DNA of 64,000 nt from Kibdelosporangium persicum (lineage in GTDB: Bacteria; Actinomycetota; Actinomycetes; Mycobacteriales; Pseudonocardiaceae). The stretch covers positions 1 to 64,000 of the forward strand of contig NZ_JAAATY010000031.1 of the NCBI RefSeq assembly GCF_013280595.1. Reading direction: 5' to 3'. Shown piece after piece: positions 1 through 64,000 of this stretch (position 1 is the first letter of the stretch; every line of letters starts with the position of its first letter). The notes beneath the pieces are model-generated. The model made no database searches, had not been told where the DNA came from, and saw only the letters and a list, made by a program, of their open reading frames with translations. The position numbers and the translations under genes are program-made.

Positions 1-188
1 AGCATTGACCACCCACCAAGGCACCCCCGCCCCAACAACTCACAGTGGAAAAGCTGGGCAGACCAGCGGCTCCCGCACGCCCACGACAGAAACCACCGGC
101 CCACCAACACAACCACCCACGACCAAGATCACCAACAAAACCCATCGGTGGATCTGGGTTCTAACCCGGATAAACACTCACGAGGGGG
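1..188. other. Left-edge non-coding stretch
   Basis: C-rich, low-complexity sequence (many ccacc/caac runs) precedes the C39-like peptidase stop. A short open frame runs rightwards through it (positions 5-199, Thr/Pro-rich, about 64 codons) but has no recognisable domain, no ribosome site and ends inside the dispersed palindrome. It is probably not a gene, although the end of a gene entering from outside the window cannot be excluded. Confidence 0.4.
156..188. repeat. Dispersed palindrome, copy 1 (half element)
   Basis: The core gggttctaaccc and an intact right arm GATAAACACTCACGAG are present, but the left arm that should mirror it is replaced by unrelated sequence (cccatcggtggatct). It lies just past the 3' end of the C39-like peptidase gene. 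Five other copies in the window have both arms. Confidence 0.8.
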
Positions 189-1421
189 TCATGGGGTGAT
201 GATGTAGGCGATGCCGCCGGGACCTCCCGCGACCGAACCGTCCGTGCGGTACCGCTTGGTGCGTTGCCAGATGTTTTCGAACTGGGCTCGCTTGTAGACG
301 TTGCGGACACGGTCGTTGCTGGCGGACGCCGGGTCGTTGACGATCACGTCGCCGTCCTTCGTGAAGCCGATGACCACCATGATGTGGCCGGCCGTGCCGT
401 AGCCCGCGCCATCGAGCTCCGAAGCCAGGAACGACTGCGAGGTGATCACCGGGATGCCGCGCCTGATGTACCGCTCCAGCTCGGCGAGCGAGCGCAGCCG
501 GGTCACGTGCGCCTTCAGGCCGTACGTCGCCGCGTAGGCGGTGTTGAACGGCCAGTTGCCCGTTCCGTCGTAGTCCTTGTCGTAGGTGAACCGGGCCGCG
601 TGGTCGACGCTCGGGTCCGCATAGGACGGATCGACCCATGCCAGATCCTCTGGGGAGGGCCGCTTTCCCCAGTACTCCACGACCATCTGCGTCGAGGTCG
701 GGCTGCACCAGGCCTCACCGCCGCCGCCGTACTCCGGATACTGTCCGATGTGGATGTTCTGGGAGTACCGCGGCACCGTCAGCTCGATGCCCCAGGCACC
801 GGCATTCGGGCTCGTCGGAACCGTGAAGCGGTCCGGGATCGCGGACGTCATCGCGCCGGCCATGGACAACGTCGGCGATTCGTCGGTTCCCGCGGCACGG
901 TAGAGCGTCACGCGGAGCTGGTAGGCGCGCAGCGGCGACCGAGCGACGAACGTGTCGACGTCGATGTAGCCGTGCTCGTCAGTCTGCTGCGGCAGGCTCG
1001 TGCGGCGGATGTCCGTGTCGGGCAGGGCCCATCGGCCCATGCCGTACCAGATGGTCTCGGCCCCGGACGCCGTCTTCCCGCGCATGTCCACGCGCAGCCA
1101 AGTGCCCTTGGGCGTGGTGGCGTTCCACGAGGCGACGAGCTGCGTCGCGTCGAATCCCTGGCGGTAGTACGGCGACGTCCACGTGCCGTACTCGTACGCG
1201 CGGGTGCCCATGTCCGGCTCTGTATGGTCGATCGTGCCCGCCGGGCGCCCGATCCGCAGGCCGCGCAGGGTCGGGATCAGGCCGTCGCGCTGGCCCGCGA
1301 AGAAGAAGTCGTGCTTCTGCCACGAGTGGAAGTCGACCGGCGCCTGCGGCTGGGCCGCCGTCGCGGGAAGGACGGGCAACGACAGCAGGGTGGCTATGGT
1401 CAGCAGGGCTAAGCGGGTCAT
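189..1421 (-). CDS. Secreted C39-like peptidase
   Basis: A 410-residue exported protein. The start chosen (MTRLALL) follows a GGGAG ribosome site by about 7 nt and opens a Sec signal peptide of about 23 residues ending ATAAQ; a more upstream in-frame ATG has no such support. The N-terminal half is probably a beta-sandwich region. The C-terminal half has the papain-fold C39-like signature: a Cys in GEAWCSPTS (near residue 235), a His in GHIMVVIGF (near 350) and an Asp in VNDP. The Cys-His-Asp order fits the Peptidase_C39_2 family. No ABC transporter or bacteriocin gene is adjacent, so a free-standing extracellular cysteine peptidase or amidase-like role is more likely than leader-peptide processing. 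Substrate unknown. Confidence 0.8.
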   Translation of the reverse strand: MTRLALLTIATLLSLPVLPATAAQPQAPVDFHSWQKHDFFFAGQRDGLIPTLRGLRIGRPAGTIDHTEPDMGTRAYEYGTWTSPYYRQGFDATQLVASWNATTPKGTWLRVDMRGKTASGAETIWYGMGRWALPDTDIRRTSLPQQTDEHGYIDVDTFVARSPLRAYQLRVTLYRAAGTDESPTLSMAGAMTSAIPDRFTVPTSPNAGAWGIELTVPRYSQNIHIGQYPEYGGGGEAWCSPTSTQMVVEYWGKRPSPEDLAWVDPSYADPSVDHAARFTYDKDYDGTGNWPFNTAYAATYGLKAHVTRLRSLAELERYIRRGIPVITSQSFLASELDGAGYGTAGHIMVVIGFTKDGDVIVNDPASASNDRVRNVYKRAQFENIWQRTKRYRTDGSVAGGPGGIAYIITP

Positions 1422-1483
1422 GGCGTCTCCCTCGGATCCGTGGGAGATATTTTCATCATTGTGATAGATCATGTAAACAGCTG

Positions 1484-2053
1484 TCAGGGTGGATCACGGT
1501 CGAGCTCGTCCAGGAAGTCCTTCCAGAACTGCTCCACCGTGCGCTCGTAGCGCAGCCCCAGCTCCAGGGTCTTGAGCTGCCACCGGTCGGCCACCGCCTC
1601 GATCTGGGCGCGCTGCTGGTCGTAGCCGTCCGCACGGGCCCGGTGCGACCGGTAACGGTCTCTGGCCAGTCGGCGGATGTCGTCGGGCGTCGCGCTGACT
1701 CCGAAGAACAGCTTGAGCAGACCGGTGTCCCGGACCTCGGTCTGCTCAAGGGTGGGCTCGGCGAGCCAGTCGGCCAGCGCTTTGCGGCCCTCGTCGGTGA
1801 TCGCGTACGTCCTTTTGCGTCTGCCGCCCTTCTCGGTGGTCTGGGTGACCAGGCCGGCCGCGGCCAGCCGGGCGGGTTCGTCGTACAGCTGCGAGTGCGC
1901 GAACGCCCAGAAGTTGCCGACGGTCCGGCCGACCCGTTGTTTGAGCTCGTAGCTCGTGGCCGGACCGTACGAGAGCATGCCGAGAACGACGTACGAGGTC
2001 GCGTTGAGCTTGCGGGAGCGGCCTGCGGCCGGCTCGTCGAAATCGGCGGGCAG
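1484..2053 (-). CDS. PadR-family transcriptional regulator with CTG start
   Basis: A 189-residue PadR protein with N-terminal winged helix (LNATSYVVLGMLSYGPATSYELKQ is split here as LNATSYVVLGMLSYG then PATSYELKQ) and a C-terminal vinculin-like dimerisation helix. The first in-frame ATG (1978) lies inside the conserved first helix and would cut the fold. The frame is open upstream to a TGA at 2062-2060 and contains no ATG or GTG there. The only suitable start is CTG at 2053, placed 9 nt after a perfect AGGAGG. PadR proteins usually repress a neighbouring efflux or catabolic gene; no such partner is evident, and the flanking peptidase and phosphoesterase genes look unrelated. Confidence 0.82.
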   Translation of the reverse strand: MPADFDEPAAGRSRKLNATSYVVLGMLSYGPATSYELKQRVGRTVGNFWAFAHSQLYDEPARLAAAGLVTQTTEKGGRRKRTYAITDEGRKALADWLAEPTLEQTEVRDTGLLKLFFGVSATPDDIRRLARDRYRSHRARADGYDQQRAQIEAVADRWQLKTLELGLRYERTVEQFWKDFLDELDRDPP

Positions 2054-2149
2054 CGGGAGTCACCTCCTGGGAACGAGGCCCTGACCATAGCGATCACCCG
2101 GCGGTTGCGCCGCTCCCCATAGCACCACACTCCAGCGGTTCCCGCCTGG

Positions 2150-3859
2150 TCAGAACGGTTTCGCCAGGACCAGTTCCGTGTTGTGGTCGACGGCCGCGCC
2201 CATCAGCCCGGGATCCCTGTGCAGGTCGTTGAGTGAGATCTGCCGGTACAGCGACGCCAGCCCGGCAGGCGAGCTGTCGCCGTAGTCGGCCTCGTACGGG
2301 CTGTCGGCCTCGATGAGGGTGGTGAACAACGACAGCGTGCCGTCGCCGTTGTCGGTCAGCTCGATGATCCTCGCGTGCTGCGGGAAGTCGATGTGCGAGG
2401 CGGTGTTGATCTCCCAGAACCCCTGCGCGGGCGTGGCGCCGCGATGTGCGGTGATCGCGTTGCGGTGCGAGTGGCCGTTCACCCACGCGACGACGTTCGG
2501 GAACCGGTTGAGCAACGCGACCAACGCCTTGCCGTCCCGCCTCGGTTCGAGCAGGTTCGTCGGGTCCGGCAACAGGTTGTCCATCGTGGTGCTCGTGTGG
2601 TGGCTGAACAGGATGAACAACGTGTCCGCGGCACTCGTGCGGACCAGATCGCCTTTGGTGTCGTAGTAGCGGGAGCTGCCCGCTTCCAGCGTGCGCTCGA
2701 TCCGCTTGAACTGTCCGTCGCCCAGCGAACCGTCCGCCAGTCCGGCGCGGTTGGTCGTGTCCATACCGATGCCGACGACACCGGGCGCGATCGGGAACGT
2801 GTAGTAGAGGTCGCGGCCCGTGGCGTTGGCGGGTCCGAAACCGTGACCGGCCGGGCCGGGGCCGGTGTTGCGCGGATCGCGGTGCGCGGCGACGTACTCC
2901 TTCGGCGTGAAGGGCCTTCGGCGCGCGTCCGGCGTGACCCGGCGGACCGGTCCGCTGAAACTCAGCAGCAGTTCGACGGCCCTGAGCGGCGACGTGCGCA
3001 TGGCCTCGGCGAGTTTGGCGGCGTCCGACTGGGAGGAGAAGCCCTCGATCTTGAACGAACCGGTGTAGAGGGCGTCGACCAACGGCACACCACTGGGGAA
3101 CGTGCCTTGCACGCTGTCGTCGTGGTTGCCGAAAACGCTGTACCAGGGCCGGTTCAGGCCGGGACTGGTGAACGGCTTGACGGCGTTGGCGAGCAGCTCC
3201 GGCATCTGCGGGAAGCCCTTGTCCTTGTACATGTCCGCGACACTGTCGCCGGGGTTCCAGTAGAGCTTCGACCGCGAGTTCTGCACGCCTTCGAACCGCG
3301 CGGGATCACCGGTGTCGGGCGTGATCGTGCCACCGTTGAGGATGGTCAGGAACCAGTCGAGCTCGACGAGCTCGTGGTTGTCGGTGTTGTCGCCCGTGCT
3401 GAGCACGAAGTCGAACGGCCGCCCGGTGTAGGGGCCCCGCGTCGCGTTGACCCGCTTGATCAGCGCGGCGGCGCCCTGCGTTCCCAATGTCTCTTGTGGA
3501 CGATGTGCGGACCCGATGAACGGGTGCACGTACTCGACCCGCGCCGGGCTTTGCGCGTCGATCACGTGCATGTCGGTGAGCTGCACGAACGAGGTGAGCG
3601 CGGTCCGCCGGTCGTCCCGGCCGGTCCGCGGTTCGACGAGGTCGGGGCGCACGACGAGCGGCCAGCCCGGCCCCGGGACCAGACGCCGGAAGCCGGTGCC
3701 CGCCGGCACACCGACGACTTCCAGCGTCGTTCCGGCGGGATTGACCGTGCGCTTGATCGTTTCACGCGACGCGTGGTCGCGGGCTTGCGCCGGAGTGGCG
3801 GCGAGCAGACCCAACGCACCAGTGGCAGTCAGCAGACGACGACGGCTAAGGGTGGCCAT
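2150..3859 (-). CDS. TAT-exported metallophosphoesterase (TIGR03767-like)
   Basis: A 569-residue calcineurin-like phosphoesterase. The start at MATLSRRRLLTATG opens a twin-arginine signal (SRRRLL then a hydrophobic stretch ending AQA) and is preceded by CAGGA. Dinuclear metal motifs are in order: TDMHVID (D-x-H), STGDNTDN (GD), VFGNHDD (GNHD), FSHHTS and VNGHSHRN (GHxH). The length and the Thr-Asp-Met-His start fit the actinobacterial TIGR03767 (PPA1498-like) group. It probably folds with its metals in the cytoplasm and hydrolyses phosphoesters outside the membrane; the substrate is unknown. It is not obviously in an operon with the PadR gene downstream. Confidence 0.88.
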   Translation of the reverse strand: MATLSRRRLLTATGALGLLAATPAQARDHASRETIKRTVNPAGTTLEVVGVPAGTGFRRLVPGPGWPLVVRPDLVEPRTGRDDRRTALTSFVQLTDMHVIDAQSPARVEYVHPFIGSAHRPQETLGTQGAAALIKRVNATRGPYTGRPFDFVLSTGDNTDNHELVELDWFLTILNGGTITPDTGDPARFEGVQNSRSKLYWNPGDSVADMYKDKGFPQMPELLANAVKPFTSPGLNRPWYSVFGNHDDSVQGTFPSGVPLVDALYTGSFKIEGFSSQSDAAKLAEAMRTSPLRAVELLLSFSGPVRRVTPDARRRPFTPKEYVAAHRDPRNTGPGPAGHGFGPANATGRDLYYTFPIAPGVVGIGMDTTNRAGLADGSLGDGQFKRIERTLEAGSSRYYDTKGDLVRTSAADTLFILFSHHTSTTMDNLLPDPTNLLEPRRDGKALVALLNRFPNVVAWVNGHSHRNAITAHRGATPAQGFWEINTASHIDFPQHARIIELTDNGDGTLSLFTTLIEADSPYEADYGDSSPAGLASLYRQISLNDLHRDPGLMGAAVDHNTELVLAKPF

Positions 3860-4048
3860 GCGCCGATCCTGCCGGAGAACATGAAGAAAAGTCACTACTC
3901 CGAAGGTAGCTGCCGAGCCTCTTGGCTCCACTGTGGACGTGAGCACAAACTTGAGTTCTCACACGGGAAAGTGCTCAACTTTGGGCTTCGGGACGGGCGC
4001 GTTCGCCCCCGGCCGGGCGGCGGGAGCGAACGCGAAGCGCCCACGCGG

Positions 4049-4864
4049 TTACTTGCCGAGTGCCGCGCGGATCGCGTCGGCGACCGGGGTGGCCGGGCGG
4101 CCGATCAGCTTCTCCAGGTCCGGCCGGACCTCGGCCAGGGCGCCCCGCTCGATGTGCACGTGGATGTCGGTGTACAAGTCCGCCGCCTCGGGCGGAAGCC
4201 CGGCGGCGATGTAGCCCGCACGCAGGTCCTCGGCCGGAATGCTCTTGTGCACGAACGGTTCGCCGGAGATCTCGGCGACCAGCTCGGCGAACGTGTCGAA
4301 CGTCCACGCGGTCGATCCGGTGAGTTCGTAGGCCGTGTTCTCGTGGCCGGGCGTCGTCGCGACAACCGCTGCGGCCAAAGCGAAGTCGTCGCGGGCGGCC
4401 GAGGCGAGCAGGCCGGAACCGGCGGAGGTCAGGAAGGTGCCGTCGGCGTGCGCGAGCTGACCGGTGTAGTTCTCGTGGTACATGTTGTTGCGCAGGAACG
4501 TGTACGCGATGCCGGAGTCGACGATCGCTTCCTCGGTTGCCTTGTGGTCAGCGGCGAGGGCGAGCGGTGACGTGGGCGCGTCGGTCACACTCGTGTAGAT
4601 GATGTGCCGGACGCCTGCCTTCTTGGCCGCCGTGACGGCGTTGCCATGCAGCGTGACGCGGTCGCCCCCACTGGTCGAGATCAGGATCAGGGTGGTCACG
4701 CCGGCGAACGCCTGCTCCATGCCCGCGGGGTCGGCGAAGTCCACGACCCGGCCGTCCGGTGACGGCGTGCGTGAACCCACCACGAACGCCGCGCCGCGTT
4801 CCGTCAGGTGCTTTTTGATCAAAGTGCCGAGCTGGCCGTTCGCCCCGGTCAACAAGAGTGTCAT
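4049..4864 (-). CDS. NmrA/QorB-like NAD(P)-binding oxidoreductase
   Basis: A 271-residue atypical short-chain dehydrogenase: N-terminal Rossmann motif TGANGQLG (residues 6-13) and an NmrA-like body (YTSVTDAP, FLRNNMYHENY). It resembles NAD(P)H:quinone oxidoreductase 2 (QorB), which reduces quinones and often pairs with a divergent HxlR regulator, as here. The start codon lies 7 nt after TACAGT, a good -10 hexamer, with no ribosome site, so the mRNA is probably leaderless. The shared gap to hxlR holds a 25-bp inverted repeat, suggesting the neighbour represses this gene until an electrophile or quinone is sensed. Confidence 0.85.
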   Translation of the reverse strand: MTLLLTGANGQLGTLIKKHLTERGAAFVVGSRTPSPDGRVVDFADPAGMEQAFAGVTTLILISTSGGDRVTLHGNAVTAAKKAGVRHIIYTSVTDAPTSPLALAADHKATEEAIVDSGIAYTFLRNNMYHENYTGQLAHADGTFLTSAGSGLLASAARDDFALAAAVVATTPGHENTAYELTGSTAWTFDTFAELVAEISGEPFVHKSIPAEDLRAGYIAAGLPPEAADLYTDIHVHIERGALAEVRPDLEKLIGRPATPVADAIRAALGK

Positions 4865-4881
4865 GACACTAACTGTAAGCA

Positions 4882-4906
4882 GGGTACTAACTCGCGGTAA
4901 GTACCC
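4882..4906. promoter_or_regulatory. HxlR operator candidate in divergent promoter
   Basis: Perfect 7-bp inverted repeat GGGTACT-N11-AGTACCC between the divergent oxidoreductase and HxlR genes. Leftward -10 TACAGT lies at 4877-4872 and rightward -10 TATACT at 4919-4924, so one dimer could control both promoters. Confidence 0.65.
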
Positions 4907-4930
4907 ACTTTGCTGTCATATACTTACTTC

Positions 4931-5314
4931 ATGGAAAGTGCCTTGGTCGACGTCTTCGACATGAACTGTCCGTCGAGGGCGGTCATGGAACACCTGTCGA
5001 GCCGCTGGGGCGTGCTCATCCAGGTCATGCTGCTGCGGGAAGGCACTCTGCGGTTCAGCGAGCTGCGCCGGGCGATCGGCGGCGTCAGCGAGAAGATGCT
5101 GGCGCAGACGCTGCAGGCGCTTGAGCGGGACGGCATCGTCCGCCGCGTCGTGCACCCCGTCATCCCGCCGCACGTCGACTACAGCCTGACCGACCTCGGC
5201 GAGGCCGCCGCGAAGGCCGTGAACACCCTGTTCGACCTGATCGGCGACCGGTGGGCCGAGTTCGAGAAGGCACAGGTGGAGTACGACCAGCGCAAAGCCG
5301 CCCAGCCATTGTGA
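4931..5314 (+). CDS. HxlR-family transcriptional regulator
   Basis: A 127-residue winged-helix protein of the HxlR/DUF24 type: one Cys near the N-terminus (MNCPSRAVME), SSRWGVLI helix, SELRRAIGGVSEKMLAQTLQ recognition region and a DYSLTDLG wing. In this family the N-terminal Cys senses electrophiles or hypochlorite. ATG 4931 is preferred to the TTG at 4910: the -10 hexamer TATACT ends at 4924, placing the likely transcription start on or next to this ATG, so the mRNA appears leaderless. Its stop overlaps the next gene by 4 bp (GTGA), so the two are co-translated. Confidence 0.87.
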   Translation: MESALVDVFDMNCPSRAVMEHLSSRWGVLIQVMLLREGTLRFSELRRAIGGVSEKMLAQTLQALERDGIVRRVVHPVIPPHVDYSLTDLGEAAAKAVNTLFDLIGDRWAEFEKAQVEYDQRKAAQPL

Positions 5315-6279
5315 GCACGTTCACCGACGCCGACTACCCTGCCGCGCCGTACCCGGGCACACGCCCGCCCTTCTCCTACGTCCACCTCGACGGCAAGGGC
5401 TGGCGGATCGCCCCGGACGACGACCTGGACGAGTGGCTGACCAAGCACAACGCGCCCACGCTCGCCGAACGCGTTCCGGTTCTGACGTACGGCTCCAACG
5501 CCAACCCGAGCAAGATCACCTGGCTGCGGGAGAACCTCGGCTTGGACGGACCGGTCGTCGTGCTGCGCGCGACGTGCACGGGCCTGTCCGCGGTCTGGGC
5601 CGCCGGGTTGCGGGTCGTGGACACGCAACGACCGGTCACGTTGACCGCGATGCCGGGCGTCACCGAGGTCCACGCCGTGTGGATGGCCGATCCCGCCCAG
5701 GTCAGGGTGCTGGACGTGTGCGAAGGCCGGGGTGATCGATACCAGTTGTCCCGCTTGTATTCCGGCCGGGTCGAACTGGAGGACGGCAGCGTGTGGGACG
5801 GGCCGCTGGCGTACACCGGCAAGGCCGAGATCCGGTGGCCCCTGCTCGTTTCCGGCGCCCCGGTCCGGCTGGCCGAGCTCGGCCAGGACCAGGCTCGCCG
5901 CCTGGTCGGCACCGCGGCCCCGGTGATGGGCCTCGATGTGTCCGTTGTGGACGGAGAACCGGGACCCGAGGAGTTCCCGCCCCGGGTTTTCGTCTACGGC
6001 ACGCTCAAACCCGGCGAATCCGCGTGGGACCTGGTCGAGCCCTGGGTGGACGGTGAGCCGTACCCGGCGAGCGTCACCGGCGAGGTGTTCGACACCGGCT
6101 TCGGCTACCCCGGCCTCAAACGCGGCACGGATCAGGTGCCCGGCTGGGTTCTGCCGTTGCGCAGCCCGAAAGCCGCACTGGCCACTTTGGATTCCTACGA
6201 GGGTGACGAATACCGGCGAATCCGGGTGACGCTGCCGGACGGGACGATTTGCTGGGCCTATCTGTGGAAATTCGCCTGA
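5311..6279 (+). CDS. Two-domain gamma-glutamylcyclotransferase-like protein
   Basis: A 322-residue protein starting at GTG 5311 inside the hxlR stop codon (GTGA overlap). Two regions each begin with the substrate-loop motif of the GGCT/AIG2 fold: VLTYGSNANPSK near residue 52 and FVYGTLKPGES near residue 228. The second is followed by the typical PGLKRG, VPGWVLPL and LDSYEGDEYRRI segment, with the catalytic-type Glu in SYEGDEY. GGCT enzymes release 5-oxoproline from gamma-glutamyl amines or glutathione-like thiols; the actual substrate here is unknown. Coupling to a redox-type HxlR regulator makes a thiol or gamma-glutamyl detoxification role plausible, but this is inference. Confidence 0.8.
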   Translation: MSTFTDADYPAAPYPGTRPPFSYVHLDGKGWRIAPDDDLDEWLTKHNAPTLAERVPVLTYGSNANPSKITWLRENLGLDGPVVVLRATCTGLSAVWAAGLRVVDTQRPVTLTAMPGVTEVHAVWMADPAQVRVLDVCEGRGDRYQLSRLYSGRVELEDGSVWDGPLAYTGKAEIRWPLLVSGAPVRLAELGQDQARRLVGTAAPVMGLDVSVVDGEPGPEEFPPRVFVYGTLKPGESAWDLVEPWVDGEPYPASVTGEVFDTGFGYPGLKRGTDQVPGWVLPLRSPKAALATLDSYEGDEYRRIRVTLPDGTICWAYLWKFA

Positions 6280-6360
6280 GCGCGTGAACGCTCACACTTC
6301 GCCGTGCGGGTACCCGTTCTTACTGGTAGGACCGGATAGCAACGTTACGGAGGTGGCAGC

Positions 6361-6972
6361 ATGGCCCACTACAAGGCGCTGGCCGTGGGGGTGACGGTGG
6401 TCGCAGCCGGCACGCTGGCCGCGTGCGGCGGGGAGACCACGACAACCCAGCCGCCGCGAACCGTGACGGTCACCGAGACACCGGCACCGCCGTCCATGCC
6501 ACCGGCGACGTCGGCCGGCCCGGAGCGCCCGGAAAGCGTCGCGCGCGGCAGCCAGACCGCACGCTGCGGCCCGACCGTGCTGAAGGGCGAGATCCAGGGC
6601 GGCGACGCGGCGGCGGGCAACCGGTACGCCAAGCTGGTCGTCACCAACACCAGTTCGAAAGCGTGCACTTTGTACGGTTACGGCGGCCTGCAGCTGACAG
6701 ACGCCAACGGCAACCCGACGCCGACCAAGCTGACCCGCAAGCCGGACCCGGGTCCGGCGCTGGTCACGCTGGAGCCGGGGCAGCAGGCGTACAAGAACCT
6801 GCACTGGGGCATGGTGCCGGACGGCACCGAACCGACCACCGGGCCATGCGAGCCTGAATCCGCAGGTGCGAAGGTGATTCCGCCGGACGAGACCGAGCCG
6901 TTCACGGTGACGTTCGGCTTCGGATCGGTCTGCCGGCACGGCGCGATCGATGGAAGCGCGTATTACAAGTAG
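6361..6972 (+). CDS. DUF4232 lipoprotein
   Basis: A 203-residue lipoprotein: signal peptide with lipobox LAAC (Cys near residue 22), a Thr/Pro-rich linker (about residues 25-60), then a DUF4232 beta-sandwich with Cys residues at ARCGP, KACTLYGY, TGPCEP and GSVCRHG, probably forming disulfides. Motifs include VTNTSSKACTLYGYGGL and LEPGQQAYKNLHW. A clear GGAGG at 6349-6353 precedes the ATG. DUF4232 proteins are common on the outer face of the actinobacterial membrane and have no known biochemical role. Confidence 0.88.
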   Translation: MAHYKALAVGVTVVAAGTLAACGGETTTTQPPRTVTVTETPAPPSMPPATSAGPERPESVARGSQTARCGPTVLKGEIQGGDAAAGNRYAKLVVTNTSSKACTLYGYGGLQLTDANGNPTPTKLTRKPDPGPALVTLEPGQQAYKNLHWGMVPDGTEPTTGPCEPESAGAKVIPPDETEPFTVTFGFGSVCRHGAIDGSAYYK

Positions 6973-7017
6973 TCCGTTCGTTACCCGCAGGCCGGGGAAA
7001 AGAGGCACCCTGTCGCC

Positions 7018-7413
7018 ATGTCGACAGAGATCGTCCCGCCGGCCACGACGCAGCACATCGAGGAAGATCCGCTGGACAAGATCACTGTGCCGCCGCGGGT
7101 GTTCGTCGCGTCGCTCGCGTCCATCGCGCTGGTCGTCGGGCTGCTGCTGGGCCTGCTCCCGGTCCGCGTCGCCACGCTGGACACCACCGCCACGGTCAAG
7201 GTGAGCTGCGGTAACACCCTCGGCGGTGTCGAGACGCCACGCCTCGCCGCGAGCCTCGGCTACCCCGAACGGCCGATCCTGGCCGAGTACGTGGCCATGT
7301 GCGATCGCGGCATCGACGCCCGCGCGATGCCCGCGTGGACGCTGTTCTTCGGCGGAATGATCGGCTGGATCTGGCTCGGCGCGGTGCGCAGGCGGAAATC
7401 AAGGCTCGAATAG
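7018..7413 (+). CDS. Small membrane protein with two TM helices
   Basis: A 131-residue protein I do not recognise. A short acidic cytoplasmic N-terminus (IEEDPLDKITVPPR) is followed by a TM helix (about residues 28-50), an extracytoplasmic loop with two Cys (VKVSCGNT, AMCDRG) that could form a disulfide, a second TM (about 105-122) and a basic tail RRRKSRLE, consistent with both termini inside. It lies between two envelope lipoprotein genes in the same direction, 45 bp after one and 29 bp before the next. Confidence 0.7.
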   Translation: MSTEIVPPATTQHIEEDPLDKITVPPRVFVASLASIALVVGLLLGLLPVRVATLDTTATVKVSCGNTLGGVETPRLAASLGYPERPILAEYVAMCDRGIDARAMPAWTLFFGGMIGWIWLGAVRRRKSRLE

Positions 7414-7442
7414 GTCTGGACCATTAGGTACTATCACGGTGT

Positions 7443-8294
7443 ATGAGGGTTCGAGCGCACACCGTGATCGTCACCCTGCTCCTGCTCGCGGGGTGCTCCG
7501 CGCAACCAGTCCAGTCCACCGCGTCCGTGCCGTTGCCGCCGGACGAATGGGCCTCGTTCCGGATCGTCGACTCCTGCGCGATCCTCGACGAGGCCGCGCT
7601 GTCGAAGCTCGGGACAGTGGGTGCCCGCACCTTCAGCGGTGCGAGCGCGCACAACTGCGTCGTCACGATCACGCCGCCGGACGGGCCGCCTTACACCACA
7701 CGGGCAGCCGTCGGCGAGCGCGTCGGGCCCGACGCCAAACCGGTTGATCTCACCGGCCTGAGCGCCTTCCAGGACTCGGGCTGCACGGTCACGGTCAAGA
7801 CCGCGGGCGAACTCGGGGTCAGCATCTCCATCGAGGGCACTGACTACGAGAAACAGTGCGCGCAGGCCCGCGATGTGGCCACGGCCGTCGCCCCTCGGAT
7901 GCGGACGCTGCCGCAGAACCCGGCCGTGTCGCCGTTCCACGGCAAGGACCCCTGCCAGCCGGTCGAGCGGTTCACCCAGCAGATCGGCGCCCTCACGCAG
8001 GCCCGGCGCCCGACGCTGATCAACTGTGAGCTGACCGGGACCGACGGCACCCTGTTGATCAGCCATGAGATCGAGAACATGGCCGGGCACGTGCACGGCG
8101 AACCGCTCACCGTCGGCGGCAAGGAGGGCATGCGTCACCAGGAGCCCGAACAGCAGGACCGCTGTGAGGTCATGGTGCTTGTCCGGCCCGTGCTCGAACA
8201 GTCCTACTTCACCACCCGGATCGAGGTGGGCGGGACGTCCGACCCGTGCACGAAGGCGACGAACGCCGCCAACGAGTCGGCTAGGGAGCTATGA
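7443..8294 (+). CDS. DUF3558 lipoprotein
   Basis: A 283-residue lipoprotein with lipobox LLAGC (Cys near residue 18) and a DUF3558 body: DSCAILD, a Cys pair in HNCVVTI and SGCTVTV, then a second half with KDPCQPVERF and LINCELTG. The repeated DPC(Q/A)-like openings suggest two related halves. DUF3558 proteins are mycobacterial/Pseudonocardiales surface proteins of unknown role. A -10-like TACTAT (7429-7434) sits 8 nt before the ATG without a ribosome site, suggesting near-leaderless transcription. The 3' end overlaps the convergent flavoprotein gene by 14 bp. Confidence 0.83.
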   Translation: MRVRAHTVIVTLLLLAGCSAQPVQSTASVPLPPDEWASFRIVDSCAILDEAALSKLGTVGARTFSGASAHNCVVTITPPDGPPYTTRAAVGERVGPDAKPVDLTGLSAFQDSGCTVTVKTAGELGVSISIEGTDYEKQCAQARDVATAVAPRMRTLPQNPAVSPFHGKDPCQPVERFTQQIGALTQARRPTLINCELTGTDGTLLISHEIENMAGHVHGEPLTVGGKEGMRHQEPEQQDRCEVMVLVRPVLEQSYFTTRIEVGGTSDPCTKATNAANESAREL

Positions 8295-9870
8295 GCTTGC
8301 CGGGGTTGAGAATCCCGGCCGGGTCGAGCGTGTTCTTCACCGCGGCAAGGACTTCCGTGCCGAGATCGCCGATCTCGGCGGTCAGATAAGGAGCGTGATC
8401 GACGCCGACGGCGTGGTGGTGCGAGATCGTGCCGAGCCCGGAGATCGCCTCGCACGCCGCGGCTTTGGCGCGCAGCCACTGCCCGGCCGGATCGTCGACG
8501 GACCTCGGCGTGATCACCGTGAAATACAGCGAAGCCCCGGTTTCGTACGCGTGCGAGATATGGCACATGACGATCGCGCGCCCCAGCGAGTCGGTCAACG
8601 CCAGCCGGACTTTGTCGTACAACTCGTCGAGCTGCGACCAGTGCGTTGCGGTTTCCAGGGTTTCCACGCACACGCCGACGTTCATCAACGCGTCACGTTG
8701 GCGGGGGCCGTTGAACCGCCCGTGCCGCCACGCCTCGCCCAGCACGCGGCCCAGCCGGACCGCACCGCGCAGCCTGCTGATCGTCGCGGCCCGCCGCGTC
8801 GCCAGTTCCCGCTGGTCCTGGGCCTCCCAGCCGACGATCAGCATGCAGGGCCGCCGGATTCCGCGCGCCCTGAGGTAAGCCCGCAACCCGGCGGCTTTCA
8901 GGCCACCGGCCAGCGCGAACGACACCCGCGTCTCGTCCACATCGGACAGACGAGTCACGTCCGCGAGCACGCGATCCTGCGCCAGCCGCCGGACGATCTC
9001 CGCGCCCCGCTCCCAGCCGTCCACCACAAAACCTTCGTAGCGACGGACTTTCGGCAGCGGACGCACGCGCACCGTCACTTCGGTGATCACCCCGAACGCG
9101 CCTTCGCTGCCGATCACCAGATGCCGCAGATCCGGGCCCGCGGCTGATGCCGGTGCGACGCCGAACCGCAACTCACCGCGCGGCGTGGCGACGCGGATAC
9201 CCTCGACCATGTCCTCGAATCGGCCGTAGCCCGACGAGGCCTGGCCGGCGGACCGGGTCGCGGCGAACCCGCCGATGGTGGCCCGTTCGAACGACTGCGG
9301 CACGTGCCCGAGCGTCAATCCGTACTCCGCCAGGGCTTTCTCGGCGTCCGGCGCCCGCACACCGGCCTGGAACACGGCCAGCCGGGACACCTCGTCCACC
9401 AGCACCAACCGGTCCAGCCGTGCGAGGTCGAGCACGATCGCACGGTTCGCCGCCTGCACACCGCCGACCACGGAAGTCCCGCCACCGAACGGAACGATGG
9501 TCAGCCCGAGCTCCGCGCAGGCCTGGACCACGGCGGCGACCTCGCTCGGGTCGGCGGGCAGCACCACCGCGTCCGGCACCGAAATCTCACCGACCCCCTT
9601 GTGCGCCAGGAGATCCAGGTACGACAGGCCACCGGTGCGGCCAAGCCTGCTCGCCTCGTCGGTGAGCACGTGCTCGGCGCCGACGATCCCGGTCAGCACC
9701 TCGCGCGCCTTGTCGGGCAGTTCCGACGGCGGCGCGGTGAGCGGCTTCGTCGGCGTCCAGGCGTCCGTCAGACCGGTCTCCTGCCGGAGCCAGCGCAGCG
9801 TGTGCGGCGGCAACTCGACCTGGTCGGCCGTCCACGCGGACCTGAGGAGCTGGTCGGTTCGGATCGCCAT
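8281..9870 (-). CDS. FAD-binding oxidoreductase, alkylglycerone-phosphate synthase-like
   Basis: A 529-residue flavoprotein with an FAD_binding_4 (PCMH/VAO-type) domain (VPFGGGTSVVGG near residue 150, ATIGGFAATRSAGQASSGYG near 210) and a C-terminal FAD-oxidase domain ending with a His-rich active-site segment (ISHHHAVGVDHAPYL). This HHH segment and the overall order match bacterial homologues of alkyldihydroxyacetonephosphate synthase, which exchanges an acyl for an alkyl chain to start ether-lipid synthesis. It is divergent from a TetR-glpD operon, the usual partner of this family in actinobacteria. D-lactate/glycolate oxidase-like activity is the alternative. Start ATG 9870 lies only 16 bp from the tetR start. 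Confidence 0.82.
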   Translation of the reverse strand: MAIRTDQLLRSAWTADQVELPPHTLRWLRQETGLTDAWTPTKPLTAPPSELPDKAREVLTGIVGAEHVLTDEASRLGRTGGLSYLDLLAHKGVGEISVPDAVVLPADPSEVAAVVQACAELGLTIVPFGGGTSVVGGVQAANRAIVLDLARLDRLVLVDEVSRLAVFQAGVRAPDAEKALAEYGLTLGHVPQSFERATIGGFAATRSAGQASSGYGRFEDMVEGIRVATPRGELRFGVAPASAAGPDLRHLVIGSEGAFGVITEVTVRVRPLPKVRRYEGFVVDGWERGAEIVRRLAQDRVLADVTRLSDVDETRVSFALAGGLKAAGLRAYLRARGIRRPCMLIVGWEAQDQRELATRRAATISRLRGAVRLGRVLGEAWRHGRFNGPRQRDALMNVGVCVETLETATHWSQLDELYDKVRLALTDSLGRAIVMCHISHAYETGASLYFTVITPRSVDDPAGQWLRAKAAACEAISGLGTISHHHAVGVDHAPYLTAEIGDLGTEVLAAVKNTLDPAGILNPGKLIAP

Positions 9871-9877
9871 GGGTACA

Positions 9878-9906
9878 GTGTGACACATGACGTCACAACG
9901 TCACAC
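9878..9906. promoter_or_regulatory. TetR operator candidate overlapping both starts
   Basis: Inverted repeat GTGTGAC-N15-GTCACAC, with an additional inner TGTGAC-N7-GTCACA at 9879-9897. It overlaps the tetR ATG (9887) and abuts the divergent flavoprotein start. A rightward -10 TACAGT (9874-9879) ends 7 nt before tetR, so tetR is probably leaderless and autorepressed. Confidence 0.65.
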
Positions 9907-10477
9907 CTATCGAGTCGACGACGACGTGCTCCTCGACGCGGCACGCAGCTGCGTGCTGGCCATCGGCGTCGGCCGGACCACCCTCACCGAGGTCGCCCGG
10001 CGTGCCCAGGTCAGCCGGATGACGCTGTACCGCCGGTTCCCGGACGTGCGCAGCCTGATCGCGGCCCTGATGACCAGGGAGTTCGGCGGGCTGCTCGCCG
10101 AGATCTCGGCGTCGTTGACCGCGCCGGCGGCTCGCGAGCGGCTGGTGACCGGCCTGACGACCGGCATCCGGGTGCTCGTGGACAACCCAATCATGCGGGC
10201 GGCGCTGGACCTTGAACCCGAACTGATCCTGCCGTACGTGGTGCAGCGGCTGGGCAGCACGCAACGGCTGACTGAGCAGTTCATCGCCGACCAGCTGAAG
10301 GCGGGGCACCAGGACGGCTCCATCCGGGTCGCCGACGTACCCACGCAGTCGCGGGCGGTCCTGCTGGTCATCCAGTCCTTCGTCCTCTCGCTGCGACCTG
10401 CCACGTCCGATGTGGACAAAGACGCGCTGCTCACCGAACTGGGCACGATGCTGCACGGTGCCTTGGAGCATCGGTGA
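9887..10477 (+). CDS. TetR-family regulator of the ether-lipid/glycerol-phosphate locus
   Basis: A 196-residue TetR protein: N-terminal helix-turn-helix (TEVARRAQVSRMTLYRRFPD, residues about 33-52) and a C-terminal ligand-binding helical domain. It sits between the divergent AGPS-like gene and glpD, overlaps glpD by 4 bp (GTGA), and an inverted repeat overlaps its start codon. A lipid or acyl ligand would fit the neighbours, but this is inference. Confidence 0.88.
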   Translation: MTSQRHTYRVDDDVLLDAARSCVLAIGVGRTTLTEVARRAQVSRMTLYRRFPDVRSLIAALMTREFGGLLAEISASLTAPAARERLVTGLTTGIRVLVDNPIMRAALDLEPELILPYVVQRLGSTQRLTEQFIADQLKAGHQDGSIRVADVPTQSRAVLLVIQSFVLSLRPATSDVDKDALLTELGTMLHGALEHR

Positions 10478-11964
10478 ACACCTCGCTCAACGCGCGGCGG
10501 CGGACCGCCGACATGACCGAAGCGGCCAAGGACGTCGTCGACGTGCTGGTCATCGGCGGCGGGGTGACCGGCGCCGGTGTCGCGCTGGACGCCGCTTCCC
10601 GTGGCCTGTCGGTGGTCCTGGCCGAGGCGCACGACCTGGCGTTCGGTACGTCCAGGTGGTCGAGCAAGCTGATCCACGGCGGGCTTCGGTACCTGGCAAA
10701 CGGCGACGTCGGACTCGCGTACGAGAGCGCGGTCGAGCGCGGAATCGTGATGACCCGCACCGCGCCACACCTCACCAGGCCGCTCCCCCAGCTCATTCCC
10801 TTGCACGAAGGCGTTTCCGGCACGCTGGCGATGACCGGCCTGCAGGCGGGCGACGTGCTGCGCCGGTTGGCGCGGACGCCTTCCGCTCTGCTTCCGAGGC
10901 CACGGCGCGTGCCCGCGGCCGAAGCGCTCGCGCTGGCGCCCGGGTTGAAGCGCGAAGGTCTGCGGGGCGGCCTGCTCTCGTATGACGGTCAGGTGATCGA
11001 CGACGCACGGTTCGTGGTCGCACTGGCCAGGACCGCCGCCGGGTTCGGCGCCAGAATCCTGACCAGGACCAAGGCCGTTTCGCTCGACGGCGACGGCGCG
11101 CGGCTGCGGGACACGCTGACCGGGTCGGAATTTGACGTCCGGGCCAGGAAAGTGATCAACGCGACCGGCGTTTGGGCAGGTCAGCTCGTTCCGGCCGTGC
11201 GGTTGCGCCCGTCGCGCGGCACGCACGTCGTGCTGGCGTCCACCGGGATCACGGGGACGTCGCTGACCGTGCCGATTCCCGGTTCCCGCAACCGGTTCGC
11301 GCTCGTTCTGCCCCAGGTGGACGGCCGGATCCACATCGGGCTGACCGACGAGCCGGTGGACGGCGAGATCCCGGACGTGCCCACGGCACCGGACTCCGAT
11401 GTGGACTTCCTGCTCTCGGTCGCGTCTTCGGTGCTCGAACGGCCGCTCACCCGCGCTGACGTGCTGGGTGCGTACGCCGGACTGCGTCCGTTGCTCGACG
11501 CATCAGGCGCGAGCGCCGACCTTTCCCGGCGGCACGCCGTGCTGACCGCGCCCAACGGCGTGATCACCGTTGTCGGCGGCAAGTTCACGACGTACCGCCG
11601 AATGGCCGCCGACGCGGTCGACGCCACCGGGCTCACCACGGTTCCGGCACGTACCAAGGACATTCCGCTCGTCGGTGCCACGGCACGCGGGCGACTCACC
11701 CGAATCGACGCACCGGCTAGGCTGATCGCCAAGTACGGCACGGAAGCCGTGCAGGTGGCCAAGCTGGACCCGACGCGGCTGCACCCGGACCTCACGGCGG
11801 CCGAGGTAATTTGGGCCGTCGAGCACGAGGGCGCGCTGGACGCCGAGGACGTGCTGCACCGCCGCAGCCGTGTGGGCCTCGTTCCGGCCGAAGCGAACCC
11901 CCTGGTAGACATCGTGAGTGTTTATACGGGTTCTAACCCGTACAAACACTCACGAGGGTCTTGA
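10474..11964 (+). CDS. glpD: Glycerol-3-phosphate dehydrogenase/oxidase, repeat-derived C-terminus
   Basis: A 496-residue FAD-dependent glycerol-3-phosphate dehydrogenase that would oxidise G3P to dihydroxyacetone phosphate at the membrane. It has an N-terminal Rossmann motif (VIGGGVTGAGVALDAASRGL), the GlpD signature GTSRWSSKLIHGGLRYL and VVGGKFTTYRRMAADAV near residue 365. Start GTG 10474 overlaps the tetR stop. The normal fold runs to about ALDAEDVLHRRSRVGLVP; after AEANPLVD the last 18 residues (IVSVYTGSNPYKHSRGS region) are translated from the dispersed palindrome at 11912, so the native stop has been lost or replaced. The DHAP product is the precursor used by the AGPS-like partner. Confidence 0.88.
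   Translation: MNTSLNARRRTADMTEAAKDVVDVLVIGGGVTGAGVALDAASRGLSVVLAEAHDLAFGTSRWSSKLIHGGLRYLANGDVGLAYESAVERGIVMTRTAPHLTRPLPQLIPLHEGVSGTLAMTGLQAGDVLRRLARTPSALLPRPRRVPAAEALALAPGLKREGLRGGLLSYDGQVIDDARFVVALARTAAGFGARILTRTKAVSLDGDGARLRDTLTGSEFDVRARKVINATGVWAGQLVPAVRLRPSRGTHVVLASTGITGTSLTVPIPGSRNRFALVLPQVDGRIHIGLTDEPVDGEIPDVPTAPDSDVDFLLSVASSVLERPLTRADVLGAYAGLRPLLDASGASADLSRRHAVLTAPNGVITVVGGKFTTYRRMAADAVDATGLTTVPARTKDIPLVGATARGRLTRIDAPARLIAKYGTEAVQVAKLDPTRLHPDLTAAEVIWAVEHEGALDAEDVLHRRSRVGLVPAEANPLVDIVSVYTGSNPYKHSRGS
11912..11955. repeat. Dispersed palindrome, copy 2 (inside glpD 3' end)
   Basis: 21-bp arms beginning TCGTGAGTGTTTATACGGG around a 2-nt centre, with one mismatch. It is translated as the C-terminus of GlpD and is followed by the TGA at 11962-11964. 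Confidence 0.9.
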
Positions 11965-12018
11965 GCACGGACGGGGTCCAGGCTGGATACTGGGGGTACG
12001 TCCAGCGAGGAAGGATCG

Positions 12019-12927
12019 ATGGTGCCTGAGGCGGGACTGGAGATCGACCACGTCTCCAAGCGCTACGGCGACGTCGTCGCCTTGTCAGACATGACGTTCG
12101 AGGTACGGCCCGGTGAACTCTTCGGGTTCGTCGGCAGCAACGGCGCGGGCAAGACCACGACCATGCGCATCGCGCTGGGCGTGCTCGAAGCCGACACCGG
12201 CGCGGTGCGCTGGGCGGGCGAACCGGTCACCCTCAGCATGCGCCGCCGGTTCGGCTACATGCCTGAGGAACGCGGCCTGTACCCGAAGATGAAGGTCCTC
12301 GACCAGCTGGTCTACCTGGCCAAGCTGCACGGCCTCGCGGCCAACGACGCCCATCGCGCCGCGGACGACTGGATCGTCCGGCTCGGCCTGCGGGAGCGGC
12401 GGCTGGACGAAGTGCAGAAACTGAGCCTGGGCAACCAACAGCGCGTCCAGCTCGCCGCGGCGCTGGTGCACAACCCCGAGGTGCTCGTGCTGGACGAGCC
12501 GTTCTCCGGCCTGGACCCGGTCGCGGTGGACGTGATGAGCCAGGTGCTGAAGGAAAAAGCGGCCGAAGGCATCCCCGTTGTGTTCTCCAGCCACCAACTC
12601 GATCTGGTGCAGAGGTTGTGTGACCGTGTCGGGATCGTGAACAAGGGCACGATGGTGGCCTGCGACACGGTCGAAGCCCTGCGTTCGTCGGGCGCCTCGG
12701 AACTCGTCGTGCACGCGCCCAAGGCACCGGCCGGTTGGGCTGCTTCGATTCCGGGCGTGACCGTGGTGTCCGAACAGGACGGACACACCACGCTGCGGAT
12801 CAACGACGACACCGACGATCAGCAAGTGCTGCGAGCCGCACTGGACACCGGCCCAGTGCATGAGTTCAGCCGACGCCGTCCGTCGCTGGCGGAGTTGTTC
12901 CGCAATGTCGTCAAGGAGGGGCAGTGA
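12019..12927 (+). CDS. NatA-like ABC transporter ATPase
   Basis: A 302-residue ABC-2 type ATPase: Walker A GSNGAGKTTT (near residue 43), a Q-loop replaced by GYMPEERGLYPKM as in NatA-like proteins, signature LSLGNQQRV, Walker B VLVLDEPFSGLDP and H-loop SSHQLD. It is preceded by GAGGAAGG and overlaps the permease gene by 4 bp (GTGA). The pair resembles Bacillus NatAB, a Na+ extrusion ABC exporter; drug or peptide export is an equally possible role. Confidence 0.9.
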   Translation: MVPEAGLEIDHVSKRYGDVVALSDMTFEVRPGELFGFVGSNGAGKTTTMRIALGVLEADTGAVRWAGEPVTLSMRRRFGYMPEERGLYPKMKVLDQLVYLAKLHGLAANDAHRAADDWIVRLGLRERRLDEVQKLSLGNQQRVQLAAALVHNPEVLVLDEPFSGLDPVAVDVMSQVLKEKAAEGIPVVFSSHQLDLVQRLCDRVGIVNKGTMVACDTVEALRSSGASELVVHAPKAPAGWAASIPGVTVVSEQDGHTTLRINDDTDDQQVLRAALDTGPVHEFSRRRPSLAELFRNVVKEGQ

Positions 12928-14147
12928 CCGAAGGTCCGCTTGCGCGATCGAGCGTCGGCACTGAGCTCAAGCCCGCTCAGGCGGTGTTGCTGGTCGCCGG
13001 GCGCGAGCTGAACACCAAGCTGCGCACCCGGTCCTTTGTGCTCAGCACGATCGTCTCGGTCGTCGTGCTCGCGGCTTTCGTGCTGCTGCAGAGCTCCACG
13101 TTCGACGACGGCGGCCGCAGCGAGGTCGGGCTGAGCGGCCAGGCGACCGCGCTGGGGCCGCAGATCGTGGAATCGGCCAAGCAACTGGGTCATCGGGTCG
13201 AGATCGTCGACATCGCCGAGCCGGCGCAGGGCGAGCAACAGGTCCGTGACAACGACCTGGACGCGTTGGTCACCGGACCGGTCGGCTCACTCCAGGTGAC
13301 CGTCAAGGACACCTTGAACACCGAGCTGCGCAACACGCTCAACGGCCTGATGCGCCAGGAGATCCTGACCTCAGAACTGGCCGCGGCCGACCTGGATCCC
13401 AAGGAGGTCCTCGGCACCGCGGCGGCCGCGCAGGTGACCGTCAAGCAGCTCGAACCCCGGGGCGACGACCAGGGCCAGCGGCTGGTGATCGGCCTGATCG
13501 TGGCGTTCCTGCTCTACATGGCCCTGATGATCTACGGCCAGATGGTCGCGCAGGGCGTGGTCGAGGAGAAGTCCAGCCGGGTGGTCGAACTGCTGCTGGC
13601 GACCGTGCGGCCCTGGCAGTTGCTGGCCGGCAAGGTGCTCGGGCTCGGGCTGGTCGGGCTGATCCAGTTCGCGATCATCGGTGTGGTCGGCGTGGTCGCC
13701 GGGCTGGCGACCGGGGCGCTGACCATCTCCGGTGCCGCGGTCGGCGGCATGCTCGCCGGGCTGCTCTGGTACCTGCTCGGCTTCTTCTTCTACGCCACCA
13801 TTTTCGCCGCGCTCGGCTCGTTGGTGTCGCGGCAGGAGGACACCCAGAGCGTGCTCACCCCGGTCACCATGGTGATCGTGATCGGCTTCGTCTTCGCCAT
13901 CAACCTGTTGATCAGCAACAGCGACGGCGCGCTGACCACCGTGATGGCGTTGCTGCCGCCGTTCTCGCCGATCCTGATGCCCGGCCTGACCGCGCTCGGC
14001 CTCGCGCCGATCTGGATGCAGGCGTTGGCGATCCTGCTGTCGCTCGGCGGTATCGCGCTGGTGGCGTGGCTCGGCGGCCGAATTTACCGCAATGCCGTGC
14101 TACGCACCGGAAGCCGCGTCAAGCTGCGTGAAGCGGTGTCGTCTTGA
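12924..14147 (+). CDS. NatB-like ABC transporter permease
   Basis: A 407-residue ABC-2 family permease: TM helix near residues 30-52, a large extracytoplasmic domain (about 55-185) and five to six C-terminal TM helices. The cytoplasmic loop VVEEKSSRVVELLLATVRPW is a hallmark of the NatB/YhaP group. Start GTG overlaps the ATPase stop. A strong bidirectional hairpin lies downstream (14207-14242). Confidence 0.88.
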   Translation: MTEGPLARSSVGTELKPAQAVLLVAGRELNTKLRTRSFVLSTIVSVVVLAAFVLLQSSTFDDGGRSEVGLSGQATALGPQIVESAKQLGHRVEIVDIAEPAQGEQQVRDNDLDALVTGPVGSLQVTVKDTLNTELRNTLNGLMRQEILTSELAAADLDPKEVLGTAAAAQVTVKQLEPRGDDQGQRLVIGLIVAFLLYMALMIYGQMVAQGVVEEKSSRVVELLLATVRPWQLLAGKVLGLGLVGLIQFAIIGVVGVVAGLATGALTISGAAVGGMLAGLLWYLLGFFFYATIFAALGSLVSRQEDTQSVLTPVTMVIVIGFVFAINLLISNSDGALTTVMALLPPFSPILMPGLTALGLAPIWMQALAILLSLGGIALVAWLGGRIYRNAVLRTGSRVKLREAVSS

Positions 14148-14206
14148 TTGCCGGCCAGCTCGTGCGGGCGTTGTAGCGGGCCAACGAGAACTCAGCGGTA
14201 CCGGAG

Positions 14207-14242
14207 GCGCGTGTCCACCGTTCCGGCACGGTGGACACGCGC
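14207..14242. terminator. Bidirectional hairpin between natB-like gene and gltA
   Basis: Perfect 14-bp stem GCGCGTGTCCACCG / CGGTGGACACGCGC with an 8-nt loop between convergent genes, followed on the plus strand by tttccctt. It probably terminates both. Confidence 0.8.
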
Positions 14243-14251
14243 TTTCCCTTG

Positions 14252-15571
<1,320 letters not shown>

Positions 15572-15774
15572 GAACGTCCCTCTCCCGATCGGTCAGGGCG
15601 GTGGATCTGGCGAATCAGCCACGTGCACGCGGTCTGATCGATCGCCGCACCGCAGCACCGCCCCATTGGGGTCCTGTCAACCCCCAACGCTAGTGCTCTC
15701 GACGCGAATCGCCCAGTGCGGCGTAAGTTAAGACACGCTGGTGGGACGCTTCTCACATCGATTCACAGAACGAT

Positions 15775-16701
15775 TCAGAGGATCAAGCCCAGTTCAGCCG
15801 CATAGGGCGGCTCGGCACCGGCCCGCGACACCGTTATCGCCGCCGCCGCACCGGCATACCGCAATGCCTCCCGCCAGGCGTCGCCGTCCAGTTCGCGCAG
15901 GTGTTCGACCGAACGGACGCCTTTTGTATACAACCAGGCGAGCAGTGCGCCGTGAACCGTGTCGCCTGCCCCGATCGTGTCGACGACTTGCGCGCGTGTA
16001 GCCGGAACCTCGACCAGTTCACCGGAACCGGTGACAACGGCTAATCCTTTCGAGCCGCGGGTGAGCACAACGGTGGCCGGGCCGCGCTGCCGCCATTCCC
16101 GGACCGCCTCGAGGGCGTCTTTTCCGGCGATCCACTCGGCGTCCTCCTCGGACAGCTTGAGCAGGTCGACGTCCGGCAGCCAGCTCGCGAACCGGTCCCG
16201 GTAGGCGCCGGGGTCGTCGATGAGCATCGGCCGCACGTTCGGGTCGAGCACCGTCAGGGCGTCGGTCCTGCGCATGACCTGCTCGTACGCGCTGGCACCC
16301 GGCTCGAGCACGAGCGAGTTGGTGCCCAGCGACAGCATGGTCATCTCAGGCAGGTCGCCCGGTGCCTCGAAGAGCCGGTCGGCCGTGCCTTCGGAGTAGA
16401 ACGTGTAGCGCGCGCCACCGTCCGGCCCGAGGCTGGTCACCGCCAAGGTGGTCGGCTCGGGCCCACGCTGCAGGTACGTAGTATCTACATTGGACAGATT
16501 GAGCCGGTGCACGAGGGCCTCGCCGAAGTCGTCCGACGAGATCCGGGACAGGAAACTCACCGGAGCGCCGAGGCGACCCACCGTGACGGCGACGTTGTAC
16601 GGGCCGCCGCCCAGGCGTGGCAACAGCGCGCCAGGCTCACCGTCGAGTGTGGACTTCGCGGGCACGAGATCGACGAGTGCCTCGCCAGCGACAACGATCA
16701 C
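15775..16701 (-). CDS. PfkB-family sugar kinase
   Basis: A 308-residue ribokinase-fold kinase, probably fructokinase-like. PfkB signature 1 is at LGGGPYNVAVTVGRLG (near residue 30), and signature 2 with the catalytic Asp is at DTIGAGDTVHGALLAW (near 245). GTG 16701 is preferred to TTG 16710 because the GGGGTAGG element ends about 8 nt before the GTG but abuts the TTG. No sugar transporter or regulator is adjacent, so the substrate cannot be assigned. Confidence 0.85.
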   Translation of the reverse strand: MIVVAGEALVDLVPAKSTLDGEPGALLPRLGGGPYNVAVTVGRLGAPVSFLSRISSDDFGEALVHRLNLSNVDTTYLQRGPEPTTLAVTSLGPDGGARYTFYSEGTADRLFEAPGDLPEMTMLSLGTNSLVLEPGASAYEQVMRRTDALTVLDPNVRPMLIDDPGAYRDRFASWLPDVDLLKLSEEDAEWIAGKDALEAVREWRQRGPATVVLTRGSKGLAVVTGSGELVEVPATRAQVVDTIGAGDTVHGALLAWLYTKGVRSVEHLRELDGDAWREALRYAGAAAAITVSRAGAEPPYAAELGLIL

Positions 16702-16770
16702 GGCCGACAACCTACCCCGGACGGTAGCCTGGGCTGTCCTCTAGCACTGCATACATACGGAGATCCCGCG

Positions 16771-17919
16771 ATGGCAGTCGAACGTCTGCTCCCGGACACC
16801 GAGGCGGAGGACCTCATCGCCTTGGCACGGGACATAGCCGCCAACGAACTGGCCCCCAAGGCCGGCGAGTACGAGGAGAAGGAGCTCTTCCCGCGGGAAC
16901 AGTTCCGGCTGCTCGGCCGATCAGGCCTGCTCGGCCTGCCGTACCCGGAGCGATGGGGCGGCGGTGGAGTGTCGTACGAGGTGTACCTGCAGGTTCTCGA
17001 GGAAATCGCGGCCGCCTGGATGACCGTGGGCGTCGGCCTGTCCGTGCACACGATGTCCTGCTACGCCCTCGCCGAGTACGGAACCGACTCGCAGCGCGAC
17101 GAGTGGCTCCCCGACATGCTGGGCGGTGACCTGCTCGGCGCGTACGCGCTGTCCGAGACCCACGCGGGCTCCGACGCGGCCGCGCTGTCGACCCGTGCGG
17201 TCCTCGACGGCCCTGACTACGTGGTCACGGGCACGAAGGCATGGATCACCCACGGCGGCCAGGCAGATTTCTACACGACCATGGTGCGGACATCCCCGGA
17301 CGGCGGCCGTGGCATCAGCTGCCTGCTCGTCCCCGCGGACACACCAGGCCTGTCCGCCTCCGCCCCCGAACGCAAAATGGGCATGACGGCGTCGACCACA
17401 GCGCAAATGATCTTCGACGGCGCGCGGGTGTCCACGGGACGGCGCCTGGGCGAGGAAGGCATCGGCCTGAAGATCGCCCTGTCGGCCCTGAACTCCGGGC
17501 GCCTGGGCATCGCGGCCTGCGCGGTCGGCCTGGCCCAGGCAGCGTTGGACGAGGCCGTGCGCTACGCGAAGGAACGCAGTCAGTTCGGCCGGTCGATCAT
17601 CGAGTTCCAGGGAATGGAATTCCTGCTCGCCGACATGGCAGCCGCGGTGGAGTCCGCACGGGCGACGTACCTGGAAGCGGCGCGGCGCCGAGACCGTGGC
17701 CTGCCGTTCAAGAGGCAGGCGTCCATCGCGAAGCTGGTGGCCACGGACGCGGCGATGAAGGTGACCACCGACGCGGTGCAGGTCCTGGGTGGCGCCGGAT
17801 ACACAAAGGACTTCCCCGTGGAGCGCTACATGCGGGAAGCGAAGGTCCCGCAGATCTTCGAAGGCACGAACCAGATCCAGCGCATGGTGATCGCCCGGGA
17901 ACTGCGGAACAAGGCTTGA
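16771..17919 (+). CDS. Acyl-CoA dehydrogenase
   Basis: A 382-residue FAD-dependent acyl-CoA dehydrogenase introducing the alpha,beta double bond in beta-oxidation or branched-chain amino-acid breakdown. Family motifs: YALSETHAGSDAAAL (near residue 127), AWITHGGQADFY, GGAGYTKDFPVERYMREAK and the C-terminal FEGTNQIQRMVIAREL, which supplies the catalytic Glu. ATG 16771 is 7 nt after CGGAGA. It stands alone, divergent from the PfkB kinase; chain-length preference cannot be read from sequence. Confidence 0.92.
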   Translation: MAVERLLPDTEAEDLIALARDIAANELAPKAGEYEEKELFPREQFRLLGRSGLLGLPYPERWGGGGVSYEVYLQVLEEIAAAWMTVGVGLSVHTMSCYALAEYGTDSQRDEWLPDMLGGDLLGAYALSETHAGSDAAALSTRAVLDGPDYVVTGTKAWITHGGQADFYTTMVRTSPDGGRGISCLLVPADTPGLSASAPERKMGMTASTTAQMIFDGARVSTGRRLGEEGIGLKIALSALNSGRLGIAACAVGLAQAALDEAVRYAKERSQFGRSIIEFQGMEFLLADMAAAVESARATYLEAARRRDRGLPFKRQASIAKLVATDAAMKVTTDAVQVLGGAGYTKDFPVERYMREAKVPQIFEGTNQIQRMVIARELRNKA

Positions 17920-18068
17920 CCCCCTGCTCGCCGACGCCGAGCGGGCCTTCGCGTTCGCTCCCTCCCGTATGACAGGGAGCGGACGCGCCGGACAGGACAT
18001 CCTTTTCACAGTTTTGAGCCCACATCGACCGAGCGAGTTGGCGACTGCGGCCTCCGGCCCCAAATTCC

Positions 18069-18091
18069 AGCGTAACGAAAAGGTCTGACAA
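18069..18091 (-). promoter_or_regulatory. RecA-independent damage-type promoter motif, copy 1
   Basis: Read leftwards: TTGTCAGAC-N8-TACGCT. Matches the PafBC-dependent motif TTGTCR-N11-TANNNT known from mycobacteria. It would transcribe towards the acyl-CoA dehydrogenase 3' end, where no gene is seen. Confidence 0.55.
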
Positions 18092-18172
18092 AACCGGCGG
18101 GCTGTCGCGCGGTACGCCACAGTTATCCACAAGCCGCTCTTGTCCACAGCCCCACTCACAGCCGAGCCGGAA

Positions 18173-18195
18173 TTGTCGGCCCCTCTGAGTACGCT
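18173..18195 (+). promoter_or_regulatory. RecA-independent damage-type promoter motif, copy 2
   Basis: TTGTCGGCC-N8-TACGCT with exact spacing. It points into the 3' end of the amidohydrolase gene (antisense). Its reverse complement resembles copy 1 beyond the core (ttccagcgta shared). Confidence 0.55.
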
Positions 18196-18273
18196 GGAAA
18201 TCGGGGGGCCGTGGCCGCCCAAAGCCGTGTAGACCACCTCGCCGAAACGGTCGGCAAGGCGGCCTTCACGCCG

Positions 18274-19488
18274 TCATCGCTCGCTGTAGAACGGGCTCTT
18301 GGTGATGCCTTCGCCCTTGGCGTCGTCGTAGTGGTAGACCTCGTTGCCCTCGATGAAGACGCGGACCGCGCGGCTCATCACATCCAGAGGATCACCGGAC
18401 CAGATCACCACATCCGCGTCCAGGCCGGGCTTGAGAGCGCCGACCCGGTCGTCGAGGCTCAGGATCTCGGCGGGGTTGATCGTGATCGAGCGCAGGGCCG
18501 TGTCCGTGTCGAGGCCTTCCTTCACGCACAGGGTCGCCTGGTGCACCAGGAAGTCGATCGGCACGACCGGGTGGTCCGTGGTGATCGCGATCTTCACGCC
18601 GGCCCGTGCCAGGATGCCGGGGTTGCGCAACGAGCGGCGGTTGACCTCGACCTTGCTGCGGCTGGTGAACAGCGGGCCGATGATCACCGGGATGCCGCGC
18701 TCGGCGATCAGGTCGGCGATCAGGTGCCCTTCCGTACCGTGGTTGAGCACCAGGCGGTAGCCGAACTCGTCGGCGAGCCTGATCGCGGTGGCGATGTCGT
18801 CGGCCCGGTGGCTGTGCTGGCACCACGGGACCTCGCCGCTGAGCACCAGCGCCAGCGTCTCCAGGGTGTTGTCGCGGTCGAACGGCTTGTCCTCGCTGGC
18901 CGCCTGGTCACGCTTCTTGACGTAGTCCTGGGCCTGGGTCAGCGCGTCACGGATCACCGCTGCGACGCCGAGCCTGGTCGACGGGAGTTTCTTCTGCTCG
19001 CCGTAGACCCGCTTCGGGTTCTCCCCGAGCGCGCTCTTCACGCTGCACGGGGTGCGGATCAGCATTTCGTCGACCGTGCGGCCCCACGCCTTGATCGCGG
19101 CCGTCTGCCCGCCGATCGGGTTGCCCGAGCCGGGCTTGACGACCAGCGTGGTGACCCCACCGGCCAGCGCGTCCCGCAGGCCCTGGTCGTCGGGGTTGAT
19201 CCCGTCGATCGCCCGCAGCCTGGCGCCGTTCGGGTCGGTCATCTCGTTGTAGTCACGGCCCTCCCAGCCGAGACCTTCCTCACCGATACCGGCGTGCGCG
19301 TGCGCCTCGACAAAACCCGGCAGCACCCACGAGCCCGACGCGTCGACGATCTCGGCGTCGTCCGGCACATCGACATCGGCATCCGCACCGACCGCGACGA
19401 TCTTGCCGTTCTCGATCAGCACGATGCCGCCCTCGATGGGCTCGCTCGTTACAGGTACAACGTATCCACCCGTGATTGCGACTGTCAC
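18274..19488 (-). CDS. Amidohydrolase-superfamily protein
   Basis: A 404-residue amidohydrolase starting at GTG 19488 (VAITGGYVVPVT). The TIM-barrel metal motif is LPGFVEAHAHAG (HxH near residue 62), followed by His residues in PWCQHSHRADD and LNHGTEGH and the Asp in TTDHPVVP. The C-terminal composite beta domain closes with LKPGLDADVVIWSGDPLD. It is closest to the imidazolonepropionase/adenine deaminase-like or cyclic-imide hydrolases of unknown substrate; no catabolic neighbours help. The upstream open frame beyond the GTG is not homologous and was excluded. Confidence 0.85.
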   Translation of the reverse strand: MTVAITGGYVVPVTSEPIEGGIVLIENGKIVAVGADADVDVPDDAEIVDASGSWVLPGFVEAHAHAGIGEEGLGWEGRDYNEMTDPNGARLRAIDGINPDDQGLRDALAGGVTTLVVKPGSGNPIGGQTAAIKAWGRTVDEMLIRTPCSVKSALGENPKRVYGEQKKLPSTRLGVAAVIRDALTQAQDYVKKRDQAASEDKPFDRDNTLETLALVLSGEVPWCQHSHRADDIATAIRLADEFGYRLVLNHGTEGHLIADLIAERGIPVIIGPLFTSRSKVEVNRRSLRNPGILARAGVKIAITTDHPVVPIDFLVHQATLCVKEGLDTDTALRSITINPAEILSLDDRVGALKPGLDADVVIWSGDPLDVMSRAVRVFIEGNEVYHYDDAKGEGITKSPFYSER

Positions 19489-19996
19489 GGATGGACACCG
19501 TACTAGTCCGGACCCGGTCGGGGTGCGGAACCGGCAGCCGGAACATCTCCCAGCGGCACGTCCGGGCTGCTGCCGCGAGGTGGGACGACGGCTGTTTCGC
19601 CCCGCCGGAGCCGGATCTCGATGGTGCTTCGTCCGCCATGGCAGCGTGCGTCCGTGTTCGTCCCGTACGTCCACTTCGCCGGAAGTCCGTGACACAGGGC
19701 CAAAGGCGCACTGGCGCGGCCGCGGCCCCTGATCCACTCGGCCCGGTAGGACGCGTCAGCGCGAAGGCTCCTGTGACGTTTCTCCTTGTCGCACAAGCCA
19801 TCTTGCGCAACTGGGCCCGTCTTGTGGTGGTCGCGTCCAAGATGGACCCGCCGACGGTCCGTTCCTCCATGAGGCCTACACCGAGCGGACACACGGTGCC
19901 GGAAAGGTCGACACGGGGTGCCGGAAAGGCGGACACGGGGTGCCGGAAAGGCGGACACGGGGTGCCGGAAAGGTCGACACGAGGTGCTGGAGTGGG
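19489..19996. other. Non-coding stretch with 22-bp tandem array
   Basis: Positions 19489-19894 hold the amidohydrolase promoter region and otherwise nothing I can identify; several open frames exist on the minus strand but have atypical, Arg/Ser-rich translations. Positions 19895-19982 are a tandem repeat array. The remainder leads to the toxin stop codon. Confidence 0.5.
19895..19982. repeat. 22-bp tandem repeat array, four units
   Basis: Four head-to-tail 22-bp units at 19895, 19917, 19939 and 19961, plus a degenerate fifth beginning at 19983 (ggtgctgg). Each begins GGTGCCGGAAAGG; the two inner units read GCGGACACGG thereafter while the outer two read GTCGACACG(G/A), giving an A-B-B-A pattern. 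There are no unique spacers, so it is not CRISPR. It ends about 15 bp from the toxin stop. Confidence 0.9.
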
Positions 19997-20404
19997 TCAG
20001 AGGGTGTCGGACTGTTCCCAGTAGGCGTCTATTCGGGCTATGGCTTCCTTTCTGGTCATGGCGGCGACCGCTCGCTCGGAGAGGCCTAGGCGGGTGATGA
20101 GCAGGTGGACCAGGTCGACGGGGAGGGCGTCGGGGCGGGGTTTGGCGATACCGCGGTCGGGCTTCTCGTTGTCGTGGACGCAGGCCCAGAACGTCGGTTC
20201 GTCGACCTCCAGTTGGTCACGCAGGATGTGGTGCCACAGTTCGGGCCCGTACGACGTGTCCCTGGCCGAGAGGCGGGTGCGCAGGACGCGTCCATCGGGT
20301 AAGCCGAGCTCGTAGGTGGTACGACCCGCGGAGCGGACGCCTATCCACCCTTCGTTCGTGCAGAAGCGGTCGTGGTCGGCCGGGGTCGGCGCCTGCTCGC
20401 TCAC
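19997..20404 (-). CDS. Toxin-like partner of a Phd/HicB-type antitoxin
   Basis: A 135-residue cytoplasmic protein without signal or TM helix. Central motif GRTTYELGLPDGRVLRTRLS, then YGPELWHHILRDQLEVDEPTFWACV and a C-terminal VHLLITRLGLSERAVAAMTRKEAIARIDAYW. I recognise this architecture from actinobacterial proteins annotated as cytotoxic/translation-repressor-like and linked to Phd-type antitoxins, but no toxin catalytic motif (RelE, PIN, Fic) is evident. Start GTG overlaps the antitoxin stop by 4 bp (GTGA), so the pair is translated together, antitoxin first. The toxin role is inferred from context. Confidence 0.65.
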   Translation of the reverse strand: MSEQAPTPADHDRFCTNEGWIGVRSAGRTTYELGLPDGRVLRTRLSARDTSYGPELWHHILRDQLEVDEPTFWACVHDNEKPDRGIAKPRPDALPVDLVHLLITRLGLSERAVAAMTRKEAIARIDAYWEQSDTL

Positions 20405-20808
20405 TCAGCGACCCCAACCAGCCATTCGCGGAGCTGGGCGTCGTCGCTCAGGCCGATCAGCTGGACGAGGCCCCAGTTGTCACGGTGGTTGGGGGTTTCC
20501 AAGAGCCGCTCCTGCCAGTCTTGGGCGTACTCGCGCAACGACGTGATCATCTCGGCGATGGCCTCGTCGAAAGTCGCACCGTCGGCCGAGATCGGTAACC
20601 CGGGGATGAACACGGACCAGCCGCCGGACTCCGCGACCACGTGAGCCCGGGGCTGGTTCATGCTGACCAAGACGTGTTGCAGCCGAACGACATCGACCAC
20701 CGCGGTGCGTGCGTGGTCGCGGCGGATGGTCGCCACCCGTCCTTTTTCCGCCGCGTCCAGCAGGTCCTTGAGATGGGTGCGGGCGTCGGTGTAACTGTCG
20801 AAGTGCAT
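20401..20808 (-). CDS. Phd/YefM-type antitoxin with HicB-like C-terminal region
   Basis: A 135-residue protein: the N-terminal about 45 residues (MHFDSYTDARTHLKDLLDA then EKGRVATIRRDHARTAVVD) are Phd/YefM-like, an antitoxin DNA-binding and dimerisation fold. Residues about 58-95 (ESGGWSVFIPGLPISADGAT then FDEAIAEMITSLREYA) resemble the HicB antitoxin RNase-H-like strand-helix unit. Such a fusion is less usual than either alone. AGAGGG lies 8 nt before the ATG. Upstream, three 9-bp tandem repeats could be the operator for autorepression. Confidence 0.75.
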   Translation of the reverse strand: MHFDSYTDARTHLKDLLDAAEKGRVATIRRDHARTAVVDVVRLQHVLVSMNQPRAHVVAESGGWSVFIPGLPISADGATFDEAIAEMITSLREYAQDWQERLLETPNHRDNWGLVQLIGLSDDAQLREWLVGVAE

Positions 20809-20849
20809 GACGTTCCCTCTCGGTCGGGGTCCATTTTCGCCGACCATGG

Positions 20850-20876
20850 TCAGGTACGTCAAGTACTTCAGGTACT
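20850..20876. promoter_or_regulatory. Three 9-bp tandem repeats upstream of the toxin-antitoxin pair
   Basis: TCAGGTACG, TCAAGTACT and TCAGGTACT follow each other without gaps, about 40 bp before the antitoxin start and overlapping the stop codon of the upstream epimerase gene. Read leftwards one repeat contains TTGACG, a possible -35. Candidate antitoxin operator. Confidence 0.5.
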
Positions 20877-21761
20877 TAGCGGGGTGATTCCCCAGCGTCC
20901 CGCCCAGGACTCCCCGGGCGCCAGCGTGATCAGGTCCGTGCCCGAGTTCAGCGCGTCCGGCGGGCACGTCATCGGCTCGACGGCGATCGCCCGGCCGCGC
21001 CCGGGGTAGTCGCCGGGCGTGAACACCTGAACCCACTTGAAGTCGGGATCGGCCCACAGCTCGACGCCACCGGACGGGCCCGACACCACGTGCCGGACAA
21101 GACCATCTTCCCCGGGCAGGCAACCACCGAACGGGGTGTCCAGCTGCACGCCACGCAGCGGCCGCGGGGCAAGGAAGTCGTACTCGGTGCCCACGACGGG
21201 AACAGCAGGCCCGTTCGGGACCATCCGATCGGGGTCCAACGGCAGCACAGTCGTCGCAGCCAGCTGCAACGTGCACGAGTCTGTCGCGTCATTGCCCGCG
21301 CGGGGATACGGGTGGGTACCGACACCGAACGGCGTCGGCCGGTCGCCGATGTTATGCACTCCGTGCGTAACGGTGAGCCCGGTGTCGTCCAGCGCGTACT
21401 GGACCGTGGTGCGCAGCCGGACGGGCCAACCGGCCTGCGGCTCGATCTCGACCTCAAGGGAGACCGACGACGCCACATGCTCCAGGACCGTCCACTGTAG
21501 ACGTCGAACCAGGCCGTGGATGGCGTTGCCGCGCGCGGGCTCGGTGACGTCCAGCTGCTGAAGCTCGCCGTCGAGGTGCCATCGGCCGCCCGCTGTCCGG
21601 TTCGGCCACGGCACCAACACCACGCCGGCGCCGAACGGTGGCGTCTCGCCGTAACCGAAAGTCTCGCTGTACGGCACGCCGTCGACTTCGTAGGCCCGCA
21701 GGCCCGCGCCGGTTTCAGTGATCACGGCCCGAGCGGCGCCGTGCACGATCTCCAGACTCAT
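20868..21761 (-). CDS. Aldose 1-epimerase family protein
   Basis: A 297-residue galactose-mutarotase-like protein interconverting alpha and beta anomers of an aldose or hexose phosphate. Family elements: VPWPNRTAGGRW (near residue 50), GNAIHGLVRR with the first catalytic His, GVGTHPYPRAG with the second His, and C-terminal VQVFTPGDYPGRGRAIAVEPM containing the catalytic Glu. The ATG follows TAGGCT by 7 nt without a ribosome site, so the mRNA is probably leaderless. Its 3' end overlaps the toxin-antitoxin operator repeats. Confidence 0.9.
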   Translation of the reverse strand: MSLEIVHGAARAVITETGAGLRAYEVDGVPYSETFGYGETPPFGAGVVLVPWPNRTAGGRWHLDGELQQLDVTEPARGNAIHGLVRRLQWTVLEHVASSVSLEVEIEPQAGWPVRLRTTVQYALDDTGLTVTHGVHNIGDRPTPFGVGTHPYPRAGNDATDSCTLQLAATTVLPLDPDRMVPNGPAVPVVGTEYDFLAPRPLRGVQLDTPFGGCLPGEDGLVRHVVSGPSGGVELWADPDFKWVQVFTPGDYPGRGRAIAVEPMTCPPDALNSGTDLITLAPGESWAGRWGITPLST

Positions 21762-21843
21762 GATTTGCAGCCTAACGGCGGGTGGTACTCGGCACGCGGA
21801 GCGTTGACGCTGGAGGTCCCTGCGATTTCGGAAGGACCCTGCC

Positions 21844-22650
21844 ATGTTCAAGCGTGTTGCTGGCACGCTCTTCGCAGCCCTGTCGATCAGCGCTCTCGCG
21901 GCCGTCCCGGCCAGTGCCGTCCAGGCCGACTTCACCGGCATCGTGGCACTGAGCAACTGCTCCGGCTCGGTCGTGCGGCCGCCCGCCGCGAAGGACACCG
22001 ACCCGGCGCTGGTGATGTCCAACGGACACTGCGTGAAGTTCATGGGCGCCAACGAAGTGATCCTCAACCAGGCGTCGACGCGGACGTTCACCCTGCTGAA
22101 CGGCGCGGGCCAGAACCTCGGGACGCTGCGCGCGACCAAGCTGGCCTACGCCACGATGAAGGACACGGACGTCTCCTTCTACCAACTGAGCCAGACGTAC
22201 GCGCAGATCCAGCAGCAGTACGGTTCCCGCGCGCTGGAACTGACCACGACGCGCCCGGCCGCTGGGACGAGCATCCAGGTCGTGTCGGGCTACTGGAAGC
22301 GGATCTACAACTGCCGGATCGACGGTTTCGCCTACCAGCTCAAAGAGGACGTCTGGACGTGGCGTGACTCGGTGCGCTACGCGTCGCAGTCCTCGTGCAA
22401 CACGATCGGTGGCACGTCGGGCTCGCCGGTGATCGACACCGCTTCGGGCAAGGTCGTCGCGGTCAACAACACGGCGAACGAGAGCGGCGGCCGCTGCACG
22501 CTGAACAACCCGTGCGAGGTCAGCCAGTCCGGCCAGGTGACGGTCCGCTCCGGTTACAAGTACGGCCAGCAGATCCACAACATCCCGGCCTGCATCGGCG
22601 CGGGCAACCAGTTCACCCTCACCGCATCGGGCTGCACCCTGCCCCGATAA
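21844..22650 (+). CDS. Secreted trypsin-like serine protease
   Basis: A 268-residue exported protein: Sec signal peptide of about 26 residues (ALAAVPASA), then a chymotrypsin-fold domain with catalytic His in MSNGHCVKF, Asp in MKDTDVSFYQL and Ser in GGTSGSPVID. Cys residues at SNCSGS/NGHC and at YNCRID/SSCNTIGG, and later ones, are placed for disulfides. GAAGGA precedes the ATG. It is close to actinobacterial extracellular S1 proteases of unknown target. It ends at a hairpin with a T-rich tail (22658-22710). Confidence 0.9.
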   Translation: MFKRVAGTLFAALSISALAAVPASAVQADFTGIVALSNCSGSVVRPPAAKDTDPALVMSNGHCVKFMGANEVILNQASTRTFTLLNGAGQNLGTLRATKLAYATMKDTDVSFYQLSQTYAQIQQQYGSRALELTTTRPAAGTSIQVVSGYWKRIYNCRIDGFAYQLKEDVWTWRDSVRYASQSSCNTIGGTSGSPVIDTASGKVVAVNNTANESGGRCTLNNPCEVSQSGQVTVRSGYKYGQQIHNIPACIGAGNQFTLTASGCTLPR

Positions 22651-22657
22651 CGCACCC

Positions 22658-22710
22658 GGCTCCCCTGAACGGCAGAACGACAAAACCCGCCATTCAGGGG
22701 AGCCCTTGTT
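22658..22710 (+). terminator. Terminator of the protease gene
   Basis: 12-bp stem GGCTCCCCTGAA / TTCAGGGGAGCC enclosing 23 nt, followed by cttgtttt. The right arm also belongs to the 59-bp repeated cassette. Confidence 0.7.
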
Positions 22711-22736
22711 TTCACGGTAGCGCGTGGGTCTGACAG
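22678..22736 (-). repeat. 59-bp cassette copy A with damage-type promoter
   Basis: About 52 of 59 positions match the copy at 27180-27238. Read leftwards it contains CTGTCAGAC-N8-TACCGT (22736-22714), a PafBC-type promoter motif, followed by GGGCTCCCCTGAATGGCGGG. Here the downstream sequence can fold on the protease terminator arm, so a leftward transcript would start with a hairpin. Confidence 0.75.
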
Positions 22737-22919
22737 TTTCCGCCGCTCACCGGGCTGACCTGGGGACCTGGCTGCTCCTCGGCCAGTTCCAGGTCCAGAT
22801 CCACCGCCCCAAGCGCGCTACCGCAAGCCCGCCGCTCCAACTCCGCTACCCCAACTCGACTTGTTCCAGGCCCACCGCTCCAGCTCCACCGCGGCAACCC
22901 ACGCCACTGCCGATCACAC

Positions 22920-22947
22920 GGGCGCCGCCCTAATCCGGGCGGCGCCC
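22920..22947. terminator. GC-rich hairpin before tetR
   Basis: Perfect 11-bp stem GGGCGCCGCCC / GGGCGGCGCCC with a 6-nt loop taatcc. No T tract; possible terminator or insulator upstream of the TetR promoter. Confidence 0.5.
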
Positions 22948-22967
22948 ATTCCCCGGTCGCGCGGTAG

Positions 22968-22985
22968 TAGACCAGTCTGTATAGT
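22968..22985 (+). promoter_or_regulatory. TetR operator and -10 box
   Basis: TAGACCAGTCTG carries the palindrome AGAC-CA-GTCT typical of LmrA/YxaF-type TetR operators, immediately followed by -10 TATAGT (22980-22985). The tetR ATG is 6 nt further on, implying a leaderless, autoregulated transcript. Confidence 0.65.
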
Positions 22986-22991
22986 CACCGC

Positions 22992-23537
22992 ATGCCCAAG
23001 AAGAACGACACGCGTGAGCGGGTGCTGAAGACAGCGGCGGCGCTGTTCCGGACCCAGGGGTATCACGCGACGGGCCTGAACCAGGTGCTGGCCGAGGGTG
23101 GCGCCCCGAAGGGCTCGCTGTACTTCCACTTCCCGGGCGGCAAGGAGCAACTGGCCGTCGAGTCGCTGCGACTGTCCGGCGGTGAGCTGTCCGAGCGGTT
23201 CAGGCAGACGCAGTCGCTCGACGAAGTCCTGGAGTTGCTGGGGAAACGGCTTGTCGAGTCGGACTTCCGGGAGGGATGTCCGATCGCGACAGTCGCGTTG
23301 GACGCGGCGGCCGACAGCGAACAGATCCGGCAGGCGTGCGACGGCGCCTACGCGGGCTGGGAACGTGTCATCGCGGATTCCTTGGCAGAACAAGGGATCA
23401 AGAACGCCGAAGCGCTCGCGACGACCGTTCTCGCGGCGATCGAGGGGGCACTGCTGCTCGCCAGGACGCGCAAGGACCTGGCGCCGCTGAGGCAAGTCGG
23501 GCACCACCTGAAGCTGTTGATCGAGAAGGAGCGATGA
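22992..23537 (+). CDS. TetR-family regulator (LmrA/YxaF type)
   Basis: A 181-residue TetR protein. HTH region: TGLNQVLAEGGAPKGSLYFH FPGGK (residues about 28-52); GAPKGSLYFHFPGGKE is typical of the LmrA/YxaF branch. C-terminal domain includes REGCPIATVALDAA. The matching AGACCAGTCT palindrome upstream supports autoregulation. Its stop overlaps the following MBL hydrolase start (ATGA), so it probably controls that gene. Confidence 0.88.
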   Translation: MPKKNDTRERVLKTAAALFRTQGYHATGLNQVLAEGGAPKGSLYFHFPGGKEQLAVESLRLSGGELSERFRQTQSLDEVLELLGKRLVESDFREGCPIATVALDAAADSEQIRQACDGAYAGWERVIADSLAEQGIKNAEALATTVLAAIEGALLLARTRKDLAPLRQVGHHLKLLIEKER

Positions 23538-24355
23538 TGCGCGTCCACCACCTCAACTGCGGGACCATGCACCCGTTCGGCGGCAAACTGCTCGACGGCA
23601 GGCCGGGCATCCTGCGGCGCGGCACGATGATCTGCCACTGCCTGCTGATCGAGACGAACGACGGCCTGGTTCTCGTCGACACGGGCATCGGGCTCGACGA
23701 CATCGCGAACCCGGGCGGCTCGCTGACCCGCGAGTTCCGGCTCGTGGCCAATCCTGTTCTGAAAGAAGAGGAAACGGCGGCGCGGCAGGTCGTCAGCCTC
23801 GGGTACCGGATCGAGGACGTCCGGCACATCGTTCCCACGCACCTGGATTTGGACCACGCCGGTGGTTTCCGTGACTTCCCGCATGCCAAGGTGCACATCT
23901 ACGCCGAGGAACTGCGCAACGCCACGGCGCAGGCCACCGCGAGGGACCGTTCACGATTCCGCAAGGCACAGTGGGAACACGCGGACTTCGAGAGCTACGA
24001 CGCGACCGGCGACGAGTGGTTCGGCTTCGACGCGGTCCGCAACCTCAAGGGCCTGCCGGAGGAGATCCTGCTCGTTCCGTTGCGCGGACACACTCTCGGG
24101 CACGCGGGGGTGGCGGTCGACACCGGGGAGAAGTGGTTGCTGCACTGCGGCGACGGTTACTTCTCGCACAGCGAGATGGACTGGCGCAACCCGCACTGCC
24201 CGCCGGGGCTGGCGCGGTTCCAGAAGATCGTGGAGACCGAGCGCGCGTCGCGGGTGCACAACCAGCAACGGCTCCGCGAACTCGTCCGGGACCACGGCGA
24301 CCGGGTCGAGGTCTTCAGCGCCCACGACCCGGCCGAACTCGCGCGGTACCGCTAG
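23534..24355 (+). CDS. MBL-fold metallo-hydrolase (lactonase-like)
   Basis: A 273-residue metallo-beta-lactamase-fold enzyme. Metal motif THLDLDHAGG (first His of the usual HxHxDH replaced by the pattern H-L-D-L-D-H), later His in RGHTLGHAG and Asp in HCGDGYFSHS, as in N-acyl homoserine lactonase-like proteins where HxDH is retained. A hydrolase of a small ester or lactone under control of the overlapping TetR is likely. Its TAG stop shares a CTAG with the stop of the convergent amino-acid permease gene. Confidence 0.83.
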   Translation: MMRVHHLNCGTMHPFGGKLLDGRPGILRRGTMICHCLLIETNDGLVLVDTGIGLDDIANPGGSLTREFRLVANPVLKEEETAARQVVSLGYRIEDVRHIVPTHLDLDHAGGFRDFPHAKVHIYAEELRNATAQATARDRSRFRKAQWEHADFESYDATGDEWFGFDAVRNLKGLPEEILLVPLRGHTLGHAGVAVDTGEKWLLHCGDGYFSHSEMDWRNPHCPPGLARFQKIVETERASRVHNQQRLRELVRDHGDRVEVFSAHDPAELARYR

Positions 24356-25797
24356 TCCCTGCCCTTGCCCAGGGCCTCCGGGTTCACCTCGACCTTCTGT
24401 CCCTTGGCCTTGGTGTAGAAGTAGTTGATCACCCAGAGCAGCAGGCCGACGCCGAGCAGGATGCCTGCGACGCCGTACTCCCTGTCCGGCCTGCCGGACA
24501 GGCCGGGGATGACGAGGTACGCACACAGGCACGCCGCCACGACCGCCACGACGGTCGGGGTGCGGAAGTGCTTGTGCGCGACCTTGTCCCGGCGCAGCAC
24601 CAGAACCGCGATGTTGACGATGGTGAAGACCGCGAGCAGCAGCAGTGACGTGGTCCCGCCGAGCCCGCCGATGTCCACTGTGGACACCAAGATGACCGCG
24701 AGCCCGGTGGTGAACAGGATCGACACCCACGGCGTGCGCCGGAACGGATGCACGGTCCCCAGTGCGCGCGGGATGATCCGCTCGTTGGCCATGCCGTAGA
24801 GCAGCCGGCTCGCCATCATCATGTTGATCAACGCCGAGTTGATCACGGCGAGCATGCCGATCGCGGAGAACACCACGTGCGGGAAGCCCGGCGCACCGAC
24901 GTCGAGCACCTTCAGCAGCGCCGAACTGCCCGCCGTCTTCAGCTGGTCCGAGGGCACCAGCAGCGACGACGTGATCGCGACGAGGATGTAGATGGTCGCC
25001 GCGATGACCATGCCCCACAGCAACGCCTTCGGGAAGATCCGGGCAGGCTCGCGGCATTCCTCGGCCATGTTGACCGAGTCCTCGAACCCGACCATCGCGA
25101 AGAACGCCAGCGAGGTCGCCGAACTGATCGCGACCAGCCAGGTCTGGTCCGCGGTGTTGAGCTCGGTGAGCCTGCTGCTGTCGCCGTCGCCGTTGGCGAC
25201 CGCGTACACGCCGACCGCGATGATGATCAGCAGACCGGACAGCTCGACGCACGTGAGCACCACGTTGGCCTTGACCGACTCGCTGACCCCGCGGAAGTTG
25301 ATCAGTGCGATCAGCAGCACGAACAGGATCGCGATCAGGGTGGTCCGCAGTTCGGAGGCGGTCAGGCCGAAAGTTCTGACCATGTAGGTCTCACCGAACG
25401 CGACCGCGGCCGAGGACGCCGACGTGATGCCGGAGCACATCACCGCGAACGCGACCATGAACGTGAGGAACTGGATTTTGAACGCCCGGTGCGTGTACAG
25501 CGCCGCGCCCGCCGCTTTCGGGTACTTGCCGACCAGTTCCAGGTAGCTGAACGCGGTCATGAAGGCCACCACGAACGCGATCAGGAACGGCAACCACAGC
25601 GCGCCGCCGATCTTCCCGGCGACCTGCCCGGTCAGTGCGTAGATCGTCGTACCGAGGATGTCCCCCACGACAAAGAACAGCAGAAGCTTCGGTCCGATGG
25701 CCCGCTTGAGCTCCGGTTGCCCGGTGGCCTGTTCCTTGATCCCTTCCGTCATTCCTGGGAGTGTGCCGTAACTCACTGACGATTCGGGTAACGACAT
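24352..25797 (-). CDS. APC-family amino-acid permease
   Basis: A 481-residue permease with about 12 TM helices. The first helix carries FFVVGDILGTTIYALTG, the unwound glycine motif that binds the substrate amino group in APC transporters; CREPARIFPKALLWGM is a conserved loop. ATG 25797 forms TGATG with the stop of the upstream MFS gene, which favours translational coupling; ATG 25752 (MTEGIKEQ) is an alternative closer to the usual family N-terminus. The charged C-terminus is cytoplasmic. Substrate unknown. Confidence 0.87.
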   Translation of the reverse strand: MSLPESSVSYGTLPGMTEGIKEQATGQPELKRAIGPKLLLFFVVGDILGTTIYALTGQVAGKIGGALWLPFLIAFVVAFMTAFSYLELVGKYPKAAGAALYTHRAFKIQFLTFMVAFAVMCSGITSASSAAVAFGETYMVRTFGLTASELRTTLIAILFVLLIALINFRGVSESVKANVVLTCVELSGLLIIIAVGVYAVANGDGDSSRLTELNTADQTWLVAISSATSLAFFAMVGFEDSVNMAEECREPARIFPKALLWGMVIAATIYILVAITSSLLVPSDQLKTAGSSALLKVLDVGAPGFPHVVFSAIGMLAVINSALINMMMASRLLYGMANERIIPRALGTVHPFRRTPWVSILFTTGLAVILVSTVDIGGLGGTTSLLLLAVFTIVNIAVLVLRRDKVAHKHFRTPTVVAVVAACLCAYLVIPGLSGRPDREYGVAGILLGVGLLLWVINYFYTKAKGQKVEVNPEALGKGRD

Positions 25798-27056
25798 CAC
25801 TCGTTCGGCGTAGCGACTTCCTTATCAGCTCGGTAACGCCAGAACGCGGAGAGCCAGATGGCCGCGCCGACGGTCAGGACGATCACGAGGAATCCGCCGC
25901 CTGCCGAAGCGACGGTGGTGCCTGTGGCCGCGGCGGTCCAGCCGTGCGTGAGGTCGGCGAGCCGCGGCCCACCTGCGACGACGACGGTGAAGACGCCCTG
26001 CATCCGGCCGCGCATCTCATCCGGCGCGGCGGTCTGCAGGATCGACGACCGGTACACCGCGCTGACCATGTCGGCGGCACCGCCGATCGCGAGGAACACC
26101 ACGGCCAGCCACAGCGAGCCGGACAGACCGAACCCGGCCATCGCGGCACCCCAGACGCACACCGCGACGATCACGCCGACACCGTGCCGGTTGATCTTCG
26201 ACAGCCAGCCGGACGCCAGCCCCATCACGAACGCGCCGAGCGGAATCGCGGCGTACAACCACCCGAGCGCGACGCCACCACCCGGCGGATCACCGAACGT
26301 ACGCTCGGCCATCTCCGGAAACAGGGCACGCGGCATGCCCGCGACCATCGCGATGATGTCCACGAGGAACGACGCGAGCAGCACGGACCGCCCTGCGAGA
26401 TACCGGAATCCGTCGGCGACGTCGCGCAGCCCGGCCCGTCTGATCTCCCCGCTGAGCGGTGGCAACGGTGGCAGGCGCCACACCGCCCACATCGCCAGGA
26501 TCAGCGCGACCGAGTCGATCAGGTACAACGTGGACAGACCGAGGACCGGCAGCAGCACACCGGCCAGCAGCGGGCCGAGCACCGAGCCGAACGTGAAGAC
26601 CGTTGAGCCCAATGCCATCGCGGACGGCATCAGCTCGGCGGGCACCAGCCGGGCGATCGCGGCCGAGCGGGTCGGCATGTTGACCGCGAAGAACGACTGC
26701 TGCAATCCCAGCAACAGCAGGACGATCCAGACCGAGTTCAGCTCCATCGCGGCCTGCAGCCACAGCAGCACCGAGCTCAGCGCGATGCCGGAGTTGGTGA
26801 TCAGCAGCAGTTTGCGGCGGTCCATCATGTCGGCGATCGCGCCGCCCCACAGCCCGAAGACCAGCAGCGGCACCAGCGCGACCGCGCCGGTCAGTCCGAC
26901 AAAACCGGACGATCCGGTCAGATCGAACACCTGCTTGGGTACGGCGACCGCGGTGAGCTGCGCGCCCATGGACGTGACCGCCGTGGACATCCATAACCGG
27001 CGATAAGGCCGTACACGCAGGGGGCGAACGTCCATCACCAGGTCACGTAGGGCCAC
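25797..27056 (-). CDS. MFS transporter
   Basis: A 419-residue major-facilitator exporter with about 12 TM segments, of the EntS/MFS_3-like group. Cytoplasmic loop GGAIADMMDRRKLLL matches the conserved loop 2-3 motif. Start GTG 27056 lies 8 nt after TAAGCT, a possible -10, without a ribosome site. About 160 bp upstream is a leftward damage-type promoter motif (27238-27216), so a second, inducible promoter is possible. It is translationally coupled to the APC permease. Substrate unknown. Confidence 0.87.
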   Translation of the reverse strand: MALRDLVMDVRPLRVRPYRRLWMSTAVTSMGAQLTAVAVPKQVFDLTGSSGFVGLTGAVALVPLLVFGLWGGAIADMMDRRKLLLITNSGIALSSVLLWLQAAMELNSVWIVLLLLGLQQSFFAVNMPTRSAAIARLVPAELMPSAMALGSTVFTFGSVLGPLLAGVLLPVLGLSTLYLIDSVALILAMWAVWRLPPLPPLSGEIRRAGLRDVADGFRYLAGRSVLLASFLVDIIAMVAGMPRALFPEMAERTFGDPPGGGVALGWLYAAIPLGAFVMGLASGWLSKINRHGVGVIVAVCVWGAAMAGFGLSGSLWLAVVFLAIGGAADMVSAVYRSSILQTAAPDEMRGRMQGVFTVVVAGGPRLADLTHGWTAAATGTTVASAGGGFLVIVLTVGAAIWLSAFWRYRADKEVATPNE

Positions 27057-27179
27057 GTCCCAGAAGCTTAGGACCCCTAACCATTTCGGCGAACGTGATT
27101 TTCACCCCCGGCAGCCCTCGCCCTGCCAACCAGGCCATGTCCCCATCAGACCCGCCGGAACCGCCATCCCCACCCAATC

Positions 27180-27238
27180 CGACAAATCCCGCCATTCAGG
27201 GGAGCCCTTGATTTCACGTTAGCGCGGAGGTCCGACAA
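27180..27238 (-). repeat. 59-bp cassette copy B with damage-type promoter
   Basis: Second copy of the cassette at 22678. Read leftwards: TTGTCGGAC-N8-TAACGT (27238-27216), then GGGCTCCCCTGAATGGCGGG. The opposite hairpin arm seen beside copy A is missing here. It lies upstream of the MFS gene and in the same orientation. Confidence 0.75.
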
Positions 27239-27307
27239 TTCACCCGCGCACGACCGGCCAGTCACCCAGGGCACCGACGGCCGGCTGGAAAACCCTGAAC
27301 ACGACGA

Positions 27308-27335
27308 CGCCCCCGGTCCAAGCTGACCGGGGGCG
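27308..27335. terminator. pdxH terminator hairpin
   Basis: Perfect 11-bp stem CGCCCCCGGTC / GACCGGGGGCG with loop caagct, 16 bp past the pdxH stop. No T tract, as is common in actinobacteria. Confidence 0.7.
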
Positions 27336-27350
27336 TGCGTCCAAGACGGG

Positions 27351-28022
27351 TCACGGGCCGAGGCGCTCGACCTTCCAACCGTCGCGCGTCAGCTTGTAAC
27401 GCAACCGGTCGTGCATGCGGTTACGGCGGCCCTGCCAGAACTCGACGATCTCCGGCCGGATCCGCCAGCCGCCCCAGTGCGGGGGTACGGGTACCTCTTC
27501 GGCGTCGGCGAACTGGCGCTGGATGTTGGCCAGGGAGGAGTCCAGGGTGTGCCGGCTGTTGACCACGACGGACTGCGGCGAGGCCCAGGCGCCGAGCTGC
27601 GACTCGCGTGGACGGCTGGCCCAGTAGGCGGCGGTCTCGGCGGCGTCGACCTTCTCCACAGTGCCGCGGACGTGTGCCTGGCGCTGCAAGGAGTACCAAG
27701 GGAAAGTGGCCGAGGCGTAGCGGGTGGCCATGAGCTCATGGCTCTTGGTGGACGTGTAGTTGGTGAAGAACACGACACCGCGCTCGTCGAGTCCCTTGGC
27801 CAACACGGTCCGTGACGACGGCCTGCCCTGCGGATCGGCGGTGGCCAGCACCATCGCGTTCGGTTCGACCACCCCTTGCTGTGCAGCCTGGTCGAGCCAG
27901 TACTGCAACTGCTCGTACCACGTCGCCGCCAGCTCGGATTCGTCGAGACTGCCGCCTTCGTAGTGCGCACGCATCGTCGGTAGGTCGAGCGTGATGTTGG
28001 ACGTGATGTCGGCGTCCGTCAT
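27351..28022 (-). CDS. pdxH: Pyridoxamine 5'-phosphate oxidase
   Basis: A 222-residue FMN enzyme that oxidises pyridoxamine or pyridoxine 5'-phosphate to pyridoxal 5'-phosphate. Motifs: VLATADPQGRPSSRTVLAKG (FMN binding, near residue 60), FFTNYTSTKSHEL, FPWYSLQRQ, and the C-terminal signature EFWQGRRNRMHDRLRYKLT with PPHWGGWRI. Start ATG 28022 is 8 nt after GGAGGG; an upstream in-frame ATG lacks this. It supplies PLP, needed by SerC and other enzymes in the window, but is monocistronic. Confidence 0.95.
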   Translation of the reverse strand: MTDADITSNITLDLPTMRAHYEGGSLDESELAATWYEQLQYWLDQAAQQGVVEPNAMVLATADPQGRPSSRTVLAKGLDERGVVFFTNYTSTKSHELMATRYASATFPWYSLQRQAHVRGTVEKVDAAETAAYWASRPRESQLGAWASPQSVVVNSRHTLDSSLANIQRQFADAEEVPVPPHWGGWRIRPEIVEFWQGRRNRMHDRLRYKLTRDGWKVERLGP

Positions 28023-28136
28023 GCCTATCACCCTCCGCCTCGGGATCTCCTTGGTTCCCAAGGACGTTACGGGTTCCGGGCGTCCGGAGAAACAGCACGA
28101 ACGGTGATTACACCCACGCGGAGCGAACGAAATCGA

Positions 28137-28840
28137 TCAACCAGATCGATTCAGCAAGCCGATCATGCGCTGGGCGGCGACCGCGTCGTGGGCCAGCGCG
28201 GTCGCCAGCGACCCACCGGCGGCCAGCGGCACGAGCGAGCACCATTCCCCGGCGACGGCCGAAGGCGGATCTTCATAGCCCACACGGAGATCAGTCGCGA
28301 GCACACGCCGCCCGGCGAGCACGGCCGGGCTCGCGATCAACGAGTCGATCTCCAGCCGTTGGCTGAGCACCGGGCGCTCGCCGCGGCGGACGGTCGTCTC
28401 GCTGGTCAGCCGGCCCGGGGATTCGCCTTCCCGGCCGAGGACAAGCATTTCCCGCACGATCAACCGGGCGGACGGTTCCAACGATCCGGTGAAGACCGCC
28501 GCGTGATGCGCACGCTGCGTGACCACCGTGGCTTCCGGCAAGTACTCCACTGTGGACCCCTCGGCCGCCTCGACGTGCACGGTGAACCGGCTCAGCGCGG
28601 GCTTGGGCCCGGGCAACACGAGACTCGCGGCCACACCGGCGATCCGCAACGCCGCGCCGGGCCCCGCGATCAGGGTCAGGTCGAGTTCGTCGCCGCCGAG
28701 CGGGGCCGACGCCGAGTTGACCAGATGCACCAGACCTGGTTTGCCACGATGCGGAACGAGAGTGAGCGGGGACTGGGATCGCAGTTCCCGCAACACTGTC
28801 CGCCCGTCGACCAGCTCGGCGACGACCCGCGCGTGCGCCT

Positions 28841-28844
<4 letters not shown>
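28137..28844 (-). CDS. ureD: Urease accessory protein UreD
   Basis: A 235-residue UreD/UreH protein, the scaffold that binds apo-urease and recruits UreF-UreG for nickel delivery. Conserved segments: [16 protein letters not shown] (near residue 40), [15 protein letters not shown] and [22 protein letters not shown] overlaps the ureG stop (ATGA). It is last in the operon; a short 8-bp stem (28131-28151) overlaps its stop codon and may be a weak terminator. Confidence 0.92.
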
Positions 28845-29525
<681 letters not shown>

Positions 29526-29536
<11 letters not shown>

Positions 29537-30191
29537 AGAGACGCACCTCTTCCTTGTGATGACGCACATGCGCCTCCGCCAACAAATCCAGCCCCGGCGC
29601 TCCCGGGCCGGGCAGGTCGGCGGGTGGCAGACCGGCCACGGACACCGCACGGTCGGCGACGGCCTGGATCGCCTCACCGAGCCGGGTCACTTGCGCGTTC
29701 ACCGCGAACGGATCCAGGCCCAGCAACCGGATCGCCGCGCTCGCGGGCCCGCTCACCGAAAGGTACGCGGCCGTCAACGCGGCATCGGCCGACGATCCCC
29801 CGGCGATGCCGGTCAGCGCACCGAGGACGATCGCGTGGTGTGGCCGAGGAGTGGCCTGTACCAAGGAATCCAGCACTGGTGACGGCCACGCTCGACGACC
29901 CGCGCGAACGGTGGCGCGGCCTTGTGCTCGCGAAGCCTCGCGTTGAGCGGGCGACGGCGTCCGCGCGTCCAGCTCCTCGTCCAAAGTAGACCATTCGTGG
30001 CACTTGACCGAAGCCGCGGCGAAGATCGCGGCCAGCTCCCCGGCCGTGCGCAGGCGTCCGGCCAGGAACAGGCCCAGCGACCGGATGTCGCTGACGAGCC
30101 CGCGCGCGGCGGCCTCCTCGAGACCGCCGGAGTGCACGTGCCCGCCGCCCGGGAACCGGGAGTCGGACAGGACGAGCGCGACGGTGTGCAT
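29526..30191 (-). CDS. ureF: Urease accessory protein UreF
   Basis: A 221-residue all-helical UreF, which bridges UreD and UreG and acts as a fidelity factor for nickel insertion. Typical opening [20 protein letters not shown] and the later [20 protein letters not shown]. Its ATG forms TGATG with the ureC stop (1-bp overlap), and its 3' end contains the ureG ribosome site and TTG start. Confidence 0.92.
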
Positions 30192-31909
30192 CAGAACAAG
30201 AAGTAGCGTTGTGCCATCGGCAGTTCCGCCACCGGCCGTGGTTCGATCAGCTCGCCGTCGACGTGCACCGCGAAGCTGTCCGCGTCCACCCGGACGTCCG
30301 GCATCGCGTCGTTGAGCAGCATGTCCGACTTGCGCACGTTGCGCGTGCTGCTCACAGCGACCAGTTCCCGGCCGATACCGAACACGTCGGCCACATCGGA
30401 CTCCAGCGCCTCCGGCGCGACGAAGTGCAGTCCGCTGGCGAGCGCGACCGAAGGCGCGGCGCCGAACATCGGCCTGGCGTAGACCGGTTGCGGGGTGGGG
30501 ATCGAGGCGTTCGCGTCGCCCATCGCCGCCCACGCCGTGAATCCGGCCTTCAGCACGACGTGCGGCCGGACACCGAAGAACTTCGGTTCCCACAGCACGA
30601 GGTCCGCCAGCTTGCCGACCTCGACCGAGCCGACCCACTTGTCGATGCCGTGCGCGATCGCGGGATTGATCGTGTATTTGGCGACATATCGACGCGCCCG
30701 CATGTTGTCCGCGGCCGTGTCACCGGGCAGCGATCCGCGGCGGTCCTTCATCACGTGCGCGGTCTGCCACGTCCGGATGATCACCTCGCCGATCCGGCCC
30801 ATCGCCTGGGAATCCGAGCTGATCATCGAGATCGCACCCATGTCGTGCAGCACGTCCTCGGCCGCGATCGTGGTCGGCCGGATCCGGGACTCGGCGAACG
30901 CCAGGTCCTCGGGCACCGAAGGATTCAGGTGATGGCACACCATGAGCATGTCCAGGTGCTCGTCCAGGGTGTTCGCGGTGTGCGGACGCGTCGGGTTCGT
31001 CGACGACGGCAGCACGTTCGGCTCGGAGACCACGCGGATGATGTCCGGCGCGTGCCCGCCGCCCGCGCCCTCGGTGTGGTACGCGTTGATCGACCGGCCG
31101 CCGATCGCCTCCAAAGTGGACTCGACGAACCCGGCTTCGTTCAGGGTGTCGGTGTGGATCGCGACCTGCACGCCGGACTCGCCGGCGACGGTCAGGCACG
31201 CGTCGATCGCGGCCGGGGTCGTGCCCCAGTCCTCGTGCAGCTTGAAACCACCGGCGCCGCCACGCAGTTGCTCGCGCAGGCCTTCCTGGCTGACCGTGTT
31301 CCCCTTGCCCAGCAACATGACATTGACGGGCTGTGCCTGCATTGCCTGAAGCATCCGGCCGAGGTTCCACGCTCCCGGCGTGACCGTGGTGGCCTTGCTG
31401 CCTTCCACCGGGCCGGTGCCGCCGCCGATCATCGTGGTCAGGCCCGAAGCCAGCGCTTGGTCGGTCAGCTGCGGGCAGATGAAGTGCACGTGGCAGTCGA
31501 TGCCGCCCGCGGTCAGGATCTTCCCGTTGCCCGCCAGGACTTCCGTGGACGGGCCGACCACCAGCGCCGGGTCGACGCCGGCCATCACGTCGGGGTTGCC
31601 CGCTTTGCCGATGCCGACGATCCTGCCGTCCCGCACGCCGACGTCGGCCTTGACCACGCCCCAGTGATCCAGGATCACCACGCCGGTGATCACCAGGTCG
31701 GGCGCGCCGTCCGCCCGGGTCGCCATGCCCTGGCCCATCGACTCGCGGATCACCTTGCCGCCGCCGAAGATCACCTCGTCGCCCGCGCCGGCGCCCATGC
31801 TGCGGTCCTCGGTGACCTCGATCAGCAGGTTCGTGTCCGCCAGCCGGATCCGGTCGCCGGTGGTCGGGCCGAAGAGCTCGGCGTACCGCTCACGATCGAT
31901 CGAGGTCAC
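30191..31909 (-). CDS. ureC: Urease alpha subunit
   Basis: The 572-residue catalytic subunit hydrolysing urea to ammonia and carbamate. The nickel-centre residues are all visible: HVHF (two His), the carbamylated Lys in [17 protein letters not shown] and [12 protein letters not shown] (His ligands), plus the active-site flap [20 protein letters not shown] with the Cys and His. GTG 31909 is 7-8 nt after AAGGAG and sits inside the ureB 3' end (20-bp overlap). Full length, no lost key residues. Confidence 0.97.
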
Positions 31910-32204
31910 CGGACCACTCCTTCCGAAGCCCTGGCACCGTGCGGTTTCCCGCGATCGGCACGAGGTCCACCTCGCGCTCGACGCCTGGTTCGAAGCGCAC
32001 CGACGTGCCCGCGGGCACGTCGAGCCGGTGGCCCCACGCGGCCTCACGGTCGAAATCCAGCCCCGGATTGACCGCGGCGAAGTGGTAGTGCGAGCCGACC
32101 TGCACCGGCCGGTCGGCGGTGTTGCGGACCGTGAGGCGGACGCGGGGCCTGCCCGGGTTCAGCTCGATCGGCTCGTCGGCCGGGATGATCTCGCCTGGAC
32201 GCAC
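31890..32204 (-). CDS. ureB: Urease beta subunit
   Basis: A 104-residue UreB with the family pattern [38 protein letters not shown] and [17 protein letters not shown]. Structural subunit around UreC. GTG start preceded by GGGAG. Separate ureA and ureB, as in most bacteria, rather than fused. Confidence 0.95.
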
Positions 32205-32213
32205 CTGGGCTCC

Positions 32214-32516
32214 CTAGATGATCGGGTCGTGCACGGTGACGAGCTTCGTGCCGTCCGGGAAGGTGGCCTCGACCTGCACCGCGTCCACCATCTCCGGCAC
32301 GCCGTCGAGCACCTGGTCACGGCTGAGCACGTGCCGTCCGCTCTCAACCAGGTCGGTGACCGTGCGGCCGTCGCGCGCGCCCTCCAGCACGTGGTCGGTG
32401 ATCAACGCGACCGCTTCCGGGTAGTTCAGCTTCACGCCCCGGTCCAGCCGCCTGCGGGCGACGTCGGCCGCCACGTGGATCAGCAGCTTGTCCCGTTCGT
32501 GCGGGGTCAGGTGCAT
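32214..32516 (-). CDS. ureA: Urease gamma subunit
   Basis: A 100-residue Ure[40 protein letters not shown] and the C-terminal [18 protein letters not shown]. First gene of ureABCFGD. The start is 6 nt after a TAGACC-like hexamer with no ribosome site, so the operon may begin with a leaderless ureA. No nickel permease or UreE gene is present in the window. Confidence 0.95.
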
Positions 32517-32596
32517 GACGAAGGTCTATCACCGCACCGGGCCTGTGTCCCGATCTGGAAACACAGGTGTAACTCGGAGCGGGCGCTGCCCCTGAA

Positions 32597-32650
32597 ACCC
32601 CTCGTGAGTGTTTATCAGTGTTAGAACACGGATAAACACTCACGAGGGGT
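32597..32650. repeat. Dispersed palindrome, copy 3
   Basis: 20-bp perfect arms ACCCCTCGTGAGTGTTTATC and complement, with an inner GTGTT-AGA-AACAC-like stem. Located between the ureA start and the 3' end of the cyclodeaminase-like gene, 8 bp past that gene's stop. Confidence 0.92.
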
Positions 32651-32658
32651 CGCTGCTG

Positions 32659-33606
32659 TCACAGCGGCACGTCGACGCCGACGCCCAGCTCGGCAGCCCG
32701 GCGCAACACGTGGTCGGCGGCGTACAGGTCCTCGGTGGCGATGCCCAGCGACCGGAACATCGTGATCGCGTCCGGACCGGAGCGGCCGGTGGCCTTGCCG
32801 ATCAGCAGGTCCCCGAGTTCACCGCGGACGTCCGGCGGGTCGATCTGGAACTCCTTGGCCTCGCCTTGGACGGACTGCATCGCGTCGACGTAGAGCTCGG
32901 CTGCCTTGGCGGTTCGCGTGTCGACTTCCTGATGGTGCACGGTGCTCGCGCCCACGGCGTTGACGTGCGTGCCGGGACTGAGCCAATCCCGTTGCACGAC
33001 AGGCTCTTTCGAAGTCGTCACGGTCACGACGATGTCCGCGTCCCGGACGGCTTGCTCGGCGCTGCCGACTGCTTTCAGGTCGAAGGCGACGTCCATCCGC
33101 TCCACCAGCGCGGGCGCGGATCGCGGCGAGAACACGCGCGCTTCTTTGATGTCCCGGACCAGAGGAATGGCGCGCAGATGCGCCTCGGCCTGCACACCGG
33201 CGCCGATGATCGCGAGCGTTTCGGCGTTTTCCCTGGCCAGCAACCGGGTCGCCAAGGCGGACACCGCGGCGGTCCGGATTTCGGTGATCGCCGAAGCGTT
33301 CAGAAAAGCCAGCGGCTCGCCGGTGACACCGTCGAAGAGGATGACCGCGCCCTGGTGCGTGTCCATCCCGCGTCCCGGATTGTCCGGCACGATGCACAAC
33401 AGTTTTGTGCCGAAGATCGCGTGTTCCCCGCCACGGTAAGCGGGCATCCACACACCGAACGCATTCGTGGCGGACGGCGTGAACACTTTCCGCAGCGGCT
33501 GCTCGACCAGGCCCTCCGCCCTGGCGCGGAGGGCCGCGGCCATCACCTCGACGCACTCGCTCATCGGCAGTGCGCGGTGGACGTCCGCCGCGGAGAGGAT
33601 TTGCAT
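32659..33606 (-). CDS. Ornithine cyclodeaminase / mu-crystallin family protein
   Basis: A 315-residue NAD(P)-dependent enzyme. Rossmann motif LAIIGAGVQAEAHLRAI (near residue 130) and family segments GTKLLCIVPDNP, GAVILFDGVTGEPLAFLNAS and ALATRLLA. Members deaminate ornithine to proline, dehydrogenate alanine or reduce cyclic imines (ketimine reductase); sequence alone does not tell which. Its 3' end meets palindrome copy 3. A GATAGT -10-like box lies 9 nt before the ATG. Confidence 0.9.
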   Translation of the reverse strand: MQILSAADVHRALPMSECVEVMAAALRARAEGLVEQPLRKVFTPSATNAFGVWMPAYRGGEHAIFGTKLLCIVPDNPGRGMDTHQGAVILFDGVTGEPLAFLNASAITEIRTAAVSALATRLLARENAETLAIIGAGVQAEAHLRAIPLVRDIKEARVFSPRSAPALVERMDVAFDLKAVGSAEQAVRDADIVVTVTTSKEPVVQRDWLSPGTHVNAVGASTVHHQEVDTRTAKAAELYVDAMQSVQGEAKEFQIDPPDVRGELGDLLIGKATGRSGPDAITMFRSLGIATEDLYAADHVLRRAAELGVGVDVPL

Positions 33607-33786
33607 GCACGCAGGACTATCACACTGAATCGTTCACGGAATCGTGACACAAGCCACGGCGCGCGTCATTGCGGACACCGGCCCGGGAGGAGAAGTGTTT
33701 GGGTTGAGCCCGCGCAGTGTCGCCGACTCGTATCCGGACGCCGGCGCGGCGCGTATCAAGTCGGGGTTTCGGAAAGGCGACCGCGT

Positions 33787-34932
33787 ATGTCGACACCAAC
33801 AGTGAATTCATCGCACGTCGGCTCCGAGGACGACGGTTACAAACCGGGTCTCGAGGGAGTCATCGCGTTCCGCACGCAGATCGCCGAGCCCGACCGGGAC
33901 GGCGGCGCGTTGCGGTACCGCGGCGTGGACATCGAGGACCTGGTCGGGCACGTGACGTTCGGCAACGTCTGGGCGTTGCTGGTGGACGGCCGGTTCGGGC
34001 CCGGACTGCCGCCCGCCGAGCCGTTCCCGATCCCGGTGCACACGGGGGACGTCCGGGTGGACGTCCAGGCCGCGCTGGCGATGCTGGCGCCGATCTGGGG
34101 ATTCCAGCCCCTGCTGGACATCACGGACCTCGAAGCCCGCGCGCAACTGGCCCGCGCGTCGGTGATGGCACTGTCCTATGTAGCGCAGTCGGCCCGCGGG
34201 ATCGGCCACCCGGCGGTGCCGGAAAGCCGGATCAACGAGTGCGAGACGATCACCGAGCGCTTCATGACCCGCTGGCGTGGCGAGCCGGATCCCGCGCACA
34301 TCAAGGCGATCGACGCGTACTGGGTGTCCGCGGCCGAGCACGGCCTGAACGCGTCCACGTTCACCGCACGTGTCATCGCCTCGACCGGCGCGGACGTGGC
34401 GGCGGCACTGTCCGGCGGAATCGGCGCGATGTCCGGCCCACTGCACGGCGGCGCGCCCGCCCGCGTGCTGCCGATGATCGAAGCGGTCGAGCGTTCCGGG
34501 GACGCCCGCGGGTTCGTGAAGGGCATCCTCGACCGGCGTGAACGGCTGATGGGCTTCGGCCACCGGGTCTACCGGGCCGAGGACCCGCGCGCCCGCGTGC
34601 TTCGGCGTACGTGCCGCGAGCTCGGAGCGGCACGCTACGAGGCCGCGGCGGCTCTGGAAGAAGCCGCGCTGGCGGAGTTGCGCGAACGCCGCCCAGACCG
34701 CGCGATCGAGACGAACGTCGAGTTCTGGGCCGCGGTGATCCTGGACTTCGCCGAGGTCCCGCCGCACATGATGCCCGCGATGTTCACGTGCGCCCGGACG
34801 GCCGGCTGGTGCGCGCACATCCTCGAGCAGAAGCAGACCGGCAAGCTGATCCGCCCCTCCGCCCGGTACACCGGGCCCGAGCCGCGGCGCCCGGACGAGG
34901 TCGACGGCTGGGACTCCATCGCCCACCACTGA
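33787..34932 (+). CDS. citA: Second citrate synthase (citA-like)
   Basis: A 381-residue citrate synthase-like protein, shorter than GltA and lacking its N-terminal extension. Opening GLEGVIAFRTQIAEPDRDGG then ALRYRGVDIEDLV, with active-site segments GPLHGGAPARVLPMI, MGFGHRVYRAEDPRA and an ETNVEFWAAV region in which the usual catalytic Asp position reads NVEF, i.e. Glu instead of Asp. It corresponds in place and type to mycobacterial citA (citrate synthase 2). Whether it makes citrate or methylcitrate, or is less active because of the Asp-to-Glu change, cannot be told. GGAAAGG precedes the ATG. Confidence 0.88.
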   Translation: MSTPTVNSSHVGSEDDGYKPGLEGVIAFRTQIAEPDRDGGALRYRGVDIEDLVGHVTFGNVWALLVDGRFGPGLPPAEPFPIPVHTGDVRVDVQAALAMLAPIWGFQPLLDITDLEARAQLARASVMALSYVAQSARGIGHPAVPESRINECETITERFMTRWRGEPDPAHIKAIDAYWVSAAEHGLNASTFTARVIASTGADVAAALSGGIGAMSGPLHGGAPARVLPMIEAVERSGDARGFVKGILDRRERLMGFGHRVYRAEDPRARVLRRTCRELGAARYEAAAALEEAALAELRERRPDRAIETNVEFWAAVILDFAEVPPHMMPAMFTCARTAGWCAHILEQKQTGKLIRPSARYTGPEPRRPDEVDGWDSIAHH

Positions 34933-34942
34933 GATCGATTCG

Positions 34943-34978
34943 CGATGCGGCATCAGGGTGCTCCCCGATGCCGCATCG
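34943..34978. terminator. citA-like terminator hairpin
   Basis: Perfect 12-bp stem CGATGCGGCATC / GATGCCGCATCG with a 12-nt loop, 10 bp past the stop codon. Confidence 0.75.
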
Positions 34979-35318
34979 AGGCATTCAGGCGGAACAGAAG
35001 GCATTCCCGGACTTCGCGGCTGGTCCCTGACCAGAGCGCCAAGAGATGACGAAGGCGCCAGAACTGACCGAGCAGAAGCCAAGACCAAGACGCTAAAGCC
35101 GAGGCCGAACAAACCCGGTCGAGCCGTCCAACACCGCCCCCAACCATCCCCCACCACTCCCGGGGGGCGACCCCGAACCCATTCTACCGGTGGTAGCGCG
35201 TGGGCAAAGGGCTACCGAGCGGTTGTGGACAACCAGATTCGCGAACGGACCGTTCGTACGGATTGGCGGCATCAACGGGTCCGGATTCCGGCCGGCCCTG
35301 GCGCGACCTGGCCGCTGT

Positions 35319-35358
35319 GGTGAACATTTCTGTACAGTTGTGAACAGAGATGTTCACC
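35319..35358. promoter_or_regulatory. Long inverted repeat before the P450 gene
   Basis: 15-bp arms GGTGAACATTTCTGT and ACAGAGATGTTCACC (one mismatch) around 10 nt. GTGAACA occurs three times here (35320, 35340 and inverted at 35351). A -10-like TACAGT (35333-35338) lies within it, so a bound regulator would block transcription. No cognate regulator gene is adjacent apart from the downstream response regulator. Confidence 0.6.
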
Positions 35359-35372
35359 ACGGAGGGATCACA

Positions 35373-36602
35373 ATGCTGTCGTTCAGTGAAGTCCGGACGA
35401 TCGCCACCTCGCTCGCCATCCGGGGCACGACGAGCCTCCTCGCCGATGCGGGCGACCTGGTGTGCGCGATCGACAGCGGGCGCTACCAGGGGAATCCCTA
35501 TCCGCTGTACGAGCGGATACGTGCGGCAGGCCCGGTCTACAGAGGACTCTCCGGCACCTACGCACTCACCTCGCACGCGGCGATCTCCGCCGCCCTGCGG
35601 GATCCGCGGTTGCGGGTCCGCAAGACCTCGGGCCGGTTGGCCGGGGCGTCGACGAACGCGCTCGCGGACACCTTCCTGTCCATGGACGAGCCGGATCACG
35701 GCAGGTTGCGCCGCATCGCCGCGCCGGCGTTCCGGCCGAAGCTGATGCGACAGATGCGAGCGGGCATCGAGGCCACCACCCATCGCCTGGTCGACCGGCT
35801 GAACGACGAGTTCGACCTGATGACCGACTTCGCAGCACCGCTTCCGATCGCCGTGATCAGCGACCTGTTGGGCATCCCCGAAGCTGACCGCACGCGGTTC
35901 GCGCACTACGGCCAGATCGTCGGCCGGGCGTTCGACGGGCTCGGGAACCGCGGTCTGGTGCGTGAGTACCAGGCCGCCGTGGCGGACCTGCGGAACCTGT
36001 TCACGCGACTGATGAACGAGCGACGCACCAACCCGGGCGAGGACGTGATCAGCGCCCTTGTCCAAGCCGAGGACCTGACCGCGGACGAACTGATCGCCAC
36101 GTGCCGTCTGCTGCTGCTCGCCGGATTCGAGACGACCGTGAACCTGATCGGCAACGCCGTCGTGCTGTTCGACAGCCACCGAGACCAGTGGGATCTGCTG
36201 AAAGGACAGCCGAATCTCGCGCCGCGGGCGGTCGAGGAGGTGCTGCGGTTCGAGTCGCCGGTCCCGGCGCTGTTGCGCCATCCGCATGAGCCGTTCGAGA
36301 TCGGCGGCCGGGTGGTTCCGGTGGACGGCGACTTGGTGGTCCTGCTCGCCGCCGCCAACCGGGATCCCGAAGTGTTCACCGAACCGCACCGGTTCGACAT
36401 CACGCGTGAAGATGCCGTCGAGCACCTCGCGTTCGGCGGCGGCGCGCACTACTGCCTCGGCGCTCCACTGTCGCGTCTGGAGGGTGACGTGGCGCTGCGC
36501 ACGCTCGCCGAGCAGTTGCCAGGGCTGCGGCTGACCGGTGCGCCTCTGCGCCGCAAGTCCACCGTGGTGCGCGGCTACCTGCACGTTCCGGTCACGAAGT
36601 AG
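35373..36602 (+). CDS. Cytochrome P450
   Basis: A 409-residue soluble bacterial P450. The I-helix oxygen-binding motif is AGFETT (near residue 252), ExxR is in EEVLRFESP (near 290), and the heme-Cys loop is FGGGAHYCLGAPLSRLEG (near 353). GGAGGG lies 6 nt before the ATG. It resembles CYP107/CYP105-type hydroxylases of secondary metabolism or xenobiotics. No ferredoxin gene is adjacent, so electrons must come from elsewhere. The following ABC exporter and two-component system suggest an inducible detoxification or export unit. Confidence 0.93.
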   Translation: MLSFSEVRTIATSLAIRGTTSLLADAGDLVCAIDSGRYQGNPYPLYERIRAAGPVYRGLSGTYALTSHAAISAALRDPRLRVRKTSGRLAGASTNALADTFLSMDEPDHGRLRRIAAPAFRPKLMRQMRAGIEATTHRLVDRLNDEFDLMTDFAAPLPIAVISDLLGIPEADRTRFAHYGQIVGRAFDGLGNRGLVREYQAAVADLRNLFTRLMNERRTNPGEDVISALVQAEDLTADELIATCRLLLLAGFETTVNLIGNAVVLFDSHRDQWDLLKGQPNLAPRAVEEVLRFESPVPALLRHPHEPFEIGGRVVPVDGDLVVLLAAANRDPEVFTEPHRFDITREDAVEHLAFGGGAHYCLGAPLSRLEGDVALRTLAEQLPGLRLTGAPLRRKSTVVRGYLHVPVTK

Positions 36603-36604
36603 TC

Positions 36605-36628
36605 GGTGTCCACCGATCGGTGGACACC
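36605..36628. terminator. Perfect 24-bp palindrome after the P450 gene
   Basis: Arms GGTGTCCACC / GGTGGACACC around GATC, beginning 3 bp after the P450 stop and 56 bp before the ABC gene. It can act as an RNA hairpin or as a DNA operator for the ABC/two-component operon. Confidence 0.55.
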
Positions 36629-36683
36629 ACGATTCAGTCCTGCGGTCGTCCCGCCGGAACTGTCCCGGCTGGACGATGGGGGC

Positions 36684-37520
36684 ATGACGGCGATACACGT
36701 TCGCGGGCTGCGCAAGGCGTACCCGAAGATCCAGGCGGTGGCCGGGATCGACCTGGACATCGAACGCGGTGAGGTGTTCGCGTTACTCGGGCCCAACGGC
36801 GCCGGCAAGACCACGACGGTGGAAATCCTCGAGGGACACCGGAAACGTGACGAGGGCACGGTGTCGGTACTCGGCCAGGACCCGGGCACCGCCGGCCGGG
36901 AGTGGCGGGCCAGGCTCGGCATCGTGCTGCAGACCGCGACGGACGCCGCGGAACTGTCCGTCCGGGAGACGATCCGGCACTTCGCGCGGTACTACCCGCG
37001 GCCACGGCAGCCCGAGGACGTGATCGAACTCTGTGGCCTGGAAGAAAAAGCGGGCGCACGGGTGAAGAGCCTGTCCGGCGGGCAGCGCAGGCGGCTGGAC
37101 GTCGCACTGGGCATCGTCGGCACGCCTGAGCTGCTCTTCCTGGACGAGCCGACCACCGGCTTCGACCCGCAGGCGCGCAGGCAGTTCTGGGGCCTGATCC
37201 AGAAACTCGCCGCGGACGGCACCACCATCGTGCTCACCACGCACTACCTCGACGAGGCCGAGGCGTTGGCCGACCGGGTCGCCGTCATCTCCCGCGGCGA
37301 GATCGTCGCCCAGGGCCCGCCGGGTGAGCTCGGCGGGCGCGCGACCAGGGAGGCCGTCGTGCGCTGGTTCGACCGCGACGGTGAGCAGGAAGTCCGTACG
37401 CCGACGCCGACCAAGCTGATCGGCGAGCTCTCCCTTGGGGGTGGGGAGCTCGCCGGTCTCACCGTCACCCGGCCGACGCTCGAAGAGGTCTACCTCGACC
37501 TGGTCGGAGGCACCCGATGA
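36684..37520 (+). CDS. ABC-2 exporter ATPase
   Basis: A 278-residue ATPase: Walker A GPNGAGKTTT (near residue 37), Q-loop GIVLQTATD, signature LSGGQRRRLD, Walker B LLFLDEPTTGFDP, H-loop TTHYLDEAE. Drug-exporter (DrrA/CcmA-like) type. ATG 36684 chosen as the first position giving a normal N-terminus (MTAIHVRGLRKAYPK). It overlaps the permease by 4 bp. Confidence 0.9.
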   Translation: MTAIHVRGLRKAYPKIQAVAGIDLDIERGEVFALLGPNGAGKTTTVEILEGHRKRDEGTVSVLGQDPGTAGREWRARLGIVLQTATDAAELSVRETIRHFARYYPRPRQPEDVIELCGLEEKAGARVKSLSGGQRRRLDVALGIVGTPELLFLDEPTTGFDPQARRQFWGLIQKLAADGTTIVLTTHYLDEAEALADRVAVISRGEIVAQGPPGELGGRATREAVVRWFDRDGEQEVRTPTPTKLIGELSLGGGELAGLTVTRPTLEEVYLDLVGGTR

Positions 37521-38326
37521 CCACCGTACACCTGCCGTCGCCGCTGAGCATCGGGCTGGCCCGTGGTGTGGTGGAACTGAAGTCGTTCTTCCGCGTCAAG
37601 GAACAGGCCCTCTTCACCTTCTCCTTCCCCGCGCTGATCCTCGCGATCCTCGGATCGGTCTTCGACCGGGAGATCGAGGCCGGGGTGACGGCCGGCCAGG
37701 TCCTCACCGCGAGCATGGTCGGCGCGGGCATCATCGCGACCTCGTTCGTGAACCTGAGCATCAGCGTCGCCCTCGACCGGGAGGACGGCACCCTGCTGCG
37801 GTTGCGCGGGACGCCGATGCCGCTGCTGTCCTACTTCACCGGCAAGATCATCCTGGTGTTCGTGGCGAGCCTCGCCGAGACCGTGCTGGTGCTCGGGGTC
37901 GGCGTGCTGCTGTTCGACCTGCCGCTGCCCAGCGACCCGGCGAAGTGGCTGACGTTCGCGTGGGTGTTCGTGCTCGCGGTGGTCAGTTGCTCACTGATCG
38001 GCATCGCGACGGCGTCGTTGGCGAAGTCCGCGCAGAGCGGCGCGGCTGTGTCGAACGTGCCGTACGTGTCGCTGCAGTTCATCTCCGGCGTCTACGTCAG
38101 CCCGATCACGATGCTGCCCGCGGGTATGGTCACAGTGGCGTCGTTCTTCCCGATCAAGTGGACCGCGCAGGGATTCCGGTCGGTGTTCCTCCCGGACAGC
38201 ATGACCAAGTACGAGATGGCGGGAGCATGGGAACTCGGCAAAACCGCACTGGTCCTTGGCGCCTGGTGCGTCGTCGGTCTCGTGCTGTGCCTGATGACGT
38301 TCCGGTGGAGCAACAAACGCCGGTGA
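37517..38326 (+). CDS. ABC-2 exporter permease
   Basis: A 269-residue permease with about six TM helices and the ABC-2 loop REDGTLLRLRGTPM. Partner of the preceding ATPase (ATGA overlap) and overlapping the histidine kinase gene by 4 bp (GTGA). The linked NarL-type system suggests the exported compound, or the envelope stress it causes, is sensed by the kinase. Confidence 0.88.
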   Translation: MTTVHLPSPLSIGLARGVVELKSFFRVKEQALFTFSFPALILAILGSVFDREIEAGVTAGQVLTASMVGAGIIATSFVNLSISVALDREDGTLLRLRGTPMPLLSYFTGKIILVFVASLAETVLVLGVGVLLFDLPLPSDPAKWLTFAWVFVLAVVSCSLIGIATASLAKSAQSGAAVSNVPYVSLQFISGVYVSPITMLPAGMVTVASFFPIKWTAQGFRSVFLPDSMTKYEMAGAWELGKTALVLGAWCVVGLVLCLMTFRWSNKRR

Positions 38327-39486
38327 CCGAAGCGGCCGACCGTTACTTCTGGCTGTGGGACACGTTCTTCGCACTCGTCTACGTCACGGTTGTCCTCTTG
38401 GTTCTGTTCATGGCCGAGGGAGCGACCACGGCTGAGCGCGCGGGTTCGATCGTGCTGTTGACCATCATCGCGGCCTGCTACGCCTTCTTCGGCAGGCGCG
38501 AGATGCACGCCGAACGATTCGGTTGGCGGCTCAACCTGTTCGTCGGCATCCTGTTCTGTTGCCTTGTCGCGTCGGCGTTCCTGGTGCCGATCACCCAGTA
38601 CAGCTTCTTCGGCGTGATCCCGCTGCTGTTCATGAGCTTGCGGTTGACCGTGGCGATCGTGCTGGTCGCGATGTCCATCGTGGTGACGACGCTGTTCGCG
38701 ACCTTAGGCGATCCGTACACGAACTGGCTGGCCACCGGCGTGGCGATCGGGATCAGCACGCTCTTCTCGGTGATGATCGGCATCTGGATCGACAAGGTGG
38801 TCCGGCAGAGCACCGAACGCGGCGAGCTGATCAAGCAGTTGGAGGCCAGCCAGGCGGAGGTCGCCCGGCTGTCGCGGGAGGCCGGCGTCGCCGGGGAACG
38901 CGAGCGGCTGGCGGGCGAGATCCACGACACCCTGGCCCAGGGCTTCACCAGCATCGTCACGTTGGTGCAGGCCGCGGAATCCGAACTCGGCAGGGACGAA
39001 ACGCAGGTACGTAAGCATCTGGCGCTCGCGTTGCGGACCGCGCGGGAGAACCTGTCCGAATCCCGTGCCCTGGTCGCGGCCCTGGCGCCGGCCGAGCTGG
39101 CCGAGAGTTCGGTGCTGGACGCGATCCGGCGGCAGGCGGCCAAGCTGACCGAGGAGACCGGTGTCTCGGCCGAGGTCGCCGTGCAGGGTGAGCGGCGGCC
39201 GTTGGCGACCGGGATCGACGTGGTGCTGCTGCGGACCGTGCAGGAGTCACTGTCCAATGTGCGCAAGCACGCCGACGCGCGCAGTGTCGAGATCGTACTG
39301 TCCTATCAGGAGAGTTCAGTCGTGCTGCTGGTCACCGACGACGGCAAGGGCTTCGACCCGGCCGCGGTGACCAGCGGGTTCGGGTTGCGCGGGATGCGGT
39401 CGCGGATCGAGCACGTCGGTGGCGCGTTGTCGGTGACCAGCTCGACCGGCTCGGGCACCACCGTCGAACTGGAGGTGTGCACGTGA
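38323..39486 (+). CDS. NarL-type sensor histidine kinase
   Basis: A 387-residue kinase: about five TM helices in residues 10-155 without a large external domain, a coiled linker (LIKQLEASQAEVARLSREA), HisKA_3 with the phospho-acceptor His in ERLAGEIHDTLAQGF (near residue 205) and an HATPase domain with VQESLSNVRKHADA and DDGKGFDP. Such short-loop kinases often sense cell-envelope or membrane cues through the paired ABC exporter. GTG overlaps the permease stop. Confidence 0.9.
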   Translation: MTEAADRYFWLWDTFFALVYVTVVLLVLFMAEGATTAERAGSIVLLTIIAACYAFFGRREMHAERFGWRLNLFVGILFCCLVASAFLVPITQYSFFGVIPLLFMSLRLTVAIVLVAMSIVVTTLFATLGDPYTNWLATGVAIGISTLFSVMIGIWIDKVVRQSTERGELIKQLEASQAEVARLSREAGVAGERERLAGEIHDTLAQGFTSIVTLVQAAESELGRDETQVRKHLALALRTARENLSESRALVAALAPAELAESSVLDAIRRQAAKLTEETGVSAEVAVQGERRPLATGIDVVLLRTVQESLSNVRKHADARSVEIVLSYQESSVVLLVTDDGKGFDPAAVTSGFGLRGMRSRIEHVGGALSVTSSTGSGTTVELEVCT

Positions 39487-40100
39487 TCAAGGTGCTGCTC
39501 GTCGACGACCACCCCGTGGTGCGGGAAGGGTTGCGCGGCATGCTCGACGCCGAGCCGGATCTGGTGGTGGTCGGCGAGGCCGGGTCCGGCGAGGAGGCCG
39601 TGGCCATGGCGACGGCGGCACGTCCCGACGTCATCCTGATGGACCTGCGGATGCCCGGCCTGGACGGCGCGGGCGCCACCGAGAAGATCACGTCCCTGAA
39701 CATCGGCAGCCGTGTCATCGTGCTCACGACGTACGAGACGGACGCGGACATCCTGCGCGCCGTCGAGGCGGGCGCGACCGGCTACCTGTTGAAGGACGCG
39801 TCCCGTGCCGAACTGGCCGGTGCCATCCGGGCCGCGACGCGAGGCGAAACCGTGCTGGCGCCTTCCGTGGCCGGGCGGCTGATGCGGCGGATGCGCCAGC
39901 CCGCGCAGCAATCCCTGAGCGCGCGGGAGATCCAGGTGCTCCGGCTTGTCGCGAAAGGACAGACCAACGCGGAGATCGGAGCCTCGCTGCACATCAGCGA
40001 GACCACCGTGAAGACGCACCTGCTGCGCGTGTTCAACAAGCTCGGCGTCTCCGACCGGACCGCGGCCGTCACCACCGCCATGTCCCAAGGCATCCTCTGA
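39483..40100 (+). CDS. NarL/LuxR response regulator
   Basis: A 205-residue regulator: receiver domain with DDHP, phosphorylatable Asp in VILMDLRMPG (near residue 52), Thr/Ser in VLTTYE and Lys in YLLKDA; C-terminal LuxR HTH (LSAREIQVLRLVAKGQTNAE). GTG 39483 overlaps the kinase stop (GTGA) and gives the usual MIKVLLVDDH start; a GTG two codons earlier is possible. Likely target: the P450 and ABC promoters with their palindromes. Confidence 0.9.
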   Translation: MIKVLLVDDHPVVREGLRGMLDAEPDLVVVGEAGSGEEAVAMATAARPDVILMDLRMPGLDGAGATEKITSLNIGSRVIVLTTYETDADILRAVEAGATGYLLKDASRAELAGAIRAATRGETVLAPSVAGRLMRRMRQPAQQSLSAREIQVLRLVAKGQTNAEIGASLHISETTVKTHLLRVFNKLGVSDRTAAVTTAMSQGIL

Positions 40101-40103
40101 AAA

Positions 40104-40157
40104 ACCCCTCGTGAGTGTTTATCCGGGTTAGAACACGGATAAACACTCACGAGGGGT
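40104..40157. repeat. Dispersed palindrome, copy 4
   Basis: 22-bp perfect arms opening ACCCCTCGTGAGTGTTTATC around ggttagaaca. It fills the 69-bp gap between the convergent response regulator and serC genes. Outside it, CTGAAAAACCCC and GGGGTTTTCAG form a second, outer complementary pair, so the region would make a strong bidirectional terminator. Confidence 0.93.
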
Positions 40158-40169
40158 GAGCTGGGGTTT

Positions 40170-41393
<1,224 letters not shown>

Positions 41394-41402
41394 TCACGTG
41401 GT

Positions 41403-42761
41403 CTAGCGGCGCGTACCCCACCCGTGAGGGTCGACACCTCCGGGGATCGGGCCGGCCGGTTCGTACGGGCGGCGGGTGAAGATGAACGTCGCGAGGTCCA
41501 GATGCGACACCTCACCGGTCGCATCCCGCACGACCTTGAGCGTTTCCCCAGCGTAGTAGGCATCGAGGCCGACCCACGTGCCGTCGCCCGCCGGCTTGAA
41601 CCGCGACGCGCGCCCGGCGCCCTGGACCGGGACGAGCTCCAGCCAGGCCTGGTCGAGCAGCCGCAACTGGTACACGGCCGGGCCCCAGTACCAGACACCT
41701 GTGAGGTCCAGCAGGTCCTGGTTCACGGTGGTCGCCGGTGCCCATTCGGTCGGCAGGATCGGCTCGTGCTCGTCCGCGATTTTCATCAGATCGTATGAAA
41801 GGCCCACGATGCCGACACCGGCCGTGCAGTTGGTCAGCACGAGCGAGCCCGTGCCGCTGCCCGTGTCGGTCAACGCGCACGCCAGGAAGCCCGGCATCGA
41901 GCCGGTGTGCCCGGCCATCCGCCGCCCGGAATCCCGGGTGACCTGCAGACCGAGGCCGAAACCCATCAGCCAGCTGTCGCCGTCGTCCACCATCACGGGG
42001 GCACGCATCTCCGCCACGGTGTCAGGGTGCAGCACCTCGCCGGAGTCTCCGGCGATCAGACGCAACCAGCGTGACAAGTCGTTAAGTGTCGACCACAGCT
42101 GACCCGCGGGGGCCATCGCGCCCGCGTCCGGCGCCGGCTCCGGCAGCAGCACGTCGGCGTGCGGGTGCACCGCCCAGCCCAGCGCGTGCGGCTCCTCCGG
42201 GTGCGGGGTCGTCCGCGTCATCTCCAGCGGCACGAGCAGCTCCCGGTTCACCGCGTCGAGCCAGCTCACGCCGCGGTGCCGCGCGACGAGCTCACCCAGC
42301 ACGCCGTAGCCGACGTTGGAGTAGTGCAGCTTGCTGCCCGCACGCAGCACCACCGCCTCCGGCCCGAGGCTCGCCTGCAACGCCGCCCAGTCCGACCCCG
42401 GCGCGCGCTCCCACCAGCTGCCCGGCGACTCGGCCGTCAGCCCCGACGAGTGCGACAGCAGCTGCAGGATCGTGCGGTCGCCGACGACCGTGCCGGGCAG
42501 GTGTTTGTCGAGCGGGTCGTTGAGGTCCAGCTTGCCTTCGTCGCGCAGTCGCATGACCAGCACGGCGATGAACGTCTTGGTGATCGAGCCGATCCGGTAC
42601 TGGGTGTCCGGCCCGGGCGGTTCGCCGTGGACACGGCCACGCGCACCGGACCAGACCAGGCCGCCTTCCCGGACCACCGCCGCCACCAGCGACGGGGCAC
42701 GACACGCGGCCTGCTCGTGCGCGACTCGTCGGAGAAGGGCCAGCTCAGTCGTAGGCAGCAT
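41403..42761 (-). CDS. Serine hydrolase, beta-lactamase/DD-peptidase fold
   Basis: A 452-residue class C-like serine hydrolase without a clear signal peptide. SxxK motif GSITKTF (near residue 58), YxN in HYSNVGYG, and HxG in AGHTGSMPG replace the usual KTG. C-terminal region (about 345-450) forms a lipocalin-like DUF3471-type domain. Role could be esterase, D-aminopeptidase or beta-lactamase-related. CAGAAT lies 6 nt before the ATG with no ribosome site, so the transcript may be leaderless. Confidence 0.85.
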   Translation of the reverse strand: MLPTTELALLRRVAHEQAACRAPSLVAAVVREGGLVWSGARGRVHGEPPGPDTQYRIGSITKTFIAVLVMRLRDEGKLDLNDPLDKHLPGTVVGDRTILQLLSHSSGLTAESPGSWWERAPGSDWAALQASLGPEAVVLRAGSKLHYSNVGYGVLGELVARHRGVSWLDAVNRELLVPLEMTRTTPHPEEPHALGWAVHPHADVLLPEPAPDAGAMAPAGQLWSTLNDLSRWLRLIAGDSGEVLHPDTVAEMRAPVMVDDGDSWLMGFGLGLQVTRDSGRRMAGHTGSMPGFLACALTDTGSGTGSLVLTNCTAGVGIVGLSYDLMKIADEHEPILPTEWAPATTVNQDLLDLTGVWYWGPAVYQLRLLDQAWLELVPVQGAGRASRFKPAGDGTWVGLDAYYAGETLKVVRDATGEVSHLDLATFIFTRRPYEPAGPIPGGVDPHGWGTRR

Positions 42762-42830
42762 GTCGTGATTCTGGCCTGCCGGGCCGGGAGCGTGCCCAGG
42801 CGTAGGGCATCAACCCGGTCTATGGGCAGA

Positions 42831-43406
42831 ATGTCCCGGGTGAAGTGGATCCGGGCGTGCCAGCACGTGGAGGCACTGGCGACGGCGTGTGAAGAGGCGC
42901 GCGGCCTGCCGTTGCCGGTCGTGCAGTTGTGGGTGTTCGGCCCGGTGCTGGAGTCCCAGGACGATCTCGACGCGGTGGACGTGGCACTGGCCGTCGACTT
43001 GCCGCCCGTGCCCTGGCTGTCGGCGCCGACCGGCGCGGCTCACTGGGCCAACGCGACCCGGCTGGCCCGCAACCCGTTCGCGCCGGTGTGGCGGTCGGCG
43101 CGGGCCCCGATCTGGAACCACTTCGTGGTGCGGCCGGTGCTGGTGTGGGATGCCGCTGACGGCGTCCTGTCCGATGCCTTGACGGCCGTCCGGGAGGGCA
43201 GGGCCGATCAGGTCCGGCTCGACGCTCCGAGCCCCGATGCCCTGCGGGCCCGGATCGACGAGGAGCTCACGGTCAGCCTCGGCGCCATGCGGGCGAGCGT
43301 TTCGGCGTACGACGAGAAGCGCTGGCGGCCCGGCAAGTTGGAGCCCGTGGCGGACGAACTGTGGTCGGTGACCAACGGCTACCTGGACCTGCTTGACGCG
43401 CACTAA
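42831..43406 (+). CDS. DUF7711-like protein
   Basis: A 191-residue soluble protein I know only as a conserved actinobacterial family: MSRVKWIRACQHVEALATAC, PVVQLWVFGPVLESQDDLDA, VDLPPVPW, PIWNHFVVRPVLVWDAADGV and the C-terminal RWRPGKLEPVADELW. The many conserved Trp and the D-V-A-L-A-V-D-L stretch recall nucleotidyltransferase-like folds, but no catalytic motif is certain. ATG 42831 chosen; ATG 42822 is possible. Its stop overlaps that of the convergent small gene. Confidence 0.75.
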   Translation: MSRVKWIRACQHVEALATACEEARGLPLPVVQLWVFGPVLESQDDLDAVDVALAVDLPPVPWLSAPTGAAHWANATRLARNPFAPVWRSARAPIWNHFVVRPVLVWDAADGVLSDALTAVREGRADQVRLDAPSPDALRARIDEELTVSLGAMRASVSAYDEKRWRPGKLEPVADELWSVTNGYLDLLDAH

Positions 43407-43657
43407 GCCTGTGCTTCGGCCAGCCAGGCACGGAAGTCGTCCGAGCCGTGCAAGTACACGCCGGGTGCTTGGTGGAGATCCGCGCCCGCCAGGCGATCGA
43501 GGGCAGTCCACAGCTTGTCGTGGGTGTGATACCCGGCTTGGTCGTCGGCGTACTTCGGCATCGCCCAGTTGGCGGCCTGCTGTGGGCTGACCTCGCCGGT
43601 CACCAGGCCCGCAAGTAATCGCTGCGCCTCGGCGAAGGTCCCGTCCAGGTCGGTCAC
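43403..43657 (-). CDS. Small conserved hypothetical protein
   Basis: An 84-residue acidic protein starting at GTG 43657 (VTDLDGTFAEAQRLLAGLVT). Segments VSPQQAANWAMPKYADDQ and PGVYLHGSDDFRAWLAEAQ are typical of a widespread small actinobacterial family, sometimes linked to immunity-like or toxin-neighbour genes; no function is known. It follows the MBL hydrolase gene by 13 bp on the same strand and is convergent with the DUF7711-like gene. Confidence 0.65.
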   Translation of the reverse strand: MTDLDGTFAEAQRLLAGLVTGEVSPQQAANWAMPKYADDQAGYHTHDKLWTALDRLAGADLHQAPGVYLHGSDDFRAWLAEAQA

Positions 43658-43670
43658 GCCCGTGATCTTC

Positions 43671-44375
43671 CTATATCCGGCGGCGTTTCTGGTGGGTCCT
43701 GGCCGCTTCCCGCAGGATCGGGCCCGCGCCCCGCACGATCGGTTCGCCGTGCCCGAAGCAGACGGTTTCGACGTCCAGGTCCGCCAGCCGCCGGAACCCC
43801 GCCAGCATCTGGTCTTCGTCCTGGTTGAACACACCGAGGATCACGCCGCCCTCGTTCGCCACCGTGTCACCGGTGAACAGGATCTTGTGCACGGGCAGGT
43901 AGATCGCGATGCTGCCGGCGGTGTGCCCGGGGACGTGGATGATCTGGGCGCCGCCGCCGAAGCCGAGCACGTCGCCGTCGGCCAGTTCGACGTCCACCGT
44001 GGACGGTGGCACAGGCATGTCGGGGATGCCGAGGGACTTGATGTGTTCCCAGATCGGCTGGTCGAACTCGGTGAGCACCGGTTCGGCCTTACGGGCGGTG
44101 CCACGGACGACCGCCGCGTCCGCACTGTGTACGTGGACGGGTGCGCCGTGCCAGGAGCGGATCTCGGCGGCCGAACCGTAGTGGTCCTCGTGGCCGTGGG
44201 TGATCACGATCCGGCGGATCGCCGACGTGTCCGGGAGGGCGTCGGCGATCTCCGCGGCCGCGCCGGGCACGCCGGTGTCGATCAGAGTGAGCTCGTCCCC
44301 GTCCTGCCAGACGTACGCCTGCCCGAACTTCAGCCGCAGGATGGACAGCGACGGCCGCAGAACCATGATCCCCAT
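43671..44375 (-). CDS. MBL-fold metallo-hydrolase
   Basis: A 234-residue metallo-beta-lactamase-fold enzyme with the full HxHxDH motif in ITHGHEDHYG (near residue 60), His in VPGHTAGSIAIYL, Asp in FTGDTVANEGG and a final FGHGEPI. Glyoxalase II-like or lactonase-like; substrate unknown. TAGCGT lies 6 nt before the ATG (44375) with no ribosome site, suggesting a leaderless mRNA. Confidence 0.85.
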   Translation of the reverse strand: MGIMVLRPSLSILRLKFGQAYVWQDGDELTLIDTGVPGAAAEIADALPDTSAIRRIVITHGHEDHYGSAAEIRSWHGAPVHVHSADAAVVRGTARKAEPVLTEFDQPIWEHIKSLGIPDMPVPPSTVDVELADGDVLGFGGGAQIIHVPGHTAGSIAIYLPVHKILFTGDTVANEGGVILGVFNQDEDQMLAGFRRLADLDVETVCFGHGEPIVRGAGPILREAARTHQKRRRI

Positions 44376-44431
44376 GACGCCACGCTAGGCGCGGGATCAT
44401 GGCCGCGGCCACCTGTTTCGCCGACAGCGGA

Positions 44432-45661
44432 TCAGGCCAGCGCCGACGTCGGCGTCAGCCGGGCCGCGCGCATGGCCGGGTACGCACCGGCGATCGCGCC
44501 GACCAGTGCCGAGATCCCGACGCCGCCGACCAGTGCCAACGGCGGCAGCACGGCAGGCCAGTTCTGCGACAGGGCATAACCGGCCGTCACACCGACGCCG
44601 ATGACCACGCCGACGATCCCGCCCAGCCCGGACAGCAGCACCGATTCGGCCAGGAACTGGCCCCGGATCTGCCGCCGGGTCGCGCCCAACGCCCGCCGCA
44701 GGCCGATTTCCCGGCGTCGCTCCAGCACCGAGATGACCATGGTGTTGGCGACGCCGACACCGCCGACGAGCAACGCGACACCGCCCAAAGCCAGGAACAA
44801 GGCGCTGTACGACTGGTCCACGAGCTCCTGCGCGGCCAGTGCCTCGGACGGCAGGGAGACCTCGACCTCGTTGGGGTGCTCCGGGTTCACGGTCGCGGCG
44901 AGCACACCACGGACGTCCTCGACCTGAGCGTCCTGTGCCCGGGTGTAGACCGTGGTCGGGTGCCCGTCGAAGCCGAGACGTTCCTCCGCCACTTCCCAGC
45001 CGACCAGGACGGACCGCTCGATCTCCGGTGCCAACGGCATCGCGTTGAGGATGCCGGTCACCGTGAACCACTGCCCGGCGATCCAGACCTGCGGCGGCTT
45101 CGCGGGATCGACCCGGTCGATGCCCAGCCGGGTCGCCGCGACCGAGCCCAGCACCACGGCCGGGAACCGCGCCGACGCGGCGTCCAGGAACTTCCCGCTG
45201 TGGATCGTGCCGTTCAGCACGCCGAGCAGGTCCGGCCGCGCCGCGAACACCGCCAGGCCGGAGGTCTCGTCCGGGTTGACCTGGTCGTTGCGGCGCACCG
45301 TGGCCTTGACGGTGCCGGTCGACGAAGCACCGGTCACCGGGCCGATGCGGTGCACCATCCCGACCGCGCTCCTGGGCAGTTTCGCGTCCTCGCCGAAGAA
45401 CGTCCGCCCCGGCTTGGCGACCAGCAGGTTCGGTCCCAGCGCGGCGATCTGGTCGGCCAGCGCCTTGTTGCTGGAAGCCGGAATGCTGACCACCGCGATC
45501 ATCGCGGCGATCCCGATCGCGATTCCCAGCGCGGACAACACCGCTCGCAGCGGACGCGTCCGCATACCGTGCGCGCCAAGGCGAAGCATGTCCCGTGAGC
45601 CGAGCCGACGTGGTGACGGCAGCGGCTCGGCGTCCGGCGCACGATCCAGCAGAACGGTCAT
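44432..45661 (-). CDS. MacB-like ABC permease (FtsX family)
   Basis: A 409-residue permease: TM1 near residues 38-60 ([19 protein letters not shown]), a periplasmic MacB_PCD domain (about 62-280), and three C-terminal TMs with [20 protein letters not shown] and [11 protein letters not shown], the hallmark cytoplasmic loop. It converts ATPase strokes into motion of an outside partner. Last gene of a four-gene operon; ATG overlaps the ATPase stop. Confidence 0.9.
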
Positions 45662-46338
45662 GCGGCGGCTCCCGTGTCGTGGCGCAGCACGCCGTCCCGC
45701 ATTTCGATCCTGCGCGGCACCGCTGCGGCGATGTCGTTGTCGTGCGTGATGATCACGATCGTCGTCCCGGCCGCGTTCAGCTGGTACAGCAGCGACAGGA
45801 TGCCGGAGCCCGTTGTGCTGTCGAGGTTTCCGGTGGGTTCGTCGGCGAGCACGATCGCCGGGCGGTTCACCACCGCCCGGGCGATCGCGACACGCTGCCG
45901 TTCCCCGCCGGACAGCTCGTTCGGCAGATGCCACGCCCGGGCGCCGAGACCGACCTGTTCCAACGCTCCCAACGCGATCTGCCGCCTGCGCCGGGCCGAG
46001 ACGCCCGCGTACAGCAGGCCCGTGGCGACGTTCTCCACCGCGGGCAGGCCGTCGGTCAGGAAGAACTGCTGGAACACGAACCCGATCCAGCGCGACCGCA
46101 ACGCCGAGAGCCTGCGGTCGTTCAGCCTTGCCACATCGTGCCCGCGCACCTCGATGCTGCCCGAGGTGGGTGTGTCCAAAGTGCCCATCAGCTGGAGCAA
46201 AGTGGACTTGCCCGACCCGGACGGGCCGACGATGGCCAGCAGTTCGCCCTGGGAGACCGTCAGGGACACGTCACGAAGTGCCCGCACACCACCGGGATAC
46301 GTCTTCGCGGCGTTACGGACAGCCAGAACCGGGGTCAC
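45658..46338 (-). CDS. MacB/LolD-like ABC ATPase
   Basis: A 226-residue ATPase: Walker [10 protein letters not shown] (near residue 38), signature [14 protein letters not shown], Walker [15 protein letters not shown]-loop ITHDND. Works with the FtsX-type permease in mechanotransmission rather than classical substrate passage. GTG start overlaps the adaptor stop (GTGA). Confidence 0.92.
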
Positions 46339-47432
46339 GACGTGGTCACCACCCGCATGCCTTCACGTAGGTCGGGACCGCTCACTTCGACCTTGCCGTC
46401 GGCGAACAGGCCGGTCCGCACGGGGATCAACCGGCGTGCGGCCCCTTCGACGACCTCGATGGCGTAACCGCCTTCGGCCAGCGCGAGCAACGCCCCGACC
46501 GGGACGGTCAGCACGCCTTTCTGGCTCCGCACGGTGAACCGGACGTCCACCGAACTGGCGTCGGGCGCGGTGATCGCCGCCGGATCGTCCAGCGTGATCG
46601 AGACGTCGAACTTGGTGCCCTGGTCCTGTCCGGGCATGCCCTGGTTGTCGTCCGGTGGCGCCAACGTGACCTGCTGGACGGTGCCCGTGGCCTGCTTGCC
46701 GCCCACGCTGACCGTCACCTTCGCGCCGGGTTTGGCGCTGTCCCGCTGCTCGGCCTTGATCCGCACGGTCACGCCGCGGTTCACGCCGGTGTACTTCAGC
46801 ACGTCCGTCCCGCCCTGGCTACCCAGGGACGCGAGCAGGGTGCTGACCCGGAACGACCCGGTGGTGATCACCACGTCGCCGACGTCGACGGTGCCGTTCT
46901 GCTCGAGTTTGAGCGCCTTCTGCCACTTCTTGACGGCGTTCGCGGTGGCGGTCGTGAACTTCTCGTCCGGCGTGCCGAACCCGCCGAATCCCAGCGCCCT
47001 GAGGTTCTCCTCGACCAGCCGGACGTCCGGCCCGTCGGACACGCCCGGCCCGACCGGCCGGTACATCGGGATGTCGCCGTGGAACAGCGGCACCGGCTTG
47101 GCGTCCACTTTGTACACGGACTCGCCGCGGTCCAGCACGTCGCCGATCGCGGGCAGGCCGGTGATGGTGCCCTGTTTACGCCCGGCGAGCGTGGTTTCGA
47201 CGCCGTAGCCGAGCTTGCCGCTCACGGATCGCTTGTCCGCCAGGTCGGTCCTGGTCACCTCGGCGGTCTGGATCGGCGCCGGTCCCTGGGGCGACGCCAC
47301 CGCGCTGCCTGAGCTGACACGGGTCAGGACGACCGCGGTGCCGACGCCGAGGGCGACCACGGTGGCCGTCCCGGCGATCATCCAGCGGGTCCGGCGCCGT
47401 TTGTGCAGACGCCGTGGTCCTTCGCCGGTCAC
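46335..47432 (-). CDS. Membrane-anchored efflux adaptor with peptidoglycan-binding-like domain
   Basis: A 365-residue HlyD/RND-adaptor-like protein: basic cytoplasmic tail ([11 protein letters not shown]), TM helix near residues 18-40, a split lipoyl-like beta region ([22 protein letters not shown]), and an inserted peptidoglycan-binding_1 helix set near residues 135-180 ([27 protein letters not shown]). The C-terminal barrel includes [22 protein letters not shown] overlaps the lipoprotein stop. Probably links the ABC pair to the cell wall. Confidence 0.85.
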
Positions 47433-47968
47433 CTGCCGCCACCCGCCACACCGGCCGCGACCCGGCCTTCGCCGCCGCACTCCTTGAAGGCCTTCTCGAG
47501 CTTCTCCTGGTCGCCGTCGCCGAGGTCGATGGCCGTCCCCGGGTTGTTCGGGTCGGGATCGGGCATGTTGATGCCGTGCTCACGCATGCACTTGGCCTGG
47601 GCGCGCTGCTTGTCGAGCTCCTCGGGCGAAAGCGGCTTCGGTTTGCCGCCGTTGGGCAGCAGCTTGTTGCACACCTCCCCGGCCTTGTTCATCTTCTCCA
47701 TCTCGGCCTCGCCCTCCACCCGCTGCGCGGTCATGGTGCCGCCCGGGCCCGGGTCGGGCATGTCGATGCCCTGCTCACGCATGCATTTCGCGAACTCCCG
47801 CATCCGGTCCTCGTCGGTCTTGCCGTCCGCGGAGTCGGCGCTGTTCTGCGCGTCGCCGCCCTTGCCGTCACCCAACGAGGCGACCTTGTCGCCTGCTGAG
47901 TCGCTGCCGCACGCCGTCGCCAACGCGAACAGCGCGGTCACGGCGGCCAGTCGCCACCTGGCTCCCAT
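47429..47968 (-). CDS. Lipoprotein with duplicated KCMRExGI-MPDP motif
   Basis: A 179-residue lipoprotein (lipobox ATAC, Cys near 20) followed by an acidic linker. Two tandem units: FAKCMREQGIDMPDPGPGG ... EVCNKLLP, then QAKCMREHGINMPDPDPNN ... KECGGEG, each about 55-60 residues with one Cys at each end, so each could hold its own disulfide. I know this motif from actinobacterial proteins linked to MacB-like operons; its function is unknown. AGGGAG lies 8 nt before the ATG. First gene of the operon. Confidence 0.82.
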   Translation of the reverse strand: MGARWRLAAVTALFALATACGSDSAGDKVASLGDGKGGDAQNSADSADGKTDEDRMREFAKCMREQGIDMPDPGPGGTMTAQRVEGEAEMEKMNKAGEVCNKLLPNGGKPKPLSPEELDKQRAQAKCMREHGINMPDPDPNNPGTAIDLGDGDQEKLEKAFKECGGEGRVAAGVAGGGR

Positions 47969-48002
47969 CAGGATCTCCCTTCCTCTGCCGGTCTCCAGTG
48001 GT

Positions 48003-48039
48003 CCGGCGGGTCCGGCCCCCGACAGCCCGGACCCGCCGG
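48003..48039. terminator. Strong hairpin in the leader of the efflux operon
   Basis: Perfect 13-bp stem CCGGCGGGTCCGG / CCGGACCCGCCGG with an 11-nt loop, between the operon's first gene and the divergent promoter region. As it lies within the 5' leader it may attenuate or insulate the operon. Confidence 0.55.
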
Positions 48040-48073
48040 TGACCAGTTCTAGGGACCGGGCGATTCGGGCCCG

Positions 48074-48102
48074 TTAAGCGAAAGCGCTTATCCGGCGCTT
48101 AA
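48074..48102. promoter_or_regulatory. Response-regulator operator candidate
   Basis: Inverted repeat TTAAGCG-N15-CGCTTAA with a nested AAGCGCTT (48082-48089) and repeated GCGCTTA half-sites, in the divergent promoter region between the efflux operon and its OmpR-type regulator. Confidence 0.6.
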
Positions 48103-48126
48103 CCGCTGATCAGCGAGACTGTCCGA

Positions 48127-48783
48127 ATGCGAGTACTGGTCGTTGAGGACGAACGGCTGCTCGCCGACACCCTGGCCGAGGGGCTGCGGCGGCTGTCCAT
48201 GGCGGTGGACGTCTGCTACGACGGCGACGCGGCCCTCGAACGGGTTCACGTACACAGCTACGACGTCGTCGTGCTGGACCGTGACCTGCCGAAGGTGCAC
48301 GGCGACGACGTCTGCCGGTCGCTCATCAAGGCGGGCGGTGAGGCCAAGGTGCTGATGCTGACGGCCTCGGGCGAGGTGACCGACCGGGTGGCGGGCCTGC
48401 GGCTGGGCGCCGACGACTACCTGACCAAACCGTTCGCGTTCGACGAGCTCGTGGCCAGGGTGCAAGCGCTTGCGCGCCGGGCGCGGCCCGCGCTTCCGCC
48501 CGTGCTCGAACGGTCCGGGGTCGTCCTGGATCTGCCCCGCCACCAGGCCTCCCGCGACGGCAGGCACCTGCCGCTGTCGCCGAAGGAGTTCGCCGTGCTG
48601 GAGGTGCTGATGCGGGCCGAAGGTGCCGTGGTCAGCGCCGAGGATCTGCTGGAGAAGGCATGGGACGAGTACGCCGACCCGTTCACCAACGCCGTCCGGG
48701 TGGCGGTGATGACCTTGCGGCGCAAACTCGGTGATCCCCCGGTGATCGACACGCTGCCCGGCGCGGGCTACCGGCTGTCATGA
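48127..48783 (+). CDS. OmpR-family response regulator
   Basis: A 218-residue regulator: receiver with phosphorylatable Asp in VVVLDRDLPK (near residue 51), TAS and K in YLTKPF; C-terminal winged helix (LSPKEFAVLEVLMRAEGAVV, VAVMTLRRKLGDPPVIDTLP). CutR/TcrA-like. Overlaps the kinase by 4 bp. Divergent from the MacB-type operon, with half-sites between, so it most likely controls that operon. Confidence 0.92.
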   Translation: MRVLVVEDERLLADTLAEGLRRLSMAVDVCYDGDAALERVHVHSYDVVVLDRDLPKVHGDDVCRSLIKAGGEAKVLMLTASGEVTDRVAGLRLGADDYLTKPFAFDELVARVQALARRARPALPPVLERSGVVLDLPRHQASRDGRHLPLSPKEFAVLEVLMRAEGAVVSAEDLLEKAWDEYADPFTNAVRVAVMTLRRKLGDPPVIDTLPGAGYRLS

Positions 48784-49952
48784 CGCGCTGGTCGGTCCGA
48801 ACCCGCCTGACGGTGATCTACGGCGTCGTCTTCATGGCCGTCGGCGTAGTGCTGCTGGTGATCAACTATCTGCTGGTCGTGAGCGTGCTCCCGCAGCCGG
48901 CCGCGTTCATCGCGGCGGCCTCACCCGACGTGCTGACCGGCACCGGCGGCGTCGCGATCGAGCGCGCGCCCGCCGAGCAGACCACCATCTCCACCGTGGC
49001 GGACTACCGGGCGTCCACGATCCGGACGATGCTGATGACCTCGGGCATCGCCCTGCTGGTCGCGGGCGGGATCGCGGTGCTGGCGTCCTGGTACATCGCG
49101 GGCCGGGTGCTGCGGCCGGTGCACATGATCACGGCGACCGCCCGCAGGCTGGGCGCGGAGAGCCTGAACCGGCGTATCCACCTGGACGGGCCGGACGACG
49201 AGCTGAAAGAGCTGGCCAACACGTTCGACGGGATGCTCGACCGGCTCGCGTCGGCCTTCGACAGCCAGACACATTTCGTGGCGAACGCCTCGCACGAGCT
49301 GCGCACGCCGCTGGCCGTGCAACGGACCCTGGTCGAAGTCGCCATGGCCGACCCGCAGGCCACTCCTGAGCTGCGCAGGCTCGGTCAGCACCTGCTCGTG
49401 ACCAACGAGCGCAGCGAGCGCCTGATCGAGGGCCTGCTGGTGCTGGCCCGCAGCGACCGCGGCCTGCTCGGCCGGGTCCCGGTACCGCTGGCCGAGGTCG
49501 CCGAGAACGTCCTGGTCGGCTGCATCGGCCTGGCCGACGAGCACAACGTGACGATCAGCAAGACCATCCGGCCGAGGACGGTGGCCGGTGACCCGGTGCT
49601 GCTCGAACGCCTGATCATCAACCTCGTGCACAACGCGATCCGCTACAACGAGCCCGGCGGTTCGGTTTCGGTCGAAGTGGGCGATTCGCCCGCGGTGCGC
49701 GTGATCAACACCGGCCCGGTGGTGCCCGCCGAGGCGTTGCCCGGGTTGTTCGAGCCGTTCCGCAGGCTGGAGCGAACGGCCACGTCCGGCGGTTCCGGGT
49801 TGGGGCTGTCGATCGTGCGTTCGGTGGTCAGAGCCCACGACGGGTCGATCGGTGTCGCCGCGCGCCCGTCCGGCGGGCTGGACCTGCGGGTCGAGCTGCC
49901 GCCCGCGTACGCCACGGCGACGGATAACAGGATGATTCCGGCCAGGACGTAG
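48780..49952 (+). CDS. HAMP-containing sensor histidine kinase
   Basis: A 390-residue kinase: TM1 (about 10-35), an external sensor of about 45 residues, TM2 (about 80-105), HAMP (RVLRPVHMITATARRLGAES), HisKA with H in VANASHELRTPL (near residue 173), N-box NLVHNAIRYN, and G-box GGSGLGLSIV. The C-terminal coding region (last about 103 codons, including the G-box) overlaps the convergent GT87 gene by 310 bp; the tail ATATDNRMIPART is antisense to that gene's last TM helix. Confidence 0.92.
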   Translation: MTRWSVRTRLTVIYGVVFMAVGVVLLVINYLLVVSVLPQPAAFIAAASPDVLTGTGGVAIERAPAEQTTISTVADYRASTIRTMLMTSGIALLVAGGIAVLASWYIAGRVLRPVHMITATARRLGAESLNRRIHLDGPDDELKELANTFDGMLDRLASAFDSQTHFVANASHELRTPLAVQRTLVEVAMADPQATPELRRLGQHLLVTNERSERLIEGLLVLARSDRGLLGRVPVPLAEVAENVLVGCIGLADEHNVTISKTIRPRTVAGDPVLLERLIINLVHNAIRYNEPGGSVSVEVGDSPAVRVINTGPVVPAEALPGLFEPFRRLERTATSGGSGLGLSIVRSVVRAHDGSIGVAARPSGGLDLRVELPPAYATATDNRMIPART

Positions 49953-51010
49953 CTGTCGCTCACGGCCTGCTGCCAGACGCCGTCGCTCCACCCACCGAAC
50001 TCGAACGCCCAGATCGGTGTGGAGATCGCCACGGCAGCGGCCAGGACCACGGCCACGCCCATGACGATCCGGCGCTCCGTGACGGCGACCCAGCCCAGCA
50101 CGACAAGCACCGGGACCAGCCAAACCCAGTGGTGCACCCACGAAACCGGCGACACGAGCAACCCGCACAACGCGGTTACCGCCAGTCCCATCGGCACGCT
50201 GGTACGCCGGATCACGAACACTGCCAGCGAAATGATCAAGATGGCCGGCGCGACCCACCAGAAATCAACGGACAACCGGGCGAAAGCACCGCGAAGGGAC
50301 TGGTTGGCAACGTGATCCGGCGCGCCGATTCGTCCGCCGTCGAACAACAGCTTCGTCCAGTACGTGACCGAGCTGCCGGGCAGGACCGCGAAGCCCAGCG
50401 CGGTCGCGGCGAGGAACGTCACAACGGCCCGAGCCGCCGCCCGATAGTCCTTGCGCACCAGGAAGAACAGCACGAACACGGCGGGCGTCAGCTTGATCGC
50501 CGCGGCGACGCCGACCAGCACACCACGCCACCGTTTGTTCGTCATCAGGCAGTCGACGGCCACCAAGGCCATCAGCACCATGTTGATCTGCCCGTAGCCG
50601 AGTGTCGAGCGCACCGGATCCATGCCCGCGGCGAGCAACTGCACGCCGATCGCCAGGAAGGCGGGCAGGACCAGGCCGTTCTCCCGGCCCCGTAAGGCCA
50701 CCAGGAAGCCGAACACCACGGCGAACAGCAGGCCGGTGGAGATCACCGTGAGCAGCAGGAAACCCGCCCAGGCGGACAGTGAAGTCGTGGGGAGGAAGGT
50801 GAGGATGGCAAATGGCGGATAGGTGAACGGCAGAAGTGTGCCACGGCTCGTCGGCGGCAACTGTCCGTAAGGATCACCACCGTGCAGCCATGTCAATGCG
50901 CCAAGCCGGTAGACCTCGAAATCCAGGCCGTCCAACACCTTCAGCCCGACGATTAGCCCGATCGTGGCCAGCTCGGCGGCGACCACGAGGGCGAGTGTTC
51001 TCCCCCGCAC
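49643..51010 (-). CDS. GT87/DUF2029-type membrane mannosyltransferase with read-through tail
   Basis: A 455-residue polyprenyl-phosphate-mannose-dependent transferase of the GT-C fold with about 10 TM helices. The Asp near the N-terminus (LDGLDFEVYRLGALTWLHGG) is the typical catalytic region of alpha-mannosyltransferases of lipomannan/PIM pathways. GTG 51010 is 9 nt after GGAGG. The membrane part ends near 49952; the last about 103 residues are Pro/Ser/Thr-rich (SSPPDGRAATP, TESPNPEPPD-like) and are translated antisense to the kinase gene, so the ancestral stop has probably been lost. Confidence 0.82.
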   Translation of the reverse strand: MRGRTLALVVAAELATIGLIVGLKVLDGLDFEVYRLGALTWLHGGDPYGQLPPTSRGTLLPFTYPPFAILTFLPTTSLSAWAGFLLLTVISTGLLFAVVFGFLVALRGRENGLVLPAFLAIGVQLLAAGMDPVRSTLGYGQINMVLMALVAVDCLMTNKRWRGVLVGVAAAIKLTPAVFVLFFLVRKDYRAAARAVVTFLAATALGFAVLPGSSVTYWTKLLFDGGRIGAPDHVANQSLRGAFARLSVDFWWVAPAILIISLAVFVIRRTSVPMGLAVTALCGLLVSPVSWVHHWVWLVPVLVVLGWVAVTERRIVMGVAVVLAAAVAISTPIWAFEFGGWSDGVWQQAVSDSYVLAGIILLSVAVAYAGGSSTRRSSPPDGRAATPIDPSWALTTERTIDSPNPEPPDVAVRSSLRNGSNNPGNASAGTTGPVLITRTAGESPTSTETEPPGSL

Positions 51011-51107
51011 AGTGACATTCCTCCGTTCGGCAACCAAAGTACTGACTAAGGGAGTGCGAATCCGCTGGGGATGCGGGAAGATCGACGGAGAGGATCTCGC
51101 TGAGGCG

Positions 51108-51139
51108 CGGCGCGCCTACTTCGTCAAGGAGGCGCGCCG
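51108..51139. terminator. Hairpin upstream of sepH
   Basis: Stem CGGCGCGCCT / AGGCGCGCCG with inner CTT/AAG pairing around cgtc. Lies between the divergent GT87 and sepH starts, 49 bp before sepH; could be a leader structure. Confidence 0.45.
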
Positions 51140-51187
51140 TATTAGCGTCACAAAGTCAGCGAGGTGAAGTCATTCGGGAGGCTTGAA

Positions 51188-52279
51188 GTGCGCGCGCTGC
51201 GAGTTGTCGGGCTCGGCGAGGATGGCAGGACTGTCATCCTCGAAGACCCGATGCGTGGCGAGCGTTTCCAGCTCCCGGCGGACGAGCGGTTGCGTGCGGC
51301 TGCCCGTGGCGACGTCACCAGACTCGGCCAGATCGAAATCGAGCTGGAGAGCCAGATGCGCCCACGTGAAATCCAGGCCCGTATCCGTGCGGGTGAGTCC
51401 GTCGCCCAGGTCGCCGAGGCGTCCGGCCTGCCGGAGGACAAGGTCGAGCGGTTCGCCTACCCGGTGCTGCTCGAACGGTCCCGCACGGCGGACCTGGCCC
51501 AGCGCGCCCACCCGGTCCGGGAGGACGGGCCGGACGTGCAGACGCTCGGCGAGGTCTGCGCGCACGCGTTCGGCCTGCGCGGGCAGGAGTACTCCGAGGC
51601 GGTCTGGGACTCGTGGAAGAACGAGGAGAACAAGTGGATCGTCCAGCTGCGCTGGACGGCGGGCCGCTCGGACAACCGCGCGCACTGGTCCTTCCACCCG
51701 GGTGCGCACGGCGGCACGGTCACTCCGCTCGACGACCACGCCCACGACCTGCTCGACCCGAACCCGAACAGGTCGCTGCGGACCGTACGGCCGGTCACCG
51801 AACTGGCCAGGCAAGCGCTTGCGGTCGAGGCTGCGGCCCGTCCGCAGCCGGTCACGCCTGAGCCGATCGAGCCGGTCTACACCGAGCCACGCCACCAGGC
51901 GGAACCGGCCTACCAGCCGGAGCCCGCGCGCCAGCCGGAACCGGAACCGGTCTACCGCCAGCCGGAGCCCGAGCCCGCTCCCGCCGTGGCACACCGCCCG
52001 GAGCCGCAGCCCGAACCGCAGCCGGTGGTACGGCCGGACCCGGTTCCGGCTGCGGTCGAGCCCGAACCGGCGCCGGCACCGGAGCCCGAGCCCGCACCCG
52101 CTCCGGCGGCCCCGGCCGCGTCGGGCAAGCCGGTGCAGGAGGAACTGGTGCCGGAGCCCGAGCCGAAGCCGGAAGCGGCCAAGGACAAGCCCGCGCCCCG
52201 GCGTGGCAAGAAGAAGAACCACCCGGTCGTCCCGGCCTGGGAGGACGTCCTGCTGGGCGTCCGCTCCAACCGAGGCTGA
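51188..52279 (+). CDS. sepH: Septation protein SepH
   Basis: A 363-residue SepH (DUF3071), which binds FtsZ and promotes septum assembly in actinobacteria. Conserved N-terminal domain: RALRVVGLGEDGRTVILEDP, a helix-turn-helix (AGESVAQVAEASGLPEDKVE) and YAYPVLLERSRTA-like FAYPVLLERSRTADLAQRAH, then WTAGRSDNRAHWSF. A long Pro/Glu-rich repeat (about residues 220-330) leads to the conserved C-terminus KNHPVVPAWEDVLLGVRSNR. GTG 51188 is 6 nt after GGGAGG. Confidence 0.95.
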   Translation: MRALRVVGLGEDGRTVILEDPMRGERFQLPADERLRAAARGDVTRLGQIEIELESQMRPREIQARIRAGESVAQVAEASGLPEDKVERFAYPVLLERSRTADLAQRAHPVREDGPDVQTLGEVCAHAFGLRGQEYSEAVWDSWKNEENKWIVQLRWTAGRSDNRAHWSFHPGAHGGTVTPLDDHAHDLLDPNPNRSLRTVRPVTELARQALAVEAAARPQPVTPEPIEPVYTEPRHQAEPAYQPEPARQPEPEPVYRQPEPEPAPAVAHRPEPQPEPQPVVRPDPVPAAVEPEPAPAPEPEPAPAPAAPAASGKPVQEELVPEPEPKPEAAKDKPAPRRGKKKNHPVVPAWEDVLLGVRSNRG

Positions 52280-52282
52280 CAC

Positions 52283-52336
52283 CCCCCTCGTGAGTGTTTA
52301 TCAGGGTTAGAACCCCGATAAATACTCACGAGGGGG
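52283..52336. repeat. Dispersed palindrome, copy 5
   Basis: 20-bp arms CCCCCTCGTGAGTGTTTATC and complement with one mismatch. It begins 4 bp after the sepH stop and borders the decayed membrane-protein gene. Confidence 0.92.
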
Positions 52337-53065
52337 TACAGCACCGCGCTGGACCGCGCCGCCGCAGGGCTTCGGTGAAGAACGGCGGCGTCTCGGGGTT
52401 GCTCGTGAACCGCGAACGGTACCGGCGCCAACGGCACCAGCACCGCTGCCAGCGTGCCGAACCACAGCAGTCGCAGTGGAACGTGCGTGGCGTTCTCGGC
52501 GAAGGTTTGGATTCGTTGGCACGCCATCGCGAGCAGGATTCCGACCGCCGGAACACACGCCATGAACCGTGATCACCAGTGCCCGGGCGGCGGCCACGCA
52601 CCACGACCAGATTCCCAGCACCGCCAGGAAAATCACCAATGACCAGCCGAGAAACGCGTTCTCCTCGGTCGGGTTGATGGCGAACTGCCTGCTCACCTCG
52701 GACGGGCCCGCCAGCGAGTAGCTGCCGAACGCGGTCACGGTTGCCAGGTCGTTCCCGGCGAGGGCGTGGTTCATGTCGGCGTAGCTCTGCGACCCGAAGA
52801 ACTGGTGCCACAAGGGATACGCGACAACATGTGCTGGTCCTGCCCGGCGCCGGGCAGATAGCCGTGCCGCAGGTCAGTCCACATGCGACTGTAGAGCAGC
52901 GCCGCCGCGAGCGCGTACACGCCGACGACGAACGCGTCCGTCGCGGTCGGGCGAGCGGCCGTCTGCCGGATCCGTTGGGTCAACCCGATCACAACCCGAA
53001 GACACAGCCGTGTGGTGCTCGGGTTGTTGACCTCCAGTGCACTTGAGGTCGCAGGATGGCCCATG
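52337..53065 (-). pseudogene. Decayed polytopic membrane protein (glycosyltransferase-like)
   Basis: Leftward fragments in three frames of one protein. The N-terminal part (DAFVVGVYALAAALLYSRMW then LRHGYLPGAGQDQHML, near 52960-52830) is joined directly to a far-downstream part (WHQFFGSQSYADMNH ... NPTEENAFLGW, 52812 leftwards), so the middle is deleted. A shift near 52563 moves to VGILLAMACQRIQTFAENAT ... LLWFGTLAAVLVPLAP, and another to ETPPFFTEALRR. The end is cut by palindrome copy 5. Intact homologues are large actinobacterial GT-C-like membrane proteins. Confidence 0.7.
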
Positions 53066-53158
53066 GCGAAGGTGGCGGCCGCGGCACGGAAATTCGGGTG
53101 CACCGGATCGCGTTGCTTTGTAACGTCGAAGGCTGGCATCTACCTGTTTGGGGGCAAG

Positions 53159-54931
53159 ATGGAGGAGGCGGAGCAACCACGCTCGGCCTATCGATCCCTG
53201 TGGCGCCTCGGTCCTTACGCGCGACCGTGGCGCCGTCGGCTGGTACTCGCGATCGTCGCCACGATCTGTGCGATGGCCGCGGGCCTGACTATTCCGCTGA
53301 TGATCCAGAGCATCCTGGACGGCCCGATCGCCCGGGGTGAGACCACCGGCCTGATCTGGCCGGTCCTCGGGATCGCACTGCTCGGCTTCGCGGAGGCCGG
53401 GCTTTTCTATTGCCGCCGAAAGATGCTCGCGCGGCCGACGACACACATCGAGGCGCGGATGCGCCATGACATCTACGCGCACCTGCAGCGCCTGCCGGTC
53501 TCGTTCCACGACCGTTGGCAGTCCGGGCAGCTGCTGTCCCGCGCGGTGACCGACTTGTCCACCATCCGCGGGTTCTTCGCGTTCGTCGGGGTTTTCCTCG
53601 TGGTGAACAGCCTCACCCTGGTCGGTGGCCTGGTCGTGCTGTTCTCGCTGGACTTCTGGCTGGGCCTGACCGTGCTGATCTCGGCGCTGCCGTTGATCGC
53701 GATCTCCACGGTGTTCGAGCGCAAGTACAAGGTCGTCGCCCGGCTCGCCCAGGACCAGGACGGCGACCTCGCCACCACGGTCGAGGAGTCCGCGCTCGGT
53801 ATCCGGGTGCTCAAGGCGTTCGGCCGTGGCCCGCACCTCGCGGCCAAGTTCGCCAAACAGGCCAAGGTGTTGCGCGGCACCGAACTTCACAAAGTACGGA
53901 TCTCCTCGCTGCTGTGGGGCGCGATCGTGCTGCTGCCGGAGATCGGCATCGCCGGGCAGTTGCTGGTCGGCACGTCCGGGATCGTCAACGGCACGATGAC
54001 CGTCGGCACGCTCGTCGCCGCCGTGACCGTCGCGGCGTACCTGCGGTGGCCGACCGACTCGATCGGCTGGCTGCTCGCCGAGACCAACCAGACGTCCGCC
54101 GCGACCGACCGGTACTTCGAAGTGCTGGACGAGCCGGTGACCGTGGCCGATCCGGCCGACCCGAAGCCGCCCGCCAGTCCGCCGCGCGGCCTGCTGCGGT
54201 TCGACAACGTCCACTTCAGACACACCGAAGGCGGCAAGGAGATCCTGCGCGGCGTGGATCTGGAGGTCCGGCCCGGCGAGACGGTCGCGCTGGTCGGTGC
54301 CACCGGAACCGGTAAGACCACGCTCACCGCGCTGGTGCCGCGGCTTGCCGACGTGACCGAAGGCCGGATCACGATCGACGGCGTGAACGTCGCGGACATG
54401 CGGCTGGCTGACCTGCGCACCCTGGTGTCGGTCGCGTTCGAGGAGCCGGTGTTGTTCTCCGCCAGCGTGCGGGAGAACGTCGCGCTGGGGTCCACGGACG
54501 CCACGGACGAACAGGTCTGGGAGGCGCTGCGAGTCGCTCAGGCCGACGGGTTCGTCACCGCGTTGCCATGGGGCCTGGACACCCGGATCGGCGAGCAGGG
54601 CCTGTCACTGTCCGGCGGTCAACGGCAGCGGCTCGCACTGGCCCGCACGATCGTCGGCAGGCCGGCGGTCCTGGTGCTCGACGACCCACTGTCCGCTTTG
54701 GACGTGCACACCGAGGCCGAGGTGGAACGCGCGCTGCGCGAGGTGCTGTCCGGCGTGACCGCGTTGGTGGTCGCGCACCGGCCGAGCACGGTCCAGCTCG
54801 CCGACCGGGTCGCGATGCTGGCCGACGGCCGGATCGCCGCCGTCGGGACGCATTCCGAGCTGCTGGCGGGCAACTCGGCCTACCGCAGGCTTCTGTCTAC
54901 TTTGGATGAGTCGGAGGAGGTGAGGGCGTGA
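53159..54931 (+). CDS. Heterodimeric ABC exporter, subunit 1 (degenerate ATP site)
   Basis: A 590-residue half-transporter: six TM helices (about 25-310) and an NBD with Walker A GATGTGKTT (near residue 385), signature LSGGQRQRLALAR and Walker B LVLDDPLSALD. The residue after the Walker B Asp is Asp, not the catalytic Glu, so this ATP site is degenerate, as in TM287/288- or BmrCD-type pairs. ATG 53159 follows a GGGGGCAAG sequence. Overlaps subunit 2 by 4 bp (GTGA). Confidence 0.9.
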   Translation: MEEAEQPRSAYRSLWRLGPYARPWRRRLVLAIVATICAMAAGLTIPLMIQSILDGPIARGETTGLIWPVLGIALLGFAEAGLFYCRRKMLARPTTHIEARMRHDIYAHLQRLPVSFHDRWQSGQLLSRAVTDLSTIRGFFAFVGVFLVVNSLTLVGGLVVLFSLDFWLGLTVLISALPLIAISTVFERKYKVVARLAQDQDGDLATTVEESALGIRVLKAFGRGPHLAAKFAKQAKVLRGTELHKVRISSLLWGAIVLLPEIGIAGQLLVGTSGIVNGTMTVGTLVAAVTVAAYLRWPTDSIGWLLAETNQTSAATDRYFEVLDEPVTVADPADPKPPASPPRGLLRFDNVHFRHTEGGKEILRGVDLEVRPGETVALVGATGTGKTTLTALVPRLADVTEGRITIDGVNVADMRLADLRTLVSVAFEEPVLFSASVRENVALGSTDATDEQVWEALRVAQADGFVTALPWGLDTRIGEQGLSLSGGQRQRLALARTIVGRPAVLVLDDPLSALDVHTEAEVERALREVLSGVTALVVAHRPSTVQLADRVAMLADGRIAAVGTHSELLAGNSAYRRLLSTLDESEEVRA

Positions 54932-56826
54932 GCGAGCTTGCGAGCGAATCATCCGGCGCAGGGCCGGGCTCAGGCGACGGGACTGCCGGACCGCGCGAGA
55001 TCCGTATGAGTCAGGACGAGTCGTGGCGCGGGGTCGCGGCCGAAGAGGTCCAGGAACTGGACTCCGTGGTGGGCGCCAAGTTGCAGGCCCGCTCGCGCAA
55101 GCTGCTCGGGTCGTTGATCCGCCCGCGCCTCTGGCCGGCCGCGGCCGCGCTGACCCTGGTGATCCTGCAGAACCTGTCGTCGCTGGCGGGTCCGTTGCTG
55201 ATCGCCGCGGCGATCGACACCGGTATCCCGTCGGCGATGAACGGTGACCACAGCGTTCTCGCCTGGTGCATCGGCGCGTACGCCTTCAGCGCGATCGCGA
55301 ACTCCGGCCTGCTGATGGCGTTCCAGCGGCTGGCCGCCCGGATCAGCCAGGACGTGCTGCTCGACCTGCGGCAGCGGCTGTTCCGGCACGTGCAGCGGCT
55401 TTCCTTGTCGTTCCACGAGTCCTACACCTCAGGCAAGGTGATCTCGCGGCTGACCGCGGACATGGAGTCGATCAACAAGCTGTTGGAGGACGGCTTGGAC
55501 AACATGCTCAACGCGATCCTGTCGCTGGTTTTCATCGGCACGCTGTTGCTGGTCCTGGACGTCCCGCTGGCGTTGATCGTGATGGCCGGGTTCGTCCCGC
55601 TGGTCCTCATGCTGCGCTGGTTCCGGAACACGTCGGGCCGGGCGTACCGGCACACGCGCGGCGCGATCGCCAAGGTGATCGTGCAGTTCGTCGAGACCAT
55701 GAACGGAATCCGCGCGGTGCAGGCGTTCCGCCGGGAACGCCGCAACGAGGCCATCATGAACGTCGAGAACGTCGCGTACCGGGACGCCAACCACACCGCG
55801 ATCGGCGCGGTGGCGACGTTCGTGGCGAGCGTGCGGTTCATCGGCAACCTGTCGCTGGCGATCGTGCTGGGCGTCGGCGCGTGGCGGGTGACCGGCGGCA
55901 GCATGGAACTCGGCGTGCTGACCGCGTTCACGCTGTACCTGCGGCGGTTCTACGACCCGCTGGACGACCTGGCGCAGGTCGCGAACTCCTACGCGTCGGC
56001 GAGCGCGGCACTGGAGAAGATCTCCGGCGTGCTCGAAGAGGCGCCTGCGGTCGTCGAGCCCGCGAAGCCGAAGCTGTTGCCCCGCGCGGGAACCATCGAG
56101 TTCGACAACGTGGAGTTCCGGTACGGCCCGGACGGGCCGGTGGTGCTGCCGGCGTTCGACCTGACCATCCCGGCCGGGCAGACCGTCGCCCTGGTCGGCG
56201 CGACCGGCGCGGGCAAGTCCACGATCGCCAAGCTGGTCGGCCGGTTCTACGACCCCACAGCGGGGTCCGTCCGGCTGTCCGGAGTGGACCTGCGGGACGC
56301 CGCGGACGCGGACCTGCGGTCCAAGGTGGTCACCGTGACCCAGGAGAACTTCCTGTTCTCCGGCTCGGTCGCGGACAACATCGCGCTCGGCAGGCCCTCG
56401 GCGAGCCGCGGCGAGATCGAGTCGGCAGCCGCGGCGGTCGGCGCGCACGAGTTCATCGCGGCCCTGCCGGACGGCTACGACACTGACGTGCGCAAGCGCG
56501 GCGGCAGGCTTTCCGCGGGCCAACGCCAGCTGGTCGCGTTCGCGCGGGCGTTTCTGGCCGACCCGGCCGTGCTGGTCCTCGACGAGGCCACGTCCAGCCT
56601 GGACGTTCCCGGCGAGCGGGCGGTGCAGGCCGCGCTGGAGACCGTGCTGACCGACCGGACCGCGTTGATCATCGCGCACCGGCTGTCGACCGTGCTGATC
56701 GCCGACAGGGTGCTCGTGGTCGACGGCGGCCGGATCGTCGAGGACGGTTCCCCCGCCGACCTCATCGCCGCAGGTGACGGCGAGTTCGCCAGCCTGCACC
56801 GCGCCTGGCTCGACTCCCTCGCCTGA
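54928..56826 (+). CDS. Heterodimeric ABC exporter, subunit 2
   Basis: A 632-residue half-transporter with an N-terminal acidic extension (about 50 residues), six TM helices and a canonical NBD: Walker [10 protein letters not shown] (near residue 425), Walker [12 protein letters not shown] with the catalytic Glu. Its signature reads RLSAGQRQ instead of LSGGQ, which is the complementary change expected for the degenerate composite site shared with subunit 1. Multidrug or lipid export is likely; the substrate is unknown. Palindrome copy 6 follows the stop. Confidence 0.92.
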
Positions 56827-56831
56827 ACCCC

Positions 56832-56877
56832 CTCGTGAGTGTTTATCAGGGTTCTAACACTGATAAACACTCACGAG
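56832..56877. repeat. Dispersed palindrome, copy 6
   Basis: 17-bp perfect arms CTCGTGAGTGTTTATCA and complement, between the convergent ABC exporter and DUF2537 genes; it abuts the DUF2537 stop codon (56880-56878). Confidence 0.92.
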
Positions 56878-57459
56878 TCAGAGGAGGACGAAGATCAGGG
56901 CGATCCAGCCGAGGGCGAGGCCGGACGCGACGCCGAAGGCGACCCAGCGCCAGATCAGGACGCGGCGGGCCAGCCACACCGACGGGGCTAGGCCCGCGGT
57001 GACCACTATGTTCGCGCCGATCGCCAGCAACCCGCTGGTCTCGTTCAGCGTGATCGCCAGAGTCAGCACCGCCGTGATCGTGACGACCGCCATCAACGCG
57101 CTCACTGTCAGACCGGTCAGCCACGGGGTGGGCTCCGGTGCGGGCAGCGCGGACGCTGGTGACGGCGGCGCGGCGTCCACGAACAGAACTTCACCCGTCA
57201 AGGGGTCGTGGTAGCTCACCGTGGTCTCCAGGACGGCCGAAAGCCTGTCCGCGAGCTGCATGCCACGCCGTGACACGAGCACGGCGGCTGAGGCGTCCTC
57301 GGGTGCGTCCGCGCGCTGCATGGCGGCCACGACCTGGGCCCATTCGTCCAGCGCGGTGGTCAACTCGGCGGGCACGTCGAGCACCGCCGGGTCGATGACC
57401 CGGTCATCCGGCCCCACGAGCTCGGCTCGCTCACCGTTCGTGCGCAGTTCCACGGCCAC
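56878..57459 (-). CDS. DUF2537 membrane protein
   Basis: A 193-residue protein: soluble N-terminal part with VELRTNGERAELVGPDDRVI and YHDPLTGEVLFVDA, a Pro-rich linker and two to three C-terminal TM helices (about residues 113-192). This family always neighbours a TrmH-like methyltransferase in actinobacteria (as in mycobacteria). Its start is 2 nt after that gene's stop. Function unknown. Confidence 0.85.
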   Translation of the reverse strand: MAVELRTNGERAELVGPDDRVIDPAVLDVPAELTTALDEWAQVVAAMQRADAPEDASAAVLVSRRGMQLADRLSAVLETTVSYHDPLTGEVLFVDAAPPSPASALPAPEPTPWLTGLTVSALMAVVTITAVLTLAITLNETSGLLAIGANIVVTAGLAPSVWLARRVLIWRWVAFGVASGLALGWIALIFVLL

Positions 57460-57461
57460 AG

Positions 57462-58256
57462 CTAACCAGGCCCGAGGGCGTAAAAGGCCACGGCACCGGC
57501 CGTGGCGACGTTCAACGAGTCAACACCACCCGACATGGGGATACGCACAGCGTGATCGGCCGCGTCGATCGCCACGCCGGTCAGGCCGGGCCCTTCGGAG
57601 CCGAGCAGCACGGCGACCGGCCCGCCGGCGTCGACCTCGTCCAGCGGAAGCGAATCGGCCCTCGGGGTCAACGCCAGGACCTGGAAACCCTTGCTCCGCA
57701 GAAACTCCAGGGCGCCGGGCCATTCGGTCACGTTCGTGAACGGCACCGCCAGCACGTGCCCCATGGAAACGCGCACACTGCGGCGGTACAACGGATCGCT
57801 GCAACCAGGTCCGAGCACCACGCCACCCCACCCGAGCGCGGCCACGTTGCGGAACAGGGCGCCGAGATTCTCGTGGTCACCGACGCCTTCCAGGACCACG
57901 AGCCGTTTCGCCCTCGCCAGGTCCTCCAGGCCCCACGGCGCCGCCCGGTCGGCGACCGCCAGCACGCCACGGTTCAGGTGGAACCCGACGACCTCGGCCA
58001 TCACGTCGGCTGATGTGACGTATGCCGGGATCGAACCGTCCACTTCGGCGTCGAGCTCGGCGATCCGCCGCTCGACCCCCAGCAGCGAACGCACCGGGTA
58101 CGGCGAGGCGAGCAGGCGCCGGACGACCACCACGCCCTCGGCGATGACCAGGCCTTTGCCGCCCGGCCGGTCCGGCCTGCGATCGGCCGTGGTGAGGTCG
58201 CGGAAGTCGGCCAGCCGCTCGTCCGCCGGGTCTGTTATCCGGATCACTTCGGCCAC
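57462..58256 (-). CDS. TrmH-family (SPOUT) RNA methyltransferase
   Basis: A 264-residue SAM-dependent RNA 2'-O-methyltransferase. N-terminal substrate-binding part (KGLVIAEGVVVVRRLLAS), then SPOUT knot motifs: VLEGVGDHENLGALFRNVAA (motif 1), VAVLLGSEGPGL (motif 2) and RIPMSGGVDSLNVATAGAVA (motif 3). Target probably rRNA or tRNA; position unknown. Corresponds to mycobacterial Rv0881. ATG start, operon with DUF2537. Confidence 0.92.
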   Translation of the reverse strand: MAEVIRITDPADERLADFRDLTTADRRPDRPGGKGLVIAEGVVVVRRLLASPYPVRSLLGVERRIAELDAEVDGSIPAYVTSADVMAEVVGFHLNRGVLAVADRAAPWGLEDLARAKRLVVLEGVGDHENLGALFRNVAALGWGGVVLGPGCSDPLYRRSVRVSMGHVLAVPFTNVTEWPGALEFLRSKGFQVLALTPRADSLPLDEVDAGGPVAVLLGSEGPGLTGVAIDAADHAVRIPMSGGVDSLNVATAGAVAFYALGPG

Positions 58257-58445
58257 GGGGTGATCTTCGCATGATTGGCGCTTCCGGTTGGCGGGAAACC
58301 CAGCTATGACAACCGGCCTTTCTACAGCGGAGCGTTATACACGGGTGACGGACAGCACCGATTTGGCCGCTAGCAATTCCGCTAGTTGTTGTGTCAACGT
58401 TGGATTTCCCGCTAGTGGCGCCGAGCCGAGCGAAGGGGAGGCGGC

Positions 58446-59942
58446 ATGGGAAGGGACGTGACGACCGGGGCCTACTCCCGGGAGGAGCGCCAACGGTATC
58501 GCCGCAAGGTCCAGCGGTGTCTTGACGCATTGGCCGCGATGCTCACCAGTGAAACGTTCGCGTTCCACCGCAGGCACATGGGCCTGGAGATCGAGCTCAA
58601 CCTGGTGGACGACAAGCTCAGCCCGGCGATGACCAACGCCGTGGTGCTGGAGAAGATCGCGGACCCGGACTTCACGCTGGAACTGGGGCAGCACAACCTC
58701 GAACTGAACGTCCGGCCGCGCCCGCTGGACGGCAGCGGGGCGATCGAACTGGAACAGGACATCCGCTCCTCCTTGACCAGAGCCAACTCCAAGGCGCACG
58801 ACGCGGGCTCGGACATCGTGATGATCGGCACCCTGCCCACATTGCGGGAAGAGCACTTCGACGCCCGCTGGCTCTCCCCAAGCAGCCGCTACGCGGTGCT
58901 CAACGAGCGGATCTTCGCCGCGCGCGGCGAGGAAATGCTGCTGCACATGGAAGGCGACGCGTTGCCCGGCCGCGGGCCGGACCGGCTGCGCAGTTACGCG
59001 GAGTCGATCCTGCCCGAGGCGGCGTGCACGTCCGCGCAGCTGCATCTGCAGGTCGCGCCCGAGGACTTCGCCGCGCACTGGAACGCGGCGCAGTGCCTGG
59101 CCGGGCCCCAGGTCGCGCTCGCCGCGAATTCGCCTTTCCTGCTGGGCAAGGCACTCTGGCACGAGACCAGGATCCCGTTGTTCGAACAGGCCACCGACAC
59201 CCGGCCGGAGGAGCTGAAGAACCAGGGTGTGCGGCCGCGGGTCTGGTTCGGCGAACGGTGGATCACGTCCATTTTCGACCTGTTCGAGGAGAACGTCCGG
59301 TACTTCCCCGGGCTGCTGCCGGAGGTCGAGGACGAGGACCCGATGGCCGAACTGGCCGAGGGCCGGGTGCCCGCACTGCGGGAACTGAGGCTCCACAACG
59401 GAACGATCTGGCGGTGGAACCGTCCGGTCTACGACGTGGTGGACGGCGTGCCGCACCTGCGGGTGGAGAACCGGGTGCTGCCCGCCGGTCCGACCGTTGT
59501 GGACCTGATCGCCAACGCCGCGTTCTTCTACGGCGCGCAACGCGCACTGGTCAACGAGGATCGTCCACTCTGGACGCAGATGTCGTTCCAGGCGGCCGAG
59601 GAGAACCTGTACTCGGCGGCCCGGCACGGTTTCGGCGCGCAGCTGTACTGGCCGGGCATCGGCTGGATCCCGCCGGACGAGCTCGTCCTGCGGCGACTGC
59701 TTCCCATGGCGCACGAGGGTTTGCGCGACTGTGGCGTGTCGGATGCCGCGCGGGAGCGGTACCTCGACATCATCGAGCAGCGCTGCGTGGCCCGCCGCAA
59801 CGGCGCCTCGTGGCAACGGGAGACCGTCGCCACGATGGAGCAGCGCGGGATGAACCGGGACGCGGCACTCGTCGGCATGCTGCGGGCGTACATGCAACTG
59901 ATGCACACCGGGGAGCCTGTGCACACGTGGCCGGTCGGTTAA
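58446..59942 (+). CDS. Glutamate-cysteine ligase-like protein (GCS2 family)
   Basis: A 498-residue carboxylate-amine ligase of the GCS2 type. Metal/ATP motifs: HMGLEIELNLVD (near residue 43), LELGQHNLELNVRP, SAQLHLQV, and the central TIWRWNRPVYD and RVENRVLPAGPT. GGGGAGG precedes the ATG. Actinobacteria make mycothiol and lack glutathione, so the product may be a gamma-glutamyl compound other than glutathione (e.g. ergothioneine- or other small-molecule pathways); this is open. Confidence 0.85.
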   Translation: MGRDVTTGAYSREERQRYRRKVQRCLDALAAMLTSETFAFHRRHMGLEIELNLVDDKLSPAMTNAVVLEKIADPDFTLELGQHNLELNVRPRPLDGSGAIELEQDIRSSLTRANSKAHDAGSDIVMIGTLPTLREEHFDARWLSPSSRYAVLNERIFAARGEEMLLHMEGDALPGRGPDRLRSYAESILPEAACTSAQLHLQVAPEDFAAHWNAAQCLAGPQVALAANSPFLLGKALWHETRIPLFEQATDTRPEELKNQGVRPRVWFGERWITSIFDLFEENVRYFPGLLPEVEDEDPMAELAEGRVPALRELRLHNGTIWRWNRPVYDVVDGVPHLRVENRVLPAGPTVVDLIANAAFFYGAQRALVNEDRPLWTQMSFQAAEENLYSAARHGFGAQLYWPGIGWIPPDELVLRRLLPMAHEGLRDCGVSDAARERYLDIIEQRCVARRNGASWQRETVATMEQRGMNRDAALVGMLRAYMQLMHTGEPVHTWPVG

Positions 59943-59951
59943 TGTCAACGC

Positions 59952-60548
59952 ATGCCGAAAATCCTCGGCGAATCGCTGGCCGAGCACCGCTCGCAGGTGC
60001 GGGCGAAGGTGTTCGACGCGATGCGCACGCTGCTGTACACGCGCGGCTTCGACGCGATCACGCTGTCCGGCGTGGCCTCGGCGGCCGGAGTCGGCCGGAC
60101 GGCGATCTACAACCACTTCCCTGACCGGGAATCACTGCTGGTCGCGTTCGTCGAACACGAGACCTCGCAGTACGTGACCCGGCTACGGGAGGCGCTCGCC
60201 GCGGTGGACGACCCGGTCGAGGCGTTGGCCGTGTTCGTCCGCATGCAGTTGCGAGTGCTTGCCGGGCGGCACACGCCGCCAGGCGCGAAGCTCAACGCCT
60301 TGCTGTCGCCGGAGGCGTACCAGCGGATGGCCGAGCACGTGGATCCGATCACCGCGGAGCTGCGGTCGATCCTGGAGTCGGGCGTCTCATCAGGGCAGAT
60401 GGTGGCCGAGGACGTGGACGTCCTGGTCACGATGATCACGGCGAGTCTGGCGTCTCGCGAGGTCGTGGACGCCGGAGCGGAGCTGGAAGACACGATCGAG
60501 ACCGCTGTGCGCTTCGTCCTGCGAGGAGTCGGAGTTAGGGTGGCCTAA
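59952..60548 (+). CDS. TetR-family regulator next to heme oxygenase
   Basis: A 198-residue TetR protein with HTH ITLSGVASAAGVGRTAIYNH (residues about 37-56). The ATG lies 7 nt after TTAATG without a ribosome site, suggesting a leaderless mRNA. Its stop codon is inside an IdeR-like iron box (60535-60553) and it is followed by the heme oxygenase gene; the palindrome TCTGACA-GTGG-TGTCAGA in that gene's leader is a plausible operator for this protein. Confidence 0.87.
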   Translation: MPKILGESLAEHRSQVRAKVFDAMRTLLYTRGFDAITLSGVASAAGVGRTAIYNHFPDRESLLVAFVEHETSQYVTRLREALAAVDDPVEALAVFVRMQLRVLAGRHTPPGAKLNALLSPEAYQRMAEHVDPITAELRSILESGVSSGQMVAEDVDVLVTMITASLASREVVDAGAELEDTIETAVRFVLRGVGVRVA

Positions 60549-60553
60549 CCGCA
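60535..60553 (+). promoter_or_regulatory. IdeR/DtxR-like iron box before heme oxygenase
   Basis: TTAGGGTGGCCTAACCGCA matches the 19-bp consensus TTAGGTTAGGCTAACCTAA at about 14 positions. It overlaps the tetR stop and lies just upstream of a -10-like TATCCT (60564-60569). Confidence 0.6.
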
Positions 60554-60571
60554 CGAGGTGATCTATCCTTT

Positions 60572-60589
60572 TCTGACAGTGGTGTCAGA
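60572..60589 (+). promoter_or_regulatory. TetR-operator-like palindrome in heme oxygenase leader
   Basis: TCTGACA-GTGG-TGTCAGA, downstream of the -10 box and immediately before the ribosome site AAGGAG. Bound regulator would block elongation or initiation. Confidence 0.6.
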
Positions 60590-60605
60590 TAAAGGAGCCG
60601 TGCGC

Positions 60606-61256
60606 ATGAGCCCGACGTTCTCGGAAACCCTGCGAGCTGCGACGTTGCCCGTGCACGAGCAGGCCAACCACTCGCCCTACATCTCGGCGCTGCTGGGCGG
60701 AGAGTTGTCGGTGGACGCGTTCGCGGCGCTGGCCGGCCAGTTGTACTTCGTCTACTCGGCGCTGGAGGACGCGGCCGAGGCGATGAAGGACGACCCGATC
60801 GCGGGAAGGTTCGTGTTCCCGGAGCTCAACCGCGGGGACGCGCTGCGGCAGGACATGGCCTACTACTTCGGGCCGTCCTGGCAGTCCGTGATCACACCGC
60901 TGCCCGCGACGTCGGCGTACTGCGACCGCATCCGCGAGGCAGGTCTCTCGTGGTCAGGCGGGTTCGTGGCGCACCACTACACGCGCTACCTCGGCGACAT
61001 CGCCGGTGGCCAGATCATCCGGCACAAGCTCCGCAAGCTGCACGGGGTCGAGGGCCCCGGGTCGATGTTCTACGTCTTCGACCAGATCCCGAGCGCGCCC
61101 AGGTTCCGGGACAACTACCGCGCGCTGCTGAACGACGCGCCATGGACTGCCCAGGAGCGCAAGGACGTGATCATGGAGAGCATCCGCGCGTACGAGCTCA
61201 ACGTGGGCGTTTTCGCCGCTCTCGCCGACGAGATGCCCAGGTATTCCATGTCCTGA
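60606..61256 (+). CDS. Heme oxygenase (biliverdin-producing)
   Basis: A 216-residue heme oxygenase that opens heme to biliverdin, CO and Fe2+ for iron recovery. Proximal His in RAATLPVHEQANHSPY (near residue 17), and distal-helix glycines in RYLGDIAGGQIIRHKL (near residue 127). ATG 60606 is 8 nt after AAGGAG. The upstream iron box fits DtxR-type control known for corynebacterial hmuO. Confidence 0.95.
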   Translation: MSPTFSETLRAATLPVHEQANHSPYISALLGGELSVDAFAALAGQLYFVYSALEDAAEAMKDDPIAGRFVFPELNRGDALRQDMAYYFGPSWQSVITPLPATSAYCDRIREAGLSWSGGFVAHHYTRYLGDIAGGQIIRHKLRKLHGVEGPGSMFYVFDQIPSAPRFRDNYRALLNDAPWTAQERKDVIMESIRAYELNVGVFAALADEMPRYSMS

Positions 61257-61290
61257 GCGTGATCATGGTCGCCTGACGCCGGCCCTCTTA

Positions 61291-61324
61291 TTGCGAGTAG
61301 GTTGCAAGTAGCAGATACTTGCAA
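61291..61324 (+). promoter_or_regulatory. sod promoter with overlapping inverted repeat
   Basis: -35 TTGCGA (61291-61296), 17-bp spacer, -10 GATACT (61314-61319). The inverted repeat TTGCAAGTA-GCAGA-TACTTGCAA (61302-61324) covers spacer and -10, with an extra half-site TTGCGAGTA at 61291. Fur-family (Nur-like) repressors bind TTGCA-type repeats before Fe-sod in Streptomyces. Confidence 0.65.
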
Positions 61325-61346
61325 TGCCTACCCGTAAGGAGGGCCG

Positions 61347-61979
61347 ATGGCCCCGTACGTCCTGCCGGACCTGGACTACGACTACGGCGACCTCGAGCCG
61401 GCGATCATCGGTGAGATCAACGAGCTGCACCACGGCAAGCACCACGCCGCGTACGTCAAGGGCGCCAACGACACGCTGGAGAAGATCGACGAGGCCCGTG
61501 ACAAGGGCGACTTCGGCTCCATCGTCGGCCTGGAGACGACACTGGCGTTCAACCTCGCCGGCCACTCCCTGCACCAGGTGTGGTGGAAGAACCTCAGCCC
61601 GAACGGCGGCGACAAGCCGACCGGTGAGCTGGCCGCGGCGATCGACGAGTTCTTCGGCTCGTTCGACAAGCTGCGCGCCCAGCTGAACGCGGCGGCCACC
61701 ACGATCCAGGGGTCCGGCTGGGGCATCCTGTCCTGGGACCCGGTCGGCCGGCGCCTGCTGACCCAGCAGCTGAAGGACCATCACGCGAACCTGTCGATCG
61801 CCACGACGCCGCTGCTGGCGTTCGACGTGTGGGAGCACGCGTACTACCTGCAGTACCGCAACGTGAAGGCCGACTACATCAACGCGCTGTGGAACGTCGT
61901 CAACTGGGAGGACGTCAACCAGCGCTTCGTCGACGCCCGTAACGGACTGAACGGCCTGCGAGTCCCGCAGGCCCAGTGA
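61347..61979 (+). CDS. sodA: Superoxide dismutase [Fe/Mn]
   Basis: A 210-residue Fe/Mn-type SOD. Metal ligands: His in [14 protein letters not shown] (near residue 28), His in [10 protein letters not shown] (near 76), Asp and His in [14 protein letters not shown] (near 160). AAGGAGG precedes the ATG. Actinobacterial Mn/Fe preference cannot be fixed from the ligands alone. Control by a Fur/Nur-type repressor is suggested by the promoter repeat. A strong 17-bp hairpin terminates the gene. Confidence 0.96.
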
Positions 61980-62014
61980 AAGCCTGGCAGCGGATGCTCC
62001 GACAAGCGAAGCTG

Positions 62015-62060
62015 CCATAAGGAACGCCCCCGGCCGGAAGGCTGGGGGCGTTCCTTATGG
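62015..62060 (+). terminator. sod terminator
   Basis: Perfect 17-bp stem opening CCATAAGGAACGCCCCC with a 12-nt loop, 36 bp after the stop. Confidence 0.88.
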
Positions 62061-62100
62061 CTTGTGCGCTACCCCGTTCATGCCACTGTTGCGGTGTTAG

Positions 62101-62119
62101 TGAGGGTAGGCTAACCTCA
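62101..62119 (+). promoter_or_regulatory. Orphan IdeR/DtxR-like iron box
   Basis: TGAGGGTAGGCTAACCTCA matches the 19-bp iron-box consensus at about 16 positions. It lies between the 3' ends of convergent sod and MFS genes, directly followed by a -10-like CATACT (62118-62123); no coding gene begins downstream. Confidence 0.7.
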
Positions 62120-62129
62120 TACTCGTCCG

Positions 62130-62195
62130 CTTCGTGGTGGGAGCGGCAGTCAGTTCGGGAACAGTGAGAACCCCGGCCCGCCGGCCGGGGTTCTC
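62130..62195 (+). ncRNA. Candidate small iron-regulated RNA
   Basis: A transcript from the CATACT box would start near 62130 and end at the perfect 13-bp hairpin GAGAACCCCGGCC / GGCCGGGGTTCTC (62166-62195), giving about 65 nt. Repression by the iron box when iron is plentiful would make it resemble RyhB-like or MrsI-type iron-sparing RNAs. The hairpin may instead simply terminate the convergent MFS gene. Confidence 0.3.
62166..62195. terminator. MFS-gene terminator hairpin
   Basis: Perfect 13-bp stem with loop cgcc, 16 bp past the MFS stop; it is also the possible end of the small RNA from the iron-box promoter. Confidence 0.8.
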
Positions 62196-62211
62196 ATCTC
62201 TTCGGTCCAGT

Positions 62212-63537
62212 TCACACGGTCCCGCGGGCCTCCACCCGGCGCGCGGCGAGACCGGCCCGCCAGCGCAGGACCAGGCCCAGGACCAGCGCCGCGAGGATCG
62301 ACATCACGCCGCCGACCAGGAACGTCGACCGGCCGCCGAACTGGTCGGCCAGCCAGCCCGTCATCGGGCCTGCGATCGGGTTCCCGCCCAGGAAGACCAG
62401 CATGTACAGGCCCATCACCCGGCCCCGCATCTCCTGGTCCACTGACAGCTGCACGGTGGTGTTGGCCGTGTTCATGAACGTCATCAGCACAAGGCCGACC
62501 GGGATCAGCGCGATCGCGAAGGACGTGTACGTCGGCATCAGCCCGGCCGCGATCTCCAGGACACCGAACACCAGCGCCGAGCCGAAGACCATGCGTAGCC
62601 TCGGCGTGCCGCGCACACTGCGTCGCGCCGCGAGCAGCGCGCCGGCGAGCGTGCCGACCGCGAGCATGGTGGACAGCAGGCCGTAGCCGTCGGCTTCCTT
62701 GTGGAAGACGTTCGCGGCCATGATCGCCAGCGTGGTGAAGAACGTGATGCCGAACGTGCTCACGCAGAACACCAGCGTCAGCACCGCCACCAGGTCGGCG
62801 CGGCCACGGACGTAGCGCAGGCCTTCGCGCAACTGCCCCTTCTTGCGCGCGATCACCGGTCCGCGGTGCAGTTCCGACGGCCGCATCATCAGCAGGCCGG
62901 TGATCACCGCGGCCGTGGTGGCCGCGTTGATCAGGAACACCACGCCGGTGCCGACCCAGATGATCAGCAGACCGGCCACGGCCGGGCCGACCACCCGGGC
63001 CAGGTTGAACGACGACGAGTTCAGCGCCACCGCGTTGCTGATCTGGCCGACGCCGACCATCTCGCTGGTGAACGACTGCCGCACCGGGGTCTCCAGCGCC
63101 ACGAACACACCGAACACCAGGCACAGCACGTAGACGTGCCAGACCTGGACCAGGCCGGAGACGTCCAGCACGCCGAGGATCACCGCACACCCGGCCATCG
63201 CGGACTGCAGGAGGATCAGCAGTTTGCGTTTGTCGAGACGGTCGGCGAGCACGCCCGCGTACAGCGACAGGAACAGCGTCGGCGCGAACTGCAGCGCGGC
63301 GGCGACGCCGAGCGCGACCGGGTTGTTGCCGGTGAGGGTGAAGACCAGCCAGTCCTGGGCGATCCGGTTCATCCAGGTGCCGACGTTGGAGACGACCTGG
63401 CCGGAGAAGAACAGCCGGTAGTTGCGGATCCGCAGGGAGGCGAAGGTGCCCTGCTTCGGCTGCTCCGGCGGTGGCGGTAGGTCTGAGTGGAAGTTGCTTG
63501 ACTTCTTCTCTCGGGTCCCACCCGTGCCGGTCAGCAC
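62212..63537 (-). CDS. MFS transporter (EntS-like)
   Basis: A 441-residue MFS_3/EntS-type exporter with a cytoplasmic N-terminus of about 35 residues and about 12 TM segments. Loop motif AGVLADRLDKRKLLI (loop 2-3) and ETPVRQSFTSEMVG. GTG 63537 is 4 nt after the marR stop, so it is co-transcribed with MarR. Matches in position the Rv0876c-type MFS gene near Rv0880 (from memory). An iron box lies beyond its 3' end, not its promoter. Confidence 0.88.
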   Translation of the reverse strand: MLTGTGGTREKKSSNFHSDLPPPPEQPKQGTFASLRIRNYRLFFSGQVVSNVGTWMNRIAQDWLVFTLTGNNPVALGVAAALQFAPTLFLSLYAGVLADRLDKRKLLILLQSAMAGCAVILGVLDVSGLVQVWHVYVLCLVFGVFVALETPVRQSFTSEMVGVGQISNAVALNSSSFNLARVVGPAVAGLLIIWVGTGVVFLINAATTAAVITGLLMMRPSELHRGPVIARKKGQLREGLRYVRGRADLVAVLTLVFCVSTFGITFFTTLAIMAANVFHKEADGYGLLSTMLAVGTLAGALLAARRSVRGTPRLRMVFGSALVFGVLEIAAGLMPTYTSFAIALIPVGLVLMTFMNTANTTVQLSVDQEMRGRVMGLYMLVFLGGNPIAGPMTGWLADQFGGRSTFLVGGVMSILAALVLGLVLRWRAGLAARRVEARGTV

Positions 63538-63541
63538 CTCT

Positions 63542-63973
63542 TTATTGCCCCGCCATCCTGTCGATGATCTCGGCCGCGCGGGAGAGCGTCTCCCGCTCGG
63601 ATTCGTCCAGTTCGGACAGTCGGGCGTCCAGCCAGGCCTCGCGGGCGGCCACGTCGGCCAGGATGTACCCCAGTCCCCGCTCGGTCAGCTCGACGATCAC
63701 CTGCCTGCCGTCGTTGGGATGGGCCCGCTTGCTGATGTAGCCCATGTCCTCGAGCGCGGCGATCACCCTCGTCATCGAGGGCGGCTGTACGCCTTCACGT
63801 GCGGCCAGTTCGCCGGGCGTCATCGGGCCGCACTTGTGCAGGCTGGACAACGCCGAGATCTGGCTCAACGTGACCGACTGACTTGTCCGTTGTGCCCGGA
63901 GCCTGCGGTTGAGACGCATCACCGACAGCCTGAGTCGGCTGGTCAGCGAGTGCTCATCGGCGGAACCGGACAC
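63542..63973 (-). CDS. MarR-family regulator
   Basis: A 143-residue winged-helix MarR protein: LSQISALSSLHKCGPMTPGE, recognition segment EGVQPPSMTRVIAALEDMGY and wing RAHPNDGRQVIVELTERG. Corresponds to mycobacterial Rv0880. GTG 63973 is 6 nt after TATGCT with no ribosome site, so it is probably leaderless. Represses or controls the downstream MFS gene. Confidence 0.92.
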   Translation of the reverse strand: MSGSADEHSLTSRLRLSVMRLNRRLRAQRTSQSVTLSQISALSSLHKCGPMTPGELAAREGVQPPSMTRVIAALEDMGYISKRAHPNDGRQVIVELTERGLGYILADVAAREAWLDARLSELDESERETLSRAAEIIDRMAGQ

Positions 63974-64000
63974 ATACTTAGCATACCTTATGAATTGGTG

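Follow-up and report, generated by a model that had tools for sequence, protein, structure and literature searches.

The repeat family described here is best compared with intrinsic (Rho-independent) terminators, DNA uptake sequences, REP/REPIN elements with their RAYT enzymes and palindrome-targeting insertion sequences (IS). Like intrinsic terminators, it has a stable hairpin downstream of stops, in many cases where two genes converge, and sister genomes carry ordinary hairpins at some of these positions; unlike them, its members are conserved in sequence, mostly fixed in length and alike within a genome, and a T-run accompanies a minority of palindrome sides. The DNA uptake sequences of Neisseria and Pasteurellaceae occur as inverted pairs at gene ends and form species dialects. 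Both traits recur here, whereas single copies inside genes are absent from the present family (3 of 163 arms are single, all of them IS-split). REP/REPIN elements likewise comprise many short extragenic palindromes per genome, in species-specific variants; the available parts of two REP papers report that complementary changes are kept (PMC2817692) and that insertion sequences target the elements (PMC1525189), features that we also meet here. The present family differs from them in its length of 46 bp and its tight placement at stop codons, and no Y1/RAYT gene, GTAG/GTGG head or BIME pairing was found with it in the searches given below. As with IS1397, ISPpu9 and other palindrome-targeting elements, so far as the available parts of the sources describe them, all readable cases in the host genome have an IS precisely in the middle of the palindrome; here, in contrast, it belongs to the IS1380 family, a name that does not occur in the available part of PMC1525189, and a 6-bp target may suffice. 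Among the literature matches listed, none describes this family.

Copies in the window and in related genomes

The window, that is, the whole stretch of 64,000 nucleotides analysed from Kibdelosporangium persicum, contains the following features:

1–157, + strand: right end of an IS1380-family IS (the transposase frame finishes here, its stop lying near 6–8, and 3′ non-coding sequence follows), from its match to other right ends of the IS in this genome
158–184, − strand: right half and centre of an IS-split palindrome, 3′ of the − gene 189–1421, from arm search and gene calls
11911–11956, no strand assigned: 46-bp palindrome within the 3′ end of the + ORF 10474–11964, whose frame reads through
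32601–32646, no strand assigned: 46-bp palindrome, 12 nt past the stop of the − gene 32659–33564
40108–40153, no strand assigned: 46-bp palindrome with the convergent genes 39483–40100 (+) and 40170–41306 (−) on either side
52287–52332, no strand assigned: 46-bp palindrome, 7 nt past the + gene 51251–52279
56832–56877, no strand assigned: 46-bp palindrome with the convergent genes 55006–56826 (+) and 56878–57417 (−) on either side

The arm CTCGTGAGTGTTTATC has 11 matches in the window (up to 3 mismatches), where shuffles predict 0.22. All six places named in the original prediction hold the palindrome, five as complete 46-bp copies and one as a half; the half copy, put at 156–188, spans 158–184 and is a palindrome cut by the IS1380-family element, not a decayed repeat. 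The variable centre containing GTTCTAAC or GTTAGAAC was recovered in all six, with the amendment that it has a polarity. The copy at 11911 lies within the 3′ end of an ORF, and gene calls place two copies (40108 and 56832) instead of three between convergent genes; behind the copy at 52287, which stands after a + gene, the next gene called is on the + strand too. RNA folding covered six strands of four window copies and gave −32 kcal/mol for 11908–11960 (z −8.5), −41 for each strand of 32601–32646 (z −10.4 and −12.1), −42 for each strand of 40108–40153 (z −11.3 and −11.4) and −43 for 52287–52332 (z −10.5). Rfam at its gathering threshold returned no match in the window, nor did a search of one palindrome copy against plasmids and phages.

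The family is not confined to the window. Genome-wide in K. persicum (G000; 10.35 Mb in 89 contigs), arm matches with up to 2 mismatches number 397 on the + and 399 on the − strand, the reversed arm sequence gives 0, and a strict pattern finds 334 full copies. Over 1.25 Mb of this genome, window included, 160 of 163 arms belong to full 46-bp palindromes and the remaining three to IS-split copies, one of which is in the window. Of 200 genomes from the host's family, 91 contain at least one match. Pattern counts range from 3 to 393 among congeners. Besides G000, G007 is rich in copies within the genus, and G488, from another genus, has 453 copies. G000 carries more than 100 short extragenic palindromes, as expected of a REP-type family, and copy number in host and relatives upholds the idea of a dispersed REP-like family.

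Position, pairing and polarity

Among 82 G000 copies, 64 overlap a facing stop codon (19) or stand 0–30 nt from one (45), against about 11% under a null of random placement in gaps, where overlap with genes is impossible; in an 800 kb subset the figure is 43 of 53 (16 overlapping, 27 within 30 nt). At 17 gene ends the stop is the palindrome's own TGA, while for 16 of the 82 a facing stop is lacking over 60 nt, a count in which missed genes are possible. On contig C1 the palindrome is present in 31 of the 162 gaps between convergent genes, in 20 of the 550 tandem gaps and in 12 of the 162 divergent ones. Positions and window folds together reveal a stable hairpin directly behind genes, as in intrinsic terminators. 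Of 101 gene-following sides, 23 have a TTT no more than 12 nt downstream, versus 6 of 63 other sides. A consensus terminator scan of 30–42 kb of the window flagged neither palindrome there, and single-facing copies displayed no preference for G-U mismatches in the sense RNA (5 sense, 4 antisense, 12 transversions). In sister genomes, some orthologous sites hold an ordinary hairpin and others no hairpin. At the convergent site 245171, G007, G003 and G002 carry other GC-rich hairpins, then TTTT, and G001 has the palindrome plus a separate terminator-like hairpin, so that replacement is not one for one; at 288542 the element occupies the tip of a CCCCTGG..CCAGGGG hairpin, which G004 has without the element. 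On the strength of position and sister hairpins, a two-way terminator or 3′-end hairpin is the most likely role of the palindrome, in keeping with the bidirectional terminators first proposed.

All 17 copies found in the low-copy genome G004 differ, varying in sequence and length yet remaining paired: 86% of inner pairs are Watson-Crick, versus 52% with partners taken from other copies. The corresponding values are 74 and 58% in G006 (4 copies), 87 and 49% in g42 (30 + rows listed) and 81 and 53% in g16 (38 + rows listed); for the last two every + row listed replaced hand-picked 42-nt rows, and seven genomes were recounted. Compensatory changes have thus preserved pairing in other species and genera. 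Since other-copy partners in G000 pair like a copy's own (84 versus 82%), pairing is uninformative there.

In the 82 G000 copies the outer TCGTGAG and the inner GTT hardly vary, and the 8-base centre is present in 81 of them and elsewhere in 1.25 Mb only in the three IS-split copies; GTTAGAAC outside palindromes numbers 0 versus 1 to 4 expected, an avoidance that is not significant. Positions 17 and 19 are frequently unpaired, and at position 19 the mismatch falls almost always on one side (30:1 among 63 copies of G000, 14:0 among 31 of G007), with a polarity independent of transcription direction (17:14; convergent 16:18). The idea that positions 17 and 19 are independent half-sites was dropped in favour of this polarity. 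Nine of the 82 copies are letter-identical, which together with the one-sided mismatch points to copying; a polar master unit, CTCGTGAGTGTTTATC-AGG-GTTAGAAC-ACS-GATAAACACTCACGAG, would explain these sequences best, and the surmise that the arms are kept or copied finds support in the polarity and in the likeness of copies within a genome. The 46-bp geometry is retained in 34 of 38 + rows listed for g16 and 27 of 30 for g42, whose centre differs from GTTNNAAC (carried by 0 of the 30). An extended version of the element, with a further stem outside the palindrome, was rejected, the flanks beyond 46 bp being complementary no more than composition predicts. Site 288542 is among the single-site exceptions.

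Orthologous sites and the resident IS1380 element

Over the inner 26 bp, the distance between orthologous copies is 8.76, compared with 8.61 for random pairs from the same species pairs, in a small set of 21 pairs from 9 sites, with rearrangement at many sites; within a genome it falls to 3.47 (G000), 5.68 (G007), 4.42 (G001, 6 copies) and 4.63 (G003, 4 copies). This within-species homogenisation amounts to concerted evolution, apparently in place. Unrearranged sites are co-occupied in 6 of 9 cases from G000 to G007 and 6 of 12 from G007 to G000, against a base rate on C1 of 63 copies in 874 gaps (31 of 162 if convergent). At G007_C6:213614 the outer-arm change CACAAG is common to G007 and G003 and the inner parts differ. 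The absence from G002 at 288542 is an artefact of the strict pattern, a shorter palindrome standing there, and leaves the G000 and G007 counts unaffected.

The element that splits the 158–184 copy at its centre is of the IS1380 family (its copy L098 encodes a transposase with a match to NF033539 IS1380, E 2.5e-83), and all 16 of its readable ends found in G000 fall in palindromes. The claim that it recognises the hairpin was not sustained after TTAGAA/TTCTAA had been counted in nearly all of the 82 palindromes versus 6 places elsewhere; because these 6 bp are nearly confined to palindromes, they may suffice as target. The element is a guest at the palindrome centre and not the mover: its ends (CCTGATCCACCG left and CCAGATCCACCG right, inward) are by eye unlike the arms, which also speaks against a MITE of the resident IS1380, and 6 of 32 genomes hold relatives at E ≤ 1e-100, the copy-free G029 and G026 included, with none in the 453-copy G488. 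For a second IS1380 of G007, 10 of 14 copies were examined: the three with placeable ends have no palindrome there and the other seven were not placed. CGTGAGTG was not found at five IS1380 loci in four other genomes. The GTGTATGAGG ends near C1:91664, once taken for an IS left end, are those of an IS481 element next to a scaffold gap.

Explanations and their meaning

We think it somewhat more likely than not that the 46-bp hairpin is copied as a DNA unit and serves as a two-way transcription-end hairpin at stops. A polar 46-bp master would be copied as DNA to many sites, copies at or just behind stops would act as terminator and 3′ protection in both directions, and ectopic copying or conversion, in short tracts templated by other copies, would homogenise them through non-RAYT machinery. 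More tentatively, an undescribed machinery of non-RAYT kind may recognise the polar hairpin with its conserved G.A mismatch near the tip and rewrite the interior of hundreds of 3′-end hairpins in place. The explanations weighed here overlap, and their odds do not sum to one.

It is rather unlikely that the palindrome serves as DNA target for a dimeric protein, of roadblock, nucleoid or uptake type, whose conserved part reads the outer arm and centre and whose fast-changing part reads the inner arm, the sites following the protein through selection. The near-invariant TCGTGAG and GTT beside an inner arm that differs between species, the often unpaired positions 17 and 19 and the geometry kept in g16 and g42 would suit such a site, and Neisseriaceae uptake-sequence dialects behave similarly; however, polarity and letter-identical copies indicate copying, single arms are missing apart from the three IS-split ones, several changes would be required at each of many sites and the g42 centre is not GTTNNAAC. 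Repeated fresh insertion of a mobile REP/MITE-like unit at hot 3′ ends, by a transposase of unspecified kind, would account for the presence/absence differences between sisters at 267446, 305293, 341928, 117265 and 213614 and for the two flanks of about 17 nt that resemble each other at 267446 in G000. We hold it improbable in view of the outer-arm change common to G007 and G003 at 213614, the flanks that align right up to the palindrome at 216276 and the co-occupancy above the C1 base rate; inspection of the other aligned sites by eye revealed no target duplication, and no Y1 transposase was found in G000 or G007. Plain terminators, with selection for strong hairpins, vertical descent and template-switch correction keeping the arms symmetrical, would agree with the position, with the ordinary hairpins that occupy some of these sites in sisters and with the variable, still paired copies of G004, but stand a slim chance, as they leave unexplained why orthologues resemble each other no more than cross-genome pairs drawn at random, when copies of one genome are alike, and why 81 of 82 copies have a common 8-base centre. 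RAYT-mobilised REPs, the mover in the original prediction, are scarcely credible, for although copy number, extragenic palindromes and service as IS target (in the available part of PMC1525189) agree with them, the search for a TnpA-REP-like gene with the PF01797 (Y1/RAYT) profile gave 0 matches in G000, G007, G001, G002 and G488 and matches unrelated to copy number in 6 of 32 genomes (G000 and 31 relatives), no GT(A/G)G head stands beside the palindrome (the flank of 53 copies is C-rich, with C at 83, 74 and 64% at −1 to −3) and the 63 copies on C1 form no close inverted BIME/REPIN pairs (smallest spacing 1060 bp; 3.9 neighbours under 1 kb expected). By eye, no enzyme gene was recognised between close copies.

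Three features go beyond the first reading: a central IS1380 insertion, a polarity of the copies and their homogenisation within species. Concerted evolution of a dispersed 46-bp repeat at seemingly inherited sites is hard to explain by familiar mechanisms, because homologous recombination usually requires longer homology and no RAYT was found. Since counts vary so widely between congeners (3 to 393), their gene contents can be compared in search of the cause. If this putatively copied hairpin ends transcription, one family would be the terminator of about one fifth of the convergent pairs on C1, and if rewriting in place is true, the terminators of each species would speak one dialect.

Copies of the palindrome and their position at gene ends

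A 46-bp palindrome occurs in the window as five complete copies and one that is split; its half is CTCGTGAG-TGTTTATC-VGK-GTT, and the halves flank a two-base centre, AG or CT. The dispersed family of the original prediction extends across the source genome (G000, 10.35 Mb in 89 contigs), where the 16-base arm, with up to two mismatches, gives 397 and 399 matches on the two strands and the reversed-arm control gives none. A scan of 800 kb of contig C1 gives 53 copies with scores of 38–44 out of 44 and two, split by insertion sequences, with 33; the background tops out at 27. Because of the gap between copies and background, no tail of decayed copies is visible in C1, the scoring being blind to copies decayed to 27 or below. 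When six strands of four window copies were folded as RNA, energies were −32 to −43 kcal/mol (z −8.5 to −12.1).

The proposed 3′-end bias was borne out. Using gene calls from a home-made Markov caller, 43 of the 53 copies overlap a facing stop codon (16) or lie within 30 nt of one (27), versus 11% for random placement within gaps. In a larger set of 1.25 Mb, whose C3 and C4 portions were chosen because of the copies there, the same holds for 64 of 82 copies, and 16 lie more than 60 nt from any facing stop. The TGA within the palindrome is the stop of 17 gene ends. Over the whole of contig C1, gaps between convergent genes hold a copy in 31 of 162 cases, those between tandem genes in 20 of 550 and those between divergent genes in 12 of 162. 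In the window, the frame of ORF 10474-11964 runs through one complete palindrome, so that codons for part of the C-terminus would lie within the hairpin. At C1:186137 the palindrome follows a stop codon, and about 0.6 kb relative to G007 (the other copy-rich congener) and about 0.4 kb relative to sister genome G001 are missing there; judged by its first codons, the missing segment begins in a methyltransferase-like gene.

The split copy and the IS1380-family element

The half copy reported at the start of the window is indeed present, but it is not a free half: the palindrome is split by an IS1380-family element (NF033539, E 2.5e-83), whose right end lies on its left. In G000, all eight right ends found adjoin a palindrome right half, and eight of nine left ends adjoin a left half, the ninth being at a contig end. 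As the element's ends were read at separate copies, TTCTAA/TTAGAA is an apparent target duplication only. A cousin of the element in G007 is inserted in this palindrome (L207) with TTCTAA on either side. Sixteen sites of this cousin were found, 15 fetched and 12 read at both ends; these 12 comprise one in the palindrome, eight in another repeat and three elsewhere. The other repeat (L202-L215) is intergenic, with a GTTSAAC-like centre and arms of the GTGAGGGGAA.. and GCCGTGAAGG..CCTTCACGGC types. Judged by the centres, TTAGAA/TTCTAA is present in 81 of the 82 palindromes, and it occurs at six other places in the sequence read. The element's preference for palindromes may therefore come from a short target motif. 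At C1:91664-91860, a run of N between an IS481-like end and an IS1380 right end reflects either two adjacent insertion sequences or a scaffolding error.

Distribution among relatives and orthologous sites

A genus pattern that fixes the outer nine bases only is matched in all eight congeners, with 334 matches in G000 and 393, 123, 117, 80, 17, 4 and 3 in the others. A looser pattern finds matches in 91 of the family's 200 genomes and in 25 of its 46 genera; at least ten matches, counted from the listing, occur in 44 family genomes, and many others have one to three. G034 has 70 looser-pattern matches, but control matches also reach 31. The highest family count is 453, in G488 (6.5 Mb); its genus, g21, known from pattern counts alone, also includes G027 (136 in 6.1 Mb). 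Family-level sequences are those of the first-listed genomes only. Among the matches listed, exactly 42 nt are spanned by the outer CGTGAGTG boxes, boxes counted, in 34 of 38 rows of genus g16 and 27 of 30 of genus g42, and the centre GTTNNAAC is found in 28 of 38 and 0 of 30, respectively. Class-wide, three of 394 genomes match, including G000. The remaining two, G358 and G365, are not family members, and each carries two CGTGAGTG palindromes with inner arms of other sequence.

Sites were compared on syntenic stretches from sister genomes, long alignments of stretch L061 with five of them having about 77–92% identity. At 38681, 142764, 216276 and 288542 the palindrome is present in several species with differing inner arms. 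An ordinary hairpin takes its place at 245171 (G007, G003, G002) and 288542 (G004), and at 245171 G001 has both. The palindrome is missing at 267446 in G001 to G003, at 341928, and at 305293, a site with a small hairpin in G007. Counting unrearranged sites, many further ones being rearranged, six are shared and three absent from G000 to G007, and six shared and six absent in the reverse direction.

The inner 26 bases of orthologous pairs differ at 8.76 positions (21 pairs from 9 sites), and those of random pairs of the same species combinations at 8.61; inside one genome the distance is 3.47 (G000), 5.68 (G007), 4.42 (G001) or 4.63 (G003). At one site an outer-arm change is common to G007 and G003, their insides being unlike, and at 216276 the flanks match right up to the palindrome. 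Though numbers are small, these two observations argue that the sites are inherited and their insides replaced.

Pairing, polarity and a possible route of spread

Pooling 158 copies of 42 nt gives Watson-Crick pairing in 84–94% at inner pairs 11–16, with all four types seen at four of the six, and in just 63 and 65% at pairs 17 and 19. The 17 copies in low-copy G004 are all different, some of them in length, and yet inner pairs hold in 86% versus 52% with partners from foreign copies; in G006 (four copies) the values are 74% and 58%. The same test in G000 (84 versus 82%) is uninformative because its copies are alike. Flanks outside the 46 bp have no complementarity beyond composition. A copy at position 16932 of a G007 stretch (G007_C6) has its centre GTTAGAACACGT duplicated in tandem.

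When each copy is turned so that its centre reads AG, the G/T mismatches found at position 19 fall almost all on one side: 30:1 in 63 G000 copies, 14:0 in 31 G007 copies and 3:0 in 27 oriented g16 rows among the matches listed. This polarity is independent of transcription (17 sense versus 14 antisense; 16 versus 18 in convergent gaps), and 9 of 82 copies are identical. Together, these features say that the palindromes are copies of a polar unit. The mover first suggested, a RAYT-type transposase, fell away, no RAYT having been found in the assembled G000 genome.

The main rival explanation of the palindrome is a protein-dialect model. From its position, and from the ordinary hairpins that stand at some of these sites in sister genomes, the palindrome is taken to have a putative transcript-end role, in which the 3′-end hairpin would stop or shield transcripts arriving from either side. 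From polarity, identity and concerted evolution, this hairpin is likewise taken to have been spread, and presumably homogenised, through copying from site to site.

What the first reader, a model, noticed from the sequence alone, without database searches (positions are those of the whole stretch)
156..56877. Dispersed palindrome family at gene 3' ends
Six copies (156-188 half copy, 11912-11955, 32597-32650, 40104-40157, 52283-52336, 56832-56877) share arms CTCGTGAGTGTTTATC with a variable centre containing GTTCTAAC or its complement GTTAGAAC, in both orientations. All lie within a few bases of stop codons, three between convergent genes. Arms vary by only 1-2 bases over 40 kb while the centres differ, so the arms seem to be kept or copied. 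They could be a REP-like family acting as bidirectional terminators and spread by an unlinked enzyme, comparable to RAYT-moved REPs. I do not know this family from the literature.
Basis: partly seen in the sequence, partly recalled or inferred. Interest (0 to 1): 0.75.

Follow-up and report, generated by a model that had tools for sequence, protein, structure and literature searches.

The report
REP-like palindromes at gene ends
A soil actinomycete carries about four hundred copies of a 44-letter hairpin-forming DNA repeat tucked behind its genes; the repeat behaves like a tiny mobile element, some related species carry their own version of it at the same gene ends, and the enzyme usually blamed for such repeats was not found.

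Summary
The six places are five copies of a 44-nt palindrome (TCGTGAGTG, inner stem, GTT[CT/AG]AAC, inner stem, CACTCACGA) and one half copy, split by an IS1380-type insertion sequence. The genome holds 395 exact-footed copies, control 1. In 0.86 Mb read, 41 of 56 copies lie within 30 nt of a gene's 3' end (random placement 23%). The family is patchy across Pseudonocardiaceae (0-465 copies), and same-footed palindromes recur in other actinobacterial families. It is REP-like and mobile: among eight Amycolatopsis with near-identical flanks one gene end is filled in 2. The usual mover, RAYT (PF01797), is absent here and from 11 of 12 element-bearing genomes of other genera. Congeners carry the element at the same gene ends far above chance (12 ends, 1.9 expected, G000/G163). 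There, 18 of 18 copies fit their own genome's inner-stem profile, clearly only in comparisons with G027. Most ends without the element have no strong hairpin and tandem copies lack a U-tract, so a terminator role looks secondary. The mover is unknown.

The parts
1..158 (+). Right end of an IS1380-type insertion sequence (transposase with DDE_Tnp_1_4, read at L053:1647-3029, outside the window) inserted in the loop of a palindrome; contig C31 begins here
   Evidence: 155-nt match, one of 8 right ends in the genome; in 8 of 8 the IS abuts a half palindrome at the same point of the loop; PF13701 E 3e-27. The exact last base of the IS (155-158) is uncertain because GGG fits both IS and element.
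156..188 (.). Half palindrome left by that insertion, 3' of the minus-strand gene 189-1472 (Peptidase_C39_2)
11912..11955 (.). 44-nt palindrome, CT centre, inside the last codons of ORF 10474-11964 (DAO/DAO_C, glycerol-3-phosphate dehydrogenase-like)
32597..32650 (.). Palindrome (core 32602-32645), AG centre, 13 nt from the stop of minus-strand gene 32659-33606 (OCD_Mu_crystall)
40104..40157 (.). Palindrome (core 40109-40152), AG centre, between convergent genes 39483-40100 (+, response regulator) and 40170-41306 (-, Aminotran_5)
52283..52336 (.). Palindrome (core 52288-52331), AG centre, 8 nt after gene 51188-52279 (+, DUF3071), tandem context
56828..56877 (.). Palindrome (core 56833-56876), CT centre, filling the 51-nt gap between convergent genes 55006-56826 (+, ABC exporter) and 56878-57459 (-, DUF2537)

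Best explanation
These are REP-like, non-autonomous, palindromic mobile elements: a within-genome population of 44-nt hairpins that is found mainly in the first bases behind stop codons, where insertion does little harm. Shown: a paired heptamer foot (TCGTGAG/CTCACGA) and an almost invariant loop (GTTCTAAC) with a variable inner stem; hundreds of copies; 3'-end bias; filled and empty versions of the same gene end among genomes with 94.8-97.5% identical flanks; decayed copies and low counts in some congeners; and the same gene ends occupied in related species, by copies that fit the host's own inner-stem profile (clear for G027 against G000 and G163). Inferred: an enzyme that recognises foot and loop of the extruded or single-stranded hairpin copies elements between sites and, at occupied sites, can overwrite the old inner stem with the current one (homing-like replacement), so that position is kept while sequence is homogenised within a genome. 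It would act in trans and is not a recognisable RAYT. Loop inversion, seen once with the arms unchanged, fits hairpin or cruciform processing. Any effect on transcript ends would be a by-product.
For: Copy number 395 against 1 for the control. 41 of 56 copies within 30 nt of a 3' end against 23% for random intergenic placement; 24 convergent, 20 tandem, 9 divergent, 3 in genes; G163 12 of 16 against 17%, G027 6 of 7 against 20%. Filled/empty polymorphism: site A filled in G600 (= Amycolatopsis circi) and G602, empty in 6 further genomes (flanks of the seven 94.8-97.5% identical to G600), 2 of 20 fetched in all; site B intact in 1 and decayed in 1 of 14; sites C and D intact, decayed, reduced to a foot, or empty among 9 genomes, of which G222 is gapped at site C. 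Co-occupied gene ends: G000/G163 12 of 174 (1.9 expected, p 4e-10), G000/G027 7 of 208 (0.8), G000/G065 3 of 192 (0.3). Inner-stem profiles: 24 of 24 copy comparisons, 18 distinct copies, score higher under their own genome's profile; the four G000/G027 site pairs differ at 10-14 positions against within-genome medians of 3-5. Paired variation in G163: 326 of 427 inner-stem positions matched against 260 (sd 6.7) with shuffled partners (4 of the 61 copies counted twice); with the 16 fetched copies alone 88 of 112 against 67.5 (sd 3.8). No bias of loop orientation to transcription (12 AG: 11 CT tandem copies in G000) points to DNA-level rather than RNA-level recognition of the loop. At one site G600 and G604 have the loop inverted with asymmetric arms unchanged.
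Against: No mobilising enzyme identified. No clean target-site duplication could be read at any empty/filled pair (whose output was cut). Overwriting in place is inferred from orthologous positions; repeated independent insertion at preferred ends would look similar. For G000/G163 the inner-stem evidence is weak: the six site pairs differ at 4-11 positions against within-genome medians of 3-12, at two sites the orthologue is nearer than the median G000 copy, one G163 copy (partner of C1:38682) belongs to a minor subfamily there, and log-odds go down to 1.4. In G000 itself inner-stem pairing is barely above shuffled partners (305 against 296, sd 4.4). In G058 the 3'-end bias was weak (2 of 6 against 14%). 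Nine of 56 own copies sit between divergent genes by my caller.
Confidence: 0.65

Rival explanations
1. Bidirectional transcription terminators under selection: the hairpins end transcripts from both sides and are kept because gene ends need them; species differences are drift of a structure-only element.
For: Strong hairpins, position directly behind stops and in convergent gaps of about 45-60 nt, covarying inner stems in G163, CCCC/GGGG extension of the stem, T excess beside convergent copies (0.28 against 0.18, 76 sides; partly the reverse stop codons, my inference). Ends without the element still exceed coding DNA somewhat in strong hairpins (share at or below -25 kcal/mol: G000 convergent 0.29 against 0.21, G131 convergent 0.26 against 0.12).
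Against: No downstream T excess in 24 tandem cases (0.22; upstream mirrored A 0.28). Medians of ends without the element are at the coding level (G000 convergent -21.4 against -20.4), as are orthologous ends that lack it while the partner has it (-19.3, n 97, 0.26 at or below -25). The loop and foot, which a terminator does not need, are the most conserved parts. Close relatives do without it.
Confidence: 0.21
2. Binding or uptake-type signal with species dialects (like DNA uptake sequences in Neisseriaceae terminators): a protein recognises the sequence, and biased recombination or selection homogenises it within each species.
For: Genome-specific inner stems at shared positions, inverted-repeat form at gene ends; the uptake-sequence parallel is recalled, only the listing of PMC1852404 was seen.
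Against: Outer foot and loop are shared across the family while the inner stem changes, the reverse of a dialect in the recognised core; filled/empty polymorphism at about 96% identity. Natural competence in this group was not tested.
Confidence: 0.07
3. Derivatives (MITE-like) of, or substrates moved by, the IS1380-type IS whose ends abut the loop.
For: IS right ends abut a half palindrome in 8 of 8 cases. The first 7 nt of the IS left end (CCCTGAT) equal the most common inner arm beside the CT loop; with the loop hexamer, which is target DNA, 13 nt are the same.
Against: The 8 half copies show 7 different half-element sequences and 8 different flanks, so the elements were there first and the IS used them as target. 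Element feet do not match the IS terminal repeats. The only relative of the transposase among the other genomes' fetched loci (44-51% identity, G163) has no TTAGAA/TTCTAA within the 3.1 kb examined.
Confidence: 0.05

Closest known systems
REP / REPIN elements moved by TnpA-REP (RAYT), GTAG-tagged superfamily
   Same: Small palindromes in hundreds of copies, mostly extragenic, next to 3' ends of convergent and tandem genes, sometimes supplying the stop codon (PMC3733652 section 15); used as targets by ISs (PMC1525189 passages); a polarity and imperfect stem.
   Different: No GTAG foot; the foot is a paired heptamer TCGTGAG/CTCACGA on both sides; RAYT domain absent from this genome. PMC6006769 reports that Actinobacteridae in its sample carry only subclass 1.1 of these enzymes, which I take to be the IS200 type (passage). 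Same gene ends carry host-specific inner stems in some relatives.
CGTC-tagged REPs, mainly of Alphaproteobacteria
   Same: REPs that apparently lack a dedicated transposase (PMC3733652 abstract).
   Different: Other tag and other phylum; the words actinobacteri-, Mycobacterium, Streptomyces, Saccharopolyspora and Amycolatopsis have 0 hits in that paper's main text.
REPs tabulated for Actinomycetota by RepRanger (PMC12306157)
   Same: Its table lists REP counts for three Actinomycetota genomes, e.g. Arthrobacter livingstonensis (one passage seen).
   Different: Whether any of those is TCGTGAG-footed was not checked; the word RAYT has 0 hits there.
Intrinsic bidirectional terminators
   Same: Strong hairpin in convergent gaps.
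   Different: No U-tract in tandem copies; conserved loop and foot; mostly not replaced where absent.
REP-targeting insertion sequences (IS3, IS110, IS4, IS256, IS5 families)
   Same: The IS here lands in the palindrome in 8 of 8 right ends.
   Different: Its transposase is DDE_Tnp_1_4 (labelled IS1380-type from memory); PMC1525189 names IS3, IS110, IS4, IS256 and IS5 and has 0 mentions of IS1380.

Membership tests
REP (broad sense) | Short palindrome in more than 100 dispersed, mainly extragenic copies | tested here: met
   395 exact-footed copies; 3 of 56 inside called genes
REP (broad sense) | Location next to 3' ends, between convergent or tandem genes | tested here: met
   41 of 56 within 30 nt of a 3' end, null 23%; 44 of 56 convergent or tandem
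RAYT-associated (GTAG) REP | GTAG-type tetranucleotide foot beside the hairpin | tested here: not met
   Aligned flanks show CCCC/GGGG and no fixed tetranucleotide beyond them
RAYT-associated (GTAG) REP | A Y1 (PF01797) TnpA-REP gene in the genome, flanked by the repeats | tested here: not met
   0 matches in G000, G163, G027, G093; matches in G065, G131, G114, G147; 1 of 12 element-bearing genomes of other genera. A divergent HUH enzyme cannot be excluded.
CGTC REP | CGTC tag at one end | tested here: not met
   Flank profile
Intrinsic terminator | Stable stem-loop in the transcript | tested here: met
   -29.6 to -43 kcal/mol, z -8.5 to -11.3, five window copies
Intrinsic terminator | U-tract directly downstream | tested here: inconclusive
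   Tandem: T 0.22 at +5..+14 in 24 cases, background 0.21; convergent sides: 0.28 against 0.18
Intrinsic terminator | Transcripts end there | not testable with these tools
   needs Term-seq
Mobile element | Filled and empty orthologous sites among close relatives | tested here: met
   Site A filled in 2 of 8 genomes, flanks 94.8-97.5% identical to G600
Mobile element | Target-site duplication or exact junction | tested here: inconclusive
   Intergenic indels blur the junctions
IS1380-derived MITE | Ends match the IS terminal repeats | tested here: not met
   Feet CCCCTCGTGAG against CCC[TA]GATCCACCG; only the inner arm ATCAGGG resembles the IS end

The most novel reading that the evidence does not exclude
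TCGTGAG-footed palindromes are an actinobacterial superfamily of REP-like elements spread without RAYT, by an unknown enzyme that recognises the paired foot and the loop and overwrites resident copies in place: genomic addresses are inherited, while the inner stem is repeatedly replaced genome-wide by the currently active version. This would be concerted evolution of hundreds of dispersed 44-nt sites in a bacterium.
Probability: 0.3. Interest if true: 0.82.

Novelty: new variant of a known kind. Interest (0 to 1): 0.6.

Why it matters
REPs are usually explained by RAYT transposases, which this genome lacks by the test made. A large REP-like population here asks for a second way to spread palindromes, and the uneven counts within one genus (4 to about 395 copies) give a handle for finding it by gene presence and absence. 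The pattern of different inner stems at the same address makes in-place replacement directly testable. It also warns against reading such hairpins as needed terminators: close relatives do without them.

Tried and rejected
Plus-only arms in C1:594-969 kb looked like a replication-strand bias; it was a cut of the listing. RAYT as mover: rejected by PF01797 searches, which a divergent enzyme could escape. A gene flanked by element pairs as autonomous partner: genes between the six close pairs in G000 (under 3.5 kb apart; no such pair in the other genomes read by then) look ordinary (HisA-like, MarR-like, a Uma2-like protein and others, named from memory of their sequences), none repeated. RNA-level recognition of the loop: no orientation bias. 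Exact overlay of the native stop by TCG-TGA: suggested by sites A, D and C1:186138, but in 28 of 38 orthologue comparisons with an empty end the C-terminus differs in length. The frame bias is real (22 stops at TCG-TGA against 5 deeper, p 3.8e-7, which treats sites as independent) but selection for short tails explains it equally well. Rfam: no family in the window. Literature searches for the family listed nothing on it; the library holds open-licence papers only and only the top rows were seen. Class-level recurrence was checked with one permuted foot only. An IS1380-type relative in G163 is not at a loop.
Full report
What is there. The unit is a 44-nt palindrome: foot TCGTGAGTG, inner stem TTTATC-NGN, loop GTT[CT or AG]AAC and the mirror image, usually lengthened by CCCC/GGGG. 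All five folded window copies form single hairpins of -29.6 to -43 kcal/mol; none of 200 shuffles of each folds as well. In C1:1-400000, C1:580001-977628 and the window (0.86 Mb) there are 56 copies found by their feet, all 56 with an intact loop; a loop-based count gave 59, including 3 halves split by the IS. Genome-wide the two-footed pattern occurs 395 times, control 1.

The half copy. Window 1 to about 158 is the right end of an insertion sequence whose transposase matches DDE_Tnp_1_4 (PF13701, E 3e-27). Eight right ends were found and 8 of 8 stop at the same point of the loop of a palindrome, with 7 different half-element sequences and 8 different flanks, so the IS uses the palindrome as target. 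Of five left-end stretches read, four are followed by the loop hexamer TTAGAA or TTCTAA and the fifth by TT at a contig end, consistent with duplication of the hexamer. Only the copy in L053 was read to both ends, and its left flank is just those 2 nt. The first 7 nt of the IS left end, CCCTGAT, equal the commonest inner arm beside the CT loop; counting the loop hexamer, which is target DNA, 13 nt agree.

Where they sit. A codon-usage gene caller was trained on the same DNA (my own script, not a published caller). 41 of 56 copies lie within 30 nt of a 3' end, against 23% for random intergenic positions; 24 lie in convergent, 20 in tandem and 9 in divergent gaps and 3 in called genes; random placement gives 18, 48 and 34% for the three gap classes. 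In other genomes: G163 12 of 16, G027 6 of 7, G065 2 of 3, G054 3 of 5, G058 2 of 6 (nulls 17, 20, 21, 20 and 14%). Over the 93 copies in all genomes read, 105 gene ends lie near an element: 22 use TCG-TGA of the foot as stop, 5 stop deeper inside, and 78 stop 1 to 31 nt outside.

How widely. In 150 genomes of the family the two-footed pattern ranges from 0 to 465 copies; 71 of 150 have at least one match, many of them only one; the reversed control gives 0 to 2. My fetched 200 kb of G058, the genome with 465, holds 6 copies by the stricter palindromy criterion, since its inner stems are poorly paired. Within the genus: G000 395, G163 393 (spacing 28-32), G065 124, G027 121, G093 89, G131 15, G114 6, G147 4. 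G600 has contigs of the same lengths as the named A. circi records and 100% identity to them, which places the family in Pseudonocardiaceae. In a class sample of 296 genomes 23 have a match; clearly palindromic sets with other stems, loops and lengths of 42-46 nt are seen in G364 (72), G398 (13), G568 (13), G393 (11), G404 (4), G561 (4) and G479 (2), and weaker ones in G309 (5) (palindromy judged by eye on the listed copies, a capped list). A permuted foot in the same sample gives 25 of 296 with a match, mostly 1-2 non-palindromic ones, a few single partly palindromic hits, and one palindromic set of 5 (G544).

Mobility. In Amycolatopsis, site A (behind a DUF445-like gene; name from memory) is filled in G600 and G602 and empty in G613, G639, G604, G616, G272 and G222 (flanks of these seven 94.8-97.5% identical to G600); no element was found in the 12 more distant genomes, of which G054, G107 and G124 align poorly there. 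Site B is intact in G600, decayed in G272 and not found in the other 12 of 14 (flanks of the nearest eight 88-92% identical). Site C is intact in G600 and G604, decayed in G602, reduced to a foot in G616, not found in G639, G272, G613 and G597, and gapped in G222; between G600 and G604 the unequal arms keep their order while the loop is inverted. Site D is intact in G600, decayed in G602, a foot remnant in G272, and not found in the other six. Gain is the simpler reading for site A, but loss was not excluded by a tree. No target duplication could be read.

Same addresses, different inner stems. By flanking DNA, of the G000 sites that could be resolved, G163 has an element at 6 of 7, G027 at 4 of 6, G065 at 2 of 3; G131 at none of 4 (2 scored as remnants, one of them a 45-nt palindrome with a changed loop), G093 at none of 2 (49 to 54 of the 56 sites were unresolved in each comparison, mostly because only parts of the relatives were fetched). 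At both its sites G093 has palindromes of another family (GCAACCAATGTGGC...). By reciprocal best-hit genes, ends occupied in both are 12 of 174 for G000/G163 (1.9 expected), 7 of 208 for G000/G027 (0.8), 3 of 192 for G000/G065 (0.3), 4 of 121 for G027/G163 (0.6), 2 of 185 for G027/G065 (0.1), 4 of 134 for G065/G163 (0.4), and 0 in all pairs with G131 or G093, where no fetched gene end was occupied. A convergent copy counts for two ends, so these are not independent events. At shared sites each copy scores better under its own genome's inner-stem profile: 24 of 24 comparisons, 18 distinct copies. This is decisive for comparisons with G027 (log-odds 14.7 to 42.7; G000/G027 pairs differ at 10-14 positions, within-genome medians 3-5). 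It is weak for G000/G163: log-odds 1.4 to 16.4, pair differences 4-11 against medians 3-9 in G000 and 4-12 in G163; two of six G000 copies are nearer to their orthologue than to the median G000 copy, and one G163 copy is of a minor subfamily (TTTTCGCCGG). In G131 none of the 14 remaining two-footed copies keeps the GTT(CT/AG)AAC loop, as expected if upkeep has stopped.

Function. Terminator features are mixed. The downstream side of 24 tandem copies has no T excess (0.22, background 0.21), while the 76 sides of 38 convergent copies do (0.28 against 0.18). Gene ends with the element have a median best hairpin of -30.8 kcal/mol; convergent ends without it -21.4, coding DNA -20.4; 97 orthologous ends that lack it while the partner has it, -19.3. 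A minority of element-free ends have strong hairpins, somewhat above the coding rate (at or below -25: 0.29 against 0.21 in G000, 0.26 against 0.12 in G131). So most ends do not replace the element when it is absent.

The mover. PF01797 gives 0 matches in G000, G163, G027 and G093 and some in G065, G131, G114 and G147; among 12 further element-bearing genomes of other genera only G028 has it. PMC6006769 states that Actinobacteridae in its sample carry only subclass 1.1 of this enzyme group (passage read). The enzyme is therefore unknown or unrecognised.

Place among known things. REP-like by size, number, position and use by ISs; not a GTAG or CGTC REP by tag; not RAYT-linked by the test made. 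I file it as a new variant of REP-like elements. The in-place replacement reading is inference and is given as the novel case.

Noticed in passing
window 1-188; L048-L055: IS1380-type IS sits in the loop of the palindrome at 8 of 8 right ends; the first 7 nt of its left end (CCCTGAT) equal the commonest inner arm of the element, suggesting target recognition by end mimicry.
   Followed up: partly
G093 stretches L101-L103 and L146-L151; L204 (G636): A second dispersed palindrome family, GCAACCAATGTGGCC...GGCCACATTGGTTGC, sits in G093 at two gene ends where congeners have the TCGTGAG element; a similar CCAATGTGGCGT hairpin is at site B in Amycolatopsis G636.
   Followed up: no
L086:16934 (G163:C6): A copy with its 12-nt core GTGTTAGAACAC duplicated in tandem, possibly a scar of an insertion in the loop or slippage.
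   Followed up: no
G000 C1:101535, 156207, 186138: At three gene ends some relatives have an extra stretch of about 500-700 bp where G000 has only an element; loss of genes next to elements, perhaps by recombination between copies.
   Followed up: no
window 22678-22738 and 27180-27240: Two 61-nt repeats outside called genes, 89% alike, unrelated to the palindrome.
   Followed up: no
window 19885-19994: Tandem repeat with a 22-nt unit, about 5 copies (GCGGACACGGGGTGCCGGAAAG).
   Followed up: no
G544 (class sample): Five palindromes with the permuted control foot TGCGATG: another small dispersed palindrome family in a different actinobacterium.
   Followed up: no
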